From Hyphomicrobiales bacterium (GTDB lineage Bacteria > Pseudomonadota > Alphaproteobacteria > Rhizobiales > Rhizobiaceae): a stretch of 64,000 nucleotides of DNA. The notes under the pieces were generated by a model. It saw only the letters and a list, made by a program, of their open reading frames with translations, was not told where the DNA came from and ran no database searches. Shown here one piece after another: positions 1-64,000 of this stretch; position 1 is the stretch's first letter, and every line of letters starts with the position of its first letter. The stretch covers positions 182,520 through 246,519 of the forward strand of contig UCNG01000014.1 of NCBI GenBank assembly GCA_900473915.1, written 5' to 3'. Made by a program: the position numbers and the translations under genes.

Positions 1-320
1 ATGGACTGAATGCCAAGCTGGCCAGCGATGGACGGATGATCGTCGATATTCATCTTGACCAGCTTGACGGCGCCGCCAGCCTCGCGAACCGCTTTTTCGA
101 TGATCGGGGTCAGCTGCTTGCAAGGTCCGCACCATGGCGCCCAGAAGTCCACCAGCACCGGCTGCCTGCGGGATTCTGCGATCACATCTGCCTGAAAGCC
201 TGCCGTCGTCGTGTCCTTGACAAGGTCCGCGCTTCCCGAAGCTGCGGGCGCCGAACCGAAAGAGACATTCGCCGTCATCTGGCCGCCTGCGCCGGCATAA
301 GGATTGTTCTGGCTGGTCAT
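1..320 (-). CDS. Thioredoxin-fold protein (YbbN/CnoX-like), N-terminal part
   Basis: The 106 N-terminal residues of a thioredoxin-fold protein that continues past the left edge. A low-complexity head of about 30 residues rich in Gly, Ala and Ser precedes a thioredoxin domain with the redox motif FWAPWCGPCKQ, so both active-site cysteines are present. The ATG at 318-320 is preceded by AAGGAA at a good distance. The head before the domain is longer than in plain thioredoxin A, which suggests the thioredoxin-plus-TPR cochaperone family of Rhizobiales, but the TPR part would lie outside the window, so this stays an inference. It probably acts in the cytoplasm on thiols or client proteins. Confidence 0.85.
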   Translation of the reverse strand, partial: MTSQNNPYAGAGGQMTANVSFGSAPAASGSADLVKDTTTAGFQADVIAESRRQPVLVDFWAPWCGPCKQLTPIIEKAVREAGGAVKLVKMNIDDHPSIAGQLGIQS

Positions 321-512
321 GAGAAATTCCTTCGTATTTTCCGCCCCATGCAAAGTCCGCATGCAAGCCGGTGTCGATCTTTCAGTTCGTATCTTCAACG
401 GCGAAATTCAAGACGGTTGATCAGGCAATTTGCGCTGTAATCTAGCGCTCCCGCGCCTCACTTCAATCGCTGTTCGCCATGTGTGAAAAGGCAACCGGTT
501 TCGAAAATCAGT

Positions 513-1034
513 TTATACCGAAGCATCCACCTTCGCACCCTCGGAAACGGCCAGAATACGCGGTTCGTGTCCCGTGGACTTCAGAAAAGCGACAAGATCG
601 TCGCGCTTGATAGAGGTCGTGGCTTCGTTGGTCAGCGGATGCCCGTTGATGACATCATGTTTCATCAAATCGGCGTCGAGAACGACCTGCACATTATGCG
701 CGGTATCGTTGACCGCACCGAATACGGTGACCGAACCGGGGATCACGCCCAGATATTCCATCAGCTTTTCCGGCTTGCCGAACGATACGCGGCTTGCCGC
801 GCCGATCAATTGATGGATCGATTTCAGATCGACAACCGCATCTTCCTCTACCGTCATCAGAAAGAAATTGTCTTTCTTGTCCTTCAGAAAGAGGTTCTTC
901 GTATGGCCGCCGGGAATTTCACCGCGCAGTTTTTGGGAATCGGCGACCGTGAACAAGGGGGGATGTTCGACCGTTTTCACTTCGATACCAAGTTTCTGAA
1001 GATAATCGTGAAGCTCGCTCGGCGACAAAGGCAT
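513..1034 (-). CDS. proX: Prolyl-tRNA editing protein ProX (YbaK/EbsC family)
   Basis: A single-domain trans-editing enzyme of 173 residues that hydrolyses misacylated tRNA-Pro (typically Ala-tRNA-Pro) in the cytoplasm. Family features are the N-terminal LHDYLQKLGIEVKTVEHPP segment, the GGHTKNLFLKDKK motif holding the conserved lysines, and VTVFGAVND in the second half. The length fits the stand-alone ProX/PrdX group. Two starts are possible: a GTG at 1043 and an ATG at 1034. The ATG is preferred because GGGGTGG lies six bases upstream of it, while the GTG has no convincing ribosome site. It lies downstream of, and in the same direction as, an unassigned 380-base stretch and upstream of the thioredoxin gene. 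Confidence 0.92.
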   Translation of the reverse strand: MPLSPSELHDYLQKLGIEVKTVEHPPLFTVADSQKLRGEIPGGHTKNLFLKDKKDNFFLMTVEEDAVVDLKSIHQLIGAASRVSFGKPEKLMEYLGVIPGSVTVFGAVNDTAHNVQVVLDADLMKHDVINGHPLTNEATTSIKRDDLVAFLKSTGHEPRILAVSEGAKVDASV

Positions 1035-1362
1035 GATTTCCACCCCATTCTGTTCGGCACTGATATGTTGGGCATGTCACCACGCTCCTCACGTTCGGCG
1101 ACACGCAACAGCGCTTATAGACCATGGCTGCATGCTTAGAAACCATGCAACGCAAATTGGATTGATCGTTCGAAACGCCACGAGCTGACTCGCGCCGCAA
1201 GCGCCTGATTCCGCCATCCGCAGAGGTGCTTTTTTCCTGTTTCGCGGAGAAACCACAGCCGAAAACCTGACAAACACCTCTGGAATAGATAATATTTACA
1301 GATAGTTATGATTTAACCGACTGCTAAATTCACTGAAACTGTATTTTCCTGCAATTTCCCTG
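1035..1362. other. Intergenic stretch without a recognised gene
   Basis: Between proX and the tRNA-Gly promoter I see no convincing coding region on either strand: the open frames are short, lack ribosome sites and show no familiar motif. Positions 1280-1345 are clearly A+T-rich compared with the surroundings and probably hold promoter elements for proX, but I could not place a -35/-10 pair with confidence. Confidence 0.4.
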
Positions 1363-1391
1363 TTGCAATCTCCGGGGCGTTGGTTCATATA
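1363..1391 (+). promoter_or_regulatory. Sigma-70-type promoter of tRNA-Gly
   Basis: TTGCAA (1363-1368) and CATATA (1386-1391) are separated by exactly 17 bases, and the mature tRNA begins 31 bases after the -10 box. This is a good match to a housekeeping promoter placed for the tRNA gene. Confidence 0.6.
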
Positions 1392-1421
1392 GCGCCTGCC
1401 TGACGGAAACGACTGGCGCGA

Positions 1422-1496
1422 GCGGGTGTAGCTCAGGGGTAGAGCACAACCTTGCCAAGGTTGGGGTCGAGGGTTCGAATCCCTTCGCCCGCTCCA
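1422..1496 (+). tRNA. tRNA-Gly (anticodon GCC)
   Basis: A complete 75-nt tRNA including an encoded CCA end. The acceptor arms are GCGGGTG and CGCCCGC. The D loop carries the conserved AGCTCAGGGGTAGAGC, the anticodon stem-loop is CCTTGCCAAGG with GCC at 1454-1456, and the T arm holds GGTTCGAATCC. The gene has its own upstream promoter and a downstream hairpin terminator, so it is a single-gene unit. No integrase or attachment-site duplication was seen next to it. Confidence 0.97.
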
Positions 1497-1520
1497 GTTT
1501 ACCGTTAAGTATAGGCAACA

Positions 1521-1546
1521 AAATCCCGGCTTTGTCCGGGATTTTT
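1521..1546 (+). terminator. Rho-independent terminator after tRNA-Gly
   Basis: AATCCCGG and CCGGGATT pair around a CTTTGT loop and run into a short T tract (GGGATTTTTG). It ends transcription about 25 bases past the tRNA. Confidence 0.85.
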
Positions 1547-1637
1547 GCTTTTCAGGCTTTTTTCTTCATGGTCAAAGTGCGCCGGTGCGATTGCAGCAGC
1601 CGCACAAGCTCAGCCGGCGTGAAATCAATCATCGGCT

Positions 1638-1786
1638 GGAGCATTTTCGAGCCAAAAGTGTGAAACGTCTACGCGGGGAAATCAGTTCACTGGACTGATT
1701 TCTTATCCCGCTTCGATGCGTTGGAAAATGCGACAAACAAATCGTTAGAGCGGTTCCGGTGATTCCGTAAAAATAGGAACCGCTCC
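1638..1786. repeat. Composite palindromic intergenic element (copy 1)
   Basis: The flanks (GGAGCATTTTCGAGCCAAAAG and GGAAAATGCGACAAACAAAT) also occur in related form at 56646-56736. Inside lies a hairpin built from AAATCAGT and ACTGATTT (about 1680-1701). The right end is a 10-bp inverted repeat, GAGCGGTTCC/GGAACCGCTC (about 1748-1785). It looks like a mosaic of nested palindromes of the type scattered between genes in Brucella/Ochrobactrum genomes. It lies between the tRNA-Gly terminator and the end of the efflux pump gene. Confidence 0.6.
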
Positions 1787-1817
1787 AAGCCCTTTGCTTG
1801 CAAAAATTCGAGAGCGC

Positions 1818-3281
1818 TCAGGTCACCACGTTTTCTTCGTATGTCTTTTTACCCCCCGGCACACAGAGGCAGGTCGGTACGATCAAAGCGGCGATAAGCA
1901 TCATCGCAACAAACGTCGCGTGCAGCGCCTGTTGAAGCGCGAGCCGAAGCTCCTGCCGATCAATCAACATCTCCGCGCCGTTCAGAAGATCCCGGAGTTG
2001 GTCCGAGGTAATCGCTTCACCGTGATTGGCATTTGCGAGGCCGTAGGCTAGAATCGCTCCCAGAATGGCTGCTCCAAGGGTGCTGCCCAAATTGCGCGAG
2101 AATACGTTCGATGCCGTGGCGCTGCCGCGCTCCGACCAGTTCACGCTGTCCTGCGTCAAGATCAGCGCCCCGATATTAAGCAGCCCCATGCCGAACCCCA
2201 TGACAAGAGAACCGGCTCCGGCCAAAATGGCCGAGCTTGATGGGGTGAGCATGACGAGCAGAGACGTTCCAATCGGAATGCAAACGCTCCCGGCAATCAT
2301 GATGGGGCGCAGTCCGAAACGCGTAAACTGCCGCGAAGCAATCGTTGCTCCGCAAGGCCAGCCCAACAGCAGCATGGTCAGGGCAAAGCCCGCTACCACC
2401 GGAGAACGGTCAAGAACCGTCTGCACATACATCGGCAGGAATGTCGTCAGCCCCATGATCGACATGCTGGCCAGAAAGACCGCCAGATTGGAGAATGCGA
2501 TCGGACGCTTCAACCACAGCCCGGGCGCAACCATGGGCTCCTTTGCACGGCGCTCCTGCCAGATGAAGGCAACCAGCGACAAGCCAAAAAGAATGAACGC
2601 CAGAACCGCTTCGAGCGAGACTGCACTTTCGATAAGAGTGAGCGCAATCATCAGGGAAGAGATGGACACGGCGAAAAGCGCCGCGCCCAGCACATCGACC
2701 GAAACCGGCTTTGTCCGCTTCTCTTCATGCAGGAAAAGAAGAAAACCCGATGCCGCCAGGATGCCGACCGGCACGTTGATCCAGAACACCCAAGCCCAGC
2801 TCACATTATGAATGATCAGGCTGCCAAGCAGCGGACCCACAACCGCTGACAGTGCCCAGACGCTTGCAAGATATCCCTGCACCTTGCTGCGCTGCGCGCC
2901 CGGAAAAAGATCCGCGACCACGGTCATGGATGCTGGCTGGATGGCCCCTGCCCCGATGCCCTGCAATAACCGGAAAACAATCATCGAAGGCATCGACCAG
3001 GAGAAACCGGCCAAGACCGACGCGGAAAGGAACAACGCGATGCCGAAAACAAGCACCGGCTTGCGTCCGTATATATCGGCCAGCTTGCCAAACACCACCG
3101 TCGTTGCAGTTTGGCTCAACAGGAACGACGAGAAAACCCAGGAATACAGATTGAGCTGCCCCAGCTGCGCTGCGATCTGCGGCATGGCAGTTGACACAAT
3201 CGTTGCCTCGACGGCGATCATGGCCATGCTTGCCATGATCGCAGCGACAACAAGCCCGCGATGAGAATGTTTTTCTGTCAT
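1818..3281 (-). CDS. MFS multidrug efflux transporter, DHA2 (14-TM) family
   Basis: An inner-membrane drug/H+ antiporter of 487 residues. The opening hydrophobic segment is followed by an acidic residue in VEATIVSTAMPQI, the motif-C-like region of DHA2 exporters. The loop FGKLADIYGRKPVLVFG is the MFS motif A, and a second motif region ASVWALSAVVGPLLGS is also visible. Length and spacing of hydrophobic stretches suit 14 membrane segments, as in EmrB/QacA, with no HlyD-type partner next to it. It is transcribed away from the RidA-like gene with a 270-base gap. The substrate cannot be read from sequence. The start codon is ATG at 3281 with a weak ribosome site. Confidence 0.88.
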   Translation of the reverse strand: MTEKHSHRGLVVAAIMASMAMIAVEATIVSTAMPQIAAQLGQLNLYSWVFSSFLLSQTATTVVFGKLADIYGRKPVLVFGIALFLSASVLAGFSWSMPSMIVFRLLQGIGAGAIQPASMTVVADLFPGAQRSKVQGYLASVWALSAVVGPLLGSLIIHNVSWAWVFWINVPVGILAASGFLLFLHEEKRTKPVSVDVLGAALFAVSISSLMIALTLIESAVSLEAVLAFILFGLSLVAFIWQERRAKEPMVAPGLWLKRPIAFSNLAVFLASMSIMGLTTFLPMYVQTVLDRSPVVAGFALTMLLLGWPCGATIASRQFTRFGLRPIMIAGSVCIPIGTSLLVMLTPSSSAILAGAGSLVMGFGMGLLNIGALILTQDSVNWSERGSATASNVFSRNLGSTLGAAILGAILAYGLANANHGEAITSDQLRDLLNGAEMLIDRQELRLALQQALHATFVAMMLIAALIVPTCLCVPGGKKTYEENVVT

Positions 3282-3550
3282 GGATAGCTTTCAGACCAGA
3301 ACGGTCGTCGTTGAGTGGAAGCCTCCTCGCTTCCGACCCTGTTTCTTAGACCTGTCCGCTTCCCATCGCAACAGGTTGCCCGCATGGCGGATACACAATG
3401 TTGCTACCTCGTTCGAGCCATTCAGCTGTTGCCATTGGAAACGTTTGGCGTTCGGTTTGAGTGGGAACGATGTTCATGCGGCTTGTTTTAACGCGCGATT
3501 TATTCGACAAGCGCTTCGCAAATTCAGATGAGCCTGCTTGGAGAATGACC

Positions 3551-3937
3551 ATGACAAACAACGCAATACCCTATTTTCTTGAGGATACGGACGAAAGCGA
3601 GATTTCTTCCGATGTCGCAGGTATCGGCAATCTTCTTGTAACGACCCATGTTCCCATTCGGGCAGATGGCTCAATGGAAACCGGCGACATAACCGCCCAA
3701 AGCGAATGCACGCTGAACAGCCTCAAAACATCCCTTGAAAAGGCTGGCAGCAGCTTGGCGAACGTCATTCATCTGACGATCTATCTGACCGATATCAACG
3801 AACGCCCCGCCTTCAACGAAGTTTATCTGCGCTATTTCAAGAAACCTTTTCCGGTTCGTTGCGCGGTCGGCGTTGCGGGGCTGGCAACGCCGGAGATGCG
3901 GGTTGAAGTCACTGCGATGGCCGTCCGCAATCAGTAG
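3551..3937 (+). CDS. RidA/YjgF-family protein
   Basis: A 128-residue small protein of the Rid superfamily, whose best-known members hydrolyse reactive enamine/imine intermediates released by PLP enzymes and amine oxidases. Family traits are the segment SLANVIHLTIYLTDIN, followed by FNEVYLRYFKKPFPVRCAVGVAGL with the conserved arginine near the C-terminus. Of two neighbouring ATGs (3545 and 3551) the second is chosen because GGAG lies eight bases before it and only two before the first. It sits just ahead of the binding-protein/FAD-oxidoreductase/permease group, whose oxidase would generate imines, so a detoxifying role there is plausible but inferred. RidA itself usually has about 128 residues, a good match. 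Confidence 0.88.
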   Translation: MTNNAIPYFLEDTDESEISSDVAGIGNLLVTTHVPIRADGSMETGDITAQSECTLNSLKTSLEKAGSSLANVIHLTIYLTDINERPAFNEVYLRYFKKPFPVRCAVGVAGLATPEMRVEVTAMAVRNQ

Positions 3938-3962
3938 CCGCCGACACACGGCACAGTTCGCC

Positions 3963-3993
3963 TTCGGGGCCGTGGGATATGAACGGCCCCGAA
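3963..3993 (+). terminator. Hairpin downstream of the RidA-like gene
   Basis: An 11-bp perfect stem (TTCGGGGCCGT / ACGGCCCCGAA) with a nine-base loop lies 25 bases after the stop codon. There is no U tract, so it may stabilise the 3' end rather than terminate. Confidence 0.55.
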
Positions 3994-4023
3994 CTTGTCC
4001 AGCCCTGACCTGACTCCTGCGCG

Positions 4024-4047
4024 ATTAGCATATAATCATACGCTAAT
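4024..4047. promoter_or_regulatory. 24-bp near-palindrome upstream of binding-protein gene (candidate operator)
   Basis: ATTAGC and GCTAAT frame a 24-base sequence in which 20 positions agree with their reverse complement. It lies about 90 bases before the start of the binding-protein gene, where an operator or activator site is expected. The cognate regulator is unknown; the only regulator gene nearby encodes the TetR protein at 12726, whose own presumed site differs. Confidence 0.45.
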
Positions 4048-4134
4048 TTCATAATTCGTTTCCGCGAGCAGCCTAGCCGATGCTTGCGTGTTTATGCCAT
4101 GCTCGTGCGTCAGACCAGTGGAGGGGTCGATAAG

Positions 4135-4962
4135 ATGAGAAAAATCATAACAATAATGGGTATCGCAGGCGCCATTCTGGCAACGGGATTCGCGGCTCAT
4201 GCGGGAGAGACGCTGGATCGCGTCATGGAAAAGAAAGCCATGGTTGTCGCAACCAATGCAGGCTGGCCTCCTCAAAGCTTTCTCGATGATTCCAACCAGC
4301 TCGTAGGCTTTGACGTCGACGTGGCCAACGAGATCGGCAAGCGTCTCGGCGTCGCCGTATCCTTCGAGACACCGGACTGGGCAACCTTGACCGGCGGACG
4401 CTGGCAAGGGCGCTATGACGTAGGCGTCGGATCGGTCACGCCGACCAAGGCGCGCGCCAATGTCATTGATTTTGCTGGCATTTATTATTACAGCCCATAT
4501 GTCTATGTCGTGCACAAGGACAGTGAGGCGAAATCGGTCGCAGACCTCAAAGGCAAGGTTATCGGCGTCGAGACCGCCACCACTTCGGAAGATTATGCGC
4601 GTCACCAGCTGGAGATCGACGCACCCGGCCTTCCCCCAATCGAATACAAGCTCGAACCGGGCGACATTCGCACTTTCGCGGATTCCATGCTGCCGTTCGA
4701 CGATCTGAGACTGGGAGATGGCGTTCGTATCGATGCGATTGTCGCACCGGAGCAGACGGCTCAGAACGCGATCAAGAACGGCTACCCCGTAAAAATCCTT
4801 GAAGGCGACTATGCTTTCCGCGAGCCGCTCGTCGTTATCGCCGAGAAGAACGATCCCGACTGGACTGCCAAGATTGGCGAAATCATCAAGCAGATGAAGT
4901 CCGACGGCACTCTCGGGACGCTCACCGCAAAGTGGTACGGCAAGGACTACAGCGCCGACTAA
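4135..4962 (+). CDS. Amino-acid ABC transporter, periplasmic binding protein (family 3)
   Basis: A 275-residue periplasmic receptor for a polar amino acid or related amine. A signal peptide (MRKIITIMGIAGAILATGFAAHA) is followed by the family-3 fold: VVATNAGWPPQSF, then LVGFDVDVANEIGKRLGV, and DVGVGSVTPTKARANVIDFA. The ATG at 4135 is preferred over upstream frames because it opens the signal peptide and has GGAGGGG in front. It is first in a group with an FAD oxidoreductase and a single permease; no ATPase lies in this group, so the ATPase encoded at 11765-12538 may serve it. A strong hairpin follows the stop codon. Confidence 0.92.
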   Translation: MRKIITIMGIAGAILATGFAAHAGETLDRVMEKKAMVVATNAGWPPQSFLDDSNQLVGFDVDVANEIGKRLGVAVSFETPDWATLTGGRWQGRYDVGVGSVTPTKARANVIDFAGIYYYSPYVYVVHKDSEAKSVADLKGKVIGVETATTSEDYARHQLEIDAPGLPPIEYKLEPGDIRTFADSMLPFDDLRLGDGVRIDAIVAPEQTAQNAIKNGYPVKILEGDYAFREPLVVIAEKNDPDWTAKIGEIIKQMKSDGTLGTLTAKWYGKDYSAD

Positions 4963-4986
4963 CCTGTCCCTTGCTTCGATATTGAA

Positions 4987-5011
4987 ATGAGCCATCCATG
5001 CGGTGGCTCAT
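4987..5011 (+). promoter_or_regulatory. Intercistronic hairpin after binding-protein gene
   Basis: ATGAGCCA (4987-4994) pairs with TGGCTCAT (5004-5011) around a nine-base loop, with no T tract. Such hairpins between a binding-protein gene and the next gene usually protect the upstream message and raise receptor over membrane components. Confidence 0.55.
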
Positions 5012-5036
5012 CCGATACCCTTATTTTGGTGTTACG

Positions 5037-6320
5037 ATGACATATCCCGTCACTTACTACAGCCGTACCAAGGCGGACGACTTCGCACGTCCGACGCTGG
5101 AGCGTGAAATAACAGCAGATGTCGCGGTGATCGGCGGCGGGCTTGCCGGATTGTCGGCTGCCTTGCAGATGTCGCGCGCGGGTAAGAAAGTTGTTGTTCT
5201 TGAAGCCGAAAGCATCGGCTTCGGCGCGTCCGGGCGCAATGGCGGATTTGTCAGCCCCGGTTTTGCAACCGGCGGCGATGCTATTGCCGCCCGCACCAAC
5301 GATGCCGTCGCCAGAACGCTGCATGAAATGTCGATCGAGGGCGTCGAGTTCGTTCGGCAGAACATTGCCTCGCTGAACATCGAGGAAGCCCAGCTATCTC
5401 CCGGCATTATGAGCGTTCGTCGCTATGACGATGGCGACAGCCTGAAACACTACGCCGACGAGCTCTACCGCGACTACGGCTACAAGCTCGAATTTCATAC
5501 AACAGCCGAAACCCGCAATATTTTGAATTCCAAGCGTTATTTCCAGTCTGTCACTGACCCCAATGCGTTTCATATTCACCCGCTGAATTATCTGCGGGCG
5601 CTCGGTCGTGAGATCGAACGGCTTGACGGGCGGATATTCGAACATAGCCGCGTGGTCCAGCTGCTCGACGATAGAGATGGCAAGCTCATAAAAACGGCAC
5701 AGGGACAAGTTAAGGCAGGTGCAGTTCTGATCACTACCGGAGGCTATACCGATGGACTGGTTGGTCGGATCAAGCGTGCCTATCTGTCCATCGCGACTTA
5801 TGTGATGGTCAGCGAAGAAGCGCCCGAACTCATCGCATCAGCAATCCGCACAACCGCCGCGATTGGAGACAACCGCCGGGCGGGCGACTATTACCGCGTG
5901 ATTGATGGCGGCCGCAGACTATTGTGGGGCGGACGTATCACGACAAGAGCAGCCGATACGCCCGGTGTCGTGCGGGAACTGCGCAACGAAATGGTGGGGA
6001 CCTACCCTCAGCTCGCTTCGCTAAAGACGGAACTCGCATGGTCGGGCCTGATGTCTTACGCAAGACATCTCATGCCCCAGATCGGCCAGCTCGATCGGGC
6101 CACCTGGTACTGCACGGCATTTGGCGGACATGGGCTCAACACCACCGCAATCGGCGGCAAGGTCGTCGCCGAAGCCATTTGCGGACAAAGTGAGCGCTAC
6201 AAGCTCTTCGAGAAATTCGGGCTGGTTTGGGCCGGAGGCGCCGCAGGTCTCGCAGCCGCCCAGTTGACCTATTGGAAATTGCAGATGCAGGATTGGCTTG
6301 CCGAGCGAAAAGCAGGCTGA
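5037..6320 (+). CDS. FAD-dependent amine/amino-acid oxidoreductase (DAO family, PuuB-like)
   Basis: A 427-residue flavoprotein of the D-amino-acid oxidase fold. The N-terminal ADVAVIGGGLAGLSAAL is the dinucleotide-binding motif (GxGxxG at residues 33-38), followed by the acidic strand end VVVLEA and by GASGRNGGFVSP, typical of the gamma-glutamylputrescine oxidase/OrdL group. The C-terminal FGGHGLNTTAIGGKVVAEAI closes the FAD site. It is predicted to oxidise a secondary or primary amine to the imine/aldehyde with FAD in the cytoplasm. The ATG at 5037 is chosen because homology starts there; upstream codons lie within the intercistronic hairpin. Its place between receptor and permease suggests that it acts on the imported compound. 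Confidence 0.85.
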   Translation: MTYPVTYYSRTKADDFARPTLEREITADVAVIGGGLAGLSAALQMSRAGKKVVVLEAESIGFGASGRNGGFVSPGFATGGDAIAARTNDAVARTLHEMSIEGVEFVRQNIASLNIEEAQLSPGIMSVRRYDDGDSLKHYADELYRDYGYKLEFHTTAETRNILNSKRYFQSVTDPNAFHIHPLNYLRALGREIERLDGRIFEHSRVVQLLDDRDGKLIKTAQGQVKAGAVLITTGGYTDGLVGRIKRAYLSIATYVMVSEEAPELIASAIRTTAAIGDNRRAGDYYRVIDGGRRLLWGGRITTRAADTPGVVRELRNEMVGTYPQLASLKTELAWSGLMSYARHLMPQIGQLDRATWYCTAFGGHGLNTTAIGGKVVAEAICGQSERYKLFEKFGLVWAGGAAGLAAAQLTYWKLQMQDWLAERKAG

Positions 6321-6333
6321 CAGGGGAGAAAAT

Positions 6334-7305
6334 ATGCTCGGGAGGTTTTTTCTGACACGGCCTGAGGCCGCTAAACGAACTGTTCAGGTAGCGTTTTTTG
6401 TTATCCTGACAGCGCTCTTCTGTTTCATGAATGTCCGGTTCTCGGGCATAACAAACTGGCTGGGGATCGACCCCAAAGTCGCGAAGGCGGGTTTCACCAA
6501 GGCGACGTTGCTGTCCTCCGTTCTGCTTAGCCTCCTGATCTTCGCCAATTGGAGTTTTTTGAGACTATTTCCACGTTGGGTACAGATTATAGCCATATGG
6601 CTGGAACTGTTCCTGCTGCTGATGGTCTTCTTCTATTCATTCAATCTCTCGTTTGAATTCATCGCCAGAAAGATCGGATTTCTCATCAGCCAGGGCGTCG
6701 TCACGACGCTTTATATTTCCACCGCTTCCATCTTCTTCGCAACCGTTCTGGCGCTGATCGGCGCTGTCGCCAAACTCTCCAAGAACGGTCTGGTCTACGG
6801 TCTGGCGACGTTTTACACCTCGCTCTTCCGCGGCCTGCCCTTGCTGATGCAGATTTACATTATTTACCTCGGCTTGCCGCAGGTGGGATATGTCATTGGG
6901 CCGATCCCCGCCGGTATTCTGGCGCTTTCGCTGTGTTACGGCGCTTATATGACGGAAATCTTTCGTGCGGGCATCGAAAGCATCCCGCGCGGACAGCAGG
7001 AAGGTGCCGCCGCTCTGGGGCTGGGGCCATCGCAAACGATGTGGCTGGTCATTCTTCCGCAGGCGATGCGCATCATCATTCCGCCAACGGGCAACCAGTT
7101 CATCGCGATGCTCAAAGACTCGTCGCTGGTCTCTGTCATCGGTGTATGGGAGCTTATGTATCTTGCCCGCACACAGGGCCAAACCGAGTTCCGGCATATC
7201 GAGATGCTCATCACGGCATCAATGATCTACTGGGCACTGTCCGTCGTGCTGGAATATGGCCAGGCGAAGCTCGAAGCTCGCTTCAAACGTTCCCTCGTGC
7301 GTTGA
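6334..7305 (+). CDS. Polar amino-acid ABC transporter permease (HisM/GlnP type)
   Basis: A 323-residue inner-membrane permease. The C-terminal 210 residues form the usual permease domain, with FRGLPLLMQIYIIYLGLPQ and the EAA-type loop EGAAALGLGPSQTMWLVILPQAMR that docks to the ATPase. The N-terminal extension of about 110 residues holds three or so additional hydrophobic stretches, longer than the common 220-240-residue permeases. The ATG at 6334 has GGGGAG in front and lies 13 bases after the oxidoreductase stop. It is the only permease in this group, so either it forms a homodimer or it pairs with one encoded elsewhere. A terminator follows. Confidence 0.9.
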   Translation: MLGRFFLTRPEAAKRTVQVAFFVILTALFCFMNVRFSGITNWLGIDPKVAKAGFTKATLLSSVLLSLLIFANWSFLRLFPRWVQIIAIWLELFLLLMVFFYSFNLSFEFIARKIGFLISQGVVTTLYISTASIFFATVLALIGAVAKLSKNGLVYGLATFYTSLFRGLPLLMQIYIIYLGLPQVGYVIGPIPAGILALSLCYGAYMTEIFRAGIESIPRGQQEGAAALGLGPSQTMWLVILPQAMRIIIPPTGNQFIAMLKDSSLVSVIGVWELMYLARTQGQTEFRHIEMLITASMIYWALSVVLEYGQAKLEARFKRSLVR

Positions 7306-7350
7306 ACGCGTCACCATTAAGGCGTCGGGCCTGAGCAACATCAAACGAAA

Positions 7351-7375
7351 ATCGGCGCGGAATTACCGCGCCGAT
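7351..7375. terminator. Bidirectional terminator between convergent genes
   Basis: ATCGGCGCGG pairs perfectly with CCGCGCCGAT around an AATTA loop. It lies between the stop codons of the plus-strand permease and the minus-strand dimethylarginine hydrolase. The upstream side is A-rich, giving a partial U tract for minus-strand transcripts. Confidence 0.75.
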
Positions 7376-7397
7376 CCATTGTAAAACCTGTTTCAGA

Positions 7398-8183
7398 TTA
7401 TCGCCGCCACCTGAGCGACATGCATGACAGACCTGCATCGATCCGTCCGATTTCGCCTGTCTTGAGGGCAACAACCCTATATCCCTCTTTATCAAGCTTA
7501 TCGATCGTGCGGGGATAGTCCGCGCCGACGAAAACGACATCGTTGACCCGAAGCGCATTGGCGGCTGCCTCTTCACCCTCCGGCGTCACAATTTCACGCA
7601 TGCCTCGAAAGAAGCCGGAGCCCGCCAGCCTGTGCGTCGCAAGCACCGTCTCCTCGTCCAGCAGCGAACAGTCGGTCTTGAAGTGCAGTACACCCTTCGG
7701 CGTCTCGACAATCTCGGCGGCACGTCCGAGCGCCGTCAGTGCAGCCCGAAGCCCTTCGGCGCCACTCTTGTCGGTACGCGCCGACAGGCCGATCATCACC
7801 ACCTTGGGCGTCACCAGCACATCACCGCCATCGGCGAAACCGGGTGAAGGGAGCGACACGACATTCTCAAAGAGCGAACGCAGAACCGGTTCTATTTCAG
7901 CCGTCTCACCCATGCGCGATGGTGCACCAGGACGCAGCAGAACTGCGCCTTCGTGGAACACCAGCGCCGGATCTTCTACAAATATCGAATCCGGAAAATC
8001 CTCCATCGGCGGCAGAACCGTCACCTCGACACCAGCGTTTCGCAACGCCTGCACATAGGCTTCGTGTTCTTCCCTGACACCTTCGTAGGTCGGATTGCCC
8101 CTGTCATCGGCGCGCAAACCATTGACGACGGATCGTCCCGGCGTGCGAACAATGGCTGCATTGAATTGATAAACGGCGGTCAT
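7398..8183 (-). CDS. ddaH: Dimethylarginine dimethylaminohydrolase (DDAH)
   Basis: A 261-residue hydrolase of the amidinotransferase superfamily that converts N-omega-methylated arginine to citrulline plus methylamine or dimethylamine. Catalytic elements are visible: His in GVLHFKTDCS (residue 167) and the nucleophilic Cys in GLSCMSLRW (residue 254), positions almost equal to those of the Pseudomonas aeruginosa enzyme. FPDSIFVEDPA is the substrate-binding loop. The upstream GTG at 8192 would overlap the preceding stop; the ATG at 8183 gives the usual N-terminus. It is last in a minus-strand unit with an M20 amidohydrolase and an ABC importer, which suggests that the imported ligand is an arginine derivative. 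Confidence 0.87.
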   Translation of the reverse strand: MTAVYQFNAAIVRTPGRSVVNGLRADDRGNPTYEGVREEHEAYVQALRNAGVEVTVLPPMEDFPDSIFVEDPALVFHEGAVLLRPGAPSRMGETAEIEPVLRSLFENVVSLPSPGFADGGDVLVTPKVVMIGLSARTDKSGAEGLRAALTALGRAAEIVETPKGVLHFKTDCSLLDEETVLATHRLAGSGFFRGMREIVTPEGEEAAANALRVNDVVFVGADYPRTIDKLDKEGYRVVALKTGEIGRIDAGLSCMSLRWRR

Positions 8184-8188
8184 GGAAA

Positions 8189-9361
8189 TCACTCGGGTTT
8201 GAGATAGGCTTCAGCAAGCTCGGTCCAGAAGGCCGCGCCGATGGGAATCAAATCATCGTTGAAATCGTAAGACGGATGGTGGAGCTGGAAATCGTTTTCT
8301 CCCTTGCCGCCCCCCACAAAGAAGTAAGTTCCGGGTCGCTCACGGAGCATATAGGCAAAATCCTCGCTGCCCATGAAAGGTCGTTCCAGATCGATCACGT
8401 TCGTTGCGCCAAACGAGTTCACCGCCAGTGAGCGCGCGAAATCAGTTTCCGCGGTATGGTTGATCGTCGCATCATAACTGCGCAGATACTCCACTTCAGC
8501 AGTTAGTCCGAAGCTCTCTGCCTGATGCGCTGCAACACGTTTGATGCGTTGCTCGATCTGATCGCGAATGGTGGGCGAAAAAGTGCGAATGCCGACCACG
8601 ATTTCTGCCGTCGATGGAATGATATTGCTGGCCGAACCACCATGGAATGCGGCAACCGTCACAACCGCCGGATCGAGCGCTGGCACGTTACGGGACTTGA
8701 TGGTCTGCAGGGCCATCACAATCGAAGCGCCCGCGGTTATCGGATCAGCAGTTTTTTCCGGTTCCGAGCCGTGACCGCCGTAGCCGTTCACCCTGATAAA
8801 TGCTTCATCGACCGCCGCCATGATCGGCCCATCGCGGAAGGCAAACTTGCCGAGGGGAATGCCGGGATCGTTGTGAAGGGCAAAAACAGCATCACAAGGA
8901 AAACGGTCGAACAATCCTTCGTCTATCATGATCTTGGCACCGCCGAAATTCTCTTCCGCCGGCTGGAAAATCAGATGAATGGTTCCGTCGAAATTGCGCC
9001 GTTCAGCCAGAGCCTTGGCAGCACCGAGCAACATCGTCGTATGGCCATCATGTCCACAGGCATGCATCAGCCCCGGGGACTTGCTGGAATAGGGCAGATT
9101 TGTCTGCTCATGAATGGGAAGCGCGTCGATATCGGCACGAATGCCGACCGACTTCCGGCCCGATCCATTCGTCAAAGTCCCAATGACCCCGGTTTTTGCA
9201 AGTCCTCGCGTGACCTTGTATCCCAGGGCCTCGAGCTGCCGCGCAATGATCTCGGAAGTCCGTTTCTCCTCGAGCCCCAGTTCAGGGTGAGCATGAAGGT
9301 CATGCCGCAACGCTGTCAGCTCTGGAAGATTGTTGCGAATAGCAGTCGAAAAATCGCGCAT
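8189..9361 (-). CDS. M20-family amidohydrolase (hippurate hydrolase/N-acyl-amino-acid hydrolase type)
   Basis: A 390-residue metal-dependent amidohydrolase of the M20D group, which removes acyl groups from amino acids or opens amide conjugates. Metal ligands and catalytic residues are readable: MHACGHDGHTTM (Cys/His), QPAEENFGGA (catalytic Glu pair) and FMGSEDFAYML near the C-terminus. RADIDALPI is also typical. No signal peptide, so it acts in the cytoplasm. Its ATG follows directly on the stop codon of the upstream permease (TGAATG), and its own stop lies against the start of the DDAH gene, so all are translationally linked. Substrate is inferred to be an acylated or conjugated amino acid brought in by the same transporter. 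Confidence 0.88.
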   Translation of the reverse strand: MRDFSTAIRNNLPELTALRHDLHAHPELGLEEKRTSEIIARQLEALGYKVTRGLAKTGVIGTLTNGSGRKSVGIRADIDALPIHEQTNLPYSSKSPGLMHACGHDGHTTMLLGAAKALAERRNFDGTIHLIFQPAEENFGGAKIMIDEGLFDRFPCDAVFALHNDPGIPLGKFAFRDGPIMAAVDEAFIRVNGYGGHGSEPEKTADPITAGASIVMALQTIKSRNVPALDPAVVTVAAFHGGSASNIIPSTAEIVVGIRTFSPTIRDQIEQRIKRVAAHQAESFGLTAEVEYLRSYDATINHTAETDFARSLAVNSFGATNVIDLERPFMGSEDFAYMLRERPGTYFFVGGGKGENDFQLHHPSYDFNDDLIPIGAAFWTELAEAYLKPE

Positions 9362-10171
9362 TCAAGCACCTCTTGTCGGAATTCGGTTCTCAAGACGCCG
9401 GAAGACCAGGACCAGGCCTGCGGTCAATATCATGTAGATCAAGGCCAGCAGCAGAAGCGGCTCATAAGTGAGATAGGTTTCCTGGCGCACCCGCGAAACG
9501 ACGCCGTAGACATCGACGACGGTTATGGTTGCCACCAGCGGCGTCGATTTCAATTGAAGGACCGTTTCGCCGTTCAGGGTCGGCAGAGCGCGATGGATCG
9601 CGCGCGGCAGCCAGATACGGCGAAACACTTTCCAGGGTGACATGCCGAAGGCACGACCGGCCTGCAGCTCGCCGGATGGCACGCCAGCAAACGCACCGCG
9701 CATGACCTCCCCCTCATAGGCCGCGAAAGAGATCGTCAGCGCGGCAAGTCCATATGGCCATGCCTCGCGCAGATAAGGCCAGATAAACGAGCCGCGAATG
9801 CCGGGAATGGAGGGAAACAGCGACCCAAGGCCGTAATAGAGCAGCCACAGCTGCAACAGCAACGGCGTCCCCCGGATGACGGTGCAGAACGCCTTCGCTG
9901 GCCAGCTCAACCACCATGGGCCAGTCACCTGAAGCAATCCGAGGGGAAGAGCCAGCATAAACCCCAGAATTGCAGACCCGAAAAGCATGAACAGAGTTAC
10001 CACGATGCCGGAACCCAGACGAGGCAGGTATTGCGGCAGCCAGTCCCAGCGGCCCAGCACCACCGCCGAGGCAAACAGCGCTATCGCGATGACAATCAGC
10101 ACAAGGCGGTGCGGTTCGAGCCAGTTTCTGACGGACATCCGGTTTTCCAATACTGCTGAAGATGTGCTCAT
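9362..10171 (-). CDS. Amino-acid ABC transporter permease (HisM type)
   Basis: A 269-residue inner-membrane permease of the polar amino-acid family. Typical segments are the substrate-gate region IRGTPLLLQLWLLYYGLGSL and the ATPase-docking loop LQAGRAFGMSPWKVFRRIWLPRAI. The start is set at the ATG at 10171, one base after the stop codon of the preceding permease, which implies translational coupling. A later ATG at 10138 is possible and would shorten the protein by 11 residues. It forms a heterodimer with the permease encoded just upstream, as HisQ and HisM do. Confidence 0.92.
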   Translation of the reverse strand: MSTSSAVLENRMSVRNWLEPHRLVLIVIAIALFASAVVLGRWDWLPQYLPRLGSGIVVTLFMLFGSAILGFMLALPLGLLQVTGPWWLSWPAKAFCTVIRGTPLLLQLWLLYYGLGSLFPSIPGIRGSFIWPYLREAWPYGLAALTISFAAYEGEVMRGAFAGVPSGELQAGRAFGMSPWKVFRRIWLPRAIHRALPTLNGETVLQLKSTPLVATITVVDVYGVVSRVRQETYLTYEPLLLLALIYMILTAGLVLVFRRLENRIPTRGA

Positions 10172-10172
10172 C

Positions 10173-10895
10173 TCAGTCAATCCGTGCGAAGCCACGGCGC
10201 GCGCGCCGCTCGACAATGCCGATGAAGACGTTCGAAATCAGGGTAAGCCCGAGGTACAGCACGCCAGCGGCCATGAAAAACAGCAGATAATGCTTGGTCG
10301 TGCCCGCTGCCTGTCTCGTCACCAGGGTCAGTTCGCTGAAGCCGACAACCGCCAGAAGGGCTGTATCCTTGGTTGAGATAAGCCACAGATTGGCAAGGCC
10401 AGGTGTGGCGAAGGGCAGCATGGCCGGTATCGTGATGCGTCTGAGCATCTTGGACGGGGGCATGCCGAATGCGCGCGCTGCCTCGATCTGGCCGGGCGCG
10501 ATCGCTTTGATCGCACCGCGCAGGACTTCCGTCGAATATGCGCCCTGCACGACACCGATGACGAAAATACCGGCCGCAAGTCCGCTGATATCGACCTTGC
10601 CTTGCCCAAGCAGAGCAAGCAACTGGTTCAACAGGTCGGTGCCTGCGTAGTACAGGATAAGGATCAGCACCAGCTCCGGCACGGCGCGGACCACTGTCGT
10701 ATACACTTCCAGAAGGTCGCGAATGATCGGACCGCCATAGAGCTTGCCCAGCGCACCGAACATGCCGATCAGCAGACCGAGCGAATAACCGCCAACGGCA
10801 ATTTGCAGCGTGTGCCAGAAACCCTGCAGAAGCACCCCTCCCCATCCCGGCGGATTGAGAGCAAGCAGGCTCCAGTTGATCAGTGGTGCATCCAT
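10173..10895 (-). CDS. Amino-acid ABC transporter permease (HisQ type)
   Basis: A 240-residue inner-membrane permease, partner of the permease at 9362. It shows VRAVPELVLILILYYAGTDL in the gate region, where the family usually has RG(T/L)P, and the docking loop IEAARAFGMPPSKMLRRITIPAMLPF. About five hydrophobic segments fit the family. The start ATG at 10895 has only a weak ribosome site, as expected for a gene preceded by the strong hairpin at 10926-10952 that separates it from the binding-protein gene. Confidence 0.92.
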   Translation of the reverse strand: MDAPLINWSLLALNPPGWGGVLLQGFWHTLQIAVGGYSLGLLIGMFGALGKLYGGPIIRDLLEVYTTVVRAVPELVLILILYYAGTDLLNQLLALLGQGKVDISGLAAGIFVIGVVQGAYSTEVLRGAIKAIAPGQIEAARAFGMPPSKMLRRITIPAMLPFATPGLANLWLISTKDTALLAVVGFSELTLVTRQAAGTTKHYLLFFMAAGVLYLGLTLISNVFIGIVERRARRGFARID

Positions 10896-10925
10896 GGGCA
10901 GTTCCGTTCATGCTGAAATCGGGGA

Positions 10926-10952
10926 GGCCAGCCGAAGAGAAACCGGCTGGCC
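10926..10952 (-). promoter_or_regulatory. Intercistronic hairpin between binding-protein and permease genes
   Basis: GGCCAGCCG and CGGCTGGCC form a perfect 9-bp stem with a nine-base loop in the 64-base gap after the binding-protein gene. Without a U tract it probably shields the upstream mRNA or causes partial termination. Confidence 0.6.
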
Positions 10953-10959
10953 AGGAAAC

Positions 10960-11742
10960 TCACTGGCCGTAAATGTCGAAATCGAAATATTTTTTGGTGA
11001 AGGTATCGTAGGTTCCATTCGCGCGGATGGCCTTGATCGCGGCGTTCAGCTTGTCCTTGAGTTCCGTATCGCCCTTGCGCAATCCGATGCCCACACCCGG
11101 CCCCAGAACCTCGACATCCTGAGCGACGGTTCCTTTTTCCTCGCAGCATGCCTTGCCGTTATCCGTCGCAAGGAACGTCCGCAGAGCCAGGGAATCCGCC
11201 TGCACGGCATCGATGCGCCCGGCGGTGAGGTCGTTGTTGGCTTCGTCCTGCGTCTGATATACCTTGATCGTGGCACCGGCGGGCGCGAAATGCTTCACCG
11301 CATAGGCCTGATGGATGGTAGAAACCTGCACGCCAATCATCTTGTCCTTCAGCCCCTCCGGCGTCGCGTCGAATTTGAGATCCTTGGTGCCGATGACGAT
11401 CGTCGGTGTATTATAATATTTGTCAGAGAAATCGATGGTCTTGAGACGTTCAGGCGTCATCGACATTGAGCCGACGATCATGTCGATCTTGCCGGTGGTG
11501 AGTGCGGGGATGATGCCATCCCAGGCGACCGGCGTTATCACGCAATCAAGCTTGGCCTCTTTGCAGACTGCATCCGCAAAATCGATTTCCCAGCCGTGCC
11601 ATTTTCCCGTGGCGTCAGGTTCCGTGAAAGGGGGATAAGGTTCTGCTGCGATACCGAGCTTCACCTGTTCGGCACTTGCCGCCCCCACTCCCGCAACGGC
11701 AAATGTTACACCCACGCACAGACTAGCCAAAAGACACTTCAT
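10960..11742 (-). CDS. Lysine/arginine/ornithine-type periplasmic binding protein (family 3)
   Basis: A 260-residue periplasmic receptor with signal peptide MKCLLASLCVGVTFAVAGVGAASA. The mature part starts EQVKLGIAAEPYPPF and contains WEIDFADAVCKEAKLDCVI and DMIVGSMSMTPERLKTIDFSDKYY, which resemble receptors for basic amino acids and opines. The ATG at 11742 is chosen because GGGAGGAG precedes it; the longer frame to 11763 lacks a ribosome site. It follows the ATPase gene by 22 bases. Together with the DDAH and M20 genes downstream, ligand specificity for an arginine-like compound is a reasonable inference. Confidence 0.92.
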   Translation of the reverse strand: MKCLLASLCVGVTFAVAGVGAASAEQVKLGIAAEPYPPFTEPDATGKWHGWEIDFADAVCKEAKLDCVITPVAWDGIIPALTTGKIDMIVGSMSMTPERLKTIDFSDKYYNTPTIVIGTKDLKFDATPEGLKDKMIGVQVSTIHQAYAVKHFAPAGATIKVYQTQDEANNDLTAGRIDAVQADSLALRTFLATDNGKACCEEKGTVAQDVEVLGPGVGIGLRKGDTELKDKLNAAIKAIRANGTYDTFTKKYFDFDIYGQ

Positions 11743-11764
11743 TGGTACTCCTCCCATTCCCATT

Positions 11765-12538
11765 TCAGTGTGTTGAACTGATAAACTTCTTCAATCGCTC
11801 GGATTTGGGCGCCCCGAAGACCTCTTCGGGAGGTCCCTCTTCCTCAATCCTGCCATTGTGCAGAAAAACGATATGATTGGCGACCTTGCGCGCAAACTTC
11901 ATCTCGTGCGTAACCAGGATCATCGTGCGTTTTTCCTTGGCCAGATCACCGATAACAGTGAGTACCTCGCCGACCAGTTCAGGGTCCAGCGCAGATGTCG
12001 GCTCGTCGAAAAGCATCACCAATGGCTCTATCGCCAGCGCCCGCGCAATCGCGGCACGCTGCTGCTGGCCACCGGACATGAAAGCGGGATAGACGTCTCG
12101 CTTCTCGTAAAGCCCGACGCGCCTTAGAAGCGCTTCGGCCCGCTCTGTCGCTTCGGCCTTGGGCACACCCAGCACATGCACAGGCGCTTCGATCACATTC
12201 TCCAGGACGGTCATGTGCTGCCAGAGATTGAAGCTCTGGAAGACCATTCCGAGCCGCGTGCGAATACGCTCGATCTGCCTTCGGTCCGCGGGTATCTGGC
12301 CGCCATTGCCGGTGTTTCGCATGGCGATGGTTTCACCGTGGATGGTGACCGCCCCCGATGTTGGCAGTTCCAGCATGTTGATGCAGCGAAGAAATGTCGA
12401 TTTACCGGAGCCTGATCCGCCAATAATGGCGATGACATCGCCCTCGCGCGCCCTGAGTGAAACGCCTTTAAGCACCTCGAGATCACCGAAACGCTTGTGA
12501 AGGTCGACGACGGAGATCGCCTCTTCGCCTTGACTCAT
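11765..12538 (-). CDS. Amino-acid ABC transporter ATP-binding protein
   Basis: A 257-residue cytoplasmic ATPase of the HisP/GlnQ type. Walker A is GGSGSGKS (residues 40-47), the signature is MSGGQQQR (around 154-161; Met replaces the usual Leu), Walker B is [12 protein letters not shown], and the switch His lies in ILVTHEMKFA. The ATG at 12538 has AGGGAGG ten bases upstream; a GTG at 12547 is too close to that site. It is first in the minus-strand operon, reading away from the TetR gene across a promoter region with a large inverted repeat. It is the only ATPase near the two importers of this region and may energise both. Confidence 0.94.
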   Translation of the reverse strand: MSQGEEAISVVDLHKRFGDLEVLKGVSLRAREGDVIAIIGGSGSGKSTFLRCINMLELPTSGAVTIHGETIAMRNTGNGGQIPADRRQIERIRTRLGMVFQSFNLWQHMTVLENVIEAPVHVLGVPKAEATERAEALLRRVGLYEKRDVYPAFMSGGQQQRAAIARALAIEPLVMLFDEPTSALDPELVGEVLTVIGDLAKEKRTMILVTHEMKFARKVANHIVFLHNGRIEEEGPPEEVFGAPKSERLKKFISSTH

Positions 12539-12665
12539 GCGGCACAAACCTCCCTTGGCCCGACACCCTTACGGTTTGTCACAAGCCACCTGGATATTGC
12601 TTTATTATCAGCCACTTCGGAGTTCTTTTGACTTCTCGACAAGCGGCCAACCGTTCCCTTGACGT

Positions 12666-12706
12666 TGACTATACACTTGAATAAGTATTGCGCAAGTGCA
12701 TAGTCA
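12666..12706. promoter_or_regulatory. Large inverted repeat in the ABC/TetR divergent promoter region
   Basis: TGACTATACACTTG (12666-12679) and CAAGTGCATAGTCA (12693-12706) are inverted copies matching at 13 of 14 positions with a 13-base spacer. The repeat lies 20-60 bases before the TetR start, in the only gap between two divergent operons. It is the likely binding site for the TetR protein, which would then control both directions and itself. Confidence 0.7.
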
Positions 12707-12725
12707 GACATCGAGGGAGGAGAGG

Positions 12726-13370
12726 ATGACCGCATCGTTTCGACGTGCGCCGGACTTCGATCGTCGCACGGACATGATAGAGGCTACGCTCGACTGCATT
12801 GCCGATCTCGGAATACAGGCGACAACGGTTCGTGCCGTTGCGGCGCGTGCTGGCGTCAGCAATGGCCTGATCCGGCATCATTTCGCATCGAAGGCCAATC
12901 TCATCGCCGCCGCCTACCAGCGCATGATCGAAATGATGACCCTGCCCGCGCTGAGCGTTCTGGAATCGGATGGCGGCACGCCCCACGACCGGCTGACGCG
13001 GTTCATCGCAGCCAGCCTCGGCGGAGCTGTGGCCGATCCGCGGATGCTCTCGCTGTGGGCGACTTTCGTCAGCCAGGTTCATCTTGATCCGAATCTGGAG
13101 CACGAACATCGCGAAGGCTATCTCGCTTTCCGGCGCGCGACCGAGACCTTGATTGCCGAGGTGCTATCGGCAGAAGGCCGGGAACCGGCCCCGCAATCGC
13201 GCAGAAACCTCGCTATCGCAGTCAACGCCCTGATTGACGGCCTTTGGATCGAAGGCTGTCTCAGCGCGGCTGAAATCGACGAAACCACGCAAATTGGCAT
13301 CGGACTAAGCTCAATCGGCGCTCTTCTCGGCATCGAGCTTCCCGCTGCGCCACCACTTCCGAGAAATTGA
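12726..13370 (+). CDS. TetR-family transcriptional regulator (BetI-like)
   Basis: A 214-residue one-component regulator. The N-terminal helix-turn-helix is in TTVRAVAARAGVSNGLIRHHF (about residues 30-52), and the C-terminal ligand domain contains LSLWATFVSQVHLDPNLEHEH, close to the BetI/TetR_C_6 group whose members respond to choline-like or polyamine-like ligands. The ATG at 12726 has GGAGGAGAGG directly upstream. It heads the plus-strand unit: its stop is one base from the aminotransferase start. It most likely represses this operon and the divergent importer until the substrate or an intermediate is bound. Confidence 0.9.
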   Translation: MTASFRRAPDFDRRTDMIEATLDCIADLGIQATTVRAVAARAGVSNGLIRHHFASKANLIAAAYQRMIEMMTLPALSVLESDGGTPHDRLTRFIAASLGGAVADPRMLSLWATFVSQVHLDPNLEHEHREGYLAFRRATETLIAEVLSAEGREPAPQSRRNLAIAVNALIDGLWIEGCLSAAEIDETTQIGIGLSSIGALLGIELPAAPPLPRN

Positions 13371-13371
13371 C

Positions 13372-14568
13372 ATGCATTACGCTTCCATCACCGATAGACT
13401 CTCAGGATTGGGTTCGGACAAATGGCGGGTCCATGCACGAGGCAGGGAACTGCGCGCGCTTGGCCATCCCGTCATAGAATTTACGATCGGCGAACCCGAC
13501 GTTGCCCCGGATTCCTCGCTGCTCGAAGCATGCAATAACGCCATGCGCGCCGGACGCACCCGCTATTCCAACGGTCGCGGCGAACCGGCGGTGCTGGCGG
13601 CGCTGGCGGCAAAATATTCAAAGCGCACCGGCCGTGCCATCACGACCAATAATGTCCTCTATTTTCCTGGAACCCAAACAGCGCTTTATGCCGTTTTGAC
13701 AGGATTGGTCGAGAGTGGCGACAAGGTTCTCGTCCCCGATCCCTATTACGCAACCTATGAAGGCGTGGTACGGGCGCCCGGAGCCGATATCGTCCCGGTG
13801 CCACTGCGGGCCGAAGATGGCTTTCATCTTCGAGCAGAAATACTGGAAGCGGCGATCACGCCCGGCTGCCGGGTATTGCTTCTCAACAACCCGCACAATC
13901 CGACCGGAGCGGTTCTCACAAAACCCGAAATTGCTGCGATCAGCGAAGTCTGCCGCAAGCACGATCTCTGGATCGTTTGCGATGAGGTCTATGAAGAGCT
14001 TACTTTCGGCGCCGCATTTGCGTCGCCGCTCGATCTTCCGGAAATGGGGGACCGCACCATCGTGGTCTCCTCCATCTCGAAGTCACACGCAGCCCCCGGC
14101 TTTCGTGCAGGCTGGGCTGTGGGTTCGGAGGAGTTTTGCCAGAGATTGCTGCCTTTCTCCGAATCCATGCTCTTCGGTGGACAGCCTTTCATCGCCGACA
14201 TGGCAGCCTATGCGCTGACACATGATCTGCCGACAGCCTCAATCATGCGCGCGCAGTACAAGGCGCGGTCCGAGCTGATTGTAGAGCGTTTGCAAGGCGT
14301 TGCGGGTATCAAGCCCCTGATGCCGGAAGCGGGCATGTTCGTGCTGCTGGATATTGGCGGCACTGGCCTCAATGGTGAGGAATTCGCCAGCCGGCTGCTT
14401 GAAGAACACTACGTCTCGATGATGCCCGGCACGTCTTTCGGCCAGGTCGCGAAGAATCTGGTCCGCATGAGCGTCACCGTTCCTGAAGACAGCATAATCG
14501 AGGCTTGTGACCGCATTGCCCGGTTTGCCCGCAGCCTGAACTACAGAGCGGAAAGTCTGGTTTCATGA
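13372..14568 (+). CDS. PLP-dependent aminotransferase, class I/II (AruH/AspC-like)
   Basis: A 398-residue cytoplasmic aminotransferase. Fold type I landmarks are readable: FTIGEPDV near residue 40, LNNPHNPTGA (172-180), the cofactor-binding Asp in IVCDEVYEEL (204) and the Schiff-base lysine in SSISKSHAAPGFRAGW (K237), with the final carboxylate-binding Arg in NLVRMSV. It is followed, with a 4-base overlap, by a ThDP 2-oxoacid decarboxylase. That pair is the arrangement of the arginine transaminase pathway (AruH/AruI of Pseudomonas). It probably converts the imported amino acid to its 2-oxo acid; arginine, methylarginine or another basic amino acid are candidates. Confidence 0.9.
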   Translation: MHYASITDRLSGLGSDKWRVHARGRELRALGHPVIEFTIGEPDVAPDSSLLEACNNAMRAGRTRYSNGRGEPAVLAALAAKYSKRTGRAITTNNVLYFPGTQTALYAVLTGLVESGDKVLVPDPYYATYEGVVRAPGADIVPVPLRAEDGFHLRAEILEAAITPGCRVLLLNNPHNPTGAVLTKPEIAAISEVCRKHDLWIVCDEVYEELTFGAAFASPLDLPEMGDRTIVVSSISKSHAAPGFRAGWAVGSEEFCQRLLPFSESMLFGGQPFIADMAAYALTHDLPTASIMRAQYKARSELIVERLQGVAGIKPLMPEAGMFVLLDIGGTGLNGEEFASRLLEEHYVSMMPGTSFGQVAKNLVRMSVTVPEDSIIEACDRIARFARSLNYRAESLVS

Positions 14569-16214
14569 GCAGCAAAATAACGGTCGGGCAAGCGCTGATC
14601 CGCCTTCTGGAAGCATACGATGTCGATACAGTATTTGGCATTCCGGGCGTGCACACAGCCGAACTTTATCGTAGCCTTGCCGGATCGAGCATCCGGCATG
14701 TTACCCCGCGCGACGAACAGGATGCGGGCTTCATGGCAGATGGCTATGCGCGGGTTTCGGGCAAGCCGGGTATCTGCCTGCTGATTACGGGGCCGGGGCT
14801 TACCAATGCGATAACCCCGATGGCCCAGGCGCGAGCCGATTCCATACCGATGCTCGTCATCTCAGGCGTCAACGCGCGCCACACGCTTGGACAATATAAG
14901 GGGCACCTGCACGAGCTTCCCGACCAGTCTGCGACCATGCGAACAATCGCCCTGTCGTCAGAACGACTGGAACAGCCCGGCGATCTTGCAGAACTGGTTG
15001 GCCGTGCCTTCGCCCGGATGAAATCCGGACGTCCGGGCCCTGTCCATATTGAAATCCCGACGGACCTTATGGAAGCCCCGTTTGAAGGAAACTTGCGCAA
15101 GTCCCCGGCAGTCGCGAACGCTACGGCTGTGGATTCCAATGTCGGGAAAATCAAAGCCGCTGCAACACTTTGCGCCGAAGCCCGCCGTCCTTTGATCCTC
15201 GCAGGCGGAGGCGCCAACCGGGCGGGTGATGCCGTTTCCGTCCTTTCGCAGATGCTTGACGCCCCGGTCGTGACCACAACGAACGCCCGTGGTTTGCTTG
15301 GCCGTCATCCGCTCGCGGTGCAGGCAAGCCCCAGCCTGCCGCCTATCCGCCAGCTGATCGCCGATGCCGATCTCGTCATTGCGATAGGAACCCAGTTCGG
15401 TCCGACCGATTACGACATGTATGTAGACGGAGGTTTCGAGCCTCCTGCCGACATGATCCGCATCGACATCGACCCGGATGCGGAGGCAACCAGCGCCCCG
15501 GCTGGCCTGATGATCGTGGGCGATGCCGCCCCAATAACGGAAGATCTCATTTCTGTTCTGCAGCTTCTTCCTCAGGCATCACGTGAGGACGGAAAGGAGC
15601 GCGCAACGGCGGCTAAGGCTGCGGCATACGACTTCCTTTCACCCAAGATGCAGGCTTTGACCGAAGTTCTGGACACCATTCGGAATGCCCTGCCCGGCAG
15701 TATCATAGTCGGAGATTCCACGCAGCTCGCCTATGCTGGCAACCTTTTCTTCGAAGCCGATAGCGCACGAAGCTGGTTCAATGCTTCGACGGGGTACGGC
15801 GCGCTCGGATTTGGTCCCCCGGCCGCAGTGGGCGCCAGTCTTGCGCAGGCCGACACACCGGTGGTCTGCCTGGTGGGAGACGGCGGTTTCCAGTTCTGTC
15901 TCGGCACTCTCGGCACTGCCACAGACGAGAAAGCGCCGGTGATTTTCGTCGTCTGGAACAATCATGGTTATCAGGAAATCGAAGATTACATGCTTTCTCG
16001 GGATATCGAGCCCGTGGGCGTTCGCCCGACACCTCCCGATTTTCTCAAGCTCGCGCAGGCCTATGGCATACCGGGTGAACATATCCGCCTGACTAATCAA
16101 GACAATCAGGATGCGCTTCATCCAGGCGCACTCGACCTTGCGCAACTCGTCGGGGCGCTTCACCGCGCCCAGGCTGTCGAGGGGCCCGCACTTATAGAAA
16201 TAACGACGCCATAG
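14565..16214 (+). CDS. ThDP-dependent 2-oxoacid decarboxylase (AruI / acetolactate-synthase-like)
   Basis: A 549-residue ThDP enzyme with the three usual domains. The PYR domain starts VGQALIRLLEAYDVDTVFGI and has the activating Glu in TPRDEQDAGFMADGYAR. A central nucleotide-like domain follows. The PP domain carries the ThDP/Mg motif GDGGFQFCLGTLGTATDEKAPVIFVVWNN (read as GDG...NN, about 429-457). By memory the N-terminus resembles the 5-guanidino-2-oxopentanoate decarboxylase AruI more than true acetolactate synthase, and there is no small-subunit gene nearby. It should decarboxylate the 2-oxo acid made by the upstream aminotransferase, giving an aldehyde. No aldehyde dehydrogenase gene lies in this cluster. 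Confidence 0.85.
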   Translation: MSSKITVGQALIRLLEAYDVDTVFGIPGVHTAELYRSLAGSSIRHVTPRDEQDAGFMADGYARVSGKPGICLLITGPGLTNAITPMAQARADSIPMLVISGVNARHTLGQYKGHLHELPDQSATMRTIALSSERLEQPGDLAELVGRAFARMKSGRPGPVHIEIPTDLMEAPFEGNLRKSPAVANATAVDSNVGKIKAAATLCAEARRPLILAGGGANRAGDAVSVLSQMLDAPVVTTTNARGLLGRHPLAVQASPSLPPIRQLIADADLVIAIGTQFGPTDYDMYVDGGFEPPADMIRIDIDPDAEATSAPAGLMIVGDAAPITEDLISVLQLLPQASREDGKERATAAKAAAYDFLSPKMQALTEVLDTIRNALPGSIIVGDSTQLAYAGNLFFEADSARSWFNASTGYGALGFGPPAAVGASLAQADTPVVCLVGDGGFQFCLGTLGTATDEKAPVIFVVWNNHGYQEIEDYMLSRDIEPVGVRPTPPDFLKLAQAYGIPGEHIRLTNQDNQDALHPGALDLAQLVGALHRAQAVEGPALIEITTP

Positions 16215-16251
16215 GCCGGGACGGTCTGGCAAAGCGACTGGGAGGAACGCT

Positions 16252-17412
16252 ATGCATTTCGGACTGACTGAAGAACAGGAAATGATCGTCTCGACAGTTC
16301 GGAGCTTTGTCGAGAACGAGATTTATCCGCATGAAACGACCGTCGAGCGGCTTGGTTACGTGCCGGTGGAAATCGGCGACGAAATCAAGCGGAAGACCAT
16401 CGAACTTGATTTCTATGCCAGCAATTTCCCGGAATCGGCGGGTGGCCCCGGACTTTCCCATCTCGAGTTCGCGCTGGTGGAACGCGAGCTTGGGCGCGGG
16501 TCGATGGCGCTCACCCATTTTTTCGGACGCCCGCAAAATATCCTGATGGCCTGCAAGGGTGAGCAGATCGAGCGCTACCTCCTGCCAGCGGTGCGCGGCG
16601 AAAGGATGGATGCACTTGCCATGACCGAGCCCGACGCCGGCTCCGACATTCGCGGTATGAAAGCCAGTGCGCGTCGCGACGGTGGCGATTGGGTGCTGAA
16701 CGGCACCAAGCACTTCATTTCCGGCGCCGAGCACGCCGACTTCGTCATTGTCTTCATGGCGACAGGCGAGGAACAGTCCTCCGCCGGAACGAAGAAGAAA
16801 ATCACGACCTTTCTGGTGGATCGTGGAACACCGGGCTTCACCATCCGCGAGGGTTACAAATCCGTCAGCCATCGCGGCTACAAGAACATGATCCTTGAAT
16901 TCGACGACTGCCGTCTTCCCGATGCGCAGGTTCTCGGAGAGGTCGATGGCGGCTTTGCGGTCATGAATGAGTGGCTTTACGCGACCCGCATAACAGTTGC
17001 GACGATGGCGGTGGGGCGCGCGCGCCGCGTGTTCGACTTGATGGTCGACTACGCTGCCCAGCGCAAGCAATTTGGCCAGCCTATCGGCCGCTTTCAGGGC
17101 GTCGGCTTCCAGCTTGCCGATTCCGTCACCGAAATCGACGCAGCCGACTGGCTGACGCTGGCAGCGGCCTGGCGTCTCGATCAGGGATTGCCGGCAAACC
17201 GCGAGATCGCCTCGGCGAAAGTCTACGCCTCCGAAATGCTGGCTCGCGTCACTGATCGGGCTATCCAGGTGCATGGAGGCATGGGCCTGATGGACGACCT
17301 CCCGCTGGAACGCTTCTGGCGTGATGCCCGTGTCGAGCGGATATGGGACGGCACAAGCGAGATCCAGCGCCATATCATCGCCCGCGACCTCCTTCGCCCG
17401 CTCGGAGCCTGA
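16252..17412 (+). CDS. Acyl-CoA dehydrogenase (CaiA-like)
   Basis: A 386-residue flavoprotein that introduces a 2,3-double bond into an acyl-CoA. Seen are AMTEPDAGSDIRGM (FAD/substrate loop, around 124-137), the KHFISGAEHADFVIVFM strand, RKQFGQPIGRFQGVGFQLAD, and the C-terminal VHGGMGLMDDLPLERFWRDAR followed by RIWDGTSEIQR. At the catalytic-base position of the C-terminal motif an Asp replaces the common Glu; this occurs in some subfamilies. The nearby CaiD-like hydratases suggest that its substrate carries a polar or charged group, as in the carnitine pathway. Start ATG at 16252 has GGGAGGAACGCT upstream. Confidence 0.9.
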   Translation: MHFGLTEEQEMIVSTVRSFVENEIYPHETTVERLGYVPVEIGDEIKRKTIELDFYASNFPESAGGPGLSHLEFALVERELGRGSMALTHFFGRPQNILMACKGEQIERYLLPAVRGERMDALAMTEPDAGSDIRGMKASARRDGGDWVLNGTKHFISGAEHADFVIVFMATGEEQSSAGTKKKITTFLVDRGTPGFTIREGYKSVSHRGYKNMILEFDDCRLPDAQVLGEVDGGFAVMNEWLYATRITVATMAVGRARRVFDLMVDYAAQRKQFGQPIGRFQGVGFQLADSVTEIDAADWLTLAAAWRLDQGLPANREIASAKVYASEMLARVTDRAIQVHGGMGLMDDLPLERFWRDARVERIWDGTSEIQRHIIARDLLRPLGA

Positions 17413-17414
17413 TC

Positions 17415-19466
17415 GTGAGCAAAAAGAACCTGTCTCGTGTCTTGCGTCCCAGTTCCATCGCCATCTTTGGCGGAGGATGGTCTACGGCTGTCCTCAGGCA
17501 ATGCCGTAAAATGGGCTTTGAGGGAGAACTCTGGCCTGTCCACCCCACCCGCGATACTATCGACGACATTCCCTGCTATCGATCTGTCGCCGACCTTCCC
17601 GGCGCACCGGATGTAAGCTTCATCGGCGTCAACCGCGACGGAACAATCGATATTGTTCGCCAGCTCTCGGCGCGCGGAAGTGGCGGCGCAGTGTGCTTTG
17701 CCTCTGGCTTCAACGAAGTATCCGACGGCGCCGAACGCAATCAGGCCCTGCTGGCCTCAGCAGGCGAAATGCCGATCCTCGGCCCCAACTGCTACGGCTT
17801 CATCAACTACCTTGATGGAGCCCTGCTCTGGCCTGACCAGCATGGCGGCAAGAGGGTGGAAAGCGGCGCCGCCATCGTCGTTCAATCGTCCAACATAGCT
17901 ATCAATCTTACGATGCAGCGCCGAGGTCTTCCCATTGCCTATGTGCTGACAGCCGGAAATCAGGCACAGACCGGTCTTTCCGAATTGGCGGAAGCCGCGC
18001 TCGAAGACCCGCGGGTTACTGTTCTCGGTTTGCATATAGAAGGCTTCGACAATATTTCACGGTTGGAACGTGTCTTTGCCAGAGCGCGTGAGTTGAAAAA
18101 GCCCGTTGTTGCCATCAAGGTCGGAACTTCCGCCGCTGCACAGGCGATGACCCTTTCACACACGGCATCGCTTGCCGGAGCCGACACGCTTGCCGACGCT
18201 TTCTTTGCGCGGTGTGGCGTCGTCCGTGTTGGAACGCTCGACGAATTTATCGAAACGCTGAAGCTTCTGCATGTGCTTGGCCCCTCACCGGACAACAGTC
18301 TCGGCTCGATGAGCTGTTCCGGCGGCGAAGCCTCACTCGTCGGCGATCTCGCAAACGCCGCAGGTCTCGATCTCAGACCGCTGGCGCCGCACGAGGCAAA
18401 CAGGCTTCGCGCCACCCTGCCCGAGATGGTCACCATCTCGAACCCCCTCGACTATCACACCTTTACATGGGGAAACGGACCGTCGCTGACTGAGACCTAT
18501 CGCGCCATGCTCGACGGCAATTTCGGCCTGACCATACTGGTGCTCGATTTTCCCCGTGGGGACCGTTGTATTGACAATGGTTGCGAAACATCGCTCGAAG
18601 CCGCGATAGCGGCGCACAAAGCTGGAGGCGGTCGCTTTGCGCTGGTTGCCAGTTTGCCGGAGAACATGACGGAAGCCCATGCCGAACGTCTGATAGCAGC
18701 AGGAATAGCCCCGATGATGGGGCTTGCAACTGCGCTTGCGGCAGCAGCCAATGCTGCCTGGATTGGCGAAATCTGGTCGAAACCGCAATCTCCAATGCTG
18801 GCCGACCAAGCGCCAGCGTCGCCATCTGCAGCCACCGCAATGGACGAGTGGTCATCGAAATCCGCCTTGCGCGAAATCGGCCTGATAACCCCAACAGGCG
18901 GCGTAGTATCGACTCTCGACGATGCTGTCGCCCTTGCCGAAAAGCTGGGTTACCCTGTCGTTCTCAAGGGCGTTGGTGAGCACTTGCTCCACAAAACGGA
19001 AATGGCGGCGGTGTGCCTCAATTTGGCGAATGCCGAAGCAGTACGCGCTGCCGCTCTTTCGCTTACTGCTTTGAAATGCGATTTTCTGGTCGAGAAAATG
19101 GTTCAGGGCGGTGTAGCTGAACTGATTATCGGCATCGCGCGCGACCCGCAATTCGGGCTTTATCTGACCATTGGCGCGGGCGGCGTGATGGTTGAGCTTT
19201 GGAACGATACACGTTCGCTGCTCTTACCTGCGAGCCGCGATGAAATCCGCGAGGCGCTTCTTTCCCTGCGCTCCGCCCCCCTCCTGACCGGCTTTCGCGG
19301 CAGGCCAAAAGCCAATATCGAAGCCGCTGTCGAGGCCACATGGCAGATTGGCAACTATGCGCTCGAACAGGCAGGGAAACTTGAGGAGCTCGACATCAAC
19401 CCACTCATCGTCACAGCGGATGATGCAATCGCCGTCGATGCCCTGATACGCAACAGGAGAGCTTGA
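17415..19466 (+). CDS. Acyl-CoA synthetase, ADP-forming type (fused CoA-binding and ATP-grasp domains)
   Basis: A 683-residue single-chain acid-CoA ligase. Order of parts: CoA-binding Rossmann domain (residues 1-130, with IAIFGGGWS and SFIGVN), two succinyl-CoA-ligase-like domains with ILGPNCYGFIN and the presumed phosphohistidine region TLSHTASLAGAD, then a C-terminal ATP-grasp domain starting near LREIGLITPTGG with GYPVVLKGVGEHLLHKTE. It should activate the acid formed from the decarboxylation aldehyde. The GTG at 17415 is preferred: it begins two bases after the previous stop and has GGAG seven bases upstream, whereas a longer frame would overlap the dehydrogenase gene by 70 bases. Confidence 0.9.
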   Translation: MSKKNLSRVLRPSSIAIFGGGWSTAVLRQCRKMGFEGELWPVHPTRDTIDDIPCYRSVADLPGAPDVSFIGVNRDGTIDIVRQLSARGSGGAVCFASGFNEVSDGAERNQALLASAGEMPILGPNCYGFINYLDGALLWPDQHGGKRVESGAAIVVQSSNIAINLTMQRRGLPIAYVLTAGNQAQTGLSELAEAALEDPRVTVLGLHIEGFDNISRLERVFARARELKKPVVAIKVGTSAAAQAMTLSHTASLAGADTLADAFFARCGVVRVGTLDEFIETLKLLHVLGPSPDNSLGSMSCSGGEASLVGDLANAAGLDLRPLAPHEANRLRATLPEMVTISNPLDYHTFTWGNGPSLTETYRAMLDGNFGLTILVLDFPRGDRCIDNGCETSLEAAIAAHKAGGGRFALVASLPENMTEAHAERLIAAGIAPMMGLATALAAAANAAWIGEIWSKPQSPMLADQAPASPSAATAMDEWSSKSALREIGLITPTGGVVSTLDDAVALAEKLGYPVVLKGVGEHLLHKTEMAAVCLNLANAEAVRAAALSLTALKCDFLVEKMVQGGVAELIIGIARDPQFGLYLTIGAGGVMVELWNDTRSLLLPASRDEIREALLSLRSAPLLTGFRGRPKANIEAAVEATWQIGNYALEQAGKLEELDINPLIVTADDAIAVDALIRNRRA

Positions 19467-20254
19467 TGACTGACGAGGTGAAGGCCGTTCGCAACGGTCA
19501 GATATTGGAGATCACGCTCGACCGGCCAAAGGCCAATGCCATCGACCAGCCAACCAGCCGAAAGCTCGGCGATGTCTTCGCCATGTTTCGAGACGACCCG
19601 GATCTGCGCGTTGCTATTTTCACAGGCGGGGGAGAGAAGTTTTTTTCCGCCGGCTGGGATCTGAACGAAGCGGCTTCAACCGGCGGAGACGGGTATATCG
19701 CCGACTATGGTCAGGGTGGAATCTATGGCTTTTCCGAATTGCCCGGATTGGAGAAGCCCGTCATCTGCGCGATCAACGGTTATGCCATCGGCGCGGGTTT
19801 CGAAATTCTCTTGACTGCCGACTTCGTCATTGCCGCCGACCACGCGCAATTCTGGCTGCCGGAAACTTCGCTCGGGGTTTTGCCGGATATCGGCTCATTC
19901 GTTCTGCCCAAGCTCCTGCCCAAGGTTATAGCGAACGAAGTTCTTTATGGAGGGCGGCGTTTCAGCGCGCAGGACTGCCTCCGCTGGGGTCTGGTCAATG
20001 ACGTGGTGCCGCAGGCAGAGCTGATGAGTGCTGCCCGTAGGCTCGCTGCCCGTATCCTGCGCTCCGCACCGCTTTCTGTTGCCGCAGCCAAACAGACAGC
20101 GCGTATGGCCGAACATATGAGCCTGACCGAAAGCTACGCCGCCATGCGGGCTGGTAATTTCCCACTGTTCAAATCGCTGATCGAAAGCGAAGACGCCCTG
20201 GAAGGACCGCGCGCAGCGGTCGAAAAGCGCGATCCCGTATGGAAAGGCAGATGA
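19466..20254 (+). CDS. Enoyl-CoA hydratase/isomerase, CaiD-like (copy 1)
   Basis: A 262-residue crotonase-fold enzyme. The oxyanion-hole region is KFFSAGWDLNEAA and GYAIGAGFEILLTADFVIA, and the catalytic region is LPETSLGVLPDIGSF. The C-terminal SEDALEGPRAAVEKRDPVWKGR closely resembles the end of carnitinyl-CoA dehydratase CaiD. Its ATG overlaps the stop of the ligase gene (TGATG), with AGGAGA in front. It is predicted to hydrate the enoyl-CoA produced by the acyl-CoA dehydrogenase, or to dehydrate the reverse substrate. The adjacent copy 2 is a paralogue, so the two probably act on successive intermediates or different stereoisomers. Confidence 0.9.
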   Translation: MTDEVKAVRNGQILEITLDRPKANAIDQPTSRKLGDVFAMFRDDPDLRVAIFTGGGEKFFSAGWDLNEAASTGGDGYIADYGQGGIYGFSELPGLEKPVICAINGYAIGAGFEILLTADFVIAADHAQFWLPETSLGVLPDIGSFVLPKLLPKVIANEVLYGGRRFSAQDCLRWGLVNDVVPQAELMSAARRLAARILRSAPLSVAAAKQTARMAEHMSLTESYAAMRAGNFPLFKSLIESEDALEGPRAAVEKRDPVWKGR

Positions 20255-20255
20255 A

Positions 20256-21050
20256 ATGAACACATATGCCGAAGGCGCCATAACAACCCGCCGGGACGGT
20301 GCTATTCTGGAAGTTACGCTGGATCGGCCCAAGGCCAACGCCATCGATCTGCCGACATCGCGCGCGATGGGTCAAATTTTCGCAGCCTTCCGCGATGACC
20401 CGGAATTACGTGTCGCCATCCTCAAGACCGCTGGCGACCGTTTCTTTTCTGCCGGTTGGGATTTGAAAGCCGCGGCAGAAGGCGCGCCTATCGATGGCGA
20501 CTACGGAATTGGCGGTTTCGGCGGTATCCAGGAACTGCGAGACCTGAACAAACCCGTCATCGCATGTGTCAGCGGCATGGCCGCAGGCGGCGGCTTCGAA
20601 CTGGCGCTGTCCTGTGACCTGATCTATGCCTCGGACCATTCGACCTTTTCGCTTCCCGAAATTTGCTCCGGAACCATTGCAGACGCAGCAAGTATCCGGC
20701 TTCCGAAACGCATTCCATACCACATAGCCATGGAACTTTTGCTGACCGGCCGGTGGGTCGACGCTCAAGAAGCTCATCGCTGGGGTTTCGTCAACGAAGT
20801 CCTGCCTCAGGAGAGGCTCGAGGAACGCGTTTGGGAGATCGCCCGTCTGCTCGCCTCCGGTCCTCCACTCGTTTACGCCGCGATCAAGGAGACTGTTCGG
20901 CGCGCAGAAAGCGAGGACTTCCAAACCATGATGAACCTCATTATGCGGCGCAAGTTGGCGACGGTCGACATTCTTTATGGATCGGAGGATAATTTGGAAG
21001 GCGCCAGAGCTTTCGCCGAAAAGCGCGATCCTGTCTGGAAGGGGAAATAG
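20256..21050 (+). CDS. Enoyl-CoA hydratase/isomerase, CaiD-like (copy 2)
   Basis: A 264-residue crotonase-fold paralogue of the preceding gene. Shared stretches include TLDRPKANAIDLPTSR, RFFSAGWDLKAAAEG and the end SEDNLEGARAFAEKRDPVWK. The catalytic segment differs, FSLPEICSGTIADAAS against LPETSLGVLPDIGS in copy 1, so specificity or chemistry may have diverged. It starts one base after the stop of copy 1 and ends the operon, followed within 75 bases by a terminator hairpin. Cytoplasmic. Confidence 0.9.
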   Translation: MNTYAEGAITTRRDGAILEVTLDRPKANAIDLPTSRAMGQIFAAFRDDPELRVAILKTAGDRFFSAGWDLKAAAEGAPIDGDYGIGGFGGIQELRDLNKPVIACVSGMAAGGGFELALSCDLIYASDHSTFSLPEICSGTIADAASIRLPKRIPYHIAMELLLTGRWVDAQEAHRWGFVNEVLPQERLEERVWEIARLLASGPPLVYAAIKETVRRAESEDFQTMMNLIMRRKLATVDILYGSEDNLEGARAFAEKRDPVWKGK

Positions 21051-21122
21051 CGACCGTCGTATCAAGGAGTAGACGCGCTGCCGGTGGCAGATACCATCCG
21101 CCAAACCGGCTTTTTATCGTAG

Positions 21123-21151
21123 GCTGCCGATCAGAAAATCCGGCAGCTTTT
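21123..21151 (+). terminator. Terminator at the end of the TetR operon
   Basis: GCTGCCG and CGGCAGC form a 7-bp stem extended by AT pairs and run into TTTTAT. Another GC hairpin followed by TTTTT (ending near 21116) lies just before it, so termination here is probably efficient. Confidence 0.7.
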
Positions 21152-21175
21152 ATCTGCGTTTAATATGTCCCGCAA

Positions 21176-21745
21176 TTAGTGATTGCGGAGTTTCTCCAGC
21201 TTCTCCGAAACCAGGTCCTCAGGGACGAGTTTGGTGAATTCATCGCCATCCTGCGGTTCGGAATGCTTGAACACGTACCAGCCGCCGGTCGGTTCCTTCC
21301 TCTGGTAGATGGTCTGGCCATCGATCATGTGCTCGAAACACGTCCTGTCGCTGGATGTGCCATTTGGAGCATGCCAGTCGGCCTCGAGGCACATCCTTCC
21401 GGTGTCGGCCACGGTCCAATGTCCCAATGCCCAGGAAGCACGGGCACCCGATCCTGCCCATCCCTTGAATATCCGCTCCTTGTCCTGCATGTAAGCGGCG
21501 CCATCGCACCATTTCCAGCTCTTGTCGCGGTAGAGTTCATGAAGTTCCACTGCTGTCATTGGCCGTGCATTCTCCGGCAAACGCAGGCTGACTCGCGCTT
21601 CGCCATTTTCTGGAGCGCTACAGGTTAATTCGTCAGCCACGGCTGAGGACCACGCCATCATCACGCCCACCGACGCGGCCATGATTGTCATGCAGGTCTT
21701 TCCGATACGTGATTTAAAATGTGGGAATTCGTTGGTCTTTAACAT
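21176..21745 (-). CDS. Secreted DUF995-type protein (copy 3 of the polysaccharide locus)
   Basis: A 189-residue exported protein of unknown function. A signal-like segment at residues 19-38 (MTIMAASVGVMMAWSSAVADE) precedes a domain with MTAVELHELYRDKSWKWCDG, a central WALGHWTVADTGRMCLEADW and GGWYVFKHSEPQDGDEF. The same pattern (start of domain with LY..KSW.W, then W.....G..CL...W, then WYVF.H) occurs in two more genes of this locus, all fitting the family I know as DUF995. Four cysteines could form disulfides. It is the last gene of the polysaccharide operon. Its homologue in the Sinorhizobium locus would be an ApsH protein. Confidence 0.78.
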   Translation of the reverse strand: MLKTNEFPHFKSRIGKTCMTIMAASVGVMMAWSSAVADELTCSAPENGEARVSLRLPENARPMTAVELHELYRDKSWKWCDGAAYMQDKERIFKGWAGSGARASWALGHWTVADTGRMCLEADWHAPNGTSSDRTCFEHMIDGQTIYQRKEPTGGWYVFKHSEPQDGDEFTKLVPEDLVSEKLEKLRNH

Positions 21746-21861
21746 CGTTTTTCGCCCTCTACGTGAAACTTTTCATCTGTTAAATTAACGACAGGCCAGA
21801 GTTGGTGCGATTTACAGCCTTCTCCCGAGCAACGCTCGAAAAGCCCCCGCACTATCGTTCT

Positions 21862-22410
21862 TTATCGGCGATTAGCCTTCAGCCGCGCCACTTCTGCGCC
21901 TACCCGATCACCTTTAACCAGTTTGCGTATTTCATCGTCTTTCCGAACTGGATTGTGCGCAAAGACATACCATTTTCCGCCAAGAGCGGGCTTCTGGTAG
22001 ATCACGCCATTTTTCTCGCGGTGCAGGAAGCAGGTGACTGCGCCGCTGCCGTCGCCTTGGCTGCTCCAGAGCGCGCGCAAGCAGAGCTTTCCGCCATCGG
22101 TCACATACCAATAGCCTGTGGCATGGGTTGTGGCCGCGCCTTTGCCGGACCAAGCGGAGAATTGTTTCTGTTCTCCAGAAAGAAACCAGCCACGGGCTTT
22201 CTCACTGGAAAAGAATCCGCCACCGGTTTTCCATTTCCAGGTGCGACCGGCATAGAGCTTTTCAAGCGCATGGCCTTTCATCGGTGAGGCTGCGGCGGCC
22301 AGTTGGGTGACGGTATTATCCGTCGCCGGCTTTGGCGCTGCACTGGCATTGCCTGCCAGCGAGAGCGCTAACATCGCAGCGCTCGCAATGATGAAATGCT
22401 TCAATCGCAT
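21862..22410 (-). CDS. Secreted DUF995-type protein (copy 2, ApsH2 position)
   Basis: A 182-residue exported protein of unknown function, paralogous to the genes at 21176 and 23486. The signal peptide is MRLKHFIIASAAMLALSLAG followed by NASA, and the domain shows LEKLYAGRTWKWKTGGGFF, ATGYWYVTDGGKLCLRALW and GGKWYVFAHNPVRKDDEI. The ATG at 22410 is selected because it opens the signal peptide and AGGAAGAA precedes it. It lies directly behind the GH26 glycanase gene, so a role in processing, binding or export of the polysaccharide is plausible; nothing in the sequence shows a catalytic site. Confidence 0.8.
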   Translation of the reverse strand: MRLKHFIIASAAMLALSLAGNASAAPKPATDNTVTQLAAAASPMKGHALEKLYAGRTWKWKTGGGFFSSEKARGWFLSGEQKQFSAWSGKGAATTHATGYWYVTDGGKLCLRALWSSQGDGSGAVTCFLHREKNGVIYQKPALGGKWYVFAHNPVRKDDEIRKLVKGDRVGAEVARLKANRR

Positions 22411-22530
22411 TTTCTTCTTCCTGTTGATCGAGCAATTCCAGCAAGCTGGCTTGGCGGAACTGCAAGAATGCAAAGAAAAGAGCGGCGGCGTTTTCACAAA
22501 TAACGAGCCGCTCCGGTTGAATTACCCGGA

Positions 22531-23472
22531 TCAATCGAGCGGATGGTTTGCGACGCGCCAGTCCGGGCGTCCGACACCACGCGGCCATGGGTAGACTTCA
22601 CGGTCGTTAAAGTAGATGACGGCGGTCAGGGCCGGAAATTCGGCGTGGGGCTTGTTAGCTTCCGCCGCCCAGTCCCGAACGTAGCTATCACTGCCTTCAT
22701 AACCGAGCTCGGCAATGGCAACTGGTTTGCCAAAACCTGCCACACGATCATATCCCGGCTTGGTGCGCTCGACGAATGTCGTGTCTCGCCCGACAACCAG
22801 CTTGTCATAGGGTTGGTAGCCGAACACCGACAGACCGACGATGTCGAGATACTCGTCACCCGGATAATAGGCTTCCAACTCGGCATCTCCTCGCGGTGAC
22901 CACATATATTGCGCGTTTGGAAGATGCTTGCGGCAGATGTCGATGACATGCCGGTAAGCCTTCACATAACCTTCCGGTTTCCAGTAGGCCCAGGTAAACT
23001 GCCCCTCCTTGTCGTCCATTTCCTGTGCCCAGCGGATGGTGACCGGGCTCTTCAACTTTGCTGCTTCAGAACAGACCGCAGCCATATTGGAATCGTACCG
23101 CCCCGCCAGAATTCCACTCAGGAGGTCCTCCGGGCTGACACGCCAGTCGCGGGCCCATGACCAGGGTTCAATAGTAATCAGCAAGGAGCGCCCGCGTTGA
23201 CGTGCATATTCGTCTGCCGTCTTAAGTGTCGCAAGATCCACGTCCTCCCAGGGAAGGAACAGGTGCTCGATCTTCGAATTCGGATCATTGGTATAGTCCC
23301 CGTGCGGATCATAGGCACCGGGCGTGATTGATCGCTCCGTTATTACAGGGCGCTTGTCATGAAACGGGCGCCCGTCGACGCTGGCACCCGACACGCCGCT
23401 GGCAGCAAAGACTGCACCGCAAACAACCGCACTCCCGAGCAATCCCGCGATGACTTTCAAGAGACCTTTCAT
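22531..23472 (-). CDS. Secreted glycoside hydrolase family 26 endoglycanase (ApsE position)
   Basis: A 313-residue beta-glycanase. A signal-like hydrophobic N-terminus (LLKVIAGLLGSAVVCGAVFA) leads to the (beta/alpha)8 domain. The probable acid/base is E151 in VTIRWAQEMDD and the nucleophile E255 in PVAIAELGYEG; both are in the family's usual strand-end settings, as are WSPRGD and YPGDEYLDIVGLSVFG. It would cut a beta-linked polymer in the periplasm or outside the cell, probably trimming or releasing the polysaccharide made by this locus. The ATG at 23472 has GGGAGGGG upstream and follows the first DUF995 gene by 13 bases. Confidence 0.88.
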   Translation of the reverse strand: MKGLLKVIAGLLGSAVVCGAVFAASGVSGASVDGRPFHDKRPVITERSITPGAYDPHGDYTNDPNSKIEHLFLPWEDVDLATLKTADEYARQRGRSLLITIEPWSWARDWRVSPEDLLSGILAGRYDSNMAAVCSEAAKLKSPVTIRWAQEMDDKEGQFTWAYWKPEGYVKAYRHVIDICRKHLPNAQYMWSPRGDAELEAYYPGDEYLDIVGLSVFGYQPYDKLVVGRDTTFVERTKPGYDRVAGFGKPVAIAELGYEGSDSYVRDWAAEANKPHAEFPALTAVIYFNDREVYPWPRGVGRPDWRVANHPLD

Positions 23473-23485
23473 AGCCCCCTCCCTT

Positions 23486-24040
23486 CTATTGTTCGGATGT
23501 TTGTGTCGAAGAAAGCACAGCCTTCATACCTTCCAGCCGTTCGGACACCAGATCGGACGTCATGAGCTTGCTGGCCTCGTCACCTTCCTGGGGCTTGGAA
23601 TGCCGGAAGACATACCACCCACCATCGGGTTCTCGTTTTTGATAGACAGTTCCATCATGGACCCTATGCGAGAAACAAACGCTGCCCGGAGCCGCGCCAT
23701 TTGCCGAATGCCATGTCGCCTTGAGGCACATCTGGCCGGTATGGGTGATAACCCATCGGCCTTCAGCCCACGATTTGCCCTCGTCACTGTCGATCCATGC
23801 GCTGAAGTGGCGCCCTGCAACCTTCATCCGGCCTGCACCATTCTCCCACTGCCAGCTCTTGTTTCTATAGAGTTTGAATATCTCGATCGCCGTCATGGCG
23901 CGGGCTCCAGCGGGCAACACAACATTCTGCGGCACCTCTGCATAAGCCGGCCCCGCAAGCGTAAATACCGCTGTAACAATAGCCATCATCATTCGAATAC
24001 CGCTGCGGTTCTGCGAGCGTTCCGATTTAAGGATTGTCAA
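23486..24040 (-). CDS. Secreted DUF995-type protein (copy 1, ApsH1 position)
   Basis: A 184-residue exported protein of unknown function, the first of three paralogues here. The domain shows MTAIEIFKLYRNKSWQWENG, WAEGRWVITHTGQMCLKATW and GGWYVFRHSKPQEGDEA. Start choice: TTG at 24040, because GGAGG lies five to six bases upstream and the gene then overlaps the UDP-glucose dehydrogenase stop by 14 bases, giving coupled translation. This start leaves a 16-residue basic head before the hydrophobic signal core MMMAIVTAVFTLAGPAYA. An ATG near 23990 is an alternative that would leave only a short signal peptide. Confidence 0.75.
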   Translation of the reverse strand: MTILKSERSQNRSGIRMMMAIVTAVFTLAGPAYAEVPQNVVLPAGARAMTAIEIFKLYRNKSWQWENGAGRMKVAGRHFSAWIDSDEGKSWAEGRWVITHTGQMCLKATWHSANGAAPGSVCFSHRVHDGTVYQKREPDGGWYVFRHSKPQEGDEASKLMTSDLVSERLEGMKAVLSSTQTSEQ

Positions 24041-25454
24041 TGGAACCTCCAGCCAGTTCGATGTGAGTACCGTTTGCTCGTTCTGAATGGGTCCGCCTGA
24101 CCTTTTGCGGTAATGCGATCTTCGCATCGCTAAGATGCCGGACCGGTGTTGGGCGTCCGATTGCCGAAACATGAAAGCCGAGCTCTTCAGCTGCACCGGG
24201 TTCGAAAGCATTTCTAAGGTCCACCAGAACCGGCCGGCGCACGAGCTTCTTCAAACGCGACAGGTCAAGCCTGCGGATGCTGTCCCACTCCGTGATGACG
24301 ACGATTGCATCGGCATCGCGGGCGCATTCGTAGGCGTCATCACAAAACTCCACATCGGTGAGAATTTTGCTTGCGTTTTCTATCCCCACGGGATCGTACG
24401 CCCGAACGCTTGCGCCGAAACGCTGCAATGTTTCAATTAACGGGACCGACGGCGCGTCACGCATATCGTCGGTATCCGGCTTGAAGGTGAGCCCCAGAAC
24501 AGCAATCGTCCGCCCCTCGATGTCGCCGTCGAGCGCATCCATGACCTTCAAAGCCATGCGGCGCTTGCGCGCTTCATTTGCTGTAACCGTTTCCTGTACG
24601 ATCCGCACGGCGACACCATAATCCTGAGCCGTGCGCAAAAGCGCCATTGTGTCCTTGGGAAAACAGGAGCCACCATAGCCGGGTCCGGCATTGAGGAAAC
24701 TCGTTCCGATCCGTTTGTCGAGGCCCATTCCGAGCGCCAGTTCACGAACATTGCTGCCAACCTGTTCACAGAGATCAGCCAGCTCATTGATGAAGGTGAT
24801 CTTGGTCGCCAGAAACGCGTTGGCGGCATATTTGATCAATTCCGAAGTGCGGCGCTGCGTTACAACGATCGGAGCATTTTGCGCTTCAAGCGGTGCGCTG
24901 TAGAGTTCCATGAGGACCTTGCGGGCGCGCTCGTCCTCGACGCCGATAACGACGCGGTCCGGCTCCAGGAAATCACGGATGGCAACGCCCTCGCGCAGAA
25001 ATTCGGGATTTGACGCCACCGAGAAAGTGCTAGCGTTGCGGACCGAGCCGATGATTTTCTGCACCTCGTCGCCGGTGCCGACAGGCACGGTGGATTTCGT
25101 CACCACAACCGTGTGATTGTCGATCAACGGCGCCAGTTCGCGTGCCGCCATGTAAACGAAGGAAAGGTCTGCATCTCCGGAACCGGGCCGTGGCGGCGTA
25201 CCAACAGCGATAAAGACGACAGTTGCACCCTTCACTGCCTCTGCCAGATTACCAGTGAAGCTCAAACGCCCTTCGGCCACGTTGAATTCAACGAGTTCAT
25301 CCAGGCCTGGCTCATAGATCGGCAAGATTCCGCTTTTAAGACTATTAATCTTTTGTTGGTTCTTGTCGACGCACACGACTTCGTGGCCCCAGCTTGCAAA
25401 ACAAGTCCCGCTGACCAATCCGACATAGCCGGTTCCAATAACAGCAATCTTCAT
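24027..25454 (-). CDS. ugd: UDP-glucose 6-dehydrogenase
   Basis: A 475-residue NAD-dependent enzyme oxidising UDP-glucose to UDP-glucuronate, the precursor for UDP-xylose. N-terminal Rossmann motif KIAVIGTGYVGLVSGTCFA, ATKITFINELADLCE in the middle, the catalytic cysteine in GPGYGGSCFPKDTMAL, and the C-terminal NAD/UDP domain with VLGLTFKPDTDDMRDAPS. The ATG at 25454 opens the Rossmann motif; the longer open frame upstream is the neighbouring glycosyltransferase in another frame. The last 35 residues, basic and without family resemblance, extend past the usual end (about 435-440). It supplies UXS two genes upstream in the operon. Confidence 0.95.
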   Translation of the reverse strand: MKIAVIGTGYVGLVSGTCFASWGHEVVCVDKNQQKINSLKSGILPIYEPGLDELVEFNVAEGRLSFTGNLAEAVKGATVVFIAVGTPPRPGSGDADLSFVYMAARELAPLIDNHTVVVTKSTVPVGTGDEVQKIIGSVRNASTFSVASNPEFLREGVAIRDFLEPDRVVIGVEDERARKVLMELYSAPLEAQNAPIVVTQRRTSELIKYAANAFLATKITFINELADLCEQVGSNVRELALGMGLDKRIGTSFLNAGPGYGGSCFPKDTMALLRTAQDYGVAVRIVQETVTANEARKRRMALKVMDALDGDIEGRTIAVLGLTFKPDTDDMRDAPSVPLIETLQRFGASVRAYDPVGIENASKILTDVEFCDDAYECARDADAIVVITEWDSIRRLDLSRLKKLVRRPVLVDLRNAFEPGAAEELGFHVSAIGRPTPVRHLSDAKIALPQKVRRTHSERANGTHIELAGGSIDNP

Positions 25455-25467
25455 ATGTAATTGTCTC

Positions 25468-27315
25468 TTACTTGCGATTTGAATTGTTGCCGGCATCGGT
25501 GCGCCAGCGTGGGTTGAAAATGCTTTGACGAATGCTACGCCCCCCGACCCCTGCACCGGCCACAGCAAAGCGATCATCGAAGAGAGAAAAGCTCCGAGTT
25601 CCCCATGCAAGCGCCTCGATGCCCTCGCGTCCACGCTCGACAGATGCAAGGGCCGGCAGCGCGACGAGAGCAACAAGACTTGCTGCGAGAGCTGGGCGAT
25701 AGATGCGTGTTTTGTAGCGAACCGTGTTCTCGCCTGCATGCTGTACGACGATGACGAATAGGAGCACCGTGTAGATCAGCGCATTGATGATCGCGAAGAT
25801 GTAGAACCCCCGAGATTCATCGCTGGCGTCGGGTATGAGCAATACCGGCATGATCGAGGTGATAGCGAGGAAGCCATACGGGGCTAGCACACGCAATGGA
25901 AGTGGATCCACGTCGGCTGCGCCCTTCGGTGTCACGCGGAAATCCACGAAGGAACCCGTTGCCCAGTCACGCACGGCAGCAAGCGTGCCAGCCAGCGCCC
26001 ATGGCCAGCGTGCGAACAAAAAAAACGTCATTTCAAGGCTGAGAACCCTCGCATTGTAAGGACGGAAAGTTCCCGAATTGCGCCAGCGGTATGCCAAAAG
26101 GATCAATATGATCGCCTGTGGCAGGAAGTGGCTCAAGAAATCGGGATAGGTCACGCCGACGAAATTCTCGCCCATCACCAAGGCCGCTATAGGCAAGATG
26201 AACATCAATGCCATGAAGAACGAAAATAGCGGATACCAGAACTGAGAGAACAGGAACTGGAACTTCAGTCGCGGGGGCAAAGTGCGGACGAACTTCGGAG
26301 AATATTGCAGCAGGAGCATCACCAGGCTGCGAGACCATTGGAACTCCTGGGTCACAAGATCAGCAAAGGTGCGCGGCCCGTCACCGTGAGCGATGGCGTC
26401 GAGAGCATGTGCTCCACGCCACCCATAAGAATTCATCATGAGCGTGGTGGAATGATCTTCCGCCAGTTCCGGCCCAAGACCGCCAATCTCACGCAAGGCA
26501 ATGGTGCGGACGGCATAATGCGATCCTATGCAAAGCGGTGCGAGACCGTTGTTGTAACCAGCCTGTAACGAACCATGCATGCTGGCTTCTGCATAAAGGC
26601 GCCCTCGCGCCGACCAGCTCTCCGCAGCATTGCGATCGCAGATGCTGGGGGCCGAAACATAACCAATTGCGGGATCCGCAAATGGGCGCAGCATCTGGAA
26701 CAGATAACCCGGTTCAGGAACGTGATCGGCGTCGAGCTGCACCACGAAATCATAAAGCTCATAACCGTAATGATCGTAGAAGAAGGCCAGATTGCCTTCC
26801 TTGCAGCGCGTACGACGCGGCCAGGTTTGTCGATGATAATCGGTGCGTCCCTTGCGGGTAGAAATGAAAACCCCGTTCGCCCTGCACCAGGCAATCGTTT
26901 CGGGAGACGGATCCTCATCGGCCAACCATGTGTCGTGCGGCACGTCTTGCGCCAGCATGGCATGCAGGGTCTCTGCTACCACGGGAAATGGTTCTGACGG
27001 AGCTTTCGTCACGACCATTGCGATCCGGCTGCCTTTCGGCAGGCTCAGCGGCCCGTTCGGACGGGTCGCGCGAAAGAAGAGCACGATGAAATAGATTGGC
27101 AACAGCGTCACCCACATCAGGATCGCCGTAACCACAACGGTGCCGCCAAGCTGAATATGGTTGGCAGGCTCCAGCCACCAACTCCAGAAGTACAGCAGCG
27201 CCGCCATCCAAAGTCCCGCGCCGAACAGGTATTCAGCCCGCTGCCAGCCGGTAAAAATCGGCACCATCAACGGCACTGTGTGGACGGCGCCGTCGTCTTT
27301 CCTGAAAGTTCTCAA
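25468..27315 (-). CDS. Family 2 processive glycosyltransferase, cellulose-synthase-like (ApsS position)
   Basis: A 615-residue inner-membrane polysaccharide synthase. Two hydrophobic segments (about residues 28-48 and 58-82) precede the cytoplasmic GT-A domain, and five or six follow it. Catalytic signs: WLADEDPS (first Asp, about 133-135), VVQLDADH (DxD, 195-197), ELAEDHST (general base Asp, 287). The QxxRW position reads QEFQW (323-327), with Gln where processive synthases normally have Arg. There is no PilZ domain at the C-terminus, unlike BcsA. The TTG at 27315 overlaps the epimerase stop (TTGA) and has GGAGGT six bases upstream. It probably builds and extrudes a beta-linked chain from UDP-sugars. 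Confidence 0.9.
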   Translation of the reverse strand: MRTFRKDDGAVHTVPLMVPIFTGWQRAEYLFGAGLWMAALLYFWSWWLEPANHIQLGGTVVVTAILMWVTLLPIYFIVLFFRATRPNGPLSLPKGSRIAMVVTKAPSEPFPVVAETLHAMLAQDVPHDTWLADEDPSPETIAWCRANGVFISTRKGRTDYHRQTWPRRTRCKEGNLAFFYDHYGYELYDFVVQLDADHVPEPGYLFQMLRPFADPAIGYVSAPSICDRNAAESWSARGRLYAEASMHGSLQAGYNNGLAPLCIGSHYAVRTIALREIGGLGPELAEDHSTTLMMNSYGWRGAHALDAIAHGDGPRTFADLVTQEFQWSRSLVMLLLQYSPKFVRTLPPRLKFQFLFSQFWYPLFSFFMALMFILPIAALVMGENFVGVTYPDFLSHFLPQAIILILLAYRWRNSGTFRPYNARVLSLEMTFFLFARWPWALAGTLAAVRDWATGSFVDFRVTPKGAADVDPLPLRVLAPYGFLAITSIMPVLLIPDASDESRGFYIFAIINALIYTVLLFVIVVQHAGENTVRYKTRIYRPALAASLVALVALPALASVERGREGIEALAWGTRSFSLFDDRFAVAGAGVGGRSIRQSIFNPRWRTDAGNNSNRK

Positions 27316-28298
27316 GAGAGTACCTCCAGACCGAAGAAGGGAGCAGCTGTGCGAATGATCGTGTCGAGATCGGAGTGAATCGTCTTGAAGCCAAGCTTCT
27401 CCGCGGCAAGCGACGGATCAGCATAGAGCACGGGTGGATCGCCCGCGCGCCGCGCGCGCATTGCAACCGGCACTTCGCGGCCGGTCACCCTGCTGATGGC
27501 ATCAAGGATTTCCTTGACGGAGGTGCCCCGCCCGCTGCCGAGATTGACTGCAAGGTTGCCACGATTGTTGATCAGATGTTCAACAGCGAGCACATGCGCA
27601 CGTGCCAGATCGGTGACATGAATATAGTCGCGAATGCAGGTGCCATCCGCTGTATCGTAATCGTCGCCATAAACTTCCAGAACATCAATACATCCGACCG
27701 CCGCCATCATGGCCCGGGGAATCAGATGTGTTTCCGGATCGTGCGCCTCGCCCAGTTCGCCTTCTACGTCTGCGCCGGAGGCGTTGAAATAGCGCAAGGC
27801 AACATAATGCATTCCGTAAGCGGCCGCATAATCGGCCAGCATTTCCTCAGCGATCAGCTTTGTCCGCCCATAAGGATTGATGGGACGCTGCACTTCGCCT
27901 TCGCATATCGGTAATTGATCTGGAATCCCGTAGGTCGCACAGCTGGAAGAGAAAATCACATTGCGTCCACCGGTTCTGCGGCATGCCTCCAGCAAAGACT
28001 GCGTCCCGCTGACATTGTTTTGATAATATTTGGCGGGGTTTTCGACAGACTCACCGACATAGGCGGAAGCGGCGAAGTGAATGACGGCGGCGGGATCGTG
28101 TTCTTCGATCGTGTCGATCAGCAAACGTGTGTCGAGGATATCACCCTCGACAAAGTCTCCCCAACGGATGGATGCCAGATGTCCCGTCGAGAGATTATCA
28201 TAGACAACAGGCTCGTAACCCTGCCTGGCAAGAAGCTTGACCGTATGGCTGCCGATAAAGCCTGCCCCACCGGCAACCAACACCGTTTTCTTAGTCAT
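27312..28298 (-). CDS. galE: UDP-sugar 4-epimerase (GalE/Uxe type)
   Basis: A 328-residue extended short-chain dehydrogenase. NAD motif [13 protein letters not shown], catalytic Ser/Thr region VIFSSSCATYGIP, and Tyr-Lys pair in NPYGRTKLIAE; then ALRYFNASGAD and CIRDYIHVTDLARAH, all classic for GalE. Because the gene sits between a UDP-xylose synthase and a polysaccharide synthase, its substrate is as likely UDP-xylose (to UDP-arabinose) as UDP-glucose; such bifunctional epimerases are known from Sinorhizobium. ATG start at 28298 with AGGAAAAG upstream. Cytoplasmic. Confidence 0.93.
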   Translation of the reverse strand: MTKKTVLVAGGAGFIGSHTVKLLARQGYEPVVYDNLSTGHLASIRWGDFVEGDILDTRLLIDTIEEHDPAAVIHFAASAYVGESVENPAKYYQNNVSGTQSLLEACRRTGGRNVIFSSSCATYGIPDQLPICEGEVQRPINPYGRTKLIAEEMLADYAAAYGMHYVALRYFNASGADVEGELGEAHDPETHLIPRAMMAAVGCIDVLEVYGDDYDTADGTCIRDYIHVTDLARAHVLAVEHLINNRGNLAVNLGSGRGTSVKEILDAISRVTGREVPVAMRARRAGDPPVLYADPSLAAEKLGFKTIHSDLDTIIRTAAPFFGLEVLS

Positions 28299-28427
28299 CG
28301 CTGTCTTTTCCTGGAACGCATAGAAGTATCTGCGCCGCTAATGCGCAGTGTTCATCGGTTTCACATTTGTGGGTCTGGTGGTTGGATGGCGTTGTCAGTC
28401 GCAACGCCATGCCCGTTCGAAGGTGAC

Positions 28428-29441
28428 TTACGCTGCCTCCGCGAACTTCCCGATAGGATTGGTCAGTTGCCGCTCAAAATAAGCGATCGTTGACCTCAGA
28501 CCGTCGGCAAGCGCCACGGCGGGTTCCCATCCGAGTTCACGTTGCGCCACTTCAATATCGGGGCGGCGCTGGCGCGGGTCGTCTATCGGCAGCGGGCGAT
28601 AGACGATTTTCGAGCGTGAACCGGTCATATCGATGATCTGCCTTGCCAGTTCGCCGACGGTGAACTCACCGGGATTGCCGATATTGACCGGCGCATGGAT
28701 CGCCCGGGGGCTATACATTAATCGATGGAAGCCCTCGATGAGATCATCCACATAGCAAAAGGAACGGGTCTGCGAACCGTCGCCATAGACGGTGATATCC
28801 TGGGACTTCAGTGCCTGTACGATAAAGTTTGACACGACGCGGCCGTCATCCGGGCGCATACGCGGTCCATACGTATTGAAGATGCGCACAATACGGGTAT
28901 CGACTCCGTATTGTTGATGAAAATCATAGAACAGGGTCTCAGCGGATCGCTTGCCCTCATCATAACAGGCGCGAGGACCGAAAGAATTGACATTGCCCCA
29001 ATAGTTCTCGGGCTGCGGATGTACATGGGGATCACCATAAACTTCCGACGTTGAGGCCTGGAAAATCCGCGCCTGATAGCGAACAGCCAATTCCAGAAGA
29101 TTGAGCGAGCCAATCACATTCGTCTTCATCGTATGAACAGGGTCGACCTGATAGTGCGGCGGCGAAGCCGGGCACGCAAGGTTATAGATTTCGTCAACGG
29201 GGAGATCGAGAGGCTCCACAATGTCGTGGCGCACGAAGCTGAACGTGTCAAAGCTCAGAAGGTGTTGCAAGTTCTCCATCCTACCGGTGGAGAAATTATC
29301 CACGCAGACCACTGAATGCCCCTCGTTCAGAAGCCTTTCGCAAAGATGTGAGCCAAGGAAACCAGCACCACCGGCCACCAGAATGCGTCTCACCGATTTC
29401 TGATCAGAATTACCGCTTGCTGAATTAGTTACTTTACCCAC
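28428..29441 (-). CDS. uxs1: UDP-glucuronate decarboxylase (UDP-xylose synthase)
   Basis: A 337-residue enzyme that decarboxylates UDP-glucuronate to UDP-xylose through a 4-keto intermediate. NAD motif [45 protein letters not shown], Tyr/Lys pair in [11 protein letters not shown], then [13 protein letters not shown] and [15 protein letters not shown], diagnostic for UXS. Start choice: the GTG at 29441 is preferred to an upstream TTG at 29513 since GGAGG lies five bases in front and the extra 24 residues have no family counterpart. First gene of the minus-strand polysaccharide operon, divergent from the AraC regulator. Confidence 0.93.
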
Positions 29442-29885
29442 GAAAGCCTCCGATGGCAGGAAGGATTGTTGGTCGCCATTGACAGATGGACGAAGATACT
29501 TGCTTCGAATCAAAACGTATTTTCTTGTTCAGATATTTTTCTTGAAATCAACTTTGACGGCCATCTAGATATCCGTTACAACCCAGCATGGCGATATCAA
29601 CTTGTCCGGAAAAGTTTTCAAAACGTCCATTTTTGCGGGCAATAGAAAATGTCAGCGAGGAGACGGACAAGCGAGTGATTTCGTAAATCACAGATGTGTT
29701 CTGGACAATCGCACCCCATGCATTGGGCTTTGGAGGGCTGAACAGCGGCGACACAAACCATTCATGAGCCATTCAGCTTGGGTAAGTAATGACTGACTGA
29801 CCACACCATCCATGGGATGTCGCAGAATGCATGTCGATCCAGAAATGGACGCACTCATTGGAACTATGAAGTTGGAGGTAGGATT
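29442..29885. promoter_or_regulatory. Divergent control region between uxs1 and the CuxR-like gene
   Basis: A 444-base A+T-richer stretch with no convincing gene. It contains a direct repeat, ATCAACTTtgaCGG (29547-29560) and ATCAACTTgtcCGG (29596-29609), matching at 11 of 14 positions and 49 bases apart. CTTGTCCG at 29601 has its inverted copy CGGACAAG at 29664. A 15-bp palindrome TGATTT-CGT-AAATCA lies at 29676-29690. Direct repeats suit AraC-type binding. I could not fix the start points of transcription. Confidence 0.5.
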
Positions 29886-31025
29886 ATGAGTGGCAAGGAG
29901 GATCTGTTACAACCGGGATTTGTTGAACGCCGCCGTCATCCACGCGTGTCCAATGCTCCGCTTGGAATCGATAAGGAGAGGAAGGGCATTCTGGTTCCAT
30001 TACGATTTGGAACAGCAGAGCTTCCAAAATCCCAGCAGTTTCCTGCCTGGCAGGAGCATATGGCCCCCGTACTGGATTGCCGGTTGCCGGACGGCGCAGA
30101 TATTCAGAACGGGTTTATTGTCCAGCAGACGGTGTGGAATCTGGGAGGCATGTTAGTCGTTCAAGAGACCGTTCCGGCCTATGGATACGAACGCTCGCCC
30201 CAAAAGATTCGATTCAGTCCGATTGATCACTGGCGCATCGCATTCCTCCGCTCAGGTCGCACTTGGACCGAAGTGGACGGCCATGTTGCACAAAATGAGC
30301 CGGGCATGATGGAAGTTCGTTCGCTCGGCCGACCGTTTCGTGGGCGAAGCCTGGCTGTGACAACGATAAGCCTGGTTATCCCCGTTGACCTGTTTTTTGA
30401 TCAGGGTGGTTTACCGCCAGCCAGCAACAATGCCGTTATAGGAGGGCATCGGGTTAGTCTGCTTCTGGACTATCTTTCAAGCGTTGAAGCCAACCTCGAA
30501 CTTTTCACGCATGACGATTTGGCAGTTGTGAAAGTCCGCCTGCAAGAAATGGTGTTCGATGCTGTTACTGCCTTGGTGGATCGGACTGAGAGCAAAGATC
30601 AGCTTTCTCAAGTCGGATTAATGACCCGGGCCAGACGCTTCATCCAAAACAATATTTCTTCACCGGATCTGAACATCGACAGGCTCTGCAAGGAACTGGC
30701 GATTTCCAGGACGCGGCTTTATGAGTTATTTGAAGTTACCGGCGGTGTCGCCAACTATATCCGCCGACGTCGCCTTCTCACTGCTCATGCCATGCTGGCA
30801 GATCCTACGGGTAGCCAGAAAATTGCGGACATCGGACTGGCGATTGGCATCGAATCCTCGGCCAATTTCAGCCGCACCTTTACACAGTATTTCGGTTATA
30901 GCCCGAGTAGCGTATACAGGAAAAATTCTATTGTAGATCAAATTCCTCCTGCGGAGCGGGGAATTATAAAAGATTATCATCAACATACATTTGAAGGCTT
31001 GTTGAGGACCCTCGGTCTCTTCTGA
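29886..31025 (+). CDS. cuxR: AraC-family regulator with PilZ-type c-di-GMP motif (CuxR-like)
   Basis: A 379-residue transcription regulator. The C-terminal 110 residues form the double helix-turn-helix (FIQNNISSPDLNIDRLCKELAISRTRLYELF, then KIADIGLAIGIESSANFSRTF; the segments are read separately). Near the N-terminus stands VERRRHPRVS (residues 13-22), the RxxxR form of PilZ c-di-GMP-binding motifs. In Sinorhizobium the AraC protein CuxR binds c-di-GMP through such a motif and activates the divergent uxs1 operon. Same gene order here makes orthology likely. The ATG at 29886 has GGAGG seven bases upstream. I did not find a clear second PilZ motif (DxSxxG). Confidence 0.82.
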   Translation: MSGKEDLLQPGFVERRRHPRVSNAPLGIDKERKGILVPLRFGTAELPKSQQFPAWQEHMAPVLDCRLPDGADIQNGFIVQQTVWNLGGMLVVQETVPAYGYERSPQKIRFSPIDHWRIAFLRSGRTWTEVDGHVAQNEPGMMEVRSLGRPFRGRSLAVTTISLVIPVDLFFDQGGLPPASNNAVIGGHRVSLLLDYLSSVEANLELFTHDDLAVVKVRLQEMVFDAVTALVDRTESKDQLSQVGLMTRARRFIQNNISSPDLNIDRLCKELAISRTRLYELFEVTGGVANYIRRRRLLTAHAMLADPTGSQKIADIGLAIGIESSANFSRTFTQYFGYSPSSVYRKNSIVDQIPPAERGIIKDYHQHTFEGLLRTLGLF

Positions 31026-31214
31026 TCGTGAATCATTGCATAGTCTTGTATCATATAACCTTACGCTACTTGGATGTGCGGCAGACTGGAACACCTAGCC
31101 ATTCGACCAGTTCGGTCAACGCAAGTGATCAGAGGAAAAGCAGAGGGCGGATCGTGGTAGCAATCTTCGATATAACCCGCTCAGATAAGACTATCATATA
31201 AGCAAGGCTTCGAA

Positions 31215-31601
31215 ATGTTTCGATCTATCGTCGTATTTATTGCTTCTCTCTTGGGCGCATCTGTGTTTGCCAACGAGGGCACCGCACAGCCAATTCCCGG
31301 CACTATTGTCGTCAATATAAAGCTTTCAGATGATGCCTTTGGCACATCCGGTGAAACGTTCGATCTTTATCCTCTCGAAGATGCCTTGGAAGAGGCAATG
31401 GCGGATACCGCAAGTCTCGACGGCCAAGAAATTGGGGGCGGCTATTTTGCCTGTCGGTTCCATACAGACAATGTCGAAGACGCATTGCATAAAGCGGGCA
31501 AGATACTCGCTTCGCACGAATTTCGTCCACAATCTTACGTCGCCATCACATATTCTGATGGCCGAACCAAACGAATTAATCTGCCGCTAGCGGGCCGCTA
31601 G
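31215..31601 (+). CDS. Small exported protein of unknown function
   Basis: A 128-residue protein with a signal peptide (MFRSIVVFIASLLGASVFA, cleavage probably before NEG). The mature part is acidic, with one cysteine in GGGYFACRFHTDN and no recognised domain. The FRPQSYVAITYSDGRTKRINL ending suggests a small alpha/beta fold. It lies 190 bases behind the CuxR-like gene in the same direction; whether it belongs to the polysaccharide system is not shown by the sequence. The start follows the segment AAGCAAGGCTTCGAA with AAGG as ribosome site. Confidence 0.6.
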   Translation: MFRSIVVFIASLLGASVFANEGTAQPIPGTIVVNIKLSDDAFGTSGETFDLYPLEDALEEAMADTASLDGQEIGGGYFACRFHTDNVEDALHKAGKILASHEFRPQSYVAITYSDGRTKRINLPLAGR

Positions 31602-31704
31602 GAGATGATGAAGTTGGTATCATTCAAACGGAGCTCTTCTTGCCTCAAGATTAGGAACGAAGGCGCCTACAAATCTCGGGGCTATTCAGTTTGTCGGATT
31701 GAGC

Positions 31705-32430
31705 TTACAAATAACGACGTGGATTTGCGGCCAGATAGAAAGTGCTGATCAGCGTGTTGATGTCGAACACCGGTAAACCGGATTCAGCCGCAACATGGGA
31801 TGAAAAAGGGCACATATTCGTGCATTCAAACAGAATAGCGCCCGGATTTTCGCAGCCATTCATGAACTCACGCGTCATTTCCAGCATTTCTTCTTTAAGC
31901 ACTTCTGTATCGAGATAATCGCGGCCCTCGATGTACGTCTGCGGAAACTCCGCATTTGCCTTCATCCCCTGCACCTGCACCGGGATCACATCGGATGACC
32001 AGCCAACGCCTTTAAAATGCGCCTCATTCATGTGATGCGCTCGCTCAGTAAAAATACCGATGATTTTGTCTGGAGCCAGCATGGCATGGATAATCGGCGC
32101 TTGCATTAATGCGGACGTGAAGACTGGAATATTAACCGCCGCCGCTATGTCTTGCTGGAACGGCCCCAGGAAGCCGCAACTCGTGGTGATGGCACGCACG
32201 CCTTCCGCTTCCAGTTCACGAGCGGCTTCGATAAATGGTTCGATTAGTTTTGGATCAGGATTGCTGCCCATGATCCGCGTAGCATGAGCTCCTTTCACCG
32301 TCTTGTAGCGAACCGGAAAATCATAGGAAAGCGCATTGCCGATATCGCCGATCGGACGTGGGAAAATCGTGTCCAGCATAAGCACGCCGATCTGCTGGCC
32401 ATAATTTGTGAAGCCACCTTTGAGCATCAT
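31705..32430 (-). CDS. Asp/Glu/hydantoin racemase-superfamily protein (copy A)
   Basis: A 241-residue cytoplasmic enzyme of the cofactor-independent racemase fold. The two cysteine positions of the active site are seen in RAITTSCGFLGPF (about residue 84) and ILFECTNMCPF (about 200). The fold is shared by aspartate and hydantoin racemases, maleate isomerase and arylmalonate decarboxylase, so the exact reaction cannot be read. It resembles the protein encoded at 35198 in the start (IGVLMLDTIFPRP/ LGIIMLDTDFPRP) and the ECTNM motif, so both are paralogues in one operon with a D-amino-acid dehydrogenase-like gene and an importer. Confidence 0.85.
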   Translation of the reverse strand: MMLKGGFTNYGQQIGVLMLDTIFPRPIGDIGNALSYDFPVRYKTVKGAHATRIMGSNPDPKLIEPFIEAARELEAEGVRAITTSCGFLGPFQQDIAAAVNIPVFTSALMQAPIIHAMLAPDKIIGIFTERAHHMNEAHFKGVGWSSDVIPVQVQGMKANAEFPQTYIEGRDYLDTEVLKEEMLEMTREFMNGCENPGAILFECTNMCPFSSHVAAESGLPVFDINTLISTFYLAANPRRYL

Positions 32431-32448
32431 TGCTTCTTCCTCTGAAAT

Positions 32449-33705
32449 TTAGTGGCCGAAACGCGCCGGGGAAAAATCGCGAGCGCGTTCGGAGGCAACA
32501 TTGTTGATTTCCTCGAAAACCATATCGGCTGTTTTGGGGGCCGCCGCGATCCCGATATGACCGTGACCGAAGGCGGCAATAATCCCGGGATGGCGGGAAA
32601 GTTTGCCGATCACCGGAACGCCATCTGCGGGTGACGGGCGATGCCCCATCCAGAGTTTGAGATGCTGGAGATCCTGTTTTGCCAGGTTGGGATAACTCGC
32701 CAATGCGTGCTTAAGCAGTACCTCCGAACGTCGCCAGTCGGGAGCTTTCTCCACCGTTGCAAGTTCGACCTGACCGGATAAACGTAAACCCATGTTGGTC
32801 GGCGTATTGCCCATACGGCCGGTACTCGGCATGATCGGGATGTCGAAGGGAAGTTCATTCATGGGCAACGTCACGTGATAGCCGCGCTCGCTTTGCATCG
32901 GCACATAGAAGCCAAGATCCCGCATGATGCGACCGGAATGAATGCCCGCCGCAAGCACGATATGGTCCGCGGCAATACTCTCATTATTGTCGAAGACGAC
33001 ACGAGGAGAGACGCCGGTAAGTACCCTGATGACATTCTTGCGGATGCGATGAACGCCCACTTTTTCCGCCTGCGCGGCGATACCGGCAACATAGCTCCCG
33101 GTATCTAGACAATGCGCACCTTCCCGCACATGAATGGCAAAGCGAAAATTGTTTCCAAGCGCCGGGATACGTTCACGCAGTTCCACCTCTTCCCACTCGT
33201 CGAACAGAATGCCGTTATCGCGACGCAACTGCCAGCTCAGCGCTTCAGCCTCAAAAGCAGCACGATCAGGGTAAGCGTAAAGCAGGCCCCTCTGCACGAT
33301 GAGATGTGCCTGCCCGGTCTTGCTAGCCAGATCAAGATGCCGTTTCGGAGCGTCATTGAGCAACCAGTTCAACGTCGCAGCAGTTTTTGTAACTCGTGAT
33401 CTGGTGGCACCAGCAAGCAGGAAGCGCAAAAGCCACGGCGTCAGTCGAGGAACCGATTTCCAGTCAAGGGTCAGCGGCCCGTTGCGATCGAGAAGGAACC
33501 CAGGAACCTGCCTCCACAGTCCTGGCATGCTCATCGGAATGATCGAAGCGGGACTAATCCAGCCCCCATTGCCGTAGCTGGCACTTTGTTCGCCACCCGG
33601 TTCCGAACCATCACACAGCGTTACCTTCATGCCTGCCGCAGCGAGCCGCAAGGCGGTGGTGGAGCCGATAATGCCGGCTCCGACGACAATGACATTGCCT
33701 GTCAT
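32449..33705 (-). CDS. FAD-dependent D-amino-acid dehydrogenase-like oxidoreductase (DadA family)
   Basis: A 418-residue flavoprotein with the N-terminal VIVVGAGIIGSTTALRLA motif and the GEQSASYGNGGWISP segment typical of DadA. The C-terminus has LWMGHRPSPADGVPVIGKL and AFGHGHIGIAAAPKTADM, the FAD-closing motif of this family. It should oxidise a D-amino acid, or a related amine, to the 2-oxo acid and pass electrons to the quinone pool. Neighbouring racemase-like proteins would provide the D-isomer. No signal peptide; likely associated with the inner face of the membrane. It lies between the ABC ATPase gene and racemase copy A. Confidence 0.88.
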   Translation of the reverse strand: MTGNVIVVGAGIIGSTTALRLAAAGMKVTLCDGSEPGGEQSASYGNGGWISPASIIPMSMPGLWRQVPGFLLDRNGPLTLDWKSVPRLTPWLLRFLLAGATRSRVTKTAATLNWLLNDAPKRHLDLASKTGQAHLIVQRGLLYAYPDRAAFEAEALSWQLRRDNGILFDEWEEVELRERIPALGNNFRFAIHVREGAHCLDTGSYVAGIAAQAEKVGVHRIRKNVIRVLTGVSPRVVFDNNESIAADHIVLAAGIHSGRIMRDLGFYVPMQSERGYHVTLPMNELPFDIPIMPSTGRMGNTPTNMGLRLSGQVELATVEKAPDWRRSEVLLKHALASYPNLAKQDLQHLKLWMGHRPSPADGVPVIGKLSRHPGIIAAFGHGHIGIAAAPKTADMVFEEINNVASERARDFSPARFGH

Positions 33706-33731
33706 GACATTTATCCGTTCTGTACGTGCAT

Positions 33732-34502
33732 TTATGCGAGGCCGCCATGGAAATGGCTCAGGAACTCTCGCGTTGCGGCTTCGCGCGGCTCATTTATCAC
33801 CTGGCGAGCATCACCGGTTTCAACGACATAGCCATCCTGCATGAAAATGACCTTGTCAGCGACATCACGAGCGAAGGCCATTTCATGGGTAACGAGGATC
33901 ATTGTCATGCCCTGTTCGGCCAATTGCCGGATAACCGCGAGAACTTCGCCGACGAGGGCCGGGTCGAGAGCCGATGTCGCCTCATCAAACAGCATCACAT
34001 CCGGACGCATTGCGAGCGCTCTTGCAATCGCAACGCGCTGTTTCTGACCTCCTGACAACTGCTCCGGCCTAGAATCCGCGCGGGTTGCGAGTCCGACCTT
34101 ATCCAGCAATTCCATGGCCAATTCGCTGGCAATCTTTTTGTCTTGTTTGAGAACGGTCACAGGCCCGATCATGACATTATCGAGAACACTCATATGCGGA
34201 AACAGATTGAAGTTCTGGAACACCATCCCGGTATTGGCGCGGAATGCCGCCAGATATCTGTCCTTTAGAGACACACGCCCGGACGAGAAATCTATCTTCT
34301 GCTCCCCAATTGAGATGTAGCCCGCGTCTGGCAATGAAAGCAGATTAAGACTGCGCAACAGTGTCGATTTGCCCGAGCCGCTTGGCCCGATAAGCGCAAC
34401 CACCTGTCCGCGCTCAACCGTGAGGCTGATATTGCGAAGCACCACGATTTCGCCGAAAGACTTTTTCAGCCCGCGTACTTCGATCATCGGTTCAGCAGTC
34501 AT
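33732..34502 (-). CDS. Amino-acid ABC transporter ATP-binding protein
   Basis: A 256-residue ATPase of the polar amino-acid family: Walker A GPSGSGKS, Q-loop MVFQNFNLFPH, signature QLSGGQKQR, Walker B VMLFDEATSALD (Ala where Pro is usual) and switch His in ILVTHEMAFA. The ATG at 34502 has GCGGAGA in front; a longer frame to 34517 lacks one. It lies 39 bases behind the permease gene and energises the importer formed with the proteins at 34542 and 35925. Confidence 0.94.
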   Translation of the reverse strand: MTAEPMIEVRGLKKSFGEIVVLRNISLTVERGQVVALIGPSGSGKSTLLRSLNLLSLPDAGYISIGEQKIDFSSGRVSLKDRYLAAFRANTGMVFQNFNLFPHMSVLDNVMIGPVTVLKQDKKIASELAMELLDKVGLATRADSRPEQLSGGQKQRVAIARALAMRPDVMLFDEATSALDPALVGEVLAVIRQLAEQGMTMILVTHEMAFARDVADKVIFMQDGYVVETGDARQVINEPREAATREFLSHFHGGLA

Positions 34503-34541
34503 AGCTTCTCTCCGCAAGGATTGCTTGCCTCGTGCAGTCCG

Positions 34542-35198
34542 TCATTTCAACCTTCCCTCCAGCCCATGGGCGAGCCGTGTCAGAGGGAAAAGAACTGCGA
34601 GATAAAGCACTGCAATCAAGGTGTAGGTTTCGAGCGGCCGATAGGTGGCCGAGGTGACAAGCTGGCCTTGGTAAAGAAGGTCCGGCACGGCGAGAACCGA
34701 CAAAAGCGATGTGTTCTTAAGCTGAAGCACGGACTGGTTGACCAATGGCGGCACCATGCGGCGGAGGGCCTGCGGTAGTATGATTTTCCCCATGAGTTGG
34801 CCGCGGCGCATTCCGATTGCGCGTCCTGCATCCCACTGGCCTGCCTCGATGGAAACGATGCCACCACGAATGATTTCTGCATAAAAAGCAGCGCCGTAAA
34901 AAGTAAGTGTGATGAAAGCCGCCATGGCCGGCGAAATTTCAAAACCAATCAACATTGGAAGTGCGTAATAGCACCAGACCAGCTGCACCAGCACCGGCGT
35001 ACAGCGGAATATCTCAACAACCGCCATAATGGGCACGGTGATGATTTTATTGCCGGAAAGCCTACCCAAAGCGAAGACTGTCCCGACGAAAATTCCCGAA
35101 AATACGGTTATGATCGTGAAACCGACAGTGTAGGCCAGACCCTGAAGGAATAATCCCCGATATTGCCAAAGGCCGGAAAAGTCCCATTGATAGTCCAT
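34542..35198 (-). CDS. Amino-acid ABC transporter permease
   Basis: A 218-residue inner-membrane permease with FRCTPVLVQLVWCYYALPML and the ATPase-docking loop WDAGRAIGMRRGQLMGKIILPQALR. Start choice: ATG at 35198, which overlaps the stop of the upstream racemase gene (TAATG); the longer frame reads into that gene. It is the only permease gene in the operon, so it probably works as a homodimer. The ordering racemase-permease-ATPase suggests that uptake and stereochemical processing are tightly coordinated. Confidence 0.92.
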   Translation of the reverse strand: MDYQWDFSGLWQYRGLFLQGLAYTVGFTIITVFSGIFVGTVFALGRLSGNKIITVPIMAVVEIFRCTPVLVQLVWCYYALPMLIGFEISPAMAAFITLTFYGAAFYAEIIRGGIVSIEAGQWDAGRAIGMRRGQLMGKIILPQALRRMVPPLVNQSVLQLKNTSLLSVLAVPDLLYQGQLVTSATYRPLETYTLIAVLYLAVLFPLTRLAHGLEGRLK

Positions 35199-35911
35199 TA
35201 CTTCACTCTTTCTGACTTCCCGGCGAAGGCTCCACAATAGGTCGAATTGAACAGCCAATGTCCTAGCGACAGGATGTCGAACACCGGCACTCCGCATGCT
35301 GTTGTGACCGCTTGCGCGAATGGCGGCATGTTCGTGCACTCAAGGACGATGGCGCCAAGATCAGGCTTCCGTGTCTTCAGTTCCCGTGCCGCGTGTACGA
35401 TTTCGGTTTCGAGCCCCGGGCGGTCGTAAATTCCACCGCCTTCGATCAACTCACGAAAGGCGCCGCCGACTGGCATGCCAATCCTGGGTGTGCTGATGTC
35501 GGCACCACAAGCAGTAAAGATCGCATCGTCAAGGCTTGTTTCATCGTAGGTGATGACTCCCACCTTCCGCTGCGGGCCAATCAAGGCGCTGACCATTGGC
35601 AACTGAAGCAGGCTGGAGGTCGCAATGGGTACCGACAGCTTCCTGCTCAGCGTGCTCTGGTGACGCGCCATGAAGCCACAAGACGTAACGAGCGCGCTGC
35701 ATCCTTCGCCGATCAAAGTCTCGCCCGCGATGACGAAGTCTTCGATCAACCCGGCACCACCCTGACGAATGACCCTCTCAGGGGAAGCTTCGCTTACCTT
35801 TTTGAACTTTACCGGCATCTCCCATGACGCCGGATTGCCGACATCTCCGGGCGGACGCGGAAAGTCAGTGTCAAGCATGATGATACCGAGTGATCCTGGC
35901 TGACGCCGCAT
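35198..35911 (-). CDS. Asp/Glu/hydantoin racemase-superfamily protein (copy B)
   Basis: A 237-residue paralogue of copy A at 31705. Active-site cysteines are in SALVTSCGFMARH and IVLECTNMPPFAQAV. The N-terminus LGIIMLDTDFPRPPGDVGNP resembles that of copy A, which argues for a shared subfamily distinct from classical glutamate racemases. The stop overlaps the permease start, and the gene starts 13 bases behind the binding-protein gene. As for copy A, racemisation or isomerisation of the imported acid is a family-level inference only. Confidence 0.85.
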   Translation of the reverse strand: MRRQPGSLGIIMLDTDFPRPPGDVGNPASWEMPVKFKKVSEASPERVIRQGGAGLIEDFVIAGETLIGEGCSALVTSCGFMARHQSTLSRKLSVPIATSSLLQLPMVSALIGPQRKVGVITYDETSLDDAIFTACGADISTPRIGMPVGGAFRELIEGGGIYDRPGLETEIVHAARELKTRKPDLGAIVLECTNMPPFAQAVTTACGVPVFDILSLGHWLFNSTYCGAFAGKSERVK

Positions 35912-35924
35912 GACGGTCGACGGG

Positions 35925-36758
35925 TCAGAACTTCAAAGTCGGTGGCAGGTCAGACGGTTGGACACCCACCAGCGACAGGCTGCCGACGATCCATTCATTG
36001 ACCTTCCCCTCTTCACGACGCCTTTTAAGCCAGACATCAACGTAGTCGCGGAATTCACCATTTGCGTCTTTACGGACGCCGATCGTTGTAGGTTGACTAT
36101 CCTGCGGCTCAGGAATGAAGACCTTGTATTTGCCACCAAGTTTATGCGTCGTGACAACCGACATGAGCGCAACCTGCAAGATTGCGTCGGCGCGGCCAGA
36201 CTGCAGTGCAATGATCGTTTCGTCAGCCCCTTTGAGCGCAACTAGTGTGCAGTTCGGCAAGGTTCTGCGGGCGAAAAGGTCCTGGGTCGATCCAAGATCG
36301 ACCGTAACGCGGATCTCGGGCTTGTTCAGATCTTCCCAGTTTTTAATCTCGCGATCCTTGCTGGTAATGATGGTGAAGACGTTATCCATCATCGCTTGAG
36401 TGAAATCGACAGCCTTTGCGCGCTCAGGATTGTTACTCAATGCAAACATGATGTCGATCTTGTCACCCTGAAGATCCATAACCGAGTTGCCCCAGGTGGT
36501 TTCGACCATTTTCAGCTGCACACCAATATATTCTGCAAGGTCCTTGCCCATGGATACGCAAAAGCCGGCCCATTCTCCGGTCGCAAGATTTTTCTGATAG
36601 TATGGGGCTGTGCCGTTGAACACGCCGATGCGCAAAACACCGCGCTCTTTGATGGTTTTCAGCGTCGCGCCCCCGTTAACAGCCCAGGATAATCCAGGTG
36701 AGAACATGACCGCCGCGCTACCGAAAAGTGTTGTCTGGATAAACTCACGTCTATTCAT
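35925..36758 (-). CDS. Amino-acid ABC transporter binding protein with Tat-like signal
   Basis: A 277-residue periplasmic receptor of family 3. The N-terminus MNRREFIQTTLFGSAAVMF carries a twin-arginine-type motif, unlike the Sec signals of the other receptors here, so export in folded form is possible. The mature part shows GVLRIGVFNGTAPYYQK, GFCVSMGKDLAEYIGVQLKMV and DIMFALSNNPERAKAVDFTQ. It is first of the importer genes and lies 28 bases behind the AsnC regulator gene in the same direction. No hairpin separates it from the next gene, unlike the other receptors in this window. Confidence 0.9.
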   Translation of the reverse strand: MNRREFIQTTLFGSAAVMFSPGLSWAVNGGATLKTIKERGVLRIGVFNGTAPYYQKNLATGEWAGFCVSMGKDLAEYIGVQLKMVETTWGNSVMDLQGDKIDIMFALSNNPERAKAVDFTQAMMDNVFTIITSKDREIKNWEDLNKPEIRVTVDLGSTQDLFARRTLPNCTLVALKGADETIIALQSGRADAILQVALMSVVTTHKLGGKYKVFIPEPQDSQPTTIGVRKDANGEFRDYVDVWLKRRREEGKVNEWIVGSLSLVGVQPSDLPPTLKF

Positions 36759-36786
36759 TGTTGTTTCCCTCTTTTTGGAGCAAGCT

Positions 36787-37251
36787 TTACTGTGCGCTGG
36801 AATGCGCCAGGCTGCTTTCTCTATTGAACTTATTGGAAAGTACTACTGAGTAACTGACGTTTTCGACCCCCTCGATCTGCGCCAACTCTTCAATCAAAGC
36901 CTCCAGGTCCTCAAGAAAACCCACATGAACCCGGCACAATATATTGGCCGGGCCGCTGATGGCATCGGCAGTCACGATTTCCGGATAGGCACGCAATGTT
37001 GCGAACAAGCGTTGCACAAGGCGCTGCGAGGCGGTGATGAACAGATAGGCGAAAATGCTGTTATCGTCCGTTGCCCGGCGCACGATGGCACGGTAACCCA
37101 ATATAACGCCGCGCCGCTCAAGCCGACCTATCCGTTCCTGAACGCTCGACCGGGCAAGACCTACCCGCCGCGCCAATTCACTCGCAGGCATCCGCGCGTT
37201 TTCTTCCAGGATACTGACCAGATTGCGGTCGATACTATCACCGTAGTCCAT
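36787..37251 (-). CDS. Lrp/AsnC-family transcriptional regulator
   Basis: A 154-residue regulator. N-terminal helix-turn-helix: MPASELARRVGLARSSVQERIGRLERRG; C-terminal RAM effector domain with YPEIVTADAISGPANILCRVHVG. Proteins of this family usually sense an amino acid and form octamers. It precedes the importer operon by 28 bases in the same direction, and so is probably autoregulated and local in action. It is divergent from the LysR gene across 114 bases. Confidence 0.92.
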   Translation of the reverse strand: MDYGDSIDRNLVSILEENARMPASELARRVGLARSSVQERIGRLERRGVILGYRAIVRRATDDNSIFAYLFITASQRLVQRLFATLRAYPEIVTADAISGPANILCRVHVGFLEDLEALIEELAQIEGVENVSYSVVLSNKFNRESSLAHSSAQ

Positions 37252-37365
37252 CGTGTTCCCTTATGTTTATTTTTAATGAGCATGCGGCGCTTTCTCATCA
37301 AATAAAAGCATTGAAAATTGGATTATGCATGACTTAAACTCATGATGAAACGTAAGGGGAGCCCG

Positions 37366-38292
37366 ATGCGCCGCTTTCTTCCATCGCTTTCTGCACTCCA
37401 TGCGTTTGATGCTTCAGTGCGTTACCTGAGCTTCACGCGGGCATCAGAAAATCTCGGCATGACGCAAAGTGGCGTAAGCCGTCAGATTCAGAATCTCGAA
37501 TCCTTTCTCGGTCTTAAGCTGTTTGAGCGTGCGGGACCGCGCCTGGTTCTGACAGAAGAAGGACAGAGCTATTACGAGGAAGTCTCGCGTATTCTCGCAA
37601 AACTTGAAGAAGTGTCGATGGATGCCGTGCGTGGCTATAAAACCCAAAGCCTGCTCAAGATCGGGCTACCGCCAACATTGATGCGAAAATGGGCGCCGGG
37701 CATCATCAGTATTTTTGCCAGGTCATATCCACAAATATGGTTCGAAGTGTTTCCCTGCTCTCATGATCTTGATTGGAGCAAGTCCGACCTTGATCTAGCC
37801 GTGTTGCGCGGAATCGGCAATTGGGCCCATGTTCGAAGCCATCTGCTCTTCCCGGAAGAGCTTGTCGTCATCGGCTCACCGGACATCGTGCCTGAAAATG
37901 GGTTGGCCGGAGATGTCGAATTGCTCGACTTTCCGCTAATTCAGAATTCAAACAGACCAAGTCTTTGGCTGCATTGGTTGCGCGGCGCCGGCATCCATTA
38001 CAATAAACGTATTTTTGGTCCGCGCCTGCCAACGCATGACGTTATTATTGAATGCGCCATCGCTGGCATGGGGCTAGCCATTGCCCCCAGAATTTTCGTT
38101 CAAGACGAGTTGCGGTCGGGAAAACTCAAGCTTGCGCTGGATCGCGTGCAAACATCGGGAGAAAGCTATTTTCTCTGCACTGCGCAAGCCCGTCAGGGAT
38201 CAAAGAATGTACGCCTGTTTCGTGACGGGTTCATTGCAGAAGCAAAACGCCACAGGCATCATCTGTCTGCGGCGTCTGTCAATCAGATATAG
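37366..38292 (+). CDS. LysR-family transcriptional regulator (GcvA/AmpR type)
   Basis: A 308-residue regulator. The N-terminal helix-turn-helix is LSFTRASENLGMTQSGVSRQIQNLESFLG; the effector domain contains GLPPTLMRKWAPGIISIFARSYPQIWFE and CAIAGMGLAIAPRIFV. The ATG at 37366 is chosen because GGGGAG is five bases upstream and the family usually starts with MRRFLPSL. It is divergent from the AsnC/importer operon and convergent with the ThDP enzyme gene, overlapping the latter's end by 10 bases. Probable targets are its divergent neighbours. Confidence 0.92.
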   Translation: MRRFLPSLSALHAFDASVRYLSFTRASENLGMTQSGVSRQIQNLESFLGLKLFERAGPRLVLTEEGQSYYEEVSRILAKLEEVSMDAVRGYKTQSLLKIGLPPTLMRKWAPGIISIFARSYPQIWFEVFPCSHDLDWSKSDLDLAVLRGIGNWAHVRSHLLFPEELVVIGSPDIVPENGLAGDVELLDFPLIQNSNRPSLWLHWLRGAGIHYNKRIFGPRLPTHDVIIECAIAGMGLAIAPRIFVQDELRSGKLKLALDRVQTSGESYFLCTAQARQGSKNVRLFRDGFIAEAKRHRHHLSAASVNQI

Positions 38293-40034
38293 GAATGTTC
38301 GACTGGCTTGAGATTAAGCGGGTCTTCACCGCGCTTTAAAAGCCACGAATAGACCGGCGGTACGCGATCAGCAATCGATTCAACATGGACATCAATCAAG
38401 CATGGTCCATCTTTCCATGCAAAGGCCTCTGTCATCGCAGCATCTAATTGGTCTGCAGACTTAGCCGTCCATGCTTTCAAACCATAGGCTTCAGCAATTA
38501 CTTGCCCCTTTGGGGCCAGGAAATCGACACCAAAACATTGGTTATGTCCTTTGAGACGATGCAGACCCTTGATCCAGCCGAAAGTCCCGTTGTTAAACAA
38601 GATCAGAATGGCCGGCACTTGCAATCTCACCAATGTCTCCAGCTCACCCACCGTCATGCCGAATGAGCCATCGCCAAACAGTCCAATTGGTCGCTTATCG
38701 GGACCAGCACGCCAGGCACCAACCGTTGCTGGCAAAGCCGAACCCAGACCACCGAAAGCACGCGGGATCGCAAAATGCGTTTCACTATCGTTGATTTTCA
38801 AAAAACGGGTCATATAGGGCGTTGGCGTGCCCGCATCTGAATAAATGAATGCAGGCTGCTCCGACTGGCTGAGAGCATTGTTGAAGGAACGCACAACACG
38901 TTCAGGGCGTAACGGTACACGTTCATCGCTCAAAGCTTCTTCGGCATGTTCCCAGAACTCTCGACGATGCGCATTCAGCCGCTCAATCCAATCGTTGTTC
39001 TTTCTTGGTTCAGACGTTTGCTCGATCTGCAACAACTCCTCCAGGACCAGCGACGCGTCGCCCTGAATAGAAAGAAGATTCTCGTAATTATTGGCCATTA
39101 TCTCAGGCGAGATGTCGATCTGCGCGAGACGTCGATTGAGTGTAATCTTCGGAAACGTCCAGCCAATCGTAACAACCGAACCAATCCGCGATCCAACGAA
39201 CAATGTGAAGTCAGAATGCTCCAGCGCCCAGTTGGCATGGGGATGATATCCGTTGTCTCCGATCACGCCGATAGCAAGACGATGATCGTCATCAATCGCA
39301 CCTTGCCCGGTCATTGTCGTGCACATTGGAATATCAAAGCGCTCGGCGAGCTTGGTAATCGATCCTCCGGCACGAGCGCGATTGACGCCACCACCTGCAA
39401 CGATCAAAGGCCGCTCGGCCTTCGCAATCAGCTCCAGCAATTCGTCGAGTTTCTGTTTGGGCGGAAGGGTCGGGTAAGCCGGAAAGGTTTTGCACTCTTC
39501 TTCAACATGGAGCGAAATGCGCGTTGGATCGATCTCCGCGAGCAGGATATCCTCAGGAATTTGGAGATGCACCGCACCGGGTTTGCCCGAACAAGCGACA
39601 CGGAAAGCACGGCGGATAATTTCAGGAAGCTTCTCCGCCGACTTCACCTGCACCGAAAGCTTTGTTACCGGTTCAAACAGTTTGGCGCAGTCAAGCTCGG
39701 TAAGCACACCACGTCCTTCGCCGGGCAATGGAATGTCGATGGTCAAAAGAATGACCGGGACAGATGAACCGTGAGATTCAGCAACTGGCGGCAGGGAATA
39801 CATAGCGCCCGCGCCTGATGGGCACTCGAAGACGCCCGGTTTATTGGAAAAGCGGCCATAGGCATCGGCCATGTAACCAGCAGAGCGTTCATCACGCGCC
39901 ATGATATGGCGAATTTCGCCTTCCCGTTGCTGGAGCGCTTCATAGAAAGGTACGTTCGTATCACCGGGCACCCCGAAGATTGTCTCCACACCGTAGCCAA
40001 TCAGCATTTGCACCAAAATATCCGCGCCACGCAT
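38283..40034 (-). CDS. ThDP-dependent enzyme (acetolactate synthase/2-oxoacid decarboxylase family)
   Basis: A 583-residue ThDP enzyme. PYR domain start GADILVQMLIGYGVETIFGV, activating Glu in MARDERSAGYMADAYGR, and PP-domain motif beginning GDGSFGMTVGELETL and ending in ILFNN. LQIPEDILLAEI is also family-typical. The central domain is intact. No regulatory subunit gene is near, so a catabolic decarboxylase or lyase is more likely than biosynthetic acetolactate synthase. The ATG at 40034 has GGAG seven bases before it and matches the usual start; 52 upstream codons of open frame show no family features. It may be read with the GntR-1 operon, 246 bases behind that gene. Confidence 0.85.
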   Translation of the reverse strand: MRGADILVQMLIGYGVETIFGVPGDTNVPFYEALQQREGEIRHIMARDERSAGYMADAYGRFSNKPGVFECPSGAGAMYSLPPVAESHGSSVPVILLTIDIPLPGEGRGVLTELDCAKLFEPVTKLSVQVKSAEKLPEIIRRAFRVACSGKPGAVHLQIPEDILLAEIDPTRISLHVEEECKTFPAYPTLPPKQKLDELLELIAKAERPLIVAGGGVNRARAGGSITKLAERFDIPMCTTMTGQGAIDDDHRLAIGVIGDNGYHPHANWALEHSDFTLFVGSRIGSVVTIGWTFPKITLNRRLAQIDISPEIMANNYENLLSIQGDASLVLEELLQIEQTSEPRKNNDWIERLNAHRREFWEHAEEALSDERVPLRPERVVRSFNNALSQSEQPAFIYSDAGTPTPYMTRFLKINDSETHFAIPRAFGGLGSALPATVGAWRAGPDKRPIGLFGDGSFGMTVGELETLVRLQVPAILILFNNGTFGWIKGLHRLKGHNQCFGVDFLAPKGQVIAEAYGLKAWTAKSADQLDAAMTEAFAWKDGPCLIDVHVESIADRVPPVYSWLLKRGEDPLNLKPVEHSYI

Positions 40035-40280
40035 TCCACTGCTCCATGTGAATTCGATGAAACGAGAATAGTTACAGTCAATTTCGAGCTGTACCGACGG
40101 ATCGGTGGCCAGATCATATCCAGGCCGACGAAGTGCAGGTAGGGGTCGGCATGATCTGACTGCTCGCAGCGGCAGAAAATCGTCAGTCACGCAGGCACAA
40201 ATAATGTTTGATACGAGTGTCTTTACGTCATCCAGATTATGAACGCGCTATCATCGGGTCTCTGGTTTCGGAGCCACCAT

Positions 40281-40958
40281 CTACGCAAAGACGGAACTCA
40301 AATCATGCGAATATTCATTAACTTCGCGAAGATCGAGCTGAGTTTCCACATGGTCGAGGTGATGCGCCATGAGACGGACCGCGTTCGTCACATTTTTCTG
40401 CAATATCGCATCCACGATCTCGGCATGTTCGTCCGGTCCGCAATTGAAGTAATCTGCCTTGCGATAGACTGCGGTAATAAGCGATGTTCGAGATACGAGA
40501 TCACGCATCATCGTGAACAGAAAATCCGAAGATGCCAGTTCAGCCAGAAGAAGATGAAAACCACCCGACAATTTGATGATGTCAGTCGTGATATTCTTCG
40601 CGTTGGCAACCCGCTCCTTGGCAACGTGATCACTGAGCCGCTTAAGATCGGCGCGCGTTGCTGACCGGCAAAGGCGCTCCACGACGCAACTCTCAACCGT
40701 GCGCCGTACAAAGAACACATCCCGAGCCTCATCGACTGTGGGCTTGCAGACGAATGCACCGCGATTGGGAAAGATATCGACAAGCCCCTCCCGTTTGAGG
40801 GCGGCAAGCGCTTGCCGGATGCGCGCGCGGCTGACATTGAAAATCTCCGCCATCTGCTCTTCCTTGAGCTGCACGCCCGGACGCAAACGCCGTTCTGCAA
40901 TAGACAGCCAGACTTTCTCAACAATCTGCTGTGCCGATGCACCCCTCTGCTCTGCCAT
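40281..40958 (-). CDS. GntR-family regulator with FCD domain (GntR-1)
   Basis: A 225-residue regulator. Winged helix: LRPGVQLKEEQMAEIFNVSRARIRQALAALKREGLV, and C-terminal FCD effector domain with metal-ligand-type residues in HLLLAELA, HAEIVDAI and MAHHLDHVE. It is a close paralogue of the gene at 42584, of equal length and mostly identical in the DNA-contacting helices, so both should bind the same operators. Its own upstream region has the palindrome at 41038-41049. The start is ATG at 40958. Confidence 0.93.
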   Translation of the reverse strand: MAEQRGASAQQIVEKVWLSIAERRLRPGVQLKEEQMAEIFNVSRARIRQALAALKREGLVDIFPNRGAFVCKPTVDEARDVFFVRRTVESCVVERLCRSATRADLKRLSDHVAKERVANAKNITTDIIKLSGGFHLLLAELASSDFLFTMMRDLVSRTSLITAVYRKADYFNCGPDEHAEIVDAILQKNVTNAVRLMAHHLDHVETQLDLREVNEYSHDLSSVFA

Positions 40959-41031
40959 GAGCCATACTCCCCTTCCCTGTCACCAAGCTTGATGCGACAA
41001 TAAAAGTCAACCATCATCACCGGGAAAAGAG

Positions 41032-41049
41032 GACAATATTGTCAACAAT
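41032..41049. promoter_or_regulatory. GntR-type operator upstream of gntR-1
   Basis: ATTGTCAACAAT (41038-41049) has the TNGTNNACNA core typical for FadR/FCD regulators. It overlaps a second perfect palindrome, GACAATATTGTC (41032-41043). The site is 80 bases before the gntR-1 start. Confidence 0.65.
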
Positions 41050-41058
41050 GATTGAAGG

Positions 41059-41793
41059 TTATGCCTCCTGAGTAAACACCTTGCAACCGGGCGCGCTTTT
41101 GACCCGAGGATAGTCATAGCTGTTCACCTTGGAGGTTGCGTATCCGGCGCCAACCAGCGCTTCCGCCATTTTGACCGCAGCCGTTACGCCATCGATCACC
41201 GGCACGCCAGTCGCCTCCTTCAGACGCTCACACAAGGAGGACATTCCTGCGCAACCCAGCACGATAGCTTCTGCTCCGTCCTCGGCCTTCGCGCGTTCGA
41301 TTTCTCTCAGCAACAATTGTTCCGCTTTATACGAATCTTCCTCAAGGGCCAGCACCGGAAGGTCGATCGCACGCACCTTGCGGCAGTGCCGATCAGCACC
41401 GTAATCGCTCACAAGATCCTCGATGATAGCCACCGAGCGAGGAAGCGTTGTTATCACTGAAAAGCGGCGGCTGATCGTCATGGCCACCTGTATCGCGGCC
41501 TGACAAATGCCGATCACGGGCCCTTTCGCCACTTCGCGCGCGGCATGCAGGCCGGGATCGTCAAAGCAGGCGATGACATAGGCATCCACCCCCAGAACCT
41601 CACCCTTTCGGATTTCTGCCAGCATTCCCGGCACGGCCATCGCCTCGTCCGTGCCACCTTCGATACTGACAGGCGTGTCGCTCGGGTTTGCGGCGGAGAT
41701 ATGCGTATGATCCTGCTTGACCAGCAAGGCGCTTTCCAGCGCCTGCGCCGTCATGGAAGCGGTGGAATTGGGATTGATGAGATGAATATGCAT
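41059..41793 (-). CDS. Hydantoin racemase-like protein (Asp/Glu racemase superfamily)
   Basis: A 244-residue cytoplasmic protein. It starts IHLINPNSTASMT, the signature of hydantoin racemases, with active-site cysteines in YVIACFDDPGL (about 76) and IVLGCAGMSSL (about 180). Hydantoin racemase converts 5-substituted hydantoins between isomers, and related proteins act on allantoin. The neighbouring amidohydrolases could open a ring amide, which fits a heterocycle route, but the substrate is not shown by sequence. It lies between the flavin-reductase-like and gntR-1 genes, all minus strand. Confidence 0.87.
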   Translation of the reverse strand: MHIHLINPNSTASMTAQALESALLVKQDHTHISAANPSDTPVSIEGGTDEAMAVPGMLAEIRKGEVLGVDAYVIACFDDPGLHAAREVAKGPVIGICQAAIQVAMTISRRFSVITTLPRSVAIIEDLVSDYGADRHCRKVRAIDLPVLALEEDSYKAEQLLLREIERAKAEDGAEAIVLGCAGMSSLCERLKEATGVPVIDGVTAAVKMAEALVGAGYATSKVNSYDYPRVKSAPGCKVFTQEA

Positions 41794-41823
41794 AATGGTA
41801 TTCTCTGTTACCTGGCTCTAAAC

Positions 41824-42450
41824 CTACTGTTTCGGCTTCTTGAAATCGCCAATCGGCGGAGCTTTCAAAACGAACTGGCGGTCTGATGTCACATAATTGT
41901 CGGCATGAAGCCGGGCTATGGGCTGATAGGCTTCCGGATCCACGTAATGGCCCTCGGCATCAAGGCAATTGCGGCGCACGTGCATCTGCACCACCTCGCC
42001 CAGAACGAGGGTCCGGCGCGGGTATTCGATCAGACGTTCGACCCTGCACTCGAAAACGCATGGCGCTTCCTGAGGATAAGCGACATTGATCTTGCGGCAC
42101 GGAACGGGGCTCAATCCTGCAACTTCCAGCTCGTCCACCTCGCTGTCGAAACCGAGTCCGCAAATTAGCATCTGTTGAGACAAAGCCATATCGACCATGC
42201 TGATGGCGAACTCACCGGACCGACGTATGTTGACCATCGTGTCCTTCTGCTCTCCTGTCAGACGCGGCTGAATACCCAATACGACGATGGCCGGATCATG
42301 GGAAAACACATTGAAAAAGCTCATCGGCGCAGCATTGTTATGCCCCGCTTCCGATCGTGTCGTCACAAGCGCAATCGGACGCGGACCAATGAAATTCGTC
42401 AGCAGTCTATAACGGCTCTGCGGTTCAATCGCTTCGAAATCGAATTCCAT
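41824..42450 (-). CDS. Flavin reductase-like FMN-binding protein
   Basis: A 208-residue protein of the FMN split-barrel family. Key segments are YRLLTNFIGPRPIALVTTRSE, NNAAPMSFFNVFSHDPAIVVLG, and DTMVNIRRSGEFAISMVD. Such proteins supply reduced flavin to a monooxygenase or act directly on a substrate; no monooxygenase is encoded in the neighbourhood. The ATG at 42450 is preferred to a GTG at 42471 because the family begins there; the ribosome site is weak. It is first in a minus-strand unit, facing gntR-2 across two operator-like sites. Confidence 0.85.
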   Translation of the reverse strand: MEFDFEAIEPQSRYRLLTNFIGPRPIALVTTRSEAGHNNAAPMSFFNVFSHDPAIVVLGIQPRLTGEQKDTMVNIRRSGEFAISMVDMALSQQMLICGLGFDSEVDELEVAGLSPVPCRKINVAYPQEAPCVFECRVERLIEYPRRTLVLGEVVQMHVRRNCLDAEGHYVDPEAYQPIARLHADNYVTSDRQFVLKAPPIGDFKKPKQ

Positions 42451-42472
42451 GGGCGGTCCAGATATTGGCACT

Positions 42473-42506
42473 ATTATCTACAATAATGTTTCATATTGTC
42501 GACAAT
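42473..42506. promoter_or_regulatory. Two GntR-type operators between flavin-reductase-like gene and gntR-2
   Basis: ATTGTCGACAAT (42495-42506; extended TATTGTCGACAATA is perfectly symmetric) and ATTATCTACAAT (42473-42484; one base off the pattern). The centres are 22 bases apart, about two helical turns, on the same DNA face. Both lie in the 130-base gap between divergent genes. Confidence 0.72.
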
Positions 42507-42583
42507 ACTGCAAGCAATTAAATCCGCGAGTTGACTTTTTCACGCATATGGCGATTGTCTGCGTCAACAAGGAGAAACCACAT

Positions 42584-43261
42584 ATGAACGCACCAGCCGC
42601 AATGTCGGTCGAGCAGATAGTTGAAAGGGTTTGGCTTTCGATCGCTGAACGGCGATTGCGTCCTGGCGTACAACTCAAAGAAGAACAGCTGGCCTCGATC
42701 TTTCACGTCAGTCGCGCCCGTGTCCGTCAGGCATTGACGGTCCTTGAACGCGATGGCCTTGTGACCATCATTCCCAATCGCGGCGCTTTCGTCAGCAAGC
42801 CGTCCGTGGAAGAGGCGCGAGATGTTTTCTTTGTTCGACAGGCCGTGGAACGGTGCATCGTTGAGAGGCTCTGCGCCTCGACGCTGAAAGACAGCGTGAA
42901 AAGGCTTCGCGATCACGTCAATCAGGAGCGGATTGCAAACGCCGAAGACAGCACCACCGACATCATCAAATTGTCCGGTGGCTTCCATCTTTTGCTGGCA
43001 GAACTGACCGGTTCCGATTTCCTGTTCACAACGATGCGAGACCTTATTGCCCGCAGCTCGCTTATCACCGCCGTTTATCGAAACACAGCCCGGTTCAATT
43101 GCGGCCCCGACGAACATGCCGAGATCGTGGAAGCGATTTCGGCAAAAGAGGTGCAGAAGGCCGTGCATCTTATGGCGCATCATCTGGAACATGTGGAATC
43201 CGAACTGGATCTGAGCGAGATACGCGATCTTTCCCACGATCTGCGAGCAGCATTGGCGTGA
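42584..43261 (+). CDS. GntR-family regulator with FCD domain (GntR-2)
   Basis: A 225-residue paralogue of GntR-1. Winged helix LRPGVQLKEEQLASIFHVSRARVRQALTVLERDGLV, then FCD domain with FHLLLAELTGSDFLF, HAEIVEAI and MAHHLEHVE. The ATG at 42584 has AGGAGA eight bases upstream; the longer frame is not supported. It is divergent from the flavin-reductase-like operon and convergent with the importer operon, separated from the latter by a strong terminator. The operators in front of it suggest autoregulation. Confidence 0.93.
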   Translation: MNAPAAMSVEQIVERVWLSIAERRLRPGVQLKEEQLASIFHVSRARVRQALTVLERDGLVTIIPNRGAFVSKPSVEEARDVFFVRQAVERCIVERLCASTLKDSVKRLRDHVNQERIANAEDSTTDIIKLSGGFHLLLAELTGSDFLFTTMRDLIARSSLITAVYRNTARFNCGPDEHAEIVEAISAKEVQKAVHLMAHHLEHVESELDLSEIRDLSHDLRAALA

Positions 43262-43262
43262 A

Positions 43263-43291
43263 GCGAAGAAGCCGGCTACCGGCTTCTTCGC
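43263..43291. terminator. Strong bidirectional terminator
   Basis: GCGAAGAAGCCGG and CCGGCTTCTTCGC form a perfect 13-bp stem with a CTA loop, immediately behind the gntR-2 stop and just before the end of the converging ATPase gene; a pyrimidine-rich tract (CTTTCTTCTTC) follows on the plus strand. Confidence 0.8.
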
Positions 43292-43303
43292 TGGCTTTCT
43301 TCT

Positions 43304-44284
43304 TCAAGCCTCCGTTTCGACCAGATGACAAGCGACGCGAGTGCCGTTCGGCAGCATCTGCATTGCTGGCACTTCCTTTGAGCAGCGCTCCATGGCGAAT
43401 GGGCAGCGCGGATGGAAGGTGCAACCGGATGGCGGCTTGAGCGGGCTTGGCACTTCGCCGCTGGCCGGTTCGCGGTTGCGGTTCGGGGCCTCAATATTCG
43501 GAATGGTCTGCAACAGGAGCTGCGTATAGGGATGACGCGGCGCGGCAAACAGCTCTTCGGTGTCGCCCTCCTCCACGATGCGGCCCAGATACATCACCGC
43601 GATGCGATCCGACATGTGGCGGACGACGCTCATGTCGTGACTAATGAAGAGATAGGTCAAGCCCAGCTCATCCTGCAACCGACGCATCAGGTTCAAAACC
43701 TGCGCCTGCACCGACACGTCCAGCGCCGAAGTCGGCTCGTCGCAGACGAGGAATTCAGGCTCGCTCGCCAATGCGCGGGCAATCGAGATGCGCTGGCGCT
43801 GGCCGCCCGAAAATTCATGCGGGAATTTTTCGCCGTCCGACGGCGAAAGCCCGACCGTGCGCAAAAGTTCCTCCACACGCTCGGTCACTTCGGCGGCAGT
43901 GTTGCGCAGCTTCAGTTCACGCAGCGGCTCGGCGATGATGTTCTTCACCCGCCAGCGCGGATTGAGCGAGGCATAGGGATCCTGAAAAATCATCTGCGCT
44001 GAAAGCGGCTTGCCGCTCTTGCCCGGCGCAAAGCGCATTTCGCCGCTCGTCGCACGATGCAAACCGGTGACGAGACGGGCAACAGTGGATTTTCCGCAGC
44101 CGCTTTCACCGACGATGCTCAGACAGCCGCCCGCAGGCACCGTGAAGCTGATATCGTTGACGGCTTGCAGATATTGCCGGGGCTTGCGTTCAACCACCCG
44201 GTTGAGCCATGGCGCCGACACGTCGAAGGTTTTGACCAGTCGATTAACGGTAAGGGCCGGAGCTTTTTGCAACGGTTTCGTCAT
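43304..44284 (-). CDS. Dipeptide/oligopeptide ABC transporter ATPase (DppF/OppF type)
   Basis: A 326-residue ATPase. Walker [11 protein letters not shown]-loop [17 protein letters not shown], signature [16 protein letters not shown], Walker [13 protein letters not shown], then [14 protein letters not shown]. The C-terminal oligopeptide extension [15 protein letters not shown] has the cysteines that bind an iron-sulfur cluster in this subfamily. The start overlaps the end of the partner ATPase gene by four bases. Last gene of the importer operon. Confidence 0.94.
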
Positions 44285-45264
44285 GCGGTGCCTCCCGCGT
44301 TCAGCCAGCAGGCGCTGGCGGTCTGGTCGGAGAATACGAGTTCCGGGCGCTCGCGCAGGCAGCGCGGCCCCGCCATCTTGCAGCGTGGATTGAAGGCGCA
44401 GCCCTGGGGGATCGCATCGAGACGCGGCATGGAACCGTCAATCTGGTTAAGCTTCTCGACCCGTGCGCCAAGCGACGGGATCGAGGCCATCAACCCTTGC
44501 GTATAGGGATGACGCGGCTGGTGCAGCACCTGCGCCACCGGCCCGATCTCGATCAGCCGCCCGGCATACATGACCGCGATGCGGTCAGCCGCCTCGGCGA
44601 TCACACCCATGTCGTGAGTGACGAGCATGACGGCGGTGTGCTTTTCCTTGCACAATTTGCGCAGGAGCGAGATGATCTGCGCCTGGATCGACACATCGAG
44701 CGCCGTGGTCGGTTCGTCGGCGATGACAAGCTTCGGCGAAGCGGCGAGCGCAAGCGCAATCACTACACGCTGGCGCATGCCGCCGGAGAACTGGTGCGGA
44801 TATTGGTTGACCCGCTCTTCCGGTGAGGGAATGCCAACATCGCGCAGCAATTGCACGGCGCGGGCGCGGGCTTCCGCCTTGCCGAGCCCCAGATGCCGCC
44901 GGATTGTTTCAACAAGCTGCGCACCCACCGTAAACAGCGGATTGAGCGAGGTGAGCGGGTCCTGGAAAATGGCTCCGATTTCGCGCCCGCGGATTTTTTC
45001 CATGGCGCGATCATCAAGCGTGTCGATGCGCGTTTTGCCAAGCCAGACCTCGCCGCCGGCAATATGGCCGGGCGCTTCGAGCAAGCCCTGAATGGCGAGG
45101 CCTGTCATGGACTTGCCTGCACCGGATTCACCGACCACGCCGAGGATTTCACCCGGGCGGATCGACAGGCTGACATCCGACAGCGCGGTTACCGTGCCAC
45201 GACGGCCCGGGAAATCCACGCGCAGATTGCGTACCTCAACGACTGGTTCTTGCATGTCACCCAT
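44281..45264 (-). CDS. Dipeptide/oligopeptide ABC transporter ATPase (DppD/OppD type)
   Basis: A 327-residue ATPase, partner of the DppF-type protein. Walker A GESGAGKSM, Q-loop IGAIFQDPLTSLNPLFTVG, signature FSGGMRQRVVIALAL, Walker B LVIADEPTTALD, switch LVTHDMGVIAEAA, and the cysteine-rich end GCAFNPRCKMAGPRC. Of ATGs at 45270, 45264 and 45255 the second has the best spacing to AGAGGA. The gene overlaps the upstream amidohydrolase-like gene end by 8 bases (from 45264), showing translational coupling in the operon. Confidence 0.93.
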   Translation of the reverse strand: MGDMQEPVVEVRNLRVDFPGRRGTVTALSDVSLSIRPGEILGVVGESGAGKSMTGLAIQGLLEAPGHIAGGEVWLGKTRIDTLDDRAMEKIRGREIGAIFQDPLTSLNPLFTVGAQLVETIRRHLGLGKAEARARAVQLLRDVGIPSPEERVNQYPHQFSGGMRQRVVIALALAASPKLVIADEPTTALDVSIQAQIISLLRKLCKEKHTAVMLVTHDMGVIAEAADRIAVMYAGRLIEIGPVAQVLHQPRHPYTQGLMASIPSLGARVEKLNQIDGSMPRLDAIPQGCAFNPRCKMAGPRCLRERPELVFSDQTASACWLNAGGTA

Positions 45265-46753
45265 TTTCATTTTCCTCTATAGGATAGCTGGGTGGGAAGA
45301 TTTCGCTGACCGGAGGGTTGTTCCAGCTCCGTTCAGGATATTTGGCGATCAGCCCGTCATATTGCGCCTGCGCCTGATCACGGGCCTTCTGCATGTCGAA
45401 ACCAGCCAATTGGCGGTTCACCATGGAGACGCGACCGTCAACAAAAACGGCTTCCGTGATCTTGCCCGAACCGCCTGTGACGATGGTGGTAATCGGATCG
45501 ATGGATGGCGCCATGAAGACGTCATCGAGACGGAAAACCGCAATATCGGCCCGGGCACCCGGTGACAGATGGCCGAGATCAGAACGCCCCAGCGCCTTTG
45601 CACCGCCGATTGTCGCGGCATCGAACAGGTCTTTGGCGCGCAGACGATCCGGTGCGCCATCAGCCACACGACCGGTGATGAGACCGGCCAGCAGGTTCAT
45701 CAGCATGTCAGGCGGCGTCGTATCCGTGCCCATGGCAATGTTGATCCCGCGCTCGCGGCAGTCGGAGAACGACTTGAGGATCGAACCGCCACGGCCTGAA
45801 ACCAGCGGGCAATGGACGATGGAAACGCCATGTTCCGCATAAAGCCCCAGATCTTCGTCGGTGGCGTTGGTGGCATGCGGCGCAATGAGACGGTCGCTCA
45901 GCAGGCCGTTTTTGGCAAGCCAGACCGGCGCGGTCGAACCATGCAGTACCCGCACCGTATCGACTTCCATCGCGCCCTGCGCCATGTGCAGGCGGAACTT
46001 GCAGCCCAGATCGCGCGCGGCGGCATCGGTACGCTGGATCAATCCGAGCGTCGAAGTCTCGACGCGATCCGGCGCCAGCATGCCGCGCACCAGATCGCCA
46101 TGACGGCCATTCTGGCGTTCGATATAGGCAATGGCGTCCTTCAACCCTTGAAAACCGCGTTCCTCGTCGAAGACCGGCACCATCTTGCCCGGTGCTTCCA
46201 GCACCATGCCGCCTGAACGGTAGGCGGGGCTGAGATAGACGCGCAGGCCGAGATCGCCTGCGGCTTCCGCAGCAGCATCGAACTCGGCAACTGTTTCGCC
46301 CCATTCACGGTAAAACAGCGAGGCAATCGGCGCGGCAGTGGTGATGCCGTTCAGCAAAAGTTGGCCGAAAGCAAACCGCTTCTGGAAGGCAAGCTCTTCC
46401 TCCCTATACATTTCATAGGGGCCAGCCTCGACGTAAGAGCGCGGCCAGACGCGGCCCTTGGCCCAACCGGGATGATGGTCGATGCCAAGGATAGTGGTGT
46501 CGAGATCGGACAATGCGTCGAGGTCGATCAGGCCGGGGCTGATCAGCGCATTGCCGAAATCGATGCGGCGAGCCACCTCGCCGGAAAAACCATGTCCGAC
46601 GAACAGGATTTCGCCATTCTCGAAGACGACCTCGCCATTGCGGAGAAGCCGGTGGCTACCGTCCTTGTGCCCGACCACCCAGCTTGCGGTGATCAGGGTG
46701 CGGCCTTCCGGCCTCGATCCAAGCGGAAGGGTTTCCAATGCCTTGTTCATCAT
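45257..46753 (-). CDS. Amidohydrolase-superfamily protein with non-canonical metal motif (copy 1)
   Basis: A 498-residue protein of the TRZ/ATZ branch, shown by the composite start (GEVVFENGEILFVG), the strand ISPGLID and the end of the barrel GTDTTPPDMLMN and GARADIAVFRLDDVF. Where these enzymes have the HxH metal pair (usually DAHTH), this protein reads DLDALSDLD (residues 77-85). The next ligand segment is RLHMAQG (H256, Q259 in place of the usual Glu), then APHAT (H293) and MGTDT (D344). The same replacement occurs in the paralogue at 51809, so it is not an error. ATG at 46753 overlaps the preceding stop (ATGATGA), with GGAG upstream. Confidence 0.82.
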   Translation of the reverse strand: MMNKALETLPLGSRPEGRTLITASWVVGHKDGSHRLLRNGEVVFENGEILFVGHGFSGEVARRIDFGNALISPGLIDLDALSDLDTTILGIDHHPGWAKGRVWPRSYVEAGPYEMYREEELAFQKRFAFGQLLLNGITTAAPIASLFYREWGETVAEFDAAAEAAGDLGLRVYLSPAYRSGGMVLEAPGKMVPVFDEERGFQGLKDAIAYIERQNGRHGDLVRGMLAPDRVETSTLGLIQRTDAAARDLGCKFRLHMAQGAMEVDTVRVLHGSTAPVWLAKNGLLSDRLIAPHATNATDEDLGLYAEHGVSIVHCPLVSGRGGSILKSFSDCRERGINIAMGTDTTPPDMLMNLLAGLITGRVADGAPDRLRAKDLFDAATIGGAKALGRSDLGHLSPGARADIAVFRLDDVFMAPSIDPITTIVTGGSGKITEAVFVDGRVSMVNRQLAGFDMQKARDQAQAQYDGLIAKYPERSWNNPPVSEIFPPSYPIEENENG

Positions 46754-47943
46754 GGCATCTCCACCACGGCAACGCCCTGACGGGCCGTAACGCGACCGCC
46801 CTTGACCACCAGCGGACGCGGGGCGACATCCACCACCGCGTGGGCCAGCGTCTCGCCGGTCAGAAGGGTGAAATCGGCATTGCAGCCGACGTTCAGCCCG
46901 TAATTTTCAAGTCGCATGACATCCGCGCCGCCCTGCGAAACAATGTACAGCAGATGCTCCAGATCGTGATCGGAGCGCACGCCGTTCTTCATGCCGATAA
47001 TCTTGGCGCGGTCGAGCATATCCGGCTGGCCCCATGGACCCCATGTATCGCGAATACCGTCGCAGCCGCCGCCGATGCGCACGCCTGCTTCCTTGAGCCG
47101 CTTGATCGACGGCACCGTGGCCGAAGGCGCGCCGGTGGTGAGGATGGCAACATCGAGAAGAGCAAGCTGTTCGATCAATTGACCGACGCGCAGATAGTCA
47201 TTCATGCCAAGCGCAAAGGCGTGGCTGATCGCCACCTTGCCTTCCATGCCATTGGCGCGGATGCGCTCGAAAATAAGCTCCATCGTGAAAGCGCCGAGAT
47301 CACCCGTTTCATGCAGGTGAATATCGATCGGGACGCCATGCTTGGTGGCAAGGGCGAACAGGATATCGAGCTGGCCCTTCGGATCACGGTCGATGCCGCA
47401 CGGATCGATGCCGCCCAGCACTTCGCAGCCCTGCCCGAGCGCCTCATCCAGCAGCTCCTTCGTGCCCGGCATGACCATCAGGCCCGATTGTGGGAAGGCC
47501 ACGATTTCAATATCGATGATGCCCTTCAGCTTTTCCCGCGTTTCCCACAAGCCTTCAACCAGCGACAGGCCGTGGGTCGGATCGATATCCACGTGACTGC
47601 GGATATGCGTGCTGCCATGCGCGACCAGACCGATGGCGTGGCGCATCGACTGGCGATGCGGATCAATGCCGATTTCCAGCCGATGCTCGCGTTCGAAGTC
47701 GATGCGCTCGCGCAGGATCGCAGCACGATTGTTGACATGCCAGGGCATGCCCCAGGTGGTCTTGTCGAGATGGGTATGCGCATCGATCAGGCCGGGTGCG
47801 ACGATGGCGTTGCCGCCATCTTCCACAGCCATTCCCGGCTCTGCTTCAAACTGTCCGAAACCGGCAATCTTTCCGTCTCTGATGAGGATATCGCAGGTTT
47901 CACCTGCCATCGGGCGGACGTTGCGGAGCAAAAGATTGTTCAT
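46750..47943 (-). CDS. Cytosine deaminase-like amidohydrolase
   Basis: A 397-residue metal-dependent amidohydrolase of the CodA-like group. It has the intact first metal motif PGLIDAHTHLDK (H56, H58), then SHVDIDPTHGLSLVEG, DIHLHETGD (barrel-centre His and Glu), ISHAFALG and the Asp of GGGCDGIRDTWGPWGQPDML. Members deaminate or hydrolyse ring amidines such as cytosine, isocytosine or creatinine-like compounds. The ATG at 47943 follows the permease stop by five bases and has GAGGTAAG in front; the much longer open frame upstream is the permease gene read in another frame. Confidence 0.88.
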   Translation of the reverse strand: MNNLLLRNVRPMAGETCDILIRDGKIAGFGQFEAEPGMAVEDGGNAIVAPGLIDAHTHLDKTTWGMPWHVNNRAAILRERIDFEREHRLEIGIDPHRQSMRHAIGLVAHGSTHIRSHVDIDPTHGLSLVEGLWETREKLKGIIDIEIVAFPQSGLMVMPGTKELLDEALGQGCEVLGGIDPCGIDRDPKGQLDILFALATKHGVPIDIHLHETGDLGAFTMELIFERIRANGMEGKVAISHAFALGMNDYLRVGQLIEQLALLDVAILTTGAPSATVPSIKRLKEAGVRIGGGCDGIRDTWGPWGQPDMLDRAKIIGMKNGVRSDHDLEHLLYIVSQGGADVMRLENYGLNVGCNADFTLLTGETLAHAVVDVAPRPLVVKGGRVTARQGVAVVEMP

Positions 47944-47948
47944 AAGAC

Positions 47949-48899
47949 TTACCTCAGTTTCGGATTGAGAGCATCGCGCAGCCAGTCGCCAAGCATGTTG
48001 ACGGCCACGACCAGCAGGCAGAGCTGAATGACGGGGAAAAGCACGATCCACCATGAACCCGAGAACAGGAACTGGTTGCCGATGCGGATCAGTGTTCCGA
48101 GCGATGGCTGGCTCGGCGGCATGCCGATACCGAGAAACGAGAGCGTCGCTTCGGTGAGAATGGCCATGCCGAAATTGAGCGTCGCCGCCACCATGATCGG
48201 CGTCAGCGTATTGGGCAGGATATGTTTCGCCATAATGCGCCGCGCTGGCACGCCGATCAGTCGCGCTGCCGACACATAATCCTTGCCGCTTTCGACAATG
48301 GCCTGCGCGCGCACCGTGCGGGCATATTGCACCCATGCTGAAAGCGCGATCGCCAGAATAAGAACCGCAGAAGCGCCAATTTCGCGCAGGCTGACGGGCA
48401 GCATCTGGCGCACGACGGTTGAGACCAGAATGGCAACCAGAATGGTCGGGATCGACAGGGTAATGTCGCCGAAGCGCATCAGAAGATTGTCGATGAAACC
48501 GCCGAAATAGCCGGACACAAGCCCCGCGCTCATGCCGATCACAAGCGAGAGAACCACCGAGGCGATGCCGATGACGATGGAGATGCGCGTGCCATAGAGA
48601 ATAGCCGACAGCATGTCGCGACCCTGCGTATCGGTGCCGAGAAGATACGGCCATTCACCGCCCTCCTCCCATACCGGCGGCAGTTCTGCCTTCCACATAT
48701 CGAGCGCAGCGCCGTCATAAGGGTTTTGCGGCGCGATCAGCGGCGCGAAAAGGGCCGTGAGGATAAGGAGGGCCAGAAGTGCTGCACTGAACATGGCCGT
48801 CTTGCTATGCGTGAAAGACCACCAGAGATCGCTTTTACGAATGCGCTGAAAAAGCGACTGCCGCACGATGGGTGTGGCCTGTGAGGTTTGGGTGCTCAT
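47949..48899 (-). CDS. Dipeptide/oligopeptide ABC transporter permease (DppC/OppC type)
   Basis: A 316-residue inner-membrane permease. An N-terminal membrane segment (MFSAALLALLILTALFAPLIA) precedes a periplasmic loop with LLGTDTQGRDMLSAILYGTRIS, a hallmark of DppC, and the docking loop YVSAARLIGVPARRIMAKHILPN. About six membrane segments. Partner of the DppB-type protein encoded just upstream, 21 bases away. Confidence 0.94.
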   Translation of the reverse strand: MSTQTSQATPIVRQSLFQRIRKSDLWWSFTHSKTAMFSAALLALLILTALFAPLIAPQNPYDGAALDMWKAELPPVWEEGGEWPYLLGTDTQGRDMLSAILYGTRISIVIGIASVVLSLVIGMSAGLVSGYFGGFIDNLLMRFGDITLSIPTILVAILVSTVVRQMLPVSLREIGASAVLILAIALSAWVQYARTVRAQAIVESGKDYVSAARLIGVPARRIMAKHILPNTLTPIMVAATLNFGMAILTEATLSFLGIGMPPSQPSLGTLIRIGNQFLFSGSWWIVLFPVIQLCLLVVAVNMLGDWLRDALNPKLR

Positions 48900-48920
48900 C
48901 GATATGGACTCCCCGTTGGA

Positions 48921-49889
48921 TCAGCGAGCAGTGCGCAAGCGGGGATCGATTACCGCATAGGCAATGTCCACCAGCGTGTTGAGCACGACGAAGATAAAGG
49001 AAATGATGCAGAGATAGGCCGCCATCACCGGAATATCGAGGAAGGTGACAGCCTGAATAAACAGCATGCCCATGCCCGGCCACTGGAACACGGTCTCGGT
49101 GATCAGTGCGAAGGCGATCAGCGAGCCGACATTCATGGCGGTCATCGTTACGACCGGCATCAGGCAGTTGCGCAGCGCATGGCGGAAATAGATGCGCCAG
49201 CGCGGAATGCCGCGAGCGCGGGCGAATTTGACATAATCGGACCGCAGCACTTCCAGCATTTCGGCACGCACGAGACGCATGACCAGCGTGACCTGATAAA
49301 GCGAAAGCGCAATGGAAGGCAGCAGGATCGCGGCGCGTCCCGAAGGCGTCAGCAGGCCCGTTGACCACCAGCCAAGCTGGACCACGTCACCGCGCCCGAA
49401 GGCCGGGAACCAGCCGAGCGAGACTGAAAAGACCAGGATCAGCAGAATGCCGACCACGAAACTCGGCAGCGAGACACCGACAATGGAGAGGAATTGCAAT
49501 CCCTCCGTATACCATTTGCCGCGCTTGATTGCTGTCAGCACGCCCAATGGCAGACCAACCAGCAGCGAAATCAGCGTGGCGACTAGCACCAGTTCCAGCG
49601 TCGCGGGAAAGCGTTCGCCGATCAGGCCCAGCACGTCCTGGCCGTTTCGGTAGGATATGCCGAAATTGCCTTGCGCCGCATTGACCACGAAACGGGTATA
49701 TTGCGTCATCAGGCCATCGTTGAGGCCAAGGCGCTCGCGCAGATTATCGCGGTCGGCCTGCGTCATCTGTTCGTTGGCCATCATTTCGACAGGGTCGCCC
49801 GCCAGCCGGAAAATCAGAAAGGCAAGCAAAGCGACGGCCAACATCACCATAACGGCGTTTGCCAGGCGCTTAATGATAAAAACCAGCAT
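48921..49889 (-). CDS. Dipeptide/oligopeptide ABC transporter permease (DppB/OppB type)
   Basis: A 322-residue inner-membrane permease starting FIIKRLANAVMVMLAVALLAF, with the periplasmic LGLNDGLMTQYTRFVVNAAQGNFG segment typical for DppB and the docking loop DYVKFARARGIPRWRIYFRHALRN. About six membrane segments. Separated from the binding-protein gene by a hairpin. Confidence 0.94.
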   Translation of the reverse strand: MLVFIIKRLANAVMVMLAVALLAFLIFRLAGDPVEMMANEQMTQADRDNLRERLGLNDGLMTQYTRFVVNAAQGNFGISYRNGQDVLGLIGERFPATLELVLVATLISLLVGLPLGVLTAIKRGKWYTEGLQFLSIVGVSLPSFVVGILLILVFSVSLGWFPAFGRGDVVQLGWWSTGLLTPSGRAAILLPSIALSLYQVTLVMRLVRAEMLEVLRSDYVKFARARGIPRWRIYFRHALRNCLMPVVTMTAMNVGSLIAFALITETVFQWPGMGMLFIQAVTFLDIPVMAAYLCIISFIFVVLNTLVDIAYAVIDPRLRTAR

Positions 49890-49915
49890 TGGGGTTCCCT
49901 CGGTAACAGCAGGGC

Positions 49916-49943
49916 GCTCCGGGAGATTGGATTCCCCCGGAGC
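49916..49943 (-). promoter_or_regulatory. Intercistronic hairpin between binding-protein and DppB genes
   Basis: GCTCCGGG (49916-49923) pairs with CCCGGAGC (49936-49943) around a 12-base loop, in the 66-base gap after the binding-protein gene. No U tract. Confidence 0.55.
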
Positions 49944-49955
49944 ATCATGATTAAA

Positions 49956-51524
49956 TTATTCGGCGAACTGCGTCAGCCAGTGACGCGGCTTGTTGTCCGG
50001 CAACTGCACGATCTGGTCGATCTTCTTCGACATGACCCACGCCATCGGCTGCTGGTGCAGAGGCAGCATCACGATTTCGTCTTTCACCACTTTCAGCGCT
50101 TGCGTCTCCAACGCCAGGCGCTTGGTGCGATCCATTTCGGTCGAAGCCTGCTCGGTCAGCTTGTCGATCTCGGGATAGCTCCAGCCACCCCAGTTGAACA
50201 CGCCTGCCTTCTCCGTTCTGGTTGCCATCATCTGCAACAGGATCGAATAGCTGTCGAGCATCGGCTCCGTTGCCCAGCCGATCAGATAGACGTCAGCCTT
50301 GCCTTCCGTACGCTTCGGGGTCTGCGCGGCCACTGGCGCGATATCAAGCTGCGGCTTGAAACCGCCGCGGCTCATCATGTTGGCGAGACCCTGGCAGAGT
50401 TCTTCCTCGTTCACATAGGCGTCGGTCGTGCAGACCAGCGTGAAGGGGAAGTCGGTAGCTCCGGCTTCGGCCAGAAGCTTCTTTGACAGTTCCGGATCGT
50501 ATTTCAACGTCGTGTCGAGTTCAGGCGTGTAGCCCGGAATTTCCGGTGCAACCACCGCGCCTGCCGTGCGCGACTTGCCGCGCATGATGCGCTTCTGGAT
50601 CAGGTCACGGTCGAGAGCATGAGCAAAAGCCTGACGCACGCGCAGATCGTTGAACTTGTTTTCCGAACCGTTGGCAAGCTTCGGCTTGCGATTGAAACCG
50701 ATCATGACGGTGCGCAGATCGGTACGCTCCATCACATTCAGTTCCGGCTGAGCCTGGAGGCGCGGCAAATCCTGCGACGGCGCATTTTCCGTGAAATTAA
50801 TCTCGCCCGACAGAAGCGCTGCCACACGTGTCGCCGCCGAAACGATTGGTGTGAACTCGATGCGATCGATATTCGACTTCGACTTGTCCCACCAGTCCGC
50901 GTTTTTCACCAGCACCGTCTTGGAATCCGGCGTGCGGCTTTCCAGCTTGAACGGTCCAGTGCCGTTGGTGTGATAAGTGGCGTAACCTTCGATTTTGGCG
51001 CCGACGTCGGTCGGTTTTTCCGAATTGTTGGCCTTGAGCCATCCGGCATCGAAAATATGAATGTTGGTCAGATCGTTGAGCAGCAGCGGATAGGGGCCGC
51101 TCAGCTCGATATCGACAGTGTAATCGTCCACTTTCTGGGACGACTTATACGCGGGCAGATTGCCGCGCAGCGGCGAAACCGGATCGCTGACACGCTTCAG
51201 TGAAGCAAGCACGTCATCGGCCGTGAATTCCGCGCCATCGTGGAATTTTACGCCCTTGCGCAGGTGAAAACGCCAGACCGTCTCGGAAACATTTTCCCAG
51301 GATTCGGCCAGTGCCGGTTCGATCTTCAGGTTGGCGTCATACCGCACCAGACCTTCATAAACGTGATTAAGGAAAGCCAGCGTGTAGCTGTCGCCGTAAG
51401 AATAGGGATCGAGCGAGTAAATATCATGTGCCGCCCCCCATTTCAGCGTTGCAGCCTGTACCGGTGAGGTCAAGCCCGTCAGGCCAGCCAACAGCGTGGC
51501 CGCAAGGCCCAGTTTTTTAAACAT
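49956..51524 (-). CDS. Oligopeptide-type ABC transporter binding protein, family 5 (copy 1)
   Basis: A 522-residue periplasmic receptor. Signal peptide MFKKLGLAATLLAGLTGLTS...VQA, then family-5 landmarks: DIYSLDPYSYGDSYTLAFLNHVYEGL, WRFHLRKGVKFHDGAEFTADDV and GTGPFKLESRTPDSKTV. The ATG at 51524 has GCGGAG at good distance; the longer frame is promoter DNA. It is first in a seven-gene importer/amidohydrolase operon. The protein at 53381 is a close paralogue, so the importer may use two receptors of different range. Despite the name, family members often carry non-peptide ligands. Confidence 0.93.
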   Translation of the reverse strand: MFKKLGLAATLLAGLTGLTSPVQAATLKWGAAHDIYSLDPYSYGDSYTLAFLNHVYEGLVRYDANLKIEPALAESWENVSETVWRFHLRKGVKFHDGAEFTADDVLASLKRVSDPVSPLRGNLPAYKSSQKVDDYTVDIELSGPYPLLLNDLTNIHIFDAGWLKANNSEKPTDVGAKIEGYATYHTNGTGPFKLESRTPDSKTVLVKNADWWDKSKSNIDRIEFTPIVSAATRVAALLSGEINFTENAPSQDLPRLQAQPELNVMERTDLRTVMIGFNRKPKLANGSENKFNDLRVRQAFAHALDRDLIQKRIMRGKSRTAGAVVAPEIPGYTPELDTTLKYDPELSKKLLAEAGATDFPFTLVCTTDAYVNEEELCQGLANMMSRGGFKPQLDIAPVAAQTPKRTEGKADVYLIGWATEPMLDSYSILLQMMATRTEKAGVFNWGGWSYPEIDKLTEQASTEMDRTKRLALETQALKVVKDEIVMLPLHQQPMAWVMSKKIDQIVQLPDNKPRHWLTQFAE

Positions 51525-51728
51525 TGATTTGCTCCGCTTCTGGAAATTTGCGCCCCTTTTTCGGGGTCTGTTTTCATTTATCGCCGCAACCATCGCTCGC
51601 GCGGCGATTTCGGTGGTTCGCGCCCTTTCGGCGCGCATCAAAATTGAGTGTGATTTCCTCCCTCCAATATGGCCCCGCCTTTCCGGCTTCTTCCTCGGCC
51701 ATGGGAACAGTATGTCTATTGGTCAAAA

Positions 51729-51752
51729 GTTGTCAACTCGATTGTTGACAAT
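51729..51752. promoter_or_regulatory. GntR-type operator pair upstream of importer operon
   Basis: ATTGTTGACAAT (51741-51752) is a perfect match to the pattern ATTGTNNACAAT and is preceded directly by a half-conserved GTTGTCAACTCG (51729-51740). It lies about 220 bases before the binding-protein start, in a 284-base gap that otherwise holds no gene. Confidence 0.68.
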
Positions 51753-51808
51753 ATTATTATATTTGCGCGTCCGGCATGTCGACAAACAGAGCCGTGGAGA
51801 ATATCGGT

Positions 51809-53299
51809 TTATTCCGACTTCCATACCGGATAGCTTGGCGAAAATATCTCTTCGACCAGCGGGTGTTGCCAGCTCCTGTCGGGATATTTGGCGATCAGTC
51901 CTTCATATTGCCGCTGCGCCCGTTCCCGCGCAGCCGCCATGTCGATTCCGGCAACCTTGCCGTCCAGCATGGACAAGCGCCCATCGACAAACACCGCCTT
52001 TGTGACCTTGCCGGAACCGCCAACCACCAGCGTCGTGATGGGATCGACACTCGGCGTCATGTAAAGATCATTGAGGCGGAAGACGGCAATATCCGCCTTT
52101 GTGCCTGCTGAAAGCCTTCCAATGTCCTGGCGTCCTAGCGCTTTAGCCCCGCCCAGCGTGGCCGCATCGAACAGGTCTTTCGAGAAAACCGCATCTGACG
52201 CTTTTTCGCCGATACGGCAGGCGATCAATCCCACGAGCATATTCATCAACATATCGGGCGGCGCCGTGTCGGTGGCCATACCGATATTGATGCCGAGTTT
52301 GCGACAGGAAGCAAAGGATTGCAGGATGCTGCCCATCCTCGCTGAAACCAGCGGTGAATGCGCAATGGAAACACCGTGCTGCGCATAAAGCTGCAAGTCC
52401 TGCGCCGAAGCATAGGTTCCGTGCGGCGCATAGAGCCTTTCGCTCATCAGCCCGTTATCCGCCAGCCATTGCGGCCCGGAAACACCATGCAGCTTGTGCA
52501 TGGTATCCAGTTCCAGCTTGCCCTGCGCCATATGAATCCGAACCCGGCAGTCGAGATCGCGTGCTGCCGCCATGGTGCGTTGCAACAAGGGCAATGTGCA
52601 GGTTTCGACACGGTCGGGCGCGAGCAGCCCGTTGACCAGCCCGCCATGACGACCGTGATTGCGCCCGATAAAATCGATGGCGTCAGCGAGACCCTGAAGT
52701 CCGCGCTCTTCATCGAACATCGGCTCTATGCGCCCCGGTTCCTCCAATATCATGCCGCCGGAGCGATAGGCAGGGCTAAGAAAAACACGCAAGCCAAGAT
52801 CGCCTGCCGAGTCTGCCGCCGCCTCGAACTCCGCCACCGTTTCCGCCCATTCTCGATAATAGAGCGATGCGATGGGAGCGGCTGACGTAATGCCGTTCAA
52901 CAAAAGAAGGCCGAAGCCGAAACGCTTCTGGAATGCCAGTTCCTCTTCCGAATACATTTCATACGGCCCGCGCTCCACATAGGAACGCGGCCAGATGCGC
53001 CCCTTCGCCCAGCCCGGCTGGTTGTCATGAACCAGCAGATATGTGTCGAGATCCGACAATGCATCAAGGTCGATCAAACCGGGGCTGACCAGTGCCGCGC
53101 CAAAATCGATGCGCCGCGCCACCTCGCCTTCGAAATGCGGCCCGGCATAAAGCACCTGATTGCCTTCGATGACGATCTCGCCGTTGGGAATGAGCCAATG
53201 CCCCTCGTCGCGCCAGGCAAGCACCCATTCCGCCGTCAGGAGGGTCCGCCCCTCTGGCCGCTCGCCCAAAACAAGTTCATGCGCCAGTTCAGGCTTCAT
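51809..53299 (-). CDS. Amidohydrolase-superfamily protein with non-canonical metal motif (copy 2)
   Basis: A 496-residue paralogue of the protein encoded at 45257, alike through the whole length. It also has DLDALSDLD in place of HxH, followed by RIHMAQG, APHGT and MATDTAPPDML. Conserved blocks such as GWAKGRIWPRSYVERGPYEM and the C-terminal YDRSW-like end (AKYPDRSWQHPLVEEIFSPSYP) mark a separate subfamily. It lies 81 bases behind the second binding-protein gene in the same direction. A different or absent metal, or an altered reaction, is possible. Confidence 0.82.
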   Translation of the reverse strand: MKPELAHELVLGERPEGRTLLTAEWVLAWRDEGHWLIPNGEIVIEGNQVLYAGPHFEGEVARRIDFGAALVSPGLIDLDALSDLDTYLLVHDNQPGWAKGRIWPRSYVERGPYEMYSEEELAFQKRFGFGLLLLNGITSAAPIASLYYREWAETVAEFEAAADSAGDLGLRVFLSPAYRSGGMILEEPGRIEPMFDEERGLQGLADAIDFIGRNHGRHGGLVNGLLAPDRVETCTLPLLQRTMAAARDLDCRVRIHMAQGKLELDTMHKLHGVSGPQWLADNGLMSERLYAPHGTYASAQDLQLYAQHGVSIAHSPLVSARMGSILQSFASCRKLGINIGMATDTAPPDMLMNMLVGLIACRIGEKASDAVFSKDLFDAATLGGAKALGRQDIGRLSAGTKADIAVFRLNDLYMTPSVDPITTLVVGGSGKVTKAVFVDGRLSMLDGKVAGIDMAAARERAQRQYEGLIAKYPDRSWQHPLVEEIFSPSYPVWKSE

Positions 53300-53328
53300 C
53301 GCATATCTCCGCGTTGCATATCAAAAGA

Positions 53329-53350
53329 GCGTTTCACCGGAATGAAACGC
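53329..53350 (-). promoter_or_regulatory. Intercistronic hairpin after second binding-protein gene
   Basis: GCGTTTC and GAAACGC pair across eight bases; on the minus strand a TCTTTT tract follows, so this may be a partial terminator that limits expression of the amidohydrolase-like gene behind it. Confidence 0.5.
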
Positions 53351-53380
53351 CCCATTTGTTAACCTACTGAAAATATGAGA

Positions 53381-54961
53381 TTATTCCGCCATCATCGTGT
53401 GCCAGTGGCGCGGCTTGTTATCGGCGCGGAAGTCCACGCTTTGGACCTTATCAAGCATGCCCCATGCAATAGGCTGCTGGTGGAGCGGAATCAGGATCGC
53501 GTTGTCCTTGGCGATCTTCAATGCCTGTTCTTCCAGCGCAAGACGCTTGGTGGTGTCGGCTTCCTGCGCAGCCTTCTTCACCAGCTCATCGAGTTCTGGA
53601 TAGGACCACCCGCCATAGTTGGAAACCCCGGTCGAGCCGCTGCGCGTGGAGAGAACCTGCGAAAGTAGCGAATAGGCATCGAGCGTCGGTTCGTTGGCCC
53701 AGCTCAGGTTGAACATATCGGCCTTGCCATTGGTCCGCTTCGGCTGCTGCACTGCACGCGGGCCCATATCGATGGTCGGCGCGAAACCGGCACGCTTCAG
53801 CATGTTCGCAATGCCCGAGCAGATATCTTCCTCGTTGATGCTCTCGTCATTCATGCACAGATAGTTGAAGGCCAGCCCCTTCTGTCCGGCTTCTTCAAGC
53901 AGCTTCTGGGCCTGCTTGGGATCGGCTGGCTGATAGGTGTCGAGCGATTTGGCATAACCAGCGATTTCCGGTGCTATGAGCGAACCGGAAGGCCGGGCCA
54001 GACCGCGCATGATCTTCTTGTTGATGAGATCGCGGTCGAGGCTTGCTTCCACAGCCTGACGAACGCGAACGTCCAGGAACGGGTTCGGGCGCCCATCCTC
54101 AAGTTTTTCCTTACCGTTGAAACCAATGAAGACCGTGCGCAACTCGGTACGCTTGCTCACCTTGATACCCGGTGAGGATTCCAGCCTTGGAAGATCCTGA
54201 ATAGGAGCGGAATCGACCAAATCTATTTCGTTGGAAAGCAATGCGGCAACGCGGGTTGCAGCAGAGGAGATTGGAACATACTCGATACGGTCGAGATTAT
54301 GTTTCTTCTCATCCCACCACTGGTCGTTGACCAGCAGAACCGTCTTTGAATCCGGGACACGGCTGTCGAGCTTGAACGGGCCGGTGCCGTTGGTGTTGTG
54401 GGTGGCATAGTTTTCGGTTTTGGAGGCAATATCGGTCGGCTTTTCGGCATTGTTGTCCTTGAGCCATTTCGCATTGAACATGAAGATATTGGTCATATCG
54501 TTCAGGAACAATGCGGTTGGCGCCGAAACCTCGATATCGACTGTGAAGTCATCGACTTTCTTGACACCGACATAGAGCGGAATGTTGCCGCGCAGGGGCG
54601 AGGTCGGGTCTGACACGCGGTTCATCGAGGCGACCACATCGTCAGCGGTGAAGTCCGCTCCGTTATGGAACTTCACGCCTTTGCGCAAGGTGAAGCGCCA
54701 GTACTTGTTGTCAATGAGCTTCCATTCGGTGGCTAGCGCCGGCTCGATCTCGAAATTGGGGCCGTAGCGGATCAATCCCTCGTAAATATGGTTCAGAAAA
54801 GCGAGATTGGACGTCGAAGGAACCGAATCCGGATCAAGGGAGTAGATGTCCGCGCGGCTGCCCCAGCGCAATGTCGCAGCACCTGCCGATGAGACCGCGA
54901 GTGGAGCGGCAATAGCCGCTGCGGTCAATGCTGATATGAGAAATCTGTTAAGACGCGTCAT
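53381..54961 (-). CDS. Oligopeptide-type ABC transporter binding protein, family 5 (copy 2)
   Basis: A 526-residue periplasmic receptor with signal peptide at the N-terminus (hydrophobic core ALTAAAIAAPLAVSSAGA). Family-5 segments: DIYSLDPDSVPSTSNLAFLNHIYEGL, WRFTLRKGVKFHNGADFTADDV, GTGPFKLDSRVPDSKTV. It is clearly a paralogue of the receptor at 49956. There is no second set of permeases, so both receptors probably feed the same DppBCDF-type transporter. The start ATG at 54961 faces an amidohydrolase gene across a 178-base gap with two tandem operators. Confidence 0.93.
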   Translation of the reverse strand: MTRLNRFLISALTAAAIAAPLAVSSAGAATLRWGSRADIYSLDPDSVPSTSNLAFLNHIYEGLIRYGPNFEIEPALATEWKLIDNKYWRFTLRKGVKFHNGADFTADDVVASMNRVSDPTSPLRGNIPLYVGVKKVDDFTVDIEVSAPTALFLNDMTNIFMFNAKWLKDNNAEKPTDIASKTENYATHNTNGTGPFKLDSRVPDSKTVLLVNDQWWDEKKHNLDRIEYVPISSAATRVAALLSNEIDLVDSAPIQDLPRLESSPGIKVSKRTELRTVFIGFNGKEKLEDGRPNPFLDVRVRQAVEASLDRDLINKKIMRGLARPSGSLIAPEIAGYAKSLDTYQPADPKQAQKLLEEAGQKGLAFNYLCMNDESINEEDICSGIANMLKRAGFAPTIDMGPRAVQQPKRTNGKADMFNLSWANEPTLDAYSLLSQVLSTRSGSTGVSNYGGWSYPELDELVKKAAQEADTTKRLALEEQALKIAKDNAILIPLHQQPIAWGMLDKVQSVDFRADNKPRHWHTMMAE

Positions 54962-55041
54962 GCTTTTTTCCCCTCGCGGATGATGAGCCCTACCGGCCTT
55001 TTTGGGTCCGATTTTTTGTTAGTATCGTAATCGCTTATGTT

Positions 55042-55065
55042 ATTGTCAACGATATTGTTGGCAAT
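55042..55065. promoter_or_regulatory. Tandem GntR-type operators in divergent promoter region
   Basis: ATTGTCAACGAT (55042-55053) and ATTGTTGGCAAT (55054-55065) abut; each is one base off the symmetric pattern. The same abutting arrangement is seen at 51729-51752. A further inverted repeat, GTTCAATGTTGAAC (55086-55099), lies nearby. Confidence 0.68.
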
Positions 55066-55139
55066 TATGATTCAAAACATCGACAGTTCAATGTTGAACA
55101 TGCGCGAACCGCGCAATTCAAAACAATAAGGGAATGGAA

Positions 55140-56621
55140 ATGGGTGGACTTCTTTTACTGCACGGTACAATCGTCACCGTCGATGAAGGCCGACGGATTG
55201 TCGAGGATGGCGGTCTGGCGATCGAAAACGACAGGATCGTTGATATCGGTACCGCAGAAGAACTCCACGCCCGACATGCCGGAAAAAAAGTAATCGACTG
55301 CACGGGAAAACTGATCATCCCCGGGCTGATTGATGCCCACGGGCATGCGGGTCATGCCTTGATCCGCAGCATTGGTGCCGACACCAATTCGCTGTGGATG
55401 CGGATCGTCACGCCAACCTACTATCACTATGTCACGCGAGACTACTGGTACGCAGATGGTCTCGTTTCCGGCCTCGAAAGACTATGCGCGGGCGTAACGA
55501 CGTCTGCCAGCATCATCACCTCCATGCCGCGCAGCGACGATCCGGCCTTCGCAATCAATCATGCCCGTGCCTATTCGGAACTCGGCTTGCGGGAGATCAT
55601 CTGCGTGGGCCCTGCCGGCCTGCCATGGCCGCAATCGGTTACACGCTGGGAAAGCGGCAAGCCGGAGCGGCACAGCGTTTCCTTCGAGGAGATGATCGAG
55701 GGTGCAGAGGCCGTTATCGAAAGCCTGAACGGAACTGCCAACGGACGCATCAAGGTGTTTCTGACTCCATTCACCATCGTCCCCTCGGTTGAGCCGTCGA
55801 ATGCCTCGACGCCGGACTTCGCCGTAAACCTGACCAAGGACGACCGGATGCAGGCGCGGCGCATCCGCGAAACAGCCCGCAAATGGGGCGTGCGCATTCA
55901 TTCCGATGCCTTCGCCGGACAGATCCGCATGGCATGGCAGGACAAGGAGAATGCCCTGCTCGGGCCTGACGTTCACCTCCAGCATTGCTGGGGCATTTCG
56001 CATGAGGAAATAGATATTCTCGCAGAAACAGGCACGCATGTCACTCATGCCCCTCCCGGTCGGTCTACGCCGATCATGCAGATGATGGCGCGCGGCGTAC
56101 CGGTCGCCATTACTTCGGACGGCGCCGCTCCCAGCCGCCATTTCGACATGCTGCAGATCGCACGCATTGCCCAGTCGACGCAGCATATCCTGCACAATCA
56201 CGACCGCTATCTCCTGCCACCGGGCAAGGTCTTCGAAATGATCACTATCGACGCGGCGCGCGCGATTGGCATGGATCACGAGATTGGCTCTCTCGAAAAG
56301 GGCAAGAAAGCCGATATCGCCATCATCGATATGCGCAAGCCCCATCTGACGCCGAACTGGATGCCCGTCCACCGGCTGATCCATCAGGTGCTGGGCAGCG
56401 ATGTGGATACCGTTATCGTGGATGGGAAAATTCTCATGGAGGACGGCAAGGTGCTGACCGCCAATATGCATGAAGCGCTGGCTTTCGGCGAAGCAGAGGC
56501 GCGTGCACTGGTGATGAGAGCGGGCTTGCAAAACCATATGCATGATCCCGCTTGGGGCCAACTGCAACGAACCTTTCGCGAGCCTGTAAACCTGCCCTCA
56601 TTGCCTGAAGTCGGGCAATAG
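55140..56621 (+). CDS. Amidohydrolase, TRZ/ATZ/SsnA type (deaminase/chlorohydrolase family)
   Basis: A 493-residue metal-dependent amidohydrolase with canonical ligands: PGLIDAHGHAGH (H67, H69), VRIHSDAFAG, HLQHCWGIS and AITSDGAAPS. The N-terminal beta-sandwich starts LLLHGTIVTVDEGRR and the C-terminal one has GSLEKGKKADIAIIDMRK. Members hydrolyse amidine or halide groups on heterocycles, such as guanine, S-adenosylhomocysteine or triazines. The ATG at 55140 is preferred to one at 55134 because AAGGGA is then well spaced. Divergent from the second receptor gene, it is the only enzyme gene of this island on the plus strand. Confidence 0.88.
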   Translation: MGGLLLLHGTIVTVDEGRRIVEDGGLAIENDRIVDIGTAEELHARHAGKKVIDCTGKLIIPGLIDAHGHAGHALIRSIGADTNSLWMRIVTPTYYHYVTRDYWYADGLVSGLERLCAGVTTSASIITSMPRSDDPAFAINHARAYSELGLREIICVGPAGLPWPQSVTRWESGKPERHSVSFEEMIEGAEAVIESLNGTANGRIKVFLTPFTIVPSVEPSNASTPDFAVNLTKDDRMQARRIRETARKWGVRIHSDAFAGQIRMAWQDKENALLGPDVHLQHCWGISHEEIDILAETGTHVTHAPPGRSTPIMQMMARGVPVAITSDGAAPSRHFDMLQIARIAQSTQHILHNHDRYLLPPGKVFEMITIDAARAIGMDHEIGSLEKGKKADIAIIDMRKPHLTPNWMPVHRLIHQVLGSDVDTVIVDGKILMEDGKVLTANMHEALAFGEAEARALVMRAGLQNHMHDPAWGQLQRTFREPVNLPSLPEVGQ

Positions 56622-56645
56622 CTGACATACTTCAGCGCGCCGCTG

Positions 56646-56736
56646 GCGCATTTCCAGCAAAAGTGTGAAACGGCTTTGCGCTGGAAATGCGACAAAACAA
56701 ATAGTTGGAGCGGCGCCAATCCTTTCCGAGAAAGGG
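56646..56736. repeat. Palindromic intergenic element (copy 2)
   Basis: GCGCATTTCCAGCAAAAGTG and GCTGGAAATGCGACAAAACA form inverted arms around a short spacer, followed by GGAGCGGCGCC and a small CCTTTC/GAAAGG hairpin. The AAAAGTGTGAAACG and AATGCGACAAA-CAAAT stretches match copy 1 at 1638-1786. It fills the gap between two converging transcription units, where it may also act as a terminator. Confidence 0.6.
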
Positions 56737-56875
56737 TTCTGTCGCAAATTTTTCTGCGCCGGTATGCTACGAGTTCGACAAAGGCCTGGAAAGACGAGCA
56801 GTTGTCACCGGCGAACTGGTTCTTGCGGATCATGGGAGCCGCTTCGATCATCCGGATAGGGAAACTCCAGGCCAA

Positions 56876-58066
56876 CTATCTTTCCCGCAGCGCTTCACGC
56901 GCCCTGTTGAACGGCTTGATAAGATAATCCATAACGGTCTTGCTACCCGTATGTATATCGACAGTGGCGACCATGCCGGGCACGATTGGAAAGCGCTCGC
57001 CACTTTTATTGAAAAGCGCGTCTGTTTCGGTTTTTATGAAAACACGATAATAGAACTCTTCCGGTTTAACTTCGTCCTGAATTGTGTCCGGTGAAATACT
57101 GACAACTTTCCCTTTCAAGCTACCATATATAGCATAATCATAAGCCGTTACCTTGACCGTTGCTGGCTGGTCAGGATGAATATAGGCAATGTCGCGCGGT
57201 GAGATGCGAGCCTCGATAAGAAGCTGTTCATCGAGCGGGACAATGATCATCAACTTGCCGTTGGGAGGAACGACGCCGCCTATTGTCGAGACTTCGATGT
57301 TCTTCACGATGCCACGGACAGGAGACCGCAGTGTCAGTCGCGCGAGCGCGTCTGCACGGCCCCGGATCACAGAAGAGAGCGATTCAACGTCGGCGTTGGC
57401 TTTTGCAAGTTCCTCGCGCGCCTTGACGATATAGTCGGATTGGATCTCCGTTTCCTTGAGTTGAAGCTCGACAAGCTGCCGCTTCAGCCGGATGACTTCC
57501 ACATTGCTGGCAGCCCCCATCTTGGTCAGGGACTGGCTGATCGCGAGTTCGTCCTGCGCAAGCTTTTTAGACTCCGTAAGCCAATCGAGCGACTCCTTGA
57601 GGCTGCGTTTGCGCGCTTCATATAACCGGGTCTCGGATGCCTTGAGCGAGGGAAATGCATCCAGTTCGTCAGGAAACCCCAGTTCGCTCCCATTGACTTC
57701 CGCTGTCAGACGAGCCGAACTGGCCAGCGCGGCGCGGTATTTGGCGGAACTTTCCTGAACCGTCGCTTCAGTGACTGTCGGATCGAGCTGAGCCAGTATC
57801 TTGCCCGGTTCGACGACATCGTCCTGGCGAACATAAAGCTTTGCAAGAACACCGCCTTCCAGCGATTGGATCACTTGCTCTTGCGATGTCGGAACTACCT
57901 TGCCGGTGCCGGTAGACACCTCATCAAGCATCGCCAGATAAGCCCAGACCAGCAGAACCGCGAAAAACAAGAATACAAGCCGAACAAAACGCTTCGAACG
58001 TTTCAGGCGTGCCCCGTCGGCACTTCCATTCACCCAGTCGCCGAAATCTTCGCCAAGGGCCGCCAT
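56876..58066 (-). CDS. Type I secretion membrane fusion protein (HlyD/LapC family)
   Basis: A 396-residue periplasmic adaptor. One membrane segment (FVRLVFLFFAVLLVWAYLAM, about 28-47) follows a cytoplasmic head. Then comes the lipoyl half EGGVLAKLYVRQDDVVEPGKILAQLDPT, a long helical hairpin to about residue 240, the second lipoyl half RSPVRGIVKNIEVSTIGGVV and the C-terminal beta-barrel with PGMVATVDIHTGSKTVMDYLIKPF, the family's closing motif. It bridges the ABC transporter and the TolC-like channel. Last of four minus-strand secretion genes. Confidence 0.94.
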   Translation of the reverse strand: MAALGEDFGDWVNGSADGARLKRSKRFVRLVFLFFAVLLVWAYLAMLDEVSTGTGKVVPTSQEQVIQSLEGGVLAKLYVRQDDVVEPGKILAQLDPTVTEATVQESSAKYRAALASSARLTAEVNGSELGFPDELDAFPSLKASETRLYEARKRSLKESLDWLTESKKLAQDELAISQSLTKMGAASNVEVIRLKRQLVELQLKETEIQSDYIVKAREELAKANADVESLSSVIRGRADALARLTLRSPVRGIVKNIEVSTIGGVVPPNGKLMIIVPLDEQLLIEARISPRDIAYIHPDQPATVKVTAYDYAIYGSLKGKVVSISPDTIQDEVKPEEFYYRVFIKTETDALFNKSGERFPIVPGMVATVDIHTGSKTVMDYLIKPFNRAREALRER

Positions 58067-58149
58067 GTTCCTTTCCTCCGGCTAGCGCATCCCCCAGAAG
58101 TTTCCGGAACAAGATGCGCGTTAAAACAAAAGACAGAGCTTTCGATGAC

Positions 58150-60357
58150 CTATGCTTTTTTGGGGGCTTCGACCTTGCTTACGCCAAGCAGGGTTTGCAG
58201 CCCGCGTTCTTTCGCGTCATCGAGTACGATCTGTCCGTTCTCGACGACGATAAGCCGATCGACCAGTTCAAGCACCCGCGTGCGATGTGTCGCGATGACC
58301 ACCGTGCGCCCCGCGCTCCACTGTGCGAATTGCTGGATGAAATGGCGCTCGGTTGCCTCATCCATTGTGGATGTCGGCTCATCGAGCAGCACAACCGAAG
58401 GGTCGCGGATCAGCAGACGCGCCAGCAATATCGCCTGCTTCTGACCGCCCGAAAGACCGCTTCCGCCTTCCTGAACAAGATGTTCCAGCCCTTGCGGCAG
58501 TTTGCGGATGAAGCCATCAGCTCCGACCATGGCAAGAACACGCTGAATCTCATCGTCGGAAGCGTCTGGCGCGCCCATCGTGATATTGTCGCGCAGCGTA
58601 CCGAAGAACAGACGCGAATTCTGTGTCAGAAGACCGACATCGCGTCGTACGTCCGCCGGGTCAATCTGCGGCAAGGAAAGCTCGTCCAGCAGAACCTCTC
58701 CGTCACTTGCATCCAGAAGCCCCGACAAGGCGAGCAGGAGTGTGGACTTGCCTGCCCCATTTCGCCCGAGAAGCGCGATCCGTTCCCCGTGTTCGATCTT
58801 GAGATCGCGCACCAGCAGCGCGGGAGGCGAGTTTTCATCGCCATAGCGGAAGAGCGCATTCTTCAGAAGATACGAGCCCTTGATATGCGGGCAGTGAATC
58901 CGGGTTTCGCTGTCGGGATGGTCGACCGGCATCTGCATAAGTCGGTCGAGGCCCTGTTTCGCGATCCTCGCGTGCTGCAAACGCCCGGCAATCTGGGTAA
59001 ACTGCGCCATCGGCGCCAGCATGCGCGAGCCAAGAATGGACGCGCCCACAAGCGCACCGGTGGTTATGTCACCGCTGATGACCATTGGCGCACCGATGAA
59101 AACCGTGAGCGCGTAAACGCCGGTTTGCACATTCTGAGTCCAAACGCTTAATCCGTTTGTGACCGAGCGAAGCCTGATCTGCGCCTCGCCCGTAACAGCA
59201 TTGAAATGGTTCCACTGCTGCTGGAAGCGATCCTCTGCCTGCAGGCTTTTAATGTCCTCTATGCCCTGCACTGTTTCCACCAGCATGGCGTTTCGCAAGG
59301 ATGACTCGCGCATGGCCTCATTGGCGTGCTGGCGCAGGCGCCGTTGCAGAAAGACACCGGGCAAGATCAGGGCTGCGATCGCGGCCAGCGGGATAAAGAC
59401 CAACGGCCCGGCCAGCCACCAGAACAGCACCAGAAACAAAAGGAAAAACGGCAGATCGGCAATCGCAGCAACGGTCGTTGAGGTCAACAATTCACGCACC
59501 TGTTCAATATCGCGCAACTGCGCGATGAAAGAACCCGTGGAGGTTGGGCGGGCACGGTTTCGCACCCGCAGCGCGTGACCGAAAACGACATCTGACATTT
59601 GCAGGTCGGTGCGCTTCCCAAGCATGTCGATGATGCCCATCCGCGCGCGACGCATCATGAAATCGAAGCAGATCGCCAGCACGACACCGCTGAACAGCAC
59701 ATATAGCGTATTGAACGACTGCGCCGGGATCACCCGGTCATAGACCTGCATCGAGAAAATGATGCCCGTCAGCCCAAGTACATTGGCGATCAGCGAAGCG
59801 ACCAGCACATGGCTGTAGGACCCAAGATCATGAAAGATGATCCGCCTTAGCCAATTTTTCTCGAAAGGCTTGATATAAGCATCGACGCGCGCATCAGGAA
59901 CGGTCCGCGCCGGACGAGCCAGCAACACATGACGGGTTTGCGCCGCAAGCTCATCGAGGGGAAATGCATGTTCCAGCCCCTGTTCGCCGCTCAGCCAGAC
60001 ACCAGCCTCCCGGTCCTTTGAAATCTTGTGAACGACGGCCAATTGCCCGTCCGTCAATTCAAGAATGAAAGGCACATGCCAGTTTGAAAGACTGATGCTT
60101 TGTGGATCGACCAGCTTGATGCCAAGCCCCATGCGGCGGGCCATCGCGTGAAGCTTCATCTGGTCGGTGGTTTTGGGGTCTACGGAAGCGGCGGCGAGTT
60201 TTACCCCATGAACAGAAAGCGGAAGTCGGTAATATTGTGCAACGAGCCGCAAGGCTTCCAGCCAGCGTTCCTGACGAAACTCTGGCTCCTGCGCGTGTTC
60301 TGCTGGCTCAAAGGTCAAGACTGACCCCATTTCGGGAGGGATTTCGCCGTGTTTCAT
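58150..60357 (-). CDS. Type I secretion ABC transporter (LapB/RtxB type)
   Basis: A 735-residue fused permease-ATPase. The N-terminal C39-like domain (about 30-160) has no cysteine, so it is a non-proteolytic substrate-docking domain as in LapB and HlyB. A six-segment membrane domain follows with GIIFSMQVYDRVIPAQSFNTLYVL. The ATPase has Walker A GRNGAGKST, signature GLSGGQKQAILLAR, Walker B VVLLDEPTSTMD and switch VIATHRTRVLEL. Its ATG overlaps the end of the TolC-like gene by four bases. It should export the adhesin encoded at the right edge. Confidence 0.95.
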   Translation of the reverse strand: MKHGEIPPEMGSVLTFEPAEHAQEPEFRQERWLEALRLVAQYYRLPLSVHGVKLAAASVDPKTTDQMKLHAMARRMGLGIKLVDPQSISLSNWHVPFILELTDGQLAVVHKISKDREAGVWLSGEQGLEHAFPLDELAAQTRHVLLARPARTVPDARVDAYIKPFEKNWLRRIIFHDLGSYSHVLVASLIANVLGLTGIIFSMQVYDRVIPAQSFNTLYVLFSGVVLAICFDFMMRRARMGIIDMLGKRTDLQMSDVVFGHALRVRNRARPTSTGSFIAQLRDIEQVRELLTSTTVAAIADLPFFLLFLVLFWWLAGPLVFIPLAAIAALILPGVFLQRRLRQHANEAMRESSLRNAMLVETVQGIEDIKSLQAEDRFQQQWNHFNAVTGEAQIRLRSVTNGLSVWTQNVQTGVYALTVFIGAPMVISGDITTGALVGASILGSRMLAPMAQFTQIAGRLQHARIAKQGLDRLMQMPVDHPDSETRIHCPHIKGSYLLKNALFRYGDENSPPALLVRDLKIEHGERIALLGRNGAGKSTLLLALSGLLDASDGEVLLDELSLPQIDPADVRRDVGLLTQNSRLFFGTLRDNITMGAPDASDDEIQRVLAMVGADGFIRKLPQGLEHLVQEGGSGLSGGQKQAILLARLLIRDPSVVLLDEPTSTMDEATERHFIQQFAQWSAGRTVVIATHRTRVLELVDRLIVVENGQIVLDDAKERGLQTLLGVSKVEAPKKA

Positions 60358-61826
60358 AGGTTGACCACGCCTCCTCGCACCATCGCCGGATTGATGCCGA
60401 ACTCGCGACGTATCTTACCGGAATTATAAAGGCAGCTTACGTTGAGCCGTCGCAGGTCATGGACCGTATTGGCTATTTGGAACCGCGATTCATGCAATTC
60501 CTGCTCCGCATTGAGCAGGTCCAGAAGTGTTCGGGTGCCCAGTTCCAGATATTGTTCGCGATAAAGATCGCGCGTTTTGACCATCATGTCGGCGCGCGAT
60601 TCCAGTGTTCCCATCAATCGGCCCAATGTACCAATCTGGCTTCTCGCCTCCATGAGATTGCGCTCAATATCGTAGCGGGCGGTACTGATGGCCGCTTCTG
60701 CCGACTGGAGCGCATAGGCGGCGGCTCTCTTGCGCGCAGCCGTCTGGCCGCCGTTGTAAAGGTTCGACGAAACATTCAAACCTACGGAATATTCCGGCTG
60801 ACGGTCATTGCTTCTTGTATCGTCCCGCGACGCGTTGAGATCGTATCCGGTCATCGCCTCAAGGGATACGGTCGGCAGAGCCTCGGCGCGGCTGGCTGCC
60901 AGTTGCGCCTCAGCCTCCTCCTTCTCTGCCTTGGCCTGCAGCATTGCAGGCACTTCTTCCCAGTCCGGGGTTGCCGCTTCACAGGCTTTGCCGAGCCATC
61001 CGGGTTCACCGGAAACGGGGTTCGGAGAACCGCCACCAATCAAAGCGCCGAGAGCTACCTGCCAGCGGCTCAGTTCGGATTGATATTGCAACTGCGTAGC
61101 CAGCGCGGACTCGACGCGCGCATCGGCTTGCACCTTGTCGGACATGGTGCTCGCCCCCTTGTCCGTACGTTGATTGACGAGGCCGGCAATGACTTTAACT
61201 CCTGCCACCTGTTCCTGCGCCAGCGCCGAAAGCCTTTTGTAGCGCTGCACCTCGACAACGGCGTTCGCAGTATCACGCGATAGATCATCGATAGCGAGAA
61301 GGAGGCGAGCATTGCTTATACCCTTCACGGCCCGTTCAATCTCGACCGAACTGGAAACCTTGCCGAAATCGTAAAGCATCTGCGATGCCGAAACATTGAA
61401 ATTCGGCCGCCAGCCCTCCCGATTGCTACTCTGATAACCGGAAGCAACACCCGCATTGAGCTTGGGATAATAACCTGCCTGTGCAGCCCGAATGCGTTCT
61501 TCGGCCTGATAAATCCGGCCTGTCGCCTCGTCCACTGCAGGATGCCATCCGATGGCACGCCGAACGGCGGTTTCCATCGTCAGGGACCCGTTGGAGGCTT
61601 GCATCCGGGACGCATCCTTTCGAGCCGGACTGCCCCCGTCAACAGCAGGACCTGGGGGAACGGAACGCGCTGTTGACAGGGGCTGGGGAGCCTCGATTTT
61701 CTTTGTCGGCCGTGCAGAAAGCTTGTTTTCCCGGGCTGGGTCAATTGCAGTGGTCTGACATGCAGCCAGAAGGCATGAACTGAGCAATATGATCGGTGAA
61801 TGATTTAAGACCCGGTTTTTGCGCAT
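60354..61826 (-). CDS. TolC-family outer-membrane channel (LapE/AggA type)
   Basis: A 490-residue outer-membrane exit channel. N-terminal lipoprotein-like signal (IILLSSCLLAACQTTA, with a possible lipobox LLAAC), then TolC repeats: AVRRAIGWHPAVDEATGRIYQAEERIRAAQAGYYPKLNAG is the first helical pair (read in parts), and the second repeat has SVGLNVSSNLYNGGQTAARK. About 90 N-terminal residues are low-complexity and extra. Completes the type I system with the ABC and HlyD-like proteins. It lies 83 bases behind the adhesin gene. Confidence 0.92.
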   Translation of the reverse strand: MRKNRVLNHSPIILLSSCLLAACQTTAIDPARENKLSARPTKKIEAPQPLSTARSVPPGPAVDGGSPARKDASRMQASNGSLTMETAVRRAIGWHPAVDEATGRIYQAEERIRAAQAGYYPKLNAGVASGYQSSNREGWRPNFNVSASQMLYDFGKVSSSVEIERAVKGISNARLLLAIDDLSRDTANAVVEVQRYKRLSALAQEQVAGVKVIAGLVNQRTDKGASTMSDKVQADARVESALATQLQYQSELSRWQVALGALIGGGSPNPVSGEPGWLGKACEAATPDWEEVPAMLQAKAEKEEAEAQLAASRAEALPTVSLEAMTGYDLNASRDDTRSNDRQPEYSVGLNVSSNLYNGGQTAARKRAAAYALQSAEAAISTARYDIERNLMEARSQIGTLGRLMGTLESRADMMVKTRDLYREQYLELGTRTLLDLLNAEQELHESRFQIANTVHDLRRLNVSCLYNSGKIRREFGINPAMVRGGVVNL

Positions 61827-61909
61827 CTAATATCCGTTATGACCGGCCGAAGCCTGAAAATTATCGGATGAAACCCTGCCGCCGACCAGCCGGCGGCAGG
61901 GTGGATCGA

Positions 61910-64000
61910 TCAAACCATATGTGCGGAGTGGAGCGGGTCCTCCTGCGTCAGCGGATCGGGCGTCAGATAAGCCAACGGATCGGTGACCGCGCTGCTATCG
62001 TCGACCGTTATCAAATCGGCACCGGTGCTGCTGACCGCCGTATCGGCAGAGGTGCCCCCGCCCGCTTCGCTATCGCTGGAAGGCAGAACGATTTCGCCGC
62101 CACCGTCATCGAGGAGACGAGCTTCCGACAGATTTTGCTGCGCCGGTTCGGGCGAGCTATCGGAAGCATCCGATCCGGCGAGGCCGTCAAGCGCCACGAC
62201 ATCGCCAGATGTATCCGCCGAGAAACTCTCTGCCGATACTGGCTCAGCCGACGCGGTTGTGAAGGCTACGGCCGCACCGTCATGAAGCTGGACAACCAGT
62301 TCCGCCGTGGTTTCATAGCCGCCGGGGAGCACGATTTTGTATGTGAAGGTGTCCGTCGATTCACGGTCGGCATAAGCGAGCGTGTCCAGCGGCTCATACT
62401 TGTATGTGCCGTTGCTATAGACGGTCAGGTCGCCGTGCAGTCCATGAATGACGGTTCCCGTGATGGTCGCGTCGACAAAAGTGCCGCCGCTTGAAACCTC
62501 GAGCCTCGATCCTTCCGGCACGATACCATCATTGGCGACCAGGCTACCGCTGATCGACGGATCGCCGGAGATCACGTGCTGATCCAGATGGGTAACGTTC
62601 ACGTCTGTGGTAATCGACACGATGGATGCCGCGCCGCTAAGCGTTGTATGAACCCGATAAGTCCCGGCATCGAGACCCAAGCTTCCGAGATCAATGGTCG
62701 CGACCGTTCCCAAAACACCGGCCAGAATAGGGAACGCAACCTGGCTGTTTGGAACGTCCTGCCATACGCCACCAACGAATTCCTGAAGTGTAACCGTCCC
62801 GTTCGAGAGCACCGCCAAAGTGGCCGCGACGGTCACAGTACCGCTTACCGCCATGTTGGCATCGATGACGAATTGGTTACTGTTGGCCTGCGTGCTGCCA
62901 AGCACGAGTGGGCCAGTCAAAGACTGCGACTGGTCGAAGTACGCGGTATCCGTCGGGTTGACCCACGTAATGTCGATTTCCGCCGCATCATTGGTAGCAG
63001 CAACGCTATAGGTCGCATCCGCAGCGGGATCGGTCTCGCTCCACACCAAGCCCTGCCCCTCGCTGTCGATACGAACATAAAGGTTCGCCTGAGTATCCGT
63101 GTTCGCTACCGGATCATGGAGCGTATAGACGAAATGATCCACCTTGCCGATTGCGGTACCGTCCGCATTCGGCGTGTAGGTGTAGCTGCCATCCTGATGG
63201 ATGACGAGTTGTCCGTACTGCCCGGTGATCGTGGTGCCAGCGGGTCCTGCTGCCACCGGATAATCGGTGCCATTGAAGTTCACGCTAGTCACGATATGTC
63301 CGGCAGCGGCAGCGCCGCCATCATTATCGAGCACATTGCCGCTGGCTTCGCCGGTTACGATGCTCGTGTTGATATAGTCGTGATCCAGGCCGCTTACGGT
63401 CATGGTGGTCAGTACCGACAGTCCCACACCATTATAAACCATGAAGGCGCGATATTGGCCCGCATCCATGTCGGGGATCACAACGCCATTCGCGCCCCCA
63501 TCGAGAAGACCGATATTGAGGATAGACCCGCCTGTGGCGGAGCCATCGATATTGGTCCACTTTCCCGTCAAGGCATCCCATTTCTGGACAACAACCTGAT
63601 AGTCGCCCAGCACCCCGACATCGGCCAGGCCGCCGAAAGCGAAGGTCAGGTCCTGGGTATGTCCGTCCGCGATCGTGAACCCGACGGAGGGAACACCGAG
63701 GACCGTCGCTTGGAGATCGATAAGGCCCAGACCGATACCAATGCCCAACAGATAGGTCGTAGATCCATTGTCGACTGCCGTTTCTGTCGGCACGACGTCC
63801 ACATTTGCAGTGGCTAGATCATCAGCCGCACCCGGCGTTGTGGTGTTCGGCGTCCAGCCGCCAGAACCGCTTCCCGGATTGCCTGCCGGATCGGTCACGG
63901 CAACCGACACAGTGCCAGCCGGTTGGGCCAAGACAGCCGTCGCCGTCCAGTTGCCGGTCGTGCCATCGGCCACGACCTCGGACGTGGTGCCGTCCGGCCA
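61910..64000 (-). CDS. Large Bap/LapF-like adhesin, C-terminal part
   Basis: The final 696 residues of a secreted surface protein whose N-terminus lies beyond the right edge; the frame is open to the last base. Two VCBS/cadherin-like repeats are recognised, with the typical G..L.I..DGSYTYTPNADG (residues about 250-300 of this part) and GDLTVYSNGTYKYEPLD. Long Thr/Asp/Gly-rich beta stretches, few charged basic residues and no cysteine fit extracellular adhesins. The acidic, Ser/Asp-rich C-terminal 110 residues lead to an end in DPLAYLTPDPLTQEDPL, probably the type I secretion signal. First gene of the secretion operon in this window. Confidence 0.88.
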   Translation of the reverse strand, partial: WPDGTTSEVVADGTTGNWTATAVLAQPAGTVSVAVTDPAGNPGSGSGGWTPNTTTPGAADDLATANVDVVPTETAVDNGSTTYLLGIGIGLGLIDLQATVLGVPSVGFTIADGHTQDLTFAFGGLADVGVLGDYQVVVQKWDALTGKWTNIDGSATGGSILNIGLLDGGANGVVIPDMDAGQYRAFMVYNGVGLSVLTTMTVSGLDHDYINTSIVTGEASGNVLDNDGGAAAAGHIVTSVNFNGTDYPVAAGPAGTTITGQYGQLVIHQDGSYTYTPNADGTAIGKVDHFVYTLHDPVANTDTQANLYVRIDSEGQGLVWSETDPAADATYSVAATNDAAEIDITWVNPTDTAYFDQSQSLTGPLVLGSTQANSNQFVIDANMAVSGTVTVAATLAVLSNGTVTLQEFVGGVWQDVPNSQVAFPILAGVLGTVATIDLGSLGLDAGTYRVHTTLSGAASIVSITTDVNVTHLDQHVISGDPSISGSLVANDGIVPEGSRLEVSSGGTFVDATITGTVIHGLHGDLTVYSNGTYKYEPLDTLAYADRESTDTFTYKIVLPGGYETTAELVVQLHDGAAVAFTTASAEPVSAESFSADTSGDVVALDGLAGSDASDSSPEPAQQNLSEARLLDDGGGEIVLPSSDSEAGGGTSADTAVSSTGADLITVDDSSAVTDPLAYLTPDPLTQEDPLHSAHMV

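What the first reader, a model, noticed from the sequence alone, without database searches (positions are those of the whole stretch)
40959..55140. A shared palindrome ATTGTNNACAAT defines a probable GntR regulon over 18 kb
The 12-base palindrome occurs as ATTGTCAACAAT (41038), ATTGTCGACAAT (42495) and ATTGTTGACAAT (51741). One-mismatch copies are at 42473, 55042 and 55054, and a weaker copy at 51729. All lie in promoter regions of one catabolic island. The core TNGTNNACNA is the form known for FadR/FCD-type GntR proteins, and two paralogous FCD GntR genes sit inside the island. Two sites abut with a 12-base period (51729/51741 and 55042/55054), and two are 22 bases apart, which suggests cooperative binding. 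The regulon would unite the flavin-reductase-like, hydantoin-racemase-like, ThDP, importer and amidohydrolase genes.
Basis: partly seen in the sequence, partly recalled or inferred. Interest (0 to 1): 0.75.

Follow-up and report, generated by a model that had tools for sequence, protein, structure and literature searches.

The report
Shared switch for a catabolic island
A short DNA palindrome repeated in front of the operons of one bacterial degradation-gene island is very probably the docking site of the island's own regulator proteins, and it has been kept in the same promoters across many related soil bacteria; it is a solid but conventional gene switch.

Summary
ATTGTNNACAAT with at most one mismatch occurs 7 times in the 64-kb window (1.37 expected; 0 of 100 shuffles reach 7), six of them at the stated places. 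In 46 dereplicated upstream regions of related FCD-GntR genes, a search blind to the motif finds ATTGT-N2-ACAAT in 36; no palindrome in 200 shuffled sets exceeds 3. It precedes 215 of 246 operon-first genes and 0 of 453 internal ones, two misfiled gntR-1 genes aside. Nine Ochrobactrum-lineage genomes each have exactly three perfect copies in the island; four have none elsewhere. One-mismatch copies are not specific (77-163 per genome). The 12- and 22-bp spacings are conserved. Genomes with only one of the two GntR types keep the motif, so both probably read it. The ThDP gene is not supported as a target; the 'weak copy' at 51729 holds a conserved -35-like box. The identical palindrome is published for Pseudomonas PrpR: a new member of a known kind. 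Binding, repression, effector and substrate are untested.

The parts
41038..41049 (.). operator ATTGTCAACAAT, 79 bp before gntR-1 and 9 bp past the racemase stop
   Evidence: a perfect copy 74-79 bp before gntR-1 in L007-L015, 9 of 9
42473..42484 (.). operator ATTATCTACAAT (1 mismatch), 22 bp from the next; holds a -10-like GATAAT for the flavin-reductase gene
   Evidence: second site at +22 with >=7 of 10 matches in 19 of 25 dereplicated promoters
42495..42506 (.). operator ATTGTCGACAAT between divergent flavin reductase and gntR-2; holds a -35-like TCGACA for the former
51729..51740 (.). weak half-operator GTTGTCAACTCG; on the - strand it holds TTGACA, putative -35 of the SBP1 operon
   Evidence: GTTGAC kept 3 bp past the operator in 20 of 25 dereplicated promoters
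51741..51752 (.). operator ATTGTTGACAAT upstream of the SBP1-importer operon
55042..55053 (.). operator ATTGTCAACGAT (1 mismatch), holds a -35-like box for SBP2 (- strand) and one for AH3 (+ strand)
   Evidence: 12-bp pair in 13 loci counting the window
55054..55065 (.). operator ATTGTTGGCAAT (1 mismatch), abuts the former with a 12-bp period
40281..40958 (-). gntR-1, FCD-type GntR regulator (225 aa)
   Evidence: Pfam GntR + FCD; in a clade of 9 Ochrobactrum-lineage rows, support 100/97
42584..43261 (+). gntR-2, FCD-type GntR regulator (225 aa), 71% identical to GntR-1 over 218 aa
   Evidence: in a clade of 12 rows with the Sinorhizobium regulators, support 100/99; model pLDDT 89.9
41059..41793 (-). 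Asp/Glu/hydantoin racemase
   Evidence: best solved relatives named 'putative hydantoin racemase' (3qvj) and 'allantoin racemase' (5lfd)
41824..42447 (-). flavin-reductase-like protein (start re-set to the conserved MEFDF; the listed ORF starts at 42471)
43262..43292 (+). 14-pair terminator-like hairpin between gntR-2 and convergent oppF
43304..44284 (-). ABC importer ATPase (OppF-like)
   Evidence: ORF; its match in L002 is annotated 'ABC transporter ATP-binding protein'
44281..45270 (-). ABC importer ATPase (OppD-like)
   Evidence: ORF; its match in L001 is annotated 'ABC transporter ATP-binding protein'
45257..46753 (-). amidohydrolase AH1 (PRK06151-type chlorohydrolase family)
46750..47979 (-). 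amidohydrolase CdaL (PRK05985 type; best solved relative 6nbo, N-isopropylammelide isopropylaminohydrolase)
47949..48899 (-). ABC importer permease (OppC-like)
   Evidence: ORF; its match in L001 is annotated 'ABC transporter permease'
48921..49889 (-). ABC importer permease (OppB-like)
49956..51524 (-). solute-binding protein SBP1 (start re-set), first gene of the importer operon
51809..53299 (-). amidohydrolase AH2 (69% to AH1), downstream of SBP2, no operator of its own
53326..53353 (-). 12-pair terminator-like hairpin between SBP2 and AH2
53381..54961 (-). solute-binding protein SBP2 (59% to SBP1)
55134..56621 (+). amidohydrolase AH3, divergent from SBP2

Best explanation
The palindrome is the operator of the island's FCD-type (VanR-group) GntR regulators. 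A dimer binds each ATTGT-N2-ACAAT, one subunit per arm. Copies lie over or beside the promoter boxes of the flavin-reductase/racemase, SBP1-importer-amidohydrolase, SBP2-AH2 and AH3 operons and upstream of both gntR genes, so bound regulator hinders RNA polymerase. A small molecule handled by the pathway enters the FCD pocket and releases the regulator. GntR-1 and GntR-2 read the same site. Shown: the sites, their conservation and their places. Inferred: binding, repression, effector, equal recognition by both paralogues, cooperativity of the paired sites.
For: Window enrichment 7 against 1.37 expected. Blind palindrome search: 36 of 46 upstream regions; no palindrome in 200 shuffled sets exceeds 3. 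Copies with at most 1 mismatch end 63-125 bp before the GntR start. <=1 mismatch before 215 of 246 operon-first genes, 0 of 453 internal genes once two misfiled gntR-1 genes are set aside, 4 of 1130 random coding stretches. Sites follow promoters when gene order changes, e.g. L039-L041, L067-L070. 27 of 42 perfect copies in nine Ochrobactrum-lineage genomes are in the island, three in each. Second copies peak at 12 and 22 bp. Genomes with only the GntR-1 type in the island (G008-G012) and S. medicae with only the GntR-2 type keep the same motif. Close precedent: P. aeruginosa PrpR, same 12-mer, binds its own upstream region and represses (PMC9765439, passages).
Against: No binding or expression data. 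In Aminobacter/Mesorhizobium loci the GntR/FlavR copy is often weak: five GntR-2 regions have two mismatches, and a GntR-2 relative in L038 has four. Three other FCD paralogues of 36-53% identity have perfect copies upstream (L105, L110, G012:C53), so the motif is not exclusive to this regulator; nine more of 35-42% do not (L106-L109, L111, L113-L116). S. medicae keeps a copy at the racemase end with no gntR-1 beside it. The promoter boxes are uncertain: the consensus scan finds 14 where 7.0 are expected, the operator arms resemble TTGACA, an alternative SBP1 promoter (TTGTCG-18-TATAAT) ends just before the operator, and a promoter with its -35 inside the operator is the best one in only 5 of 25 flavin-reductase, 4 of 25 SBP1/OppB (box next to the operator) and 0 of 6 GntR-1 regions, against 11 of 23 AH3 and 13 of 24 SBP2.
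Confidence: 0.9

Rival explanations
1. The copies are chance: short A+T-rich palindromes in A+T-rich promoters.
For: One-mismatch copies are frequent genome-wide (125, 77 and 163 in three genomes); about 2 perfect copies per 5 Mb are expected from base composition.
Against: Dinucleotide-preserving shuffles, reversed-pattern control (8 against 42 perfect copies in nine genomes), and fixed place across many species.
Confidence: 0.01
2. The sites are real but are read by another FCD regulator elsewhere in the genome, and GntR-1/GntR-2 have other targets.
For: Three FCD paralogues of 36-53% identity have the same palindrome upstream.
Against: In G001-G003 and G008-G011 the only homologues of GntR-2 at E<=1e-25 are the island's own regulators; a copy with <=1 mismatch lies before 58 of 64 GntR-2 and all 11 GntR-1 genes examined; in S. 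chiapasense a perfect copy lies before the 63% GntR that stands about 7 kb from the operon.
Confidence: 0.05
3. The regulator acts as an activator, or as both: operators upstream of a -35 could recruit polymerase.
For: In the SBP1/OppB class the core operator lies 3 bp upstream of a conserved GTTGAC (20 of 25); for the gntR genes the operator is mostly about 80 bp upstream of the start codon.
Against: Putative boxes of SBP2 and AH3 lie inside operator copies in about half of the dereplicated promoters (13 of 24, 11 of 23), and in the window also those of the flavin reductase; Atu1419 and PrpR, both FCD members with similar operators, repress (passages).
Confidence: 0.15
4. Only one paralogue is active; GntR-1 is a decaying relic.
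For: GntR-1 changes faster than GntR-2 in the same genomes (identity to the window 84/84/81% against 96/94/88% in L007/L008/L009); in L012 (B. cytisi) the GntR-1 frame is cut short.
Against: Residues S43, R44, R48 and His135, His178, His200 are kept in the GntR-1 rows of the 36-row alignment; its own operator is kept in 9 of 9 relatives L007-L015; L012 shows several island genes in pieces, which may be assembly error.
Confidence: 0.25

Closest known systems
Pseudomonas aeruginosa PrpR (PA0797), FCD GntR repressor of the methylcitrate operon (PMC9765439)
   Same: Same 12-nt palindrome (ATTGTCGACAAT) 84 bp upstream of the regulator gene, FCD regulator, repressor, binds its own upstream region in EMSA (passages)
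   Different: Controls propionate catabolism; no prp gene was identified among the island genes; here several operons and two paralogues
FadR-subfamily GntR regulons with a 2-nt GT-AC gap (GntR, HpxS, HypR, MdcY, PrpR, UxuR; PMC4494728)
   Same: Palindromic operator, divergons, double sites, extra half-boxes 7-12 nt from the site centre (passages)
   Different: I did not see this orthologous group in the passages; the supplement listing all groups was not open to me
Atu1419 of Agrobacterium fabrum (PMC7797058)
   Same: VanR-group FCD with six C-terminal helices, several operators in one catabolic region, three-His metal site (passages)
   Different: Operator ATGTATACAT, sites 190 bp apart and looping by a tetramer; here abutting or 22-bp pairs, and Ser instead of Asn/Asp before the first His

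Membership tests
FCD (FadR-subfamily) GntR regulators | N-terminal GntR winged helix plus C-terminal FCD domain | tested here: met
   Both proteins pass the Pfam cut-offs for PF00392 and PF07729
FCD (FadR-subfamily) GntR regulators | Palindromic operator with GT...AC core, upstream of own gene and of catabolic operons | tested here: met
   As sequence only; GT-AC gap 2 nt, the less usual form
[quoted passage not shown]
   Model has helices 75-99, 102-120, 124-141, 145-165, 175-186, 190-206, plus a 5-residue helix 220-224 after a low-confidence stretch; definition from PMC7797058 (passages). Fold search could not run
Metal-binding FCD regulators | Three His plus Asn or Asp four residues before the first His | tested here: not met
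   His135, His178, His200 invariant, but the Asn/Asp position is Ser131 in 36 of 36; with two distant actinobacterial rows instead of some others Ser131 is still in at least 90%; metal binding itself is untested
PrpR orthologues | Genes of the methylcitrate cycle under its control | tested here: not met
   Island proteins scanned are racemase, flavin reductase, amidohydrolases, solute-binding proteins and the ThDP enzyme; prp genes elsewhere in the genome could not be checked
Transcriptional operator | Bound by the regulator in vitro or in vivo | not testable with these tools
   Needs EMSA, footprint or ChIP

The most novel reading that the evidence does not exclude
A regulator turnover caught midway: in one Ochrobactrum subgroup the native regulator (GntR-1) now shares one operator set with a second, Sinorhizobium-type regulator (GntR-2), which reads the same palindrome and is displacing it, while the operators themselves stay fixed in the promoters.
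Probability: 0.35. Interest if true: 0.5.

Novelty: new member of a known kind. Interest (0 to 1): 0.36.

Why it matters
It turns a catabolic island found in many Rhizobiales and some Rhodobacterales into a defined regulon with a testable operator and a short list of regulators, and so gives a handle on its unknown substrate (deaminase- and racemase-type chemistry, perhaps on a cyclic amide or nucleobase-like compound). The promoter-specific spacing (12 or 22 bp) and the two paralogues on one operator set are a tidy case for studying how regulators are duplicated and replaced.

Tried and rejected
Scan of the window's own genome: none held. One-mismatch genome scan as specificity test: rejected, too many hits. 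Extension of the regulon to an NCS1 nucleobase permease: the perfect copy about 50 bp upstream in G003 is absent within 1.5 kb of the gene in the 7 other genomes that have the permease (0 of 7), rejected. A perfect copy about 80 bp before a urate oxidase in G004 has centre GA, not seen among 78 dereplicated island sites; not followed further. ThDP as member: rejected. A remnant of gntR-1 beside the orphan S. medicae operator: none found. Substrate from the literature: the searches 'Sinorhizobium meliloti + hydantoin racemase + GntR + amidohydrolase' and 'hydantoin racemase, flavin reductase, amidohydrolase, Rhizobium, GntR family' (4 of 5) gave 0 papers. 'ATTGTNNACAAT' gave 0 papers; ATTGTCGACAAT 4, of which one looked relevant in the listing and was read in passages; ATTGTTGACAAT 1, a lac-promoter paper by its title.

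Rows dropped and limits of counts: gene hits below 45% identity, starting after residue 25, or with under 150 bp upstream; L071-L073 gave no island genes. The six OppB-first regions counted as misses have copies about 308-382 bp upstream, beyond the 300 bp examined. Divergent pairs share sites, so the 215 of 246 counts some sites twice, and loci and one search were not dereplicated. In the tree frames with stops or under 85% coverage were left out, which removed L012 GntR-1. Of the perfect copies outside the island I looked at 13 of 17 in the six genomes (the fourteenth stretch, L077, holds an island copy); of the 10 in the other three Ochrobactrum-lineage genomes that have any only the G012:C53 copy was compared with a gene position.
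Full report
Observation. The pattern ATTGTNNACAAT with up to one mismatch occurs seven times in the 64-kb window, against 1.37 expected, and none of 100 dinucleotide-preserving shuffles reaches seven. Perfect copies number 3 inside 40959-55140 and 0 outside 38283-56621; the base-composition expectation is 0.026 per 64 kb. The interval given is 14.2 kb, not 18 kb.

Where the copies lie. They are in promoter regions: before gntR-1 (41038), between the divergent flavin-reductase gene and gntR-2 (42473, 42495), before the SBP1 operon (51741), and between the divergent SBP2 and AH3 genes (55042, 55054). Pfam and NCBIfam identify two FCD-type GntR proteins, a hydantoin-type racemase, a flavin-reductase-like protein, amidohydrolases and two family-5 solute-binding proteins; the two regulators are 71% identical to each other. 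The best solved relatives are hydantoin and allantoin racemases, an N-isopropylammelide isopropylaminohydrolase, an unassigned amidohydrolase (3hpa) followed by an MTA/SAH deaminase and triazine hydrolases, and a 2-nitrobenzoate nitroreductase. The pathway may therefore be ring-opening or deamination of a cyclic amide or nucleobase-like compound; this is inference, and the substrate is not identified.

Relatives. One scan of the genome collection with GntR-1 gave 67 loci, to which six plasmid loci were added. Gene order was mapped with the window's proteins: the racemase, flavin reductase, GntR, importer and amidohydrolase genes recur together in most loci, including Rhodobacterales with a GntR about 50% identical. 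Exceptions are L005 (no GntR within the locus), L048 and L061 (the GntR beside other genes) and L071-L073 (no hit). The ThDP gene and the third binding protein (35925-36758) had no hit at E<=1e-15 in any of the 73 loci; the LysR and Lrp proteins had only hits of 30-36% in L036, L048 and L061.

Blind motif test. From 76 regions of 200 bp upstream of GntR genes, 46 remained after dereplication. Counting every 5-base arm with every gap from 0 to 8, ATTGT with gap 2 is present in 36 of 46; in 200 shuffled sets no palindrome exceeds 3. The next ranks are CAATA gap 8 (16), which fits the inner arms of the 22-bp pair, and TATTG gap 4 (9), which is the core with one flanking base; AATAT gap 6 (9) and AGCCG gap 4 (7) were not examined. 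Ten of the 46 lack a perfect copy: four have one mismatch, five have two (L039, L041, L051, L053, L059) and one (L038 GntR-2, 60% identical) has four.

Promoter specificity. With 300 bp upstream, <=1 mismatch is found for flavin reductase 59 of 64, GntR-2 58 of 64, GntR-1 9 of 9, SBP1 14 of 14, SBP2 12 of 13, AH3 33 of 33, OppB as first gene 29 of 35, racemase as first gene 1 of 1, and for OppD, AH2 and OppF counted as first genes 0 of 4, 0 of 8 and 0 of 1: in all 215 of 246. For genes inside operons the count is 2 of 455, both gntR-1 genes filed as internal because the racemase gene ends close by; without them 0 of 453. Random 300-bp coding stretches give 4 of 1130. The six OppB misses have copies just outside the 300 bp.

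Genome-wide. Nine genomes (those of L007-L015; one is titled only 'Rhizobiales bacterium' but its GntR-1 falls in the same clade) hold 7, 3, 4, 8, 3, 4, 3, 3 and 7 perfect copies (G002, G001 and G003 in the order G001, G002, G003; then G007-G012); in each exactly three lie in the island within about 10-11 kb, 27 of 42 in all, and the reversed pattern occurs 8 times in all. In the Agrobacterium, S. medicae and Aminobacter genomes 3 of 5, 3 of 8 and 2 of 7 are in the island. One-mismatch copies number 125, 77 and 163 in three genomes and would have wrongly suggested no specificity. I looked at 13 of the 17 outside copies in the six genomes: one lies between a 53% GntR paralogue and its solute-binding protein (L078, L105), one before a 36% paralogue (L080, L110), one before a CdaL-like amidohydrolase (L086, 30% to CdaL), one before an NCS1 permease (L074, not conserved), one before a urate oxidase (L076), and the others inside ORFs or near genes without an evident link. 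The motif is thus shared by a small group of related regulators, but nine other FCD paralogues of 35-42% identity have no perfect copy upstream.

Spacing. Among 78 dereplicated perfect intergenic sites, a second copy with at least 8 of 10 matches is found at 22 bp 16 times and at 12 bp 12 times in 156 places each; at 13 bp 3 times, at 10, 23 and 36 bp once each, at the other offsets up to 45 bp never. Without dereplication, pairs of copies with at most one mismatch at 12 bp are in the SBP2/AH3 region of 13 loci and the OppB region of 2, at 22 bp in the flavin-reductase promoter of 16 loci, at 23 bp in 2 more, and at 36 bp near SBP2 in 2. In the flavin-reductase promoter 19 of 25 dereplicated regions have at least 7 of 10 matches at +22. 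The centre is CA/TG 33, AG/CT 22, CG 17, others 6.

Overlap with promoter boxes. In the window a consensus scan puts -35 TTGACA of SBP1 at 51736-51731, inside the 'weak copy', -35 of SBP2 at 55049-55044, -35 of AH3 at 55043-55048, and for the flavin reductase -35 at 42502-42497 and -10 at 42478-42473, each inside an operator copy. The scan finds 14 sites where shuffles give 7.0 (sd 2.4), and it also offers another SBP1 promoter ending at 51753, so single boxes are uncertain. In relatives GTTGAC is kept 3 bp past the operator in 20 of 25 SBP1/OppB promoters; the best promoter has its -35 inside a copy in 13 of 24 SBP2 and 11 of 23 AH3 regions, but in only 5 of 25 flavin-reductase regions, and with the box next to the operator in 4 of 25 SBP1/OppB regions; none was found in 6 GntR-1 regions. 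Operators over or beside promoter boxes fit repression; the case is good for SBP2 and AH3, weaker for the rest.

The two regulators. In the tree GntR-1 of the Ochrobactrum lineage is one clade of 9 rows (100/97), and GntR-2 falls with the Sinorhizobium regulators in a clade of 12 rows (100/99). Five genomes of the lineage (G008-G012) have only the GntR-1 type in the island, with no second homologue at E<=1e-25 except a 36% paralogue in G012, and keep both operator regions; S. medicae (G005) has only the GntR-2 type plus paralogues of 36-37%, and the same palindrome. Both types therefore probably read one operator. S43, R44 and R48, in and around the recognition helix, are invariant in 36 sequences that include both window proteins. 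GntR-1 changes faster than GntR-2 in the same genomes, and in B. cytisi its frame is cut short, with the caveat that other island genes in that assembly are in pieces too.

Structure. The GntR-2 model (mean pLDDT 89.9, pTM 0.83) shows a winged helix and six C-terminal helices, the VanR-group layout as defined in PMC7797058 (passages). The three metal-binding histidines are kept; the Asn/Asp partner is Ser in all 36 rows. Fold search could not be run.

Known kind. PMC9765439 (passages read) reports for P. aeruginosa PrpR, an FCD GntR repressor, the 12-nt palindrome ATTGTCGACAAT 84 bp upstream of its gene and EMSA binding to that region. PMC4494728 (passages) lists FadR-subfamily groups with the 2-nt gap and describes double sites and extra half-boxes. 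This island's regulon is a new, well-supported member of that kind; I found no description of it in the searches, which cover only open-licence papers.

Noticed in passing
L001:5947, L052:8460, L003:3950: S. medicae (and, with one mismatch, S. mexicanum) keep an operator at the racemase end although no gntR-1 lies beside it; no remnant was found.
   Followed up: partly
window 42584-43261 and 40281-40958: The Asn/Asp metal ligand of FCD regulators is an invariant Ser131 in 36 of 36 aligned regulators, with Cys173 also invariant.
   Followed up: partly
L105, L110, G012:C53:27127: FCD paralogues 53% and 36% identical also have a perfect palindrome upstream, L105 next to a paralogous solute-binding protein: perhaps a sister regulon.
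   Followed up: partly
L039:7002, L041:7005, L044:6985, L049:7073, L051:6984 and others: A one-mismatch copy ATTGTCGACATT recurs near the mapped start of AH3 in Aminobacter/Mesorhizobium loci; it may be coding or an internal operator.
   Followed up: no
L012:1-20676: Several island genes of the B. cytisi assembly appear in pieces or shifted frames, perhaps assembly error.
   Followed up: no
L048, L061: Two MAG loci carry a close GntR-2 with its operator next to a largely different set of genes, so the regulator may be re-used.
   Followed up: no
window 13372-19466: A second thiamine-diphosphate enzyme with an aminotransferase and a CoA-ligase-like gene lies in a row, perhaps another catabolic cluster.
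   Followed up: no
window 31305-31316: Lone one-mismatch copy ATTGTCGTCAAT outside the island, after an AraC-type gene (29817-31025); probably chance.
   Followed up: partly
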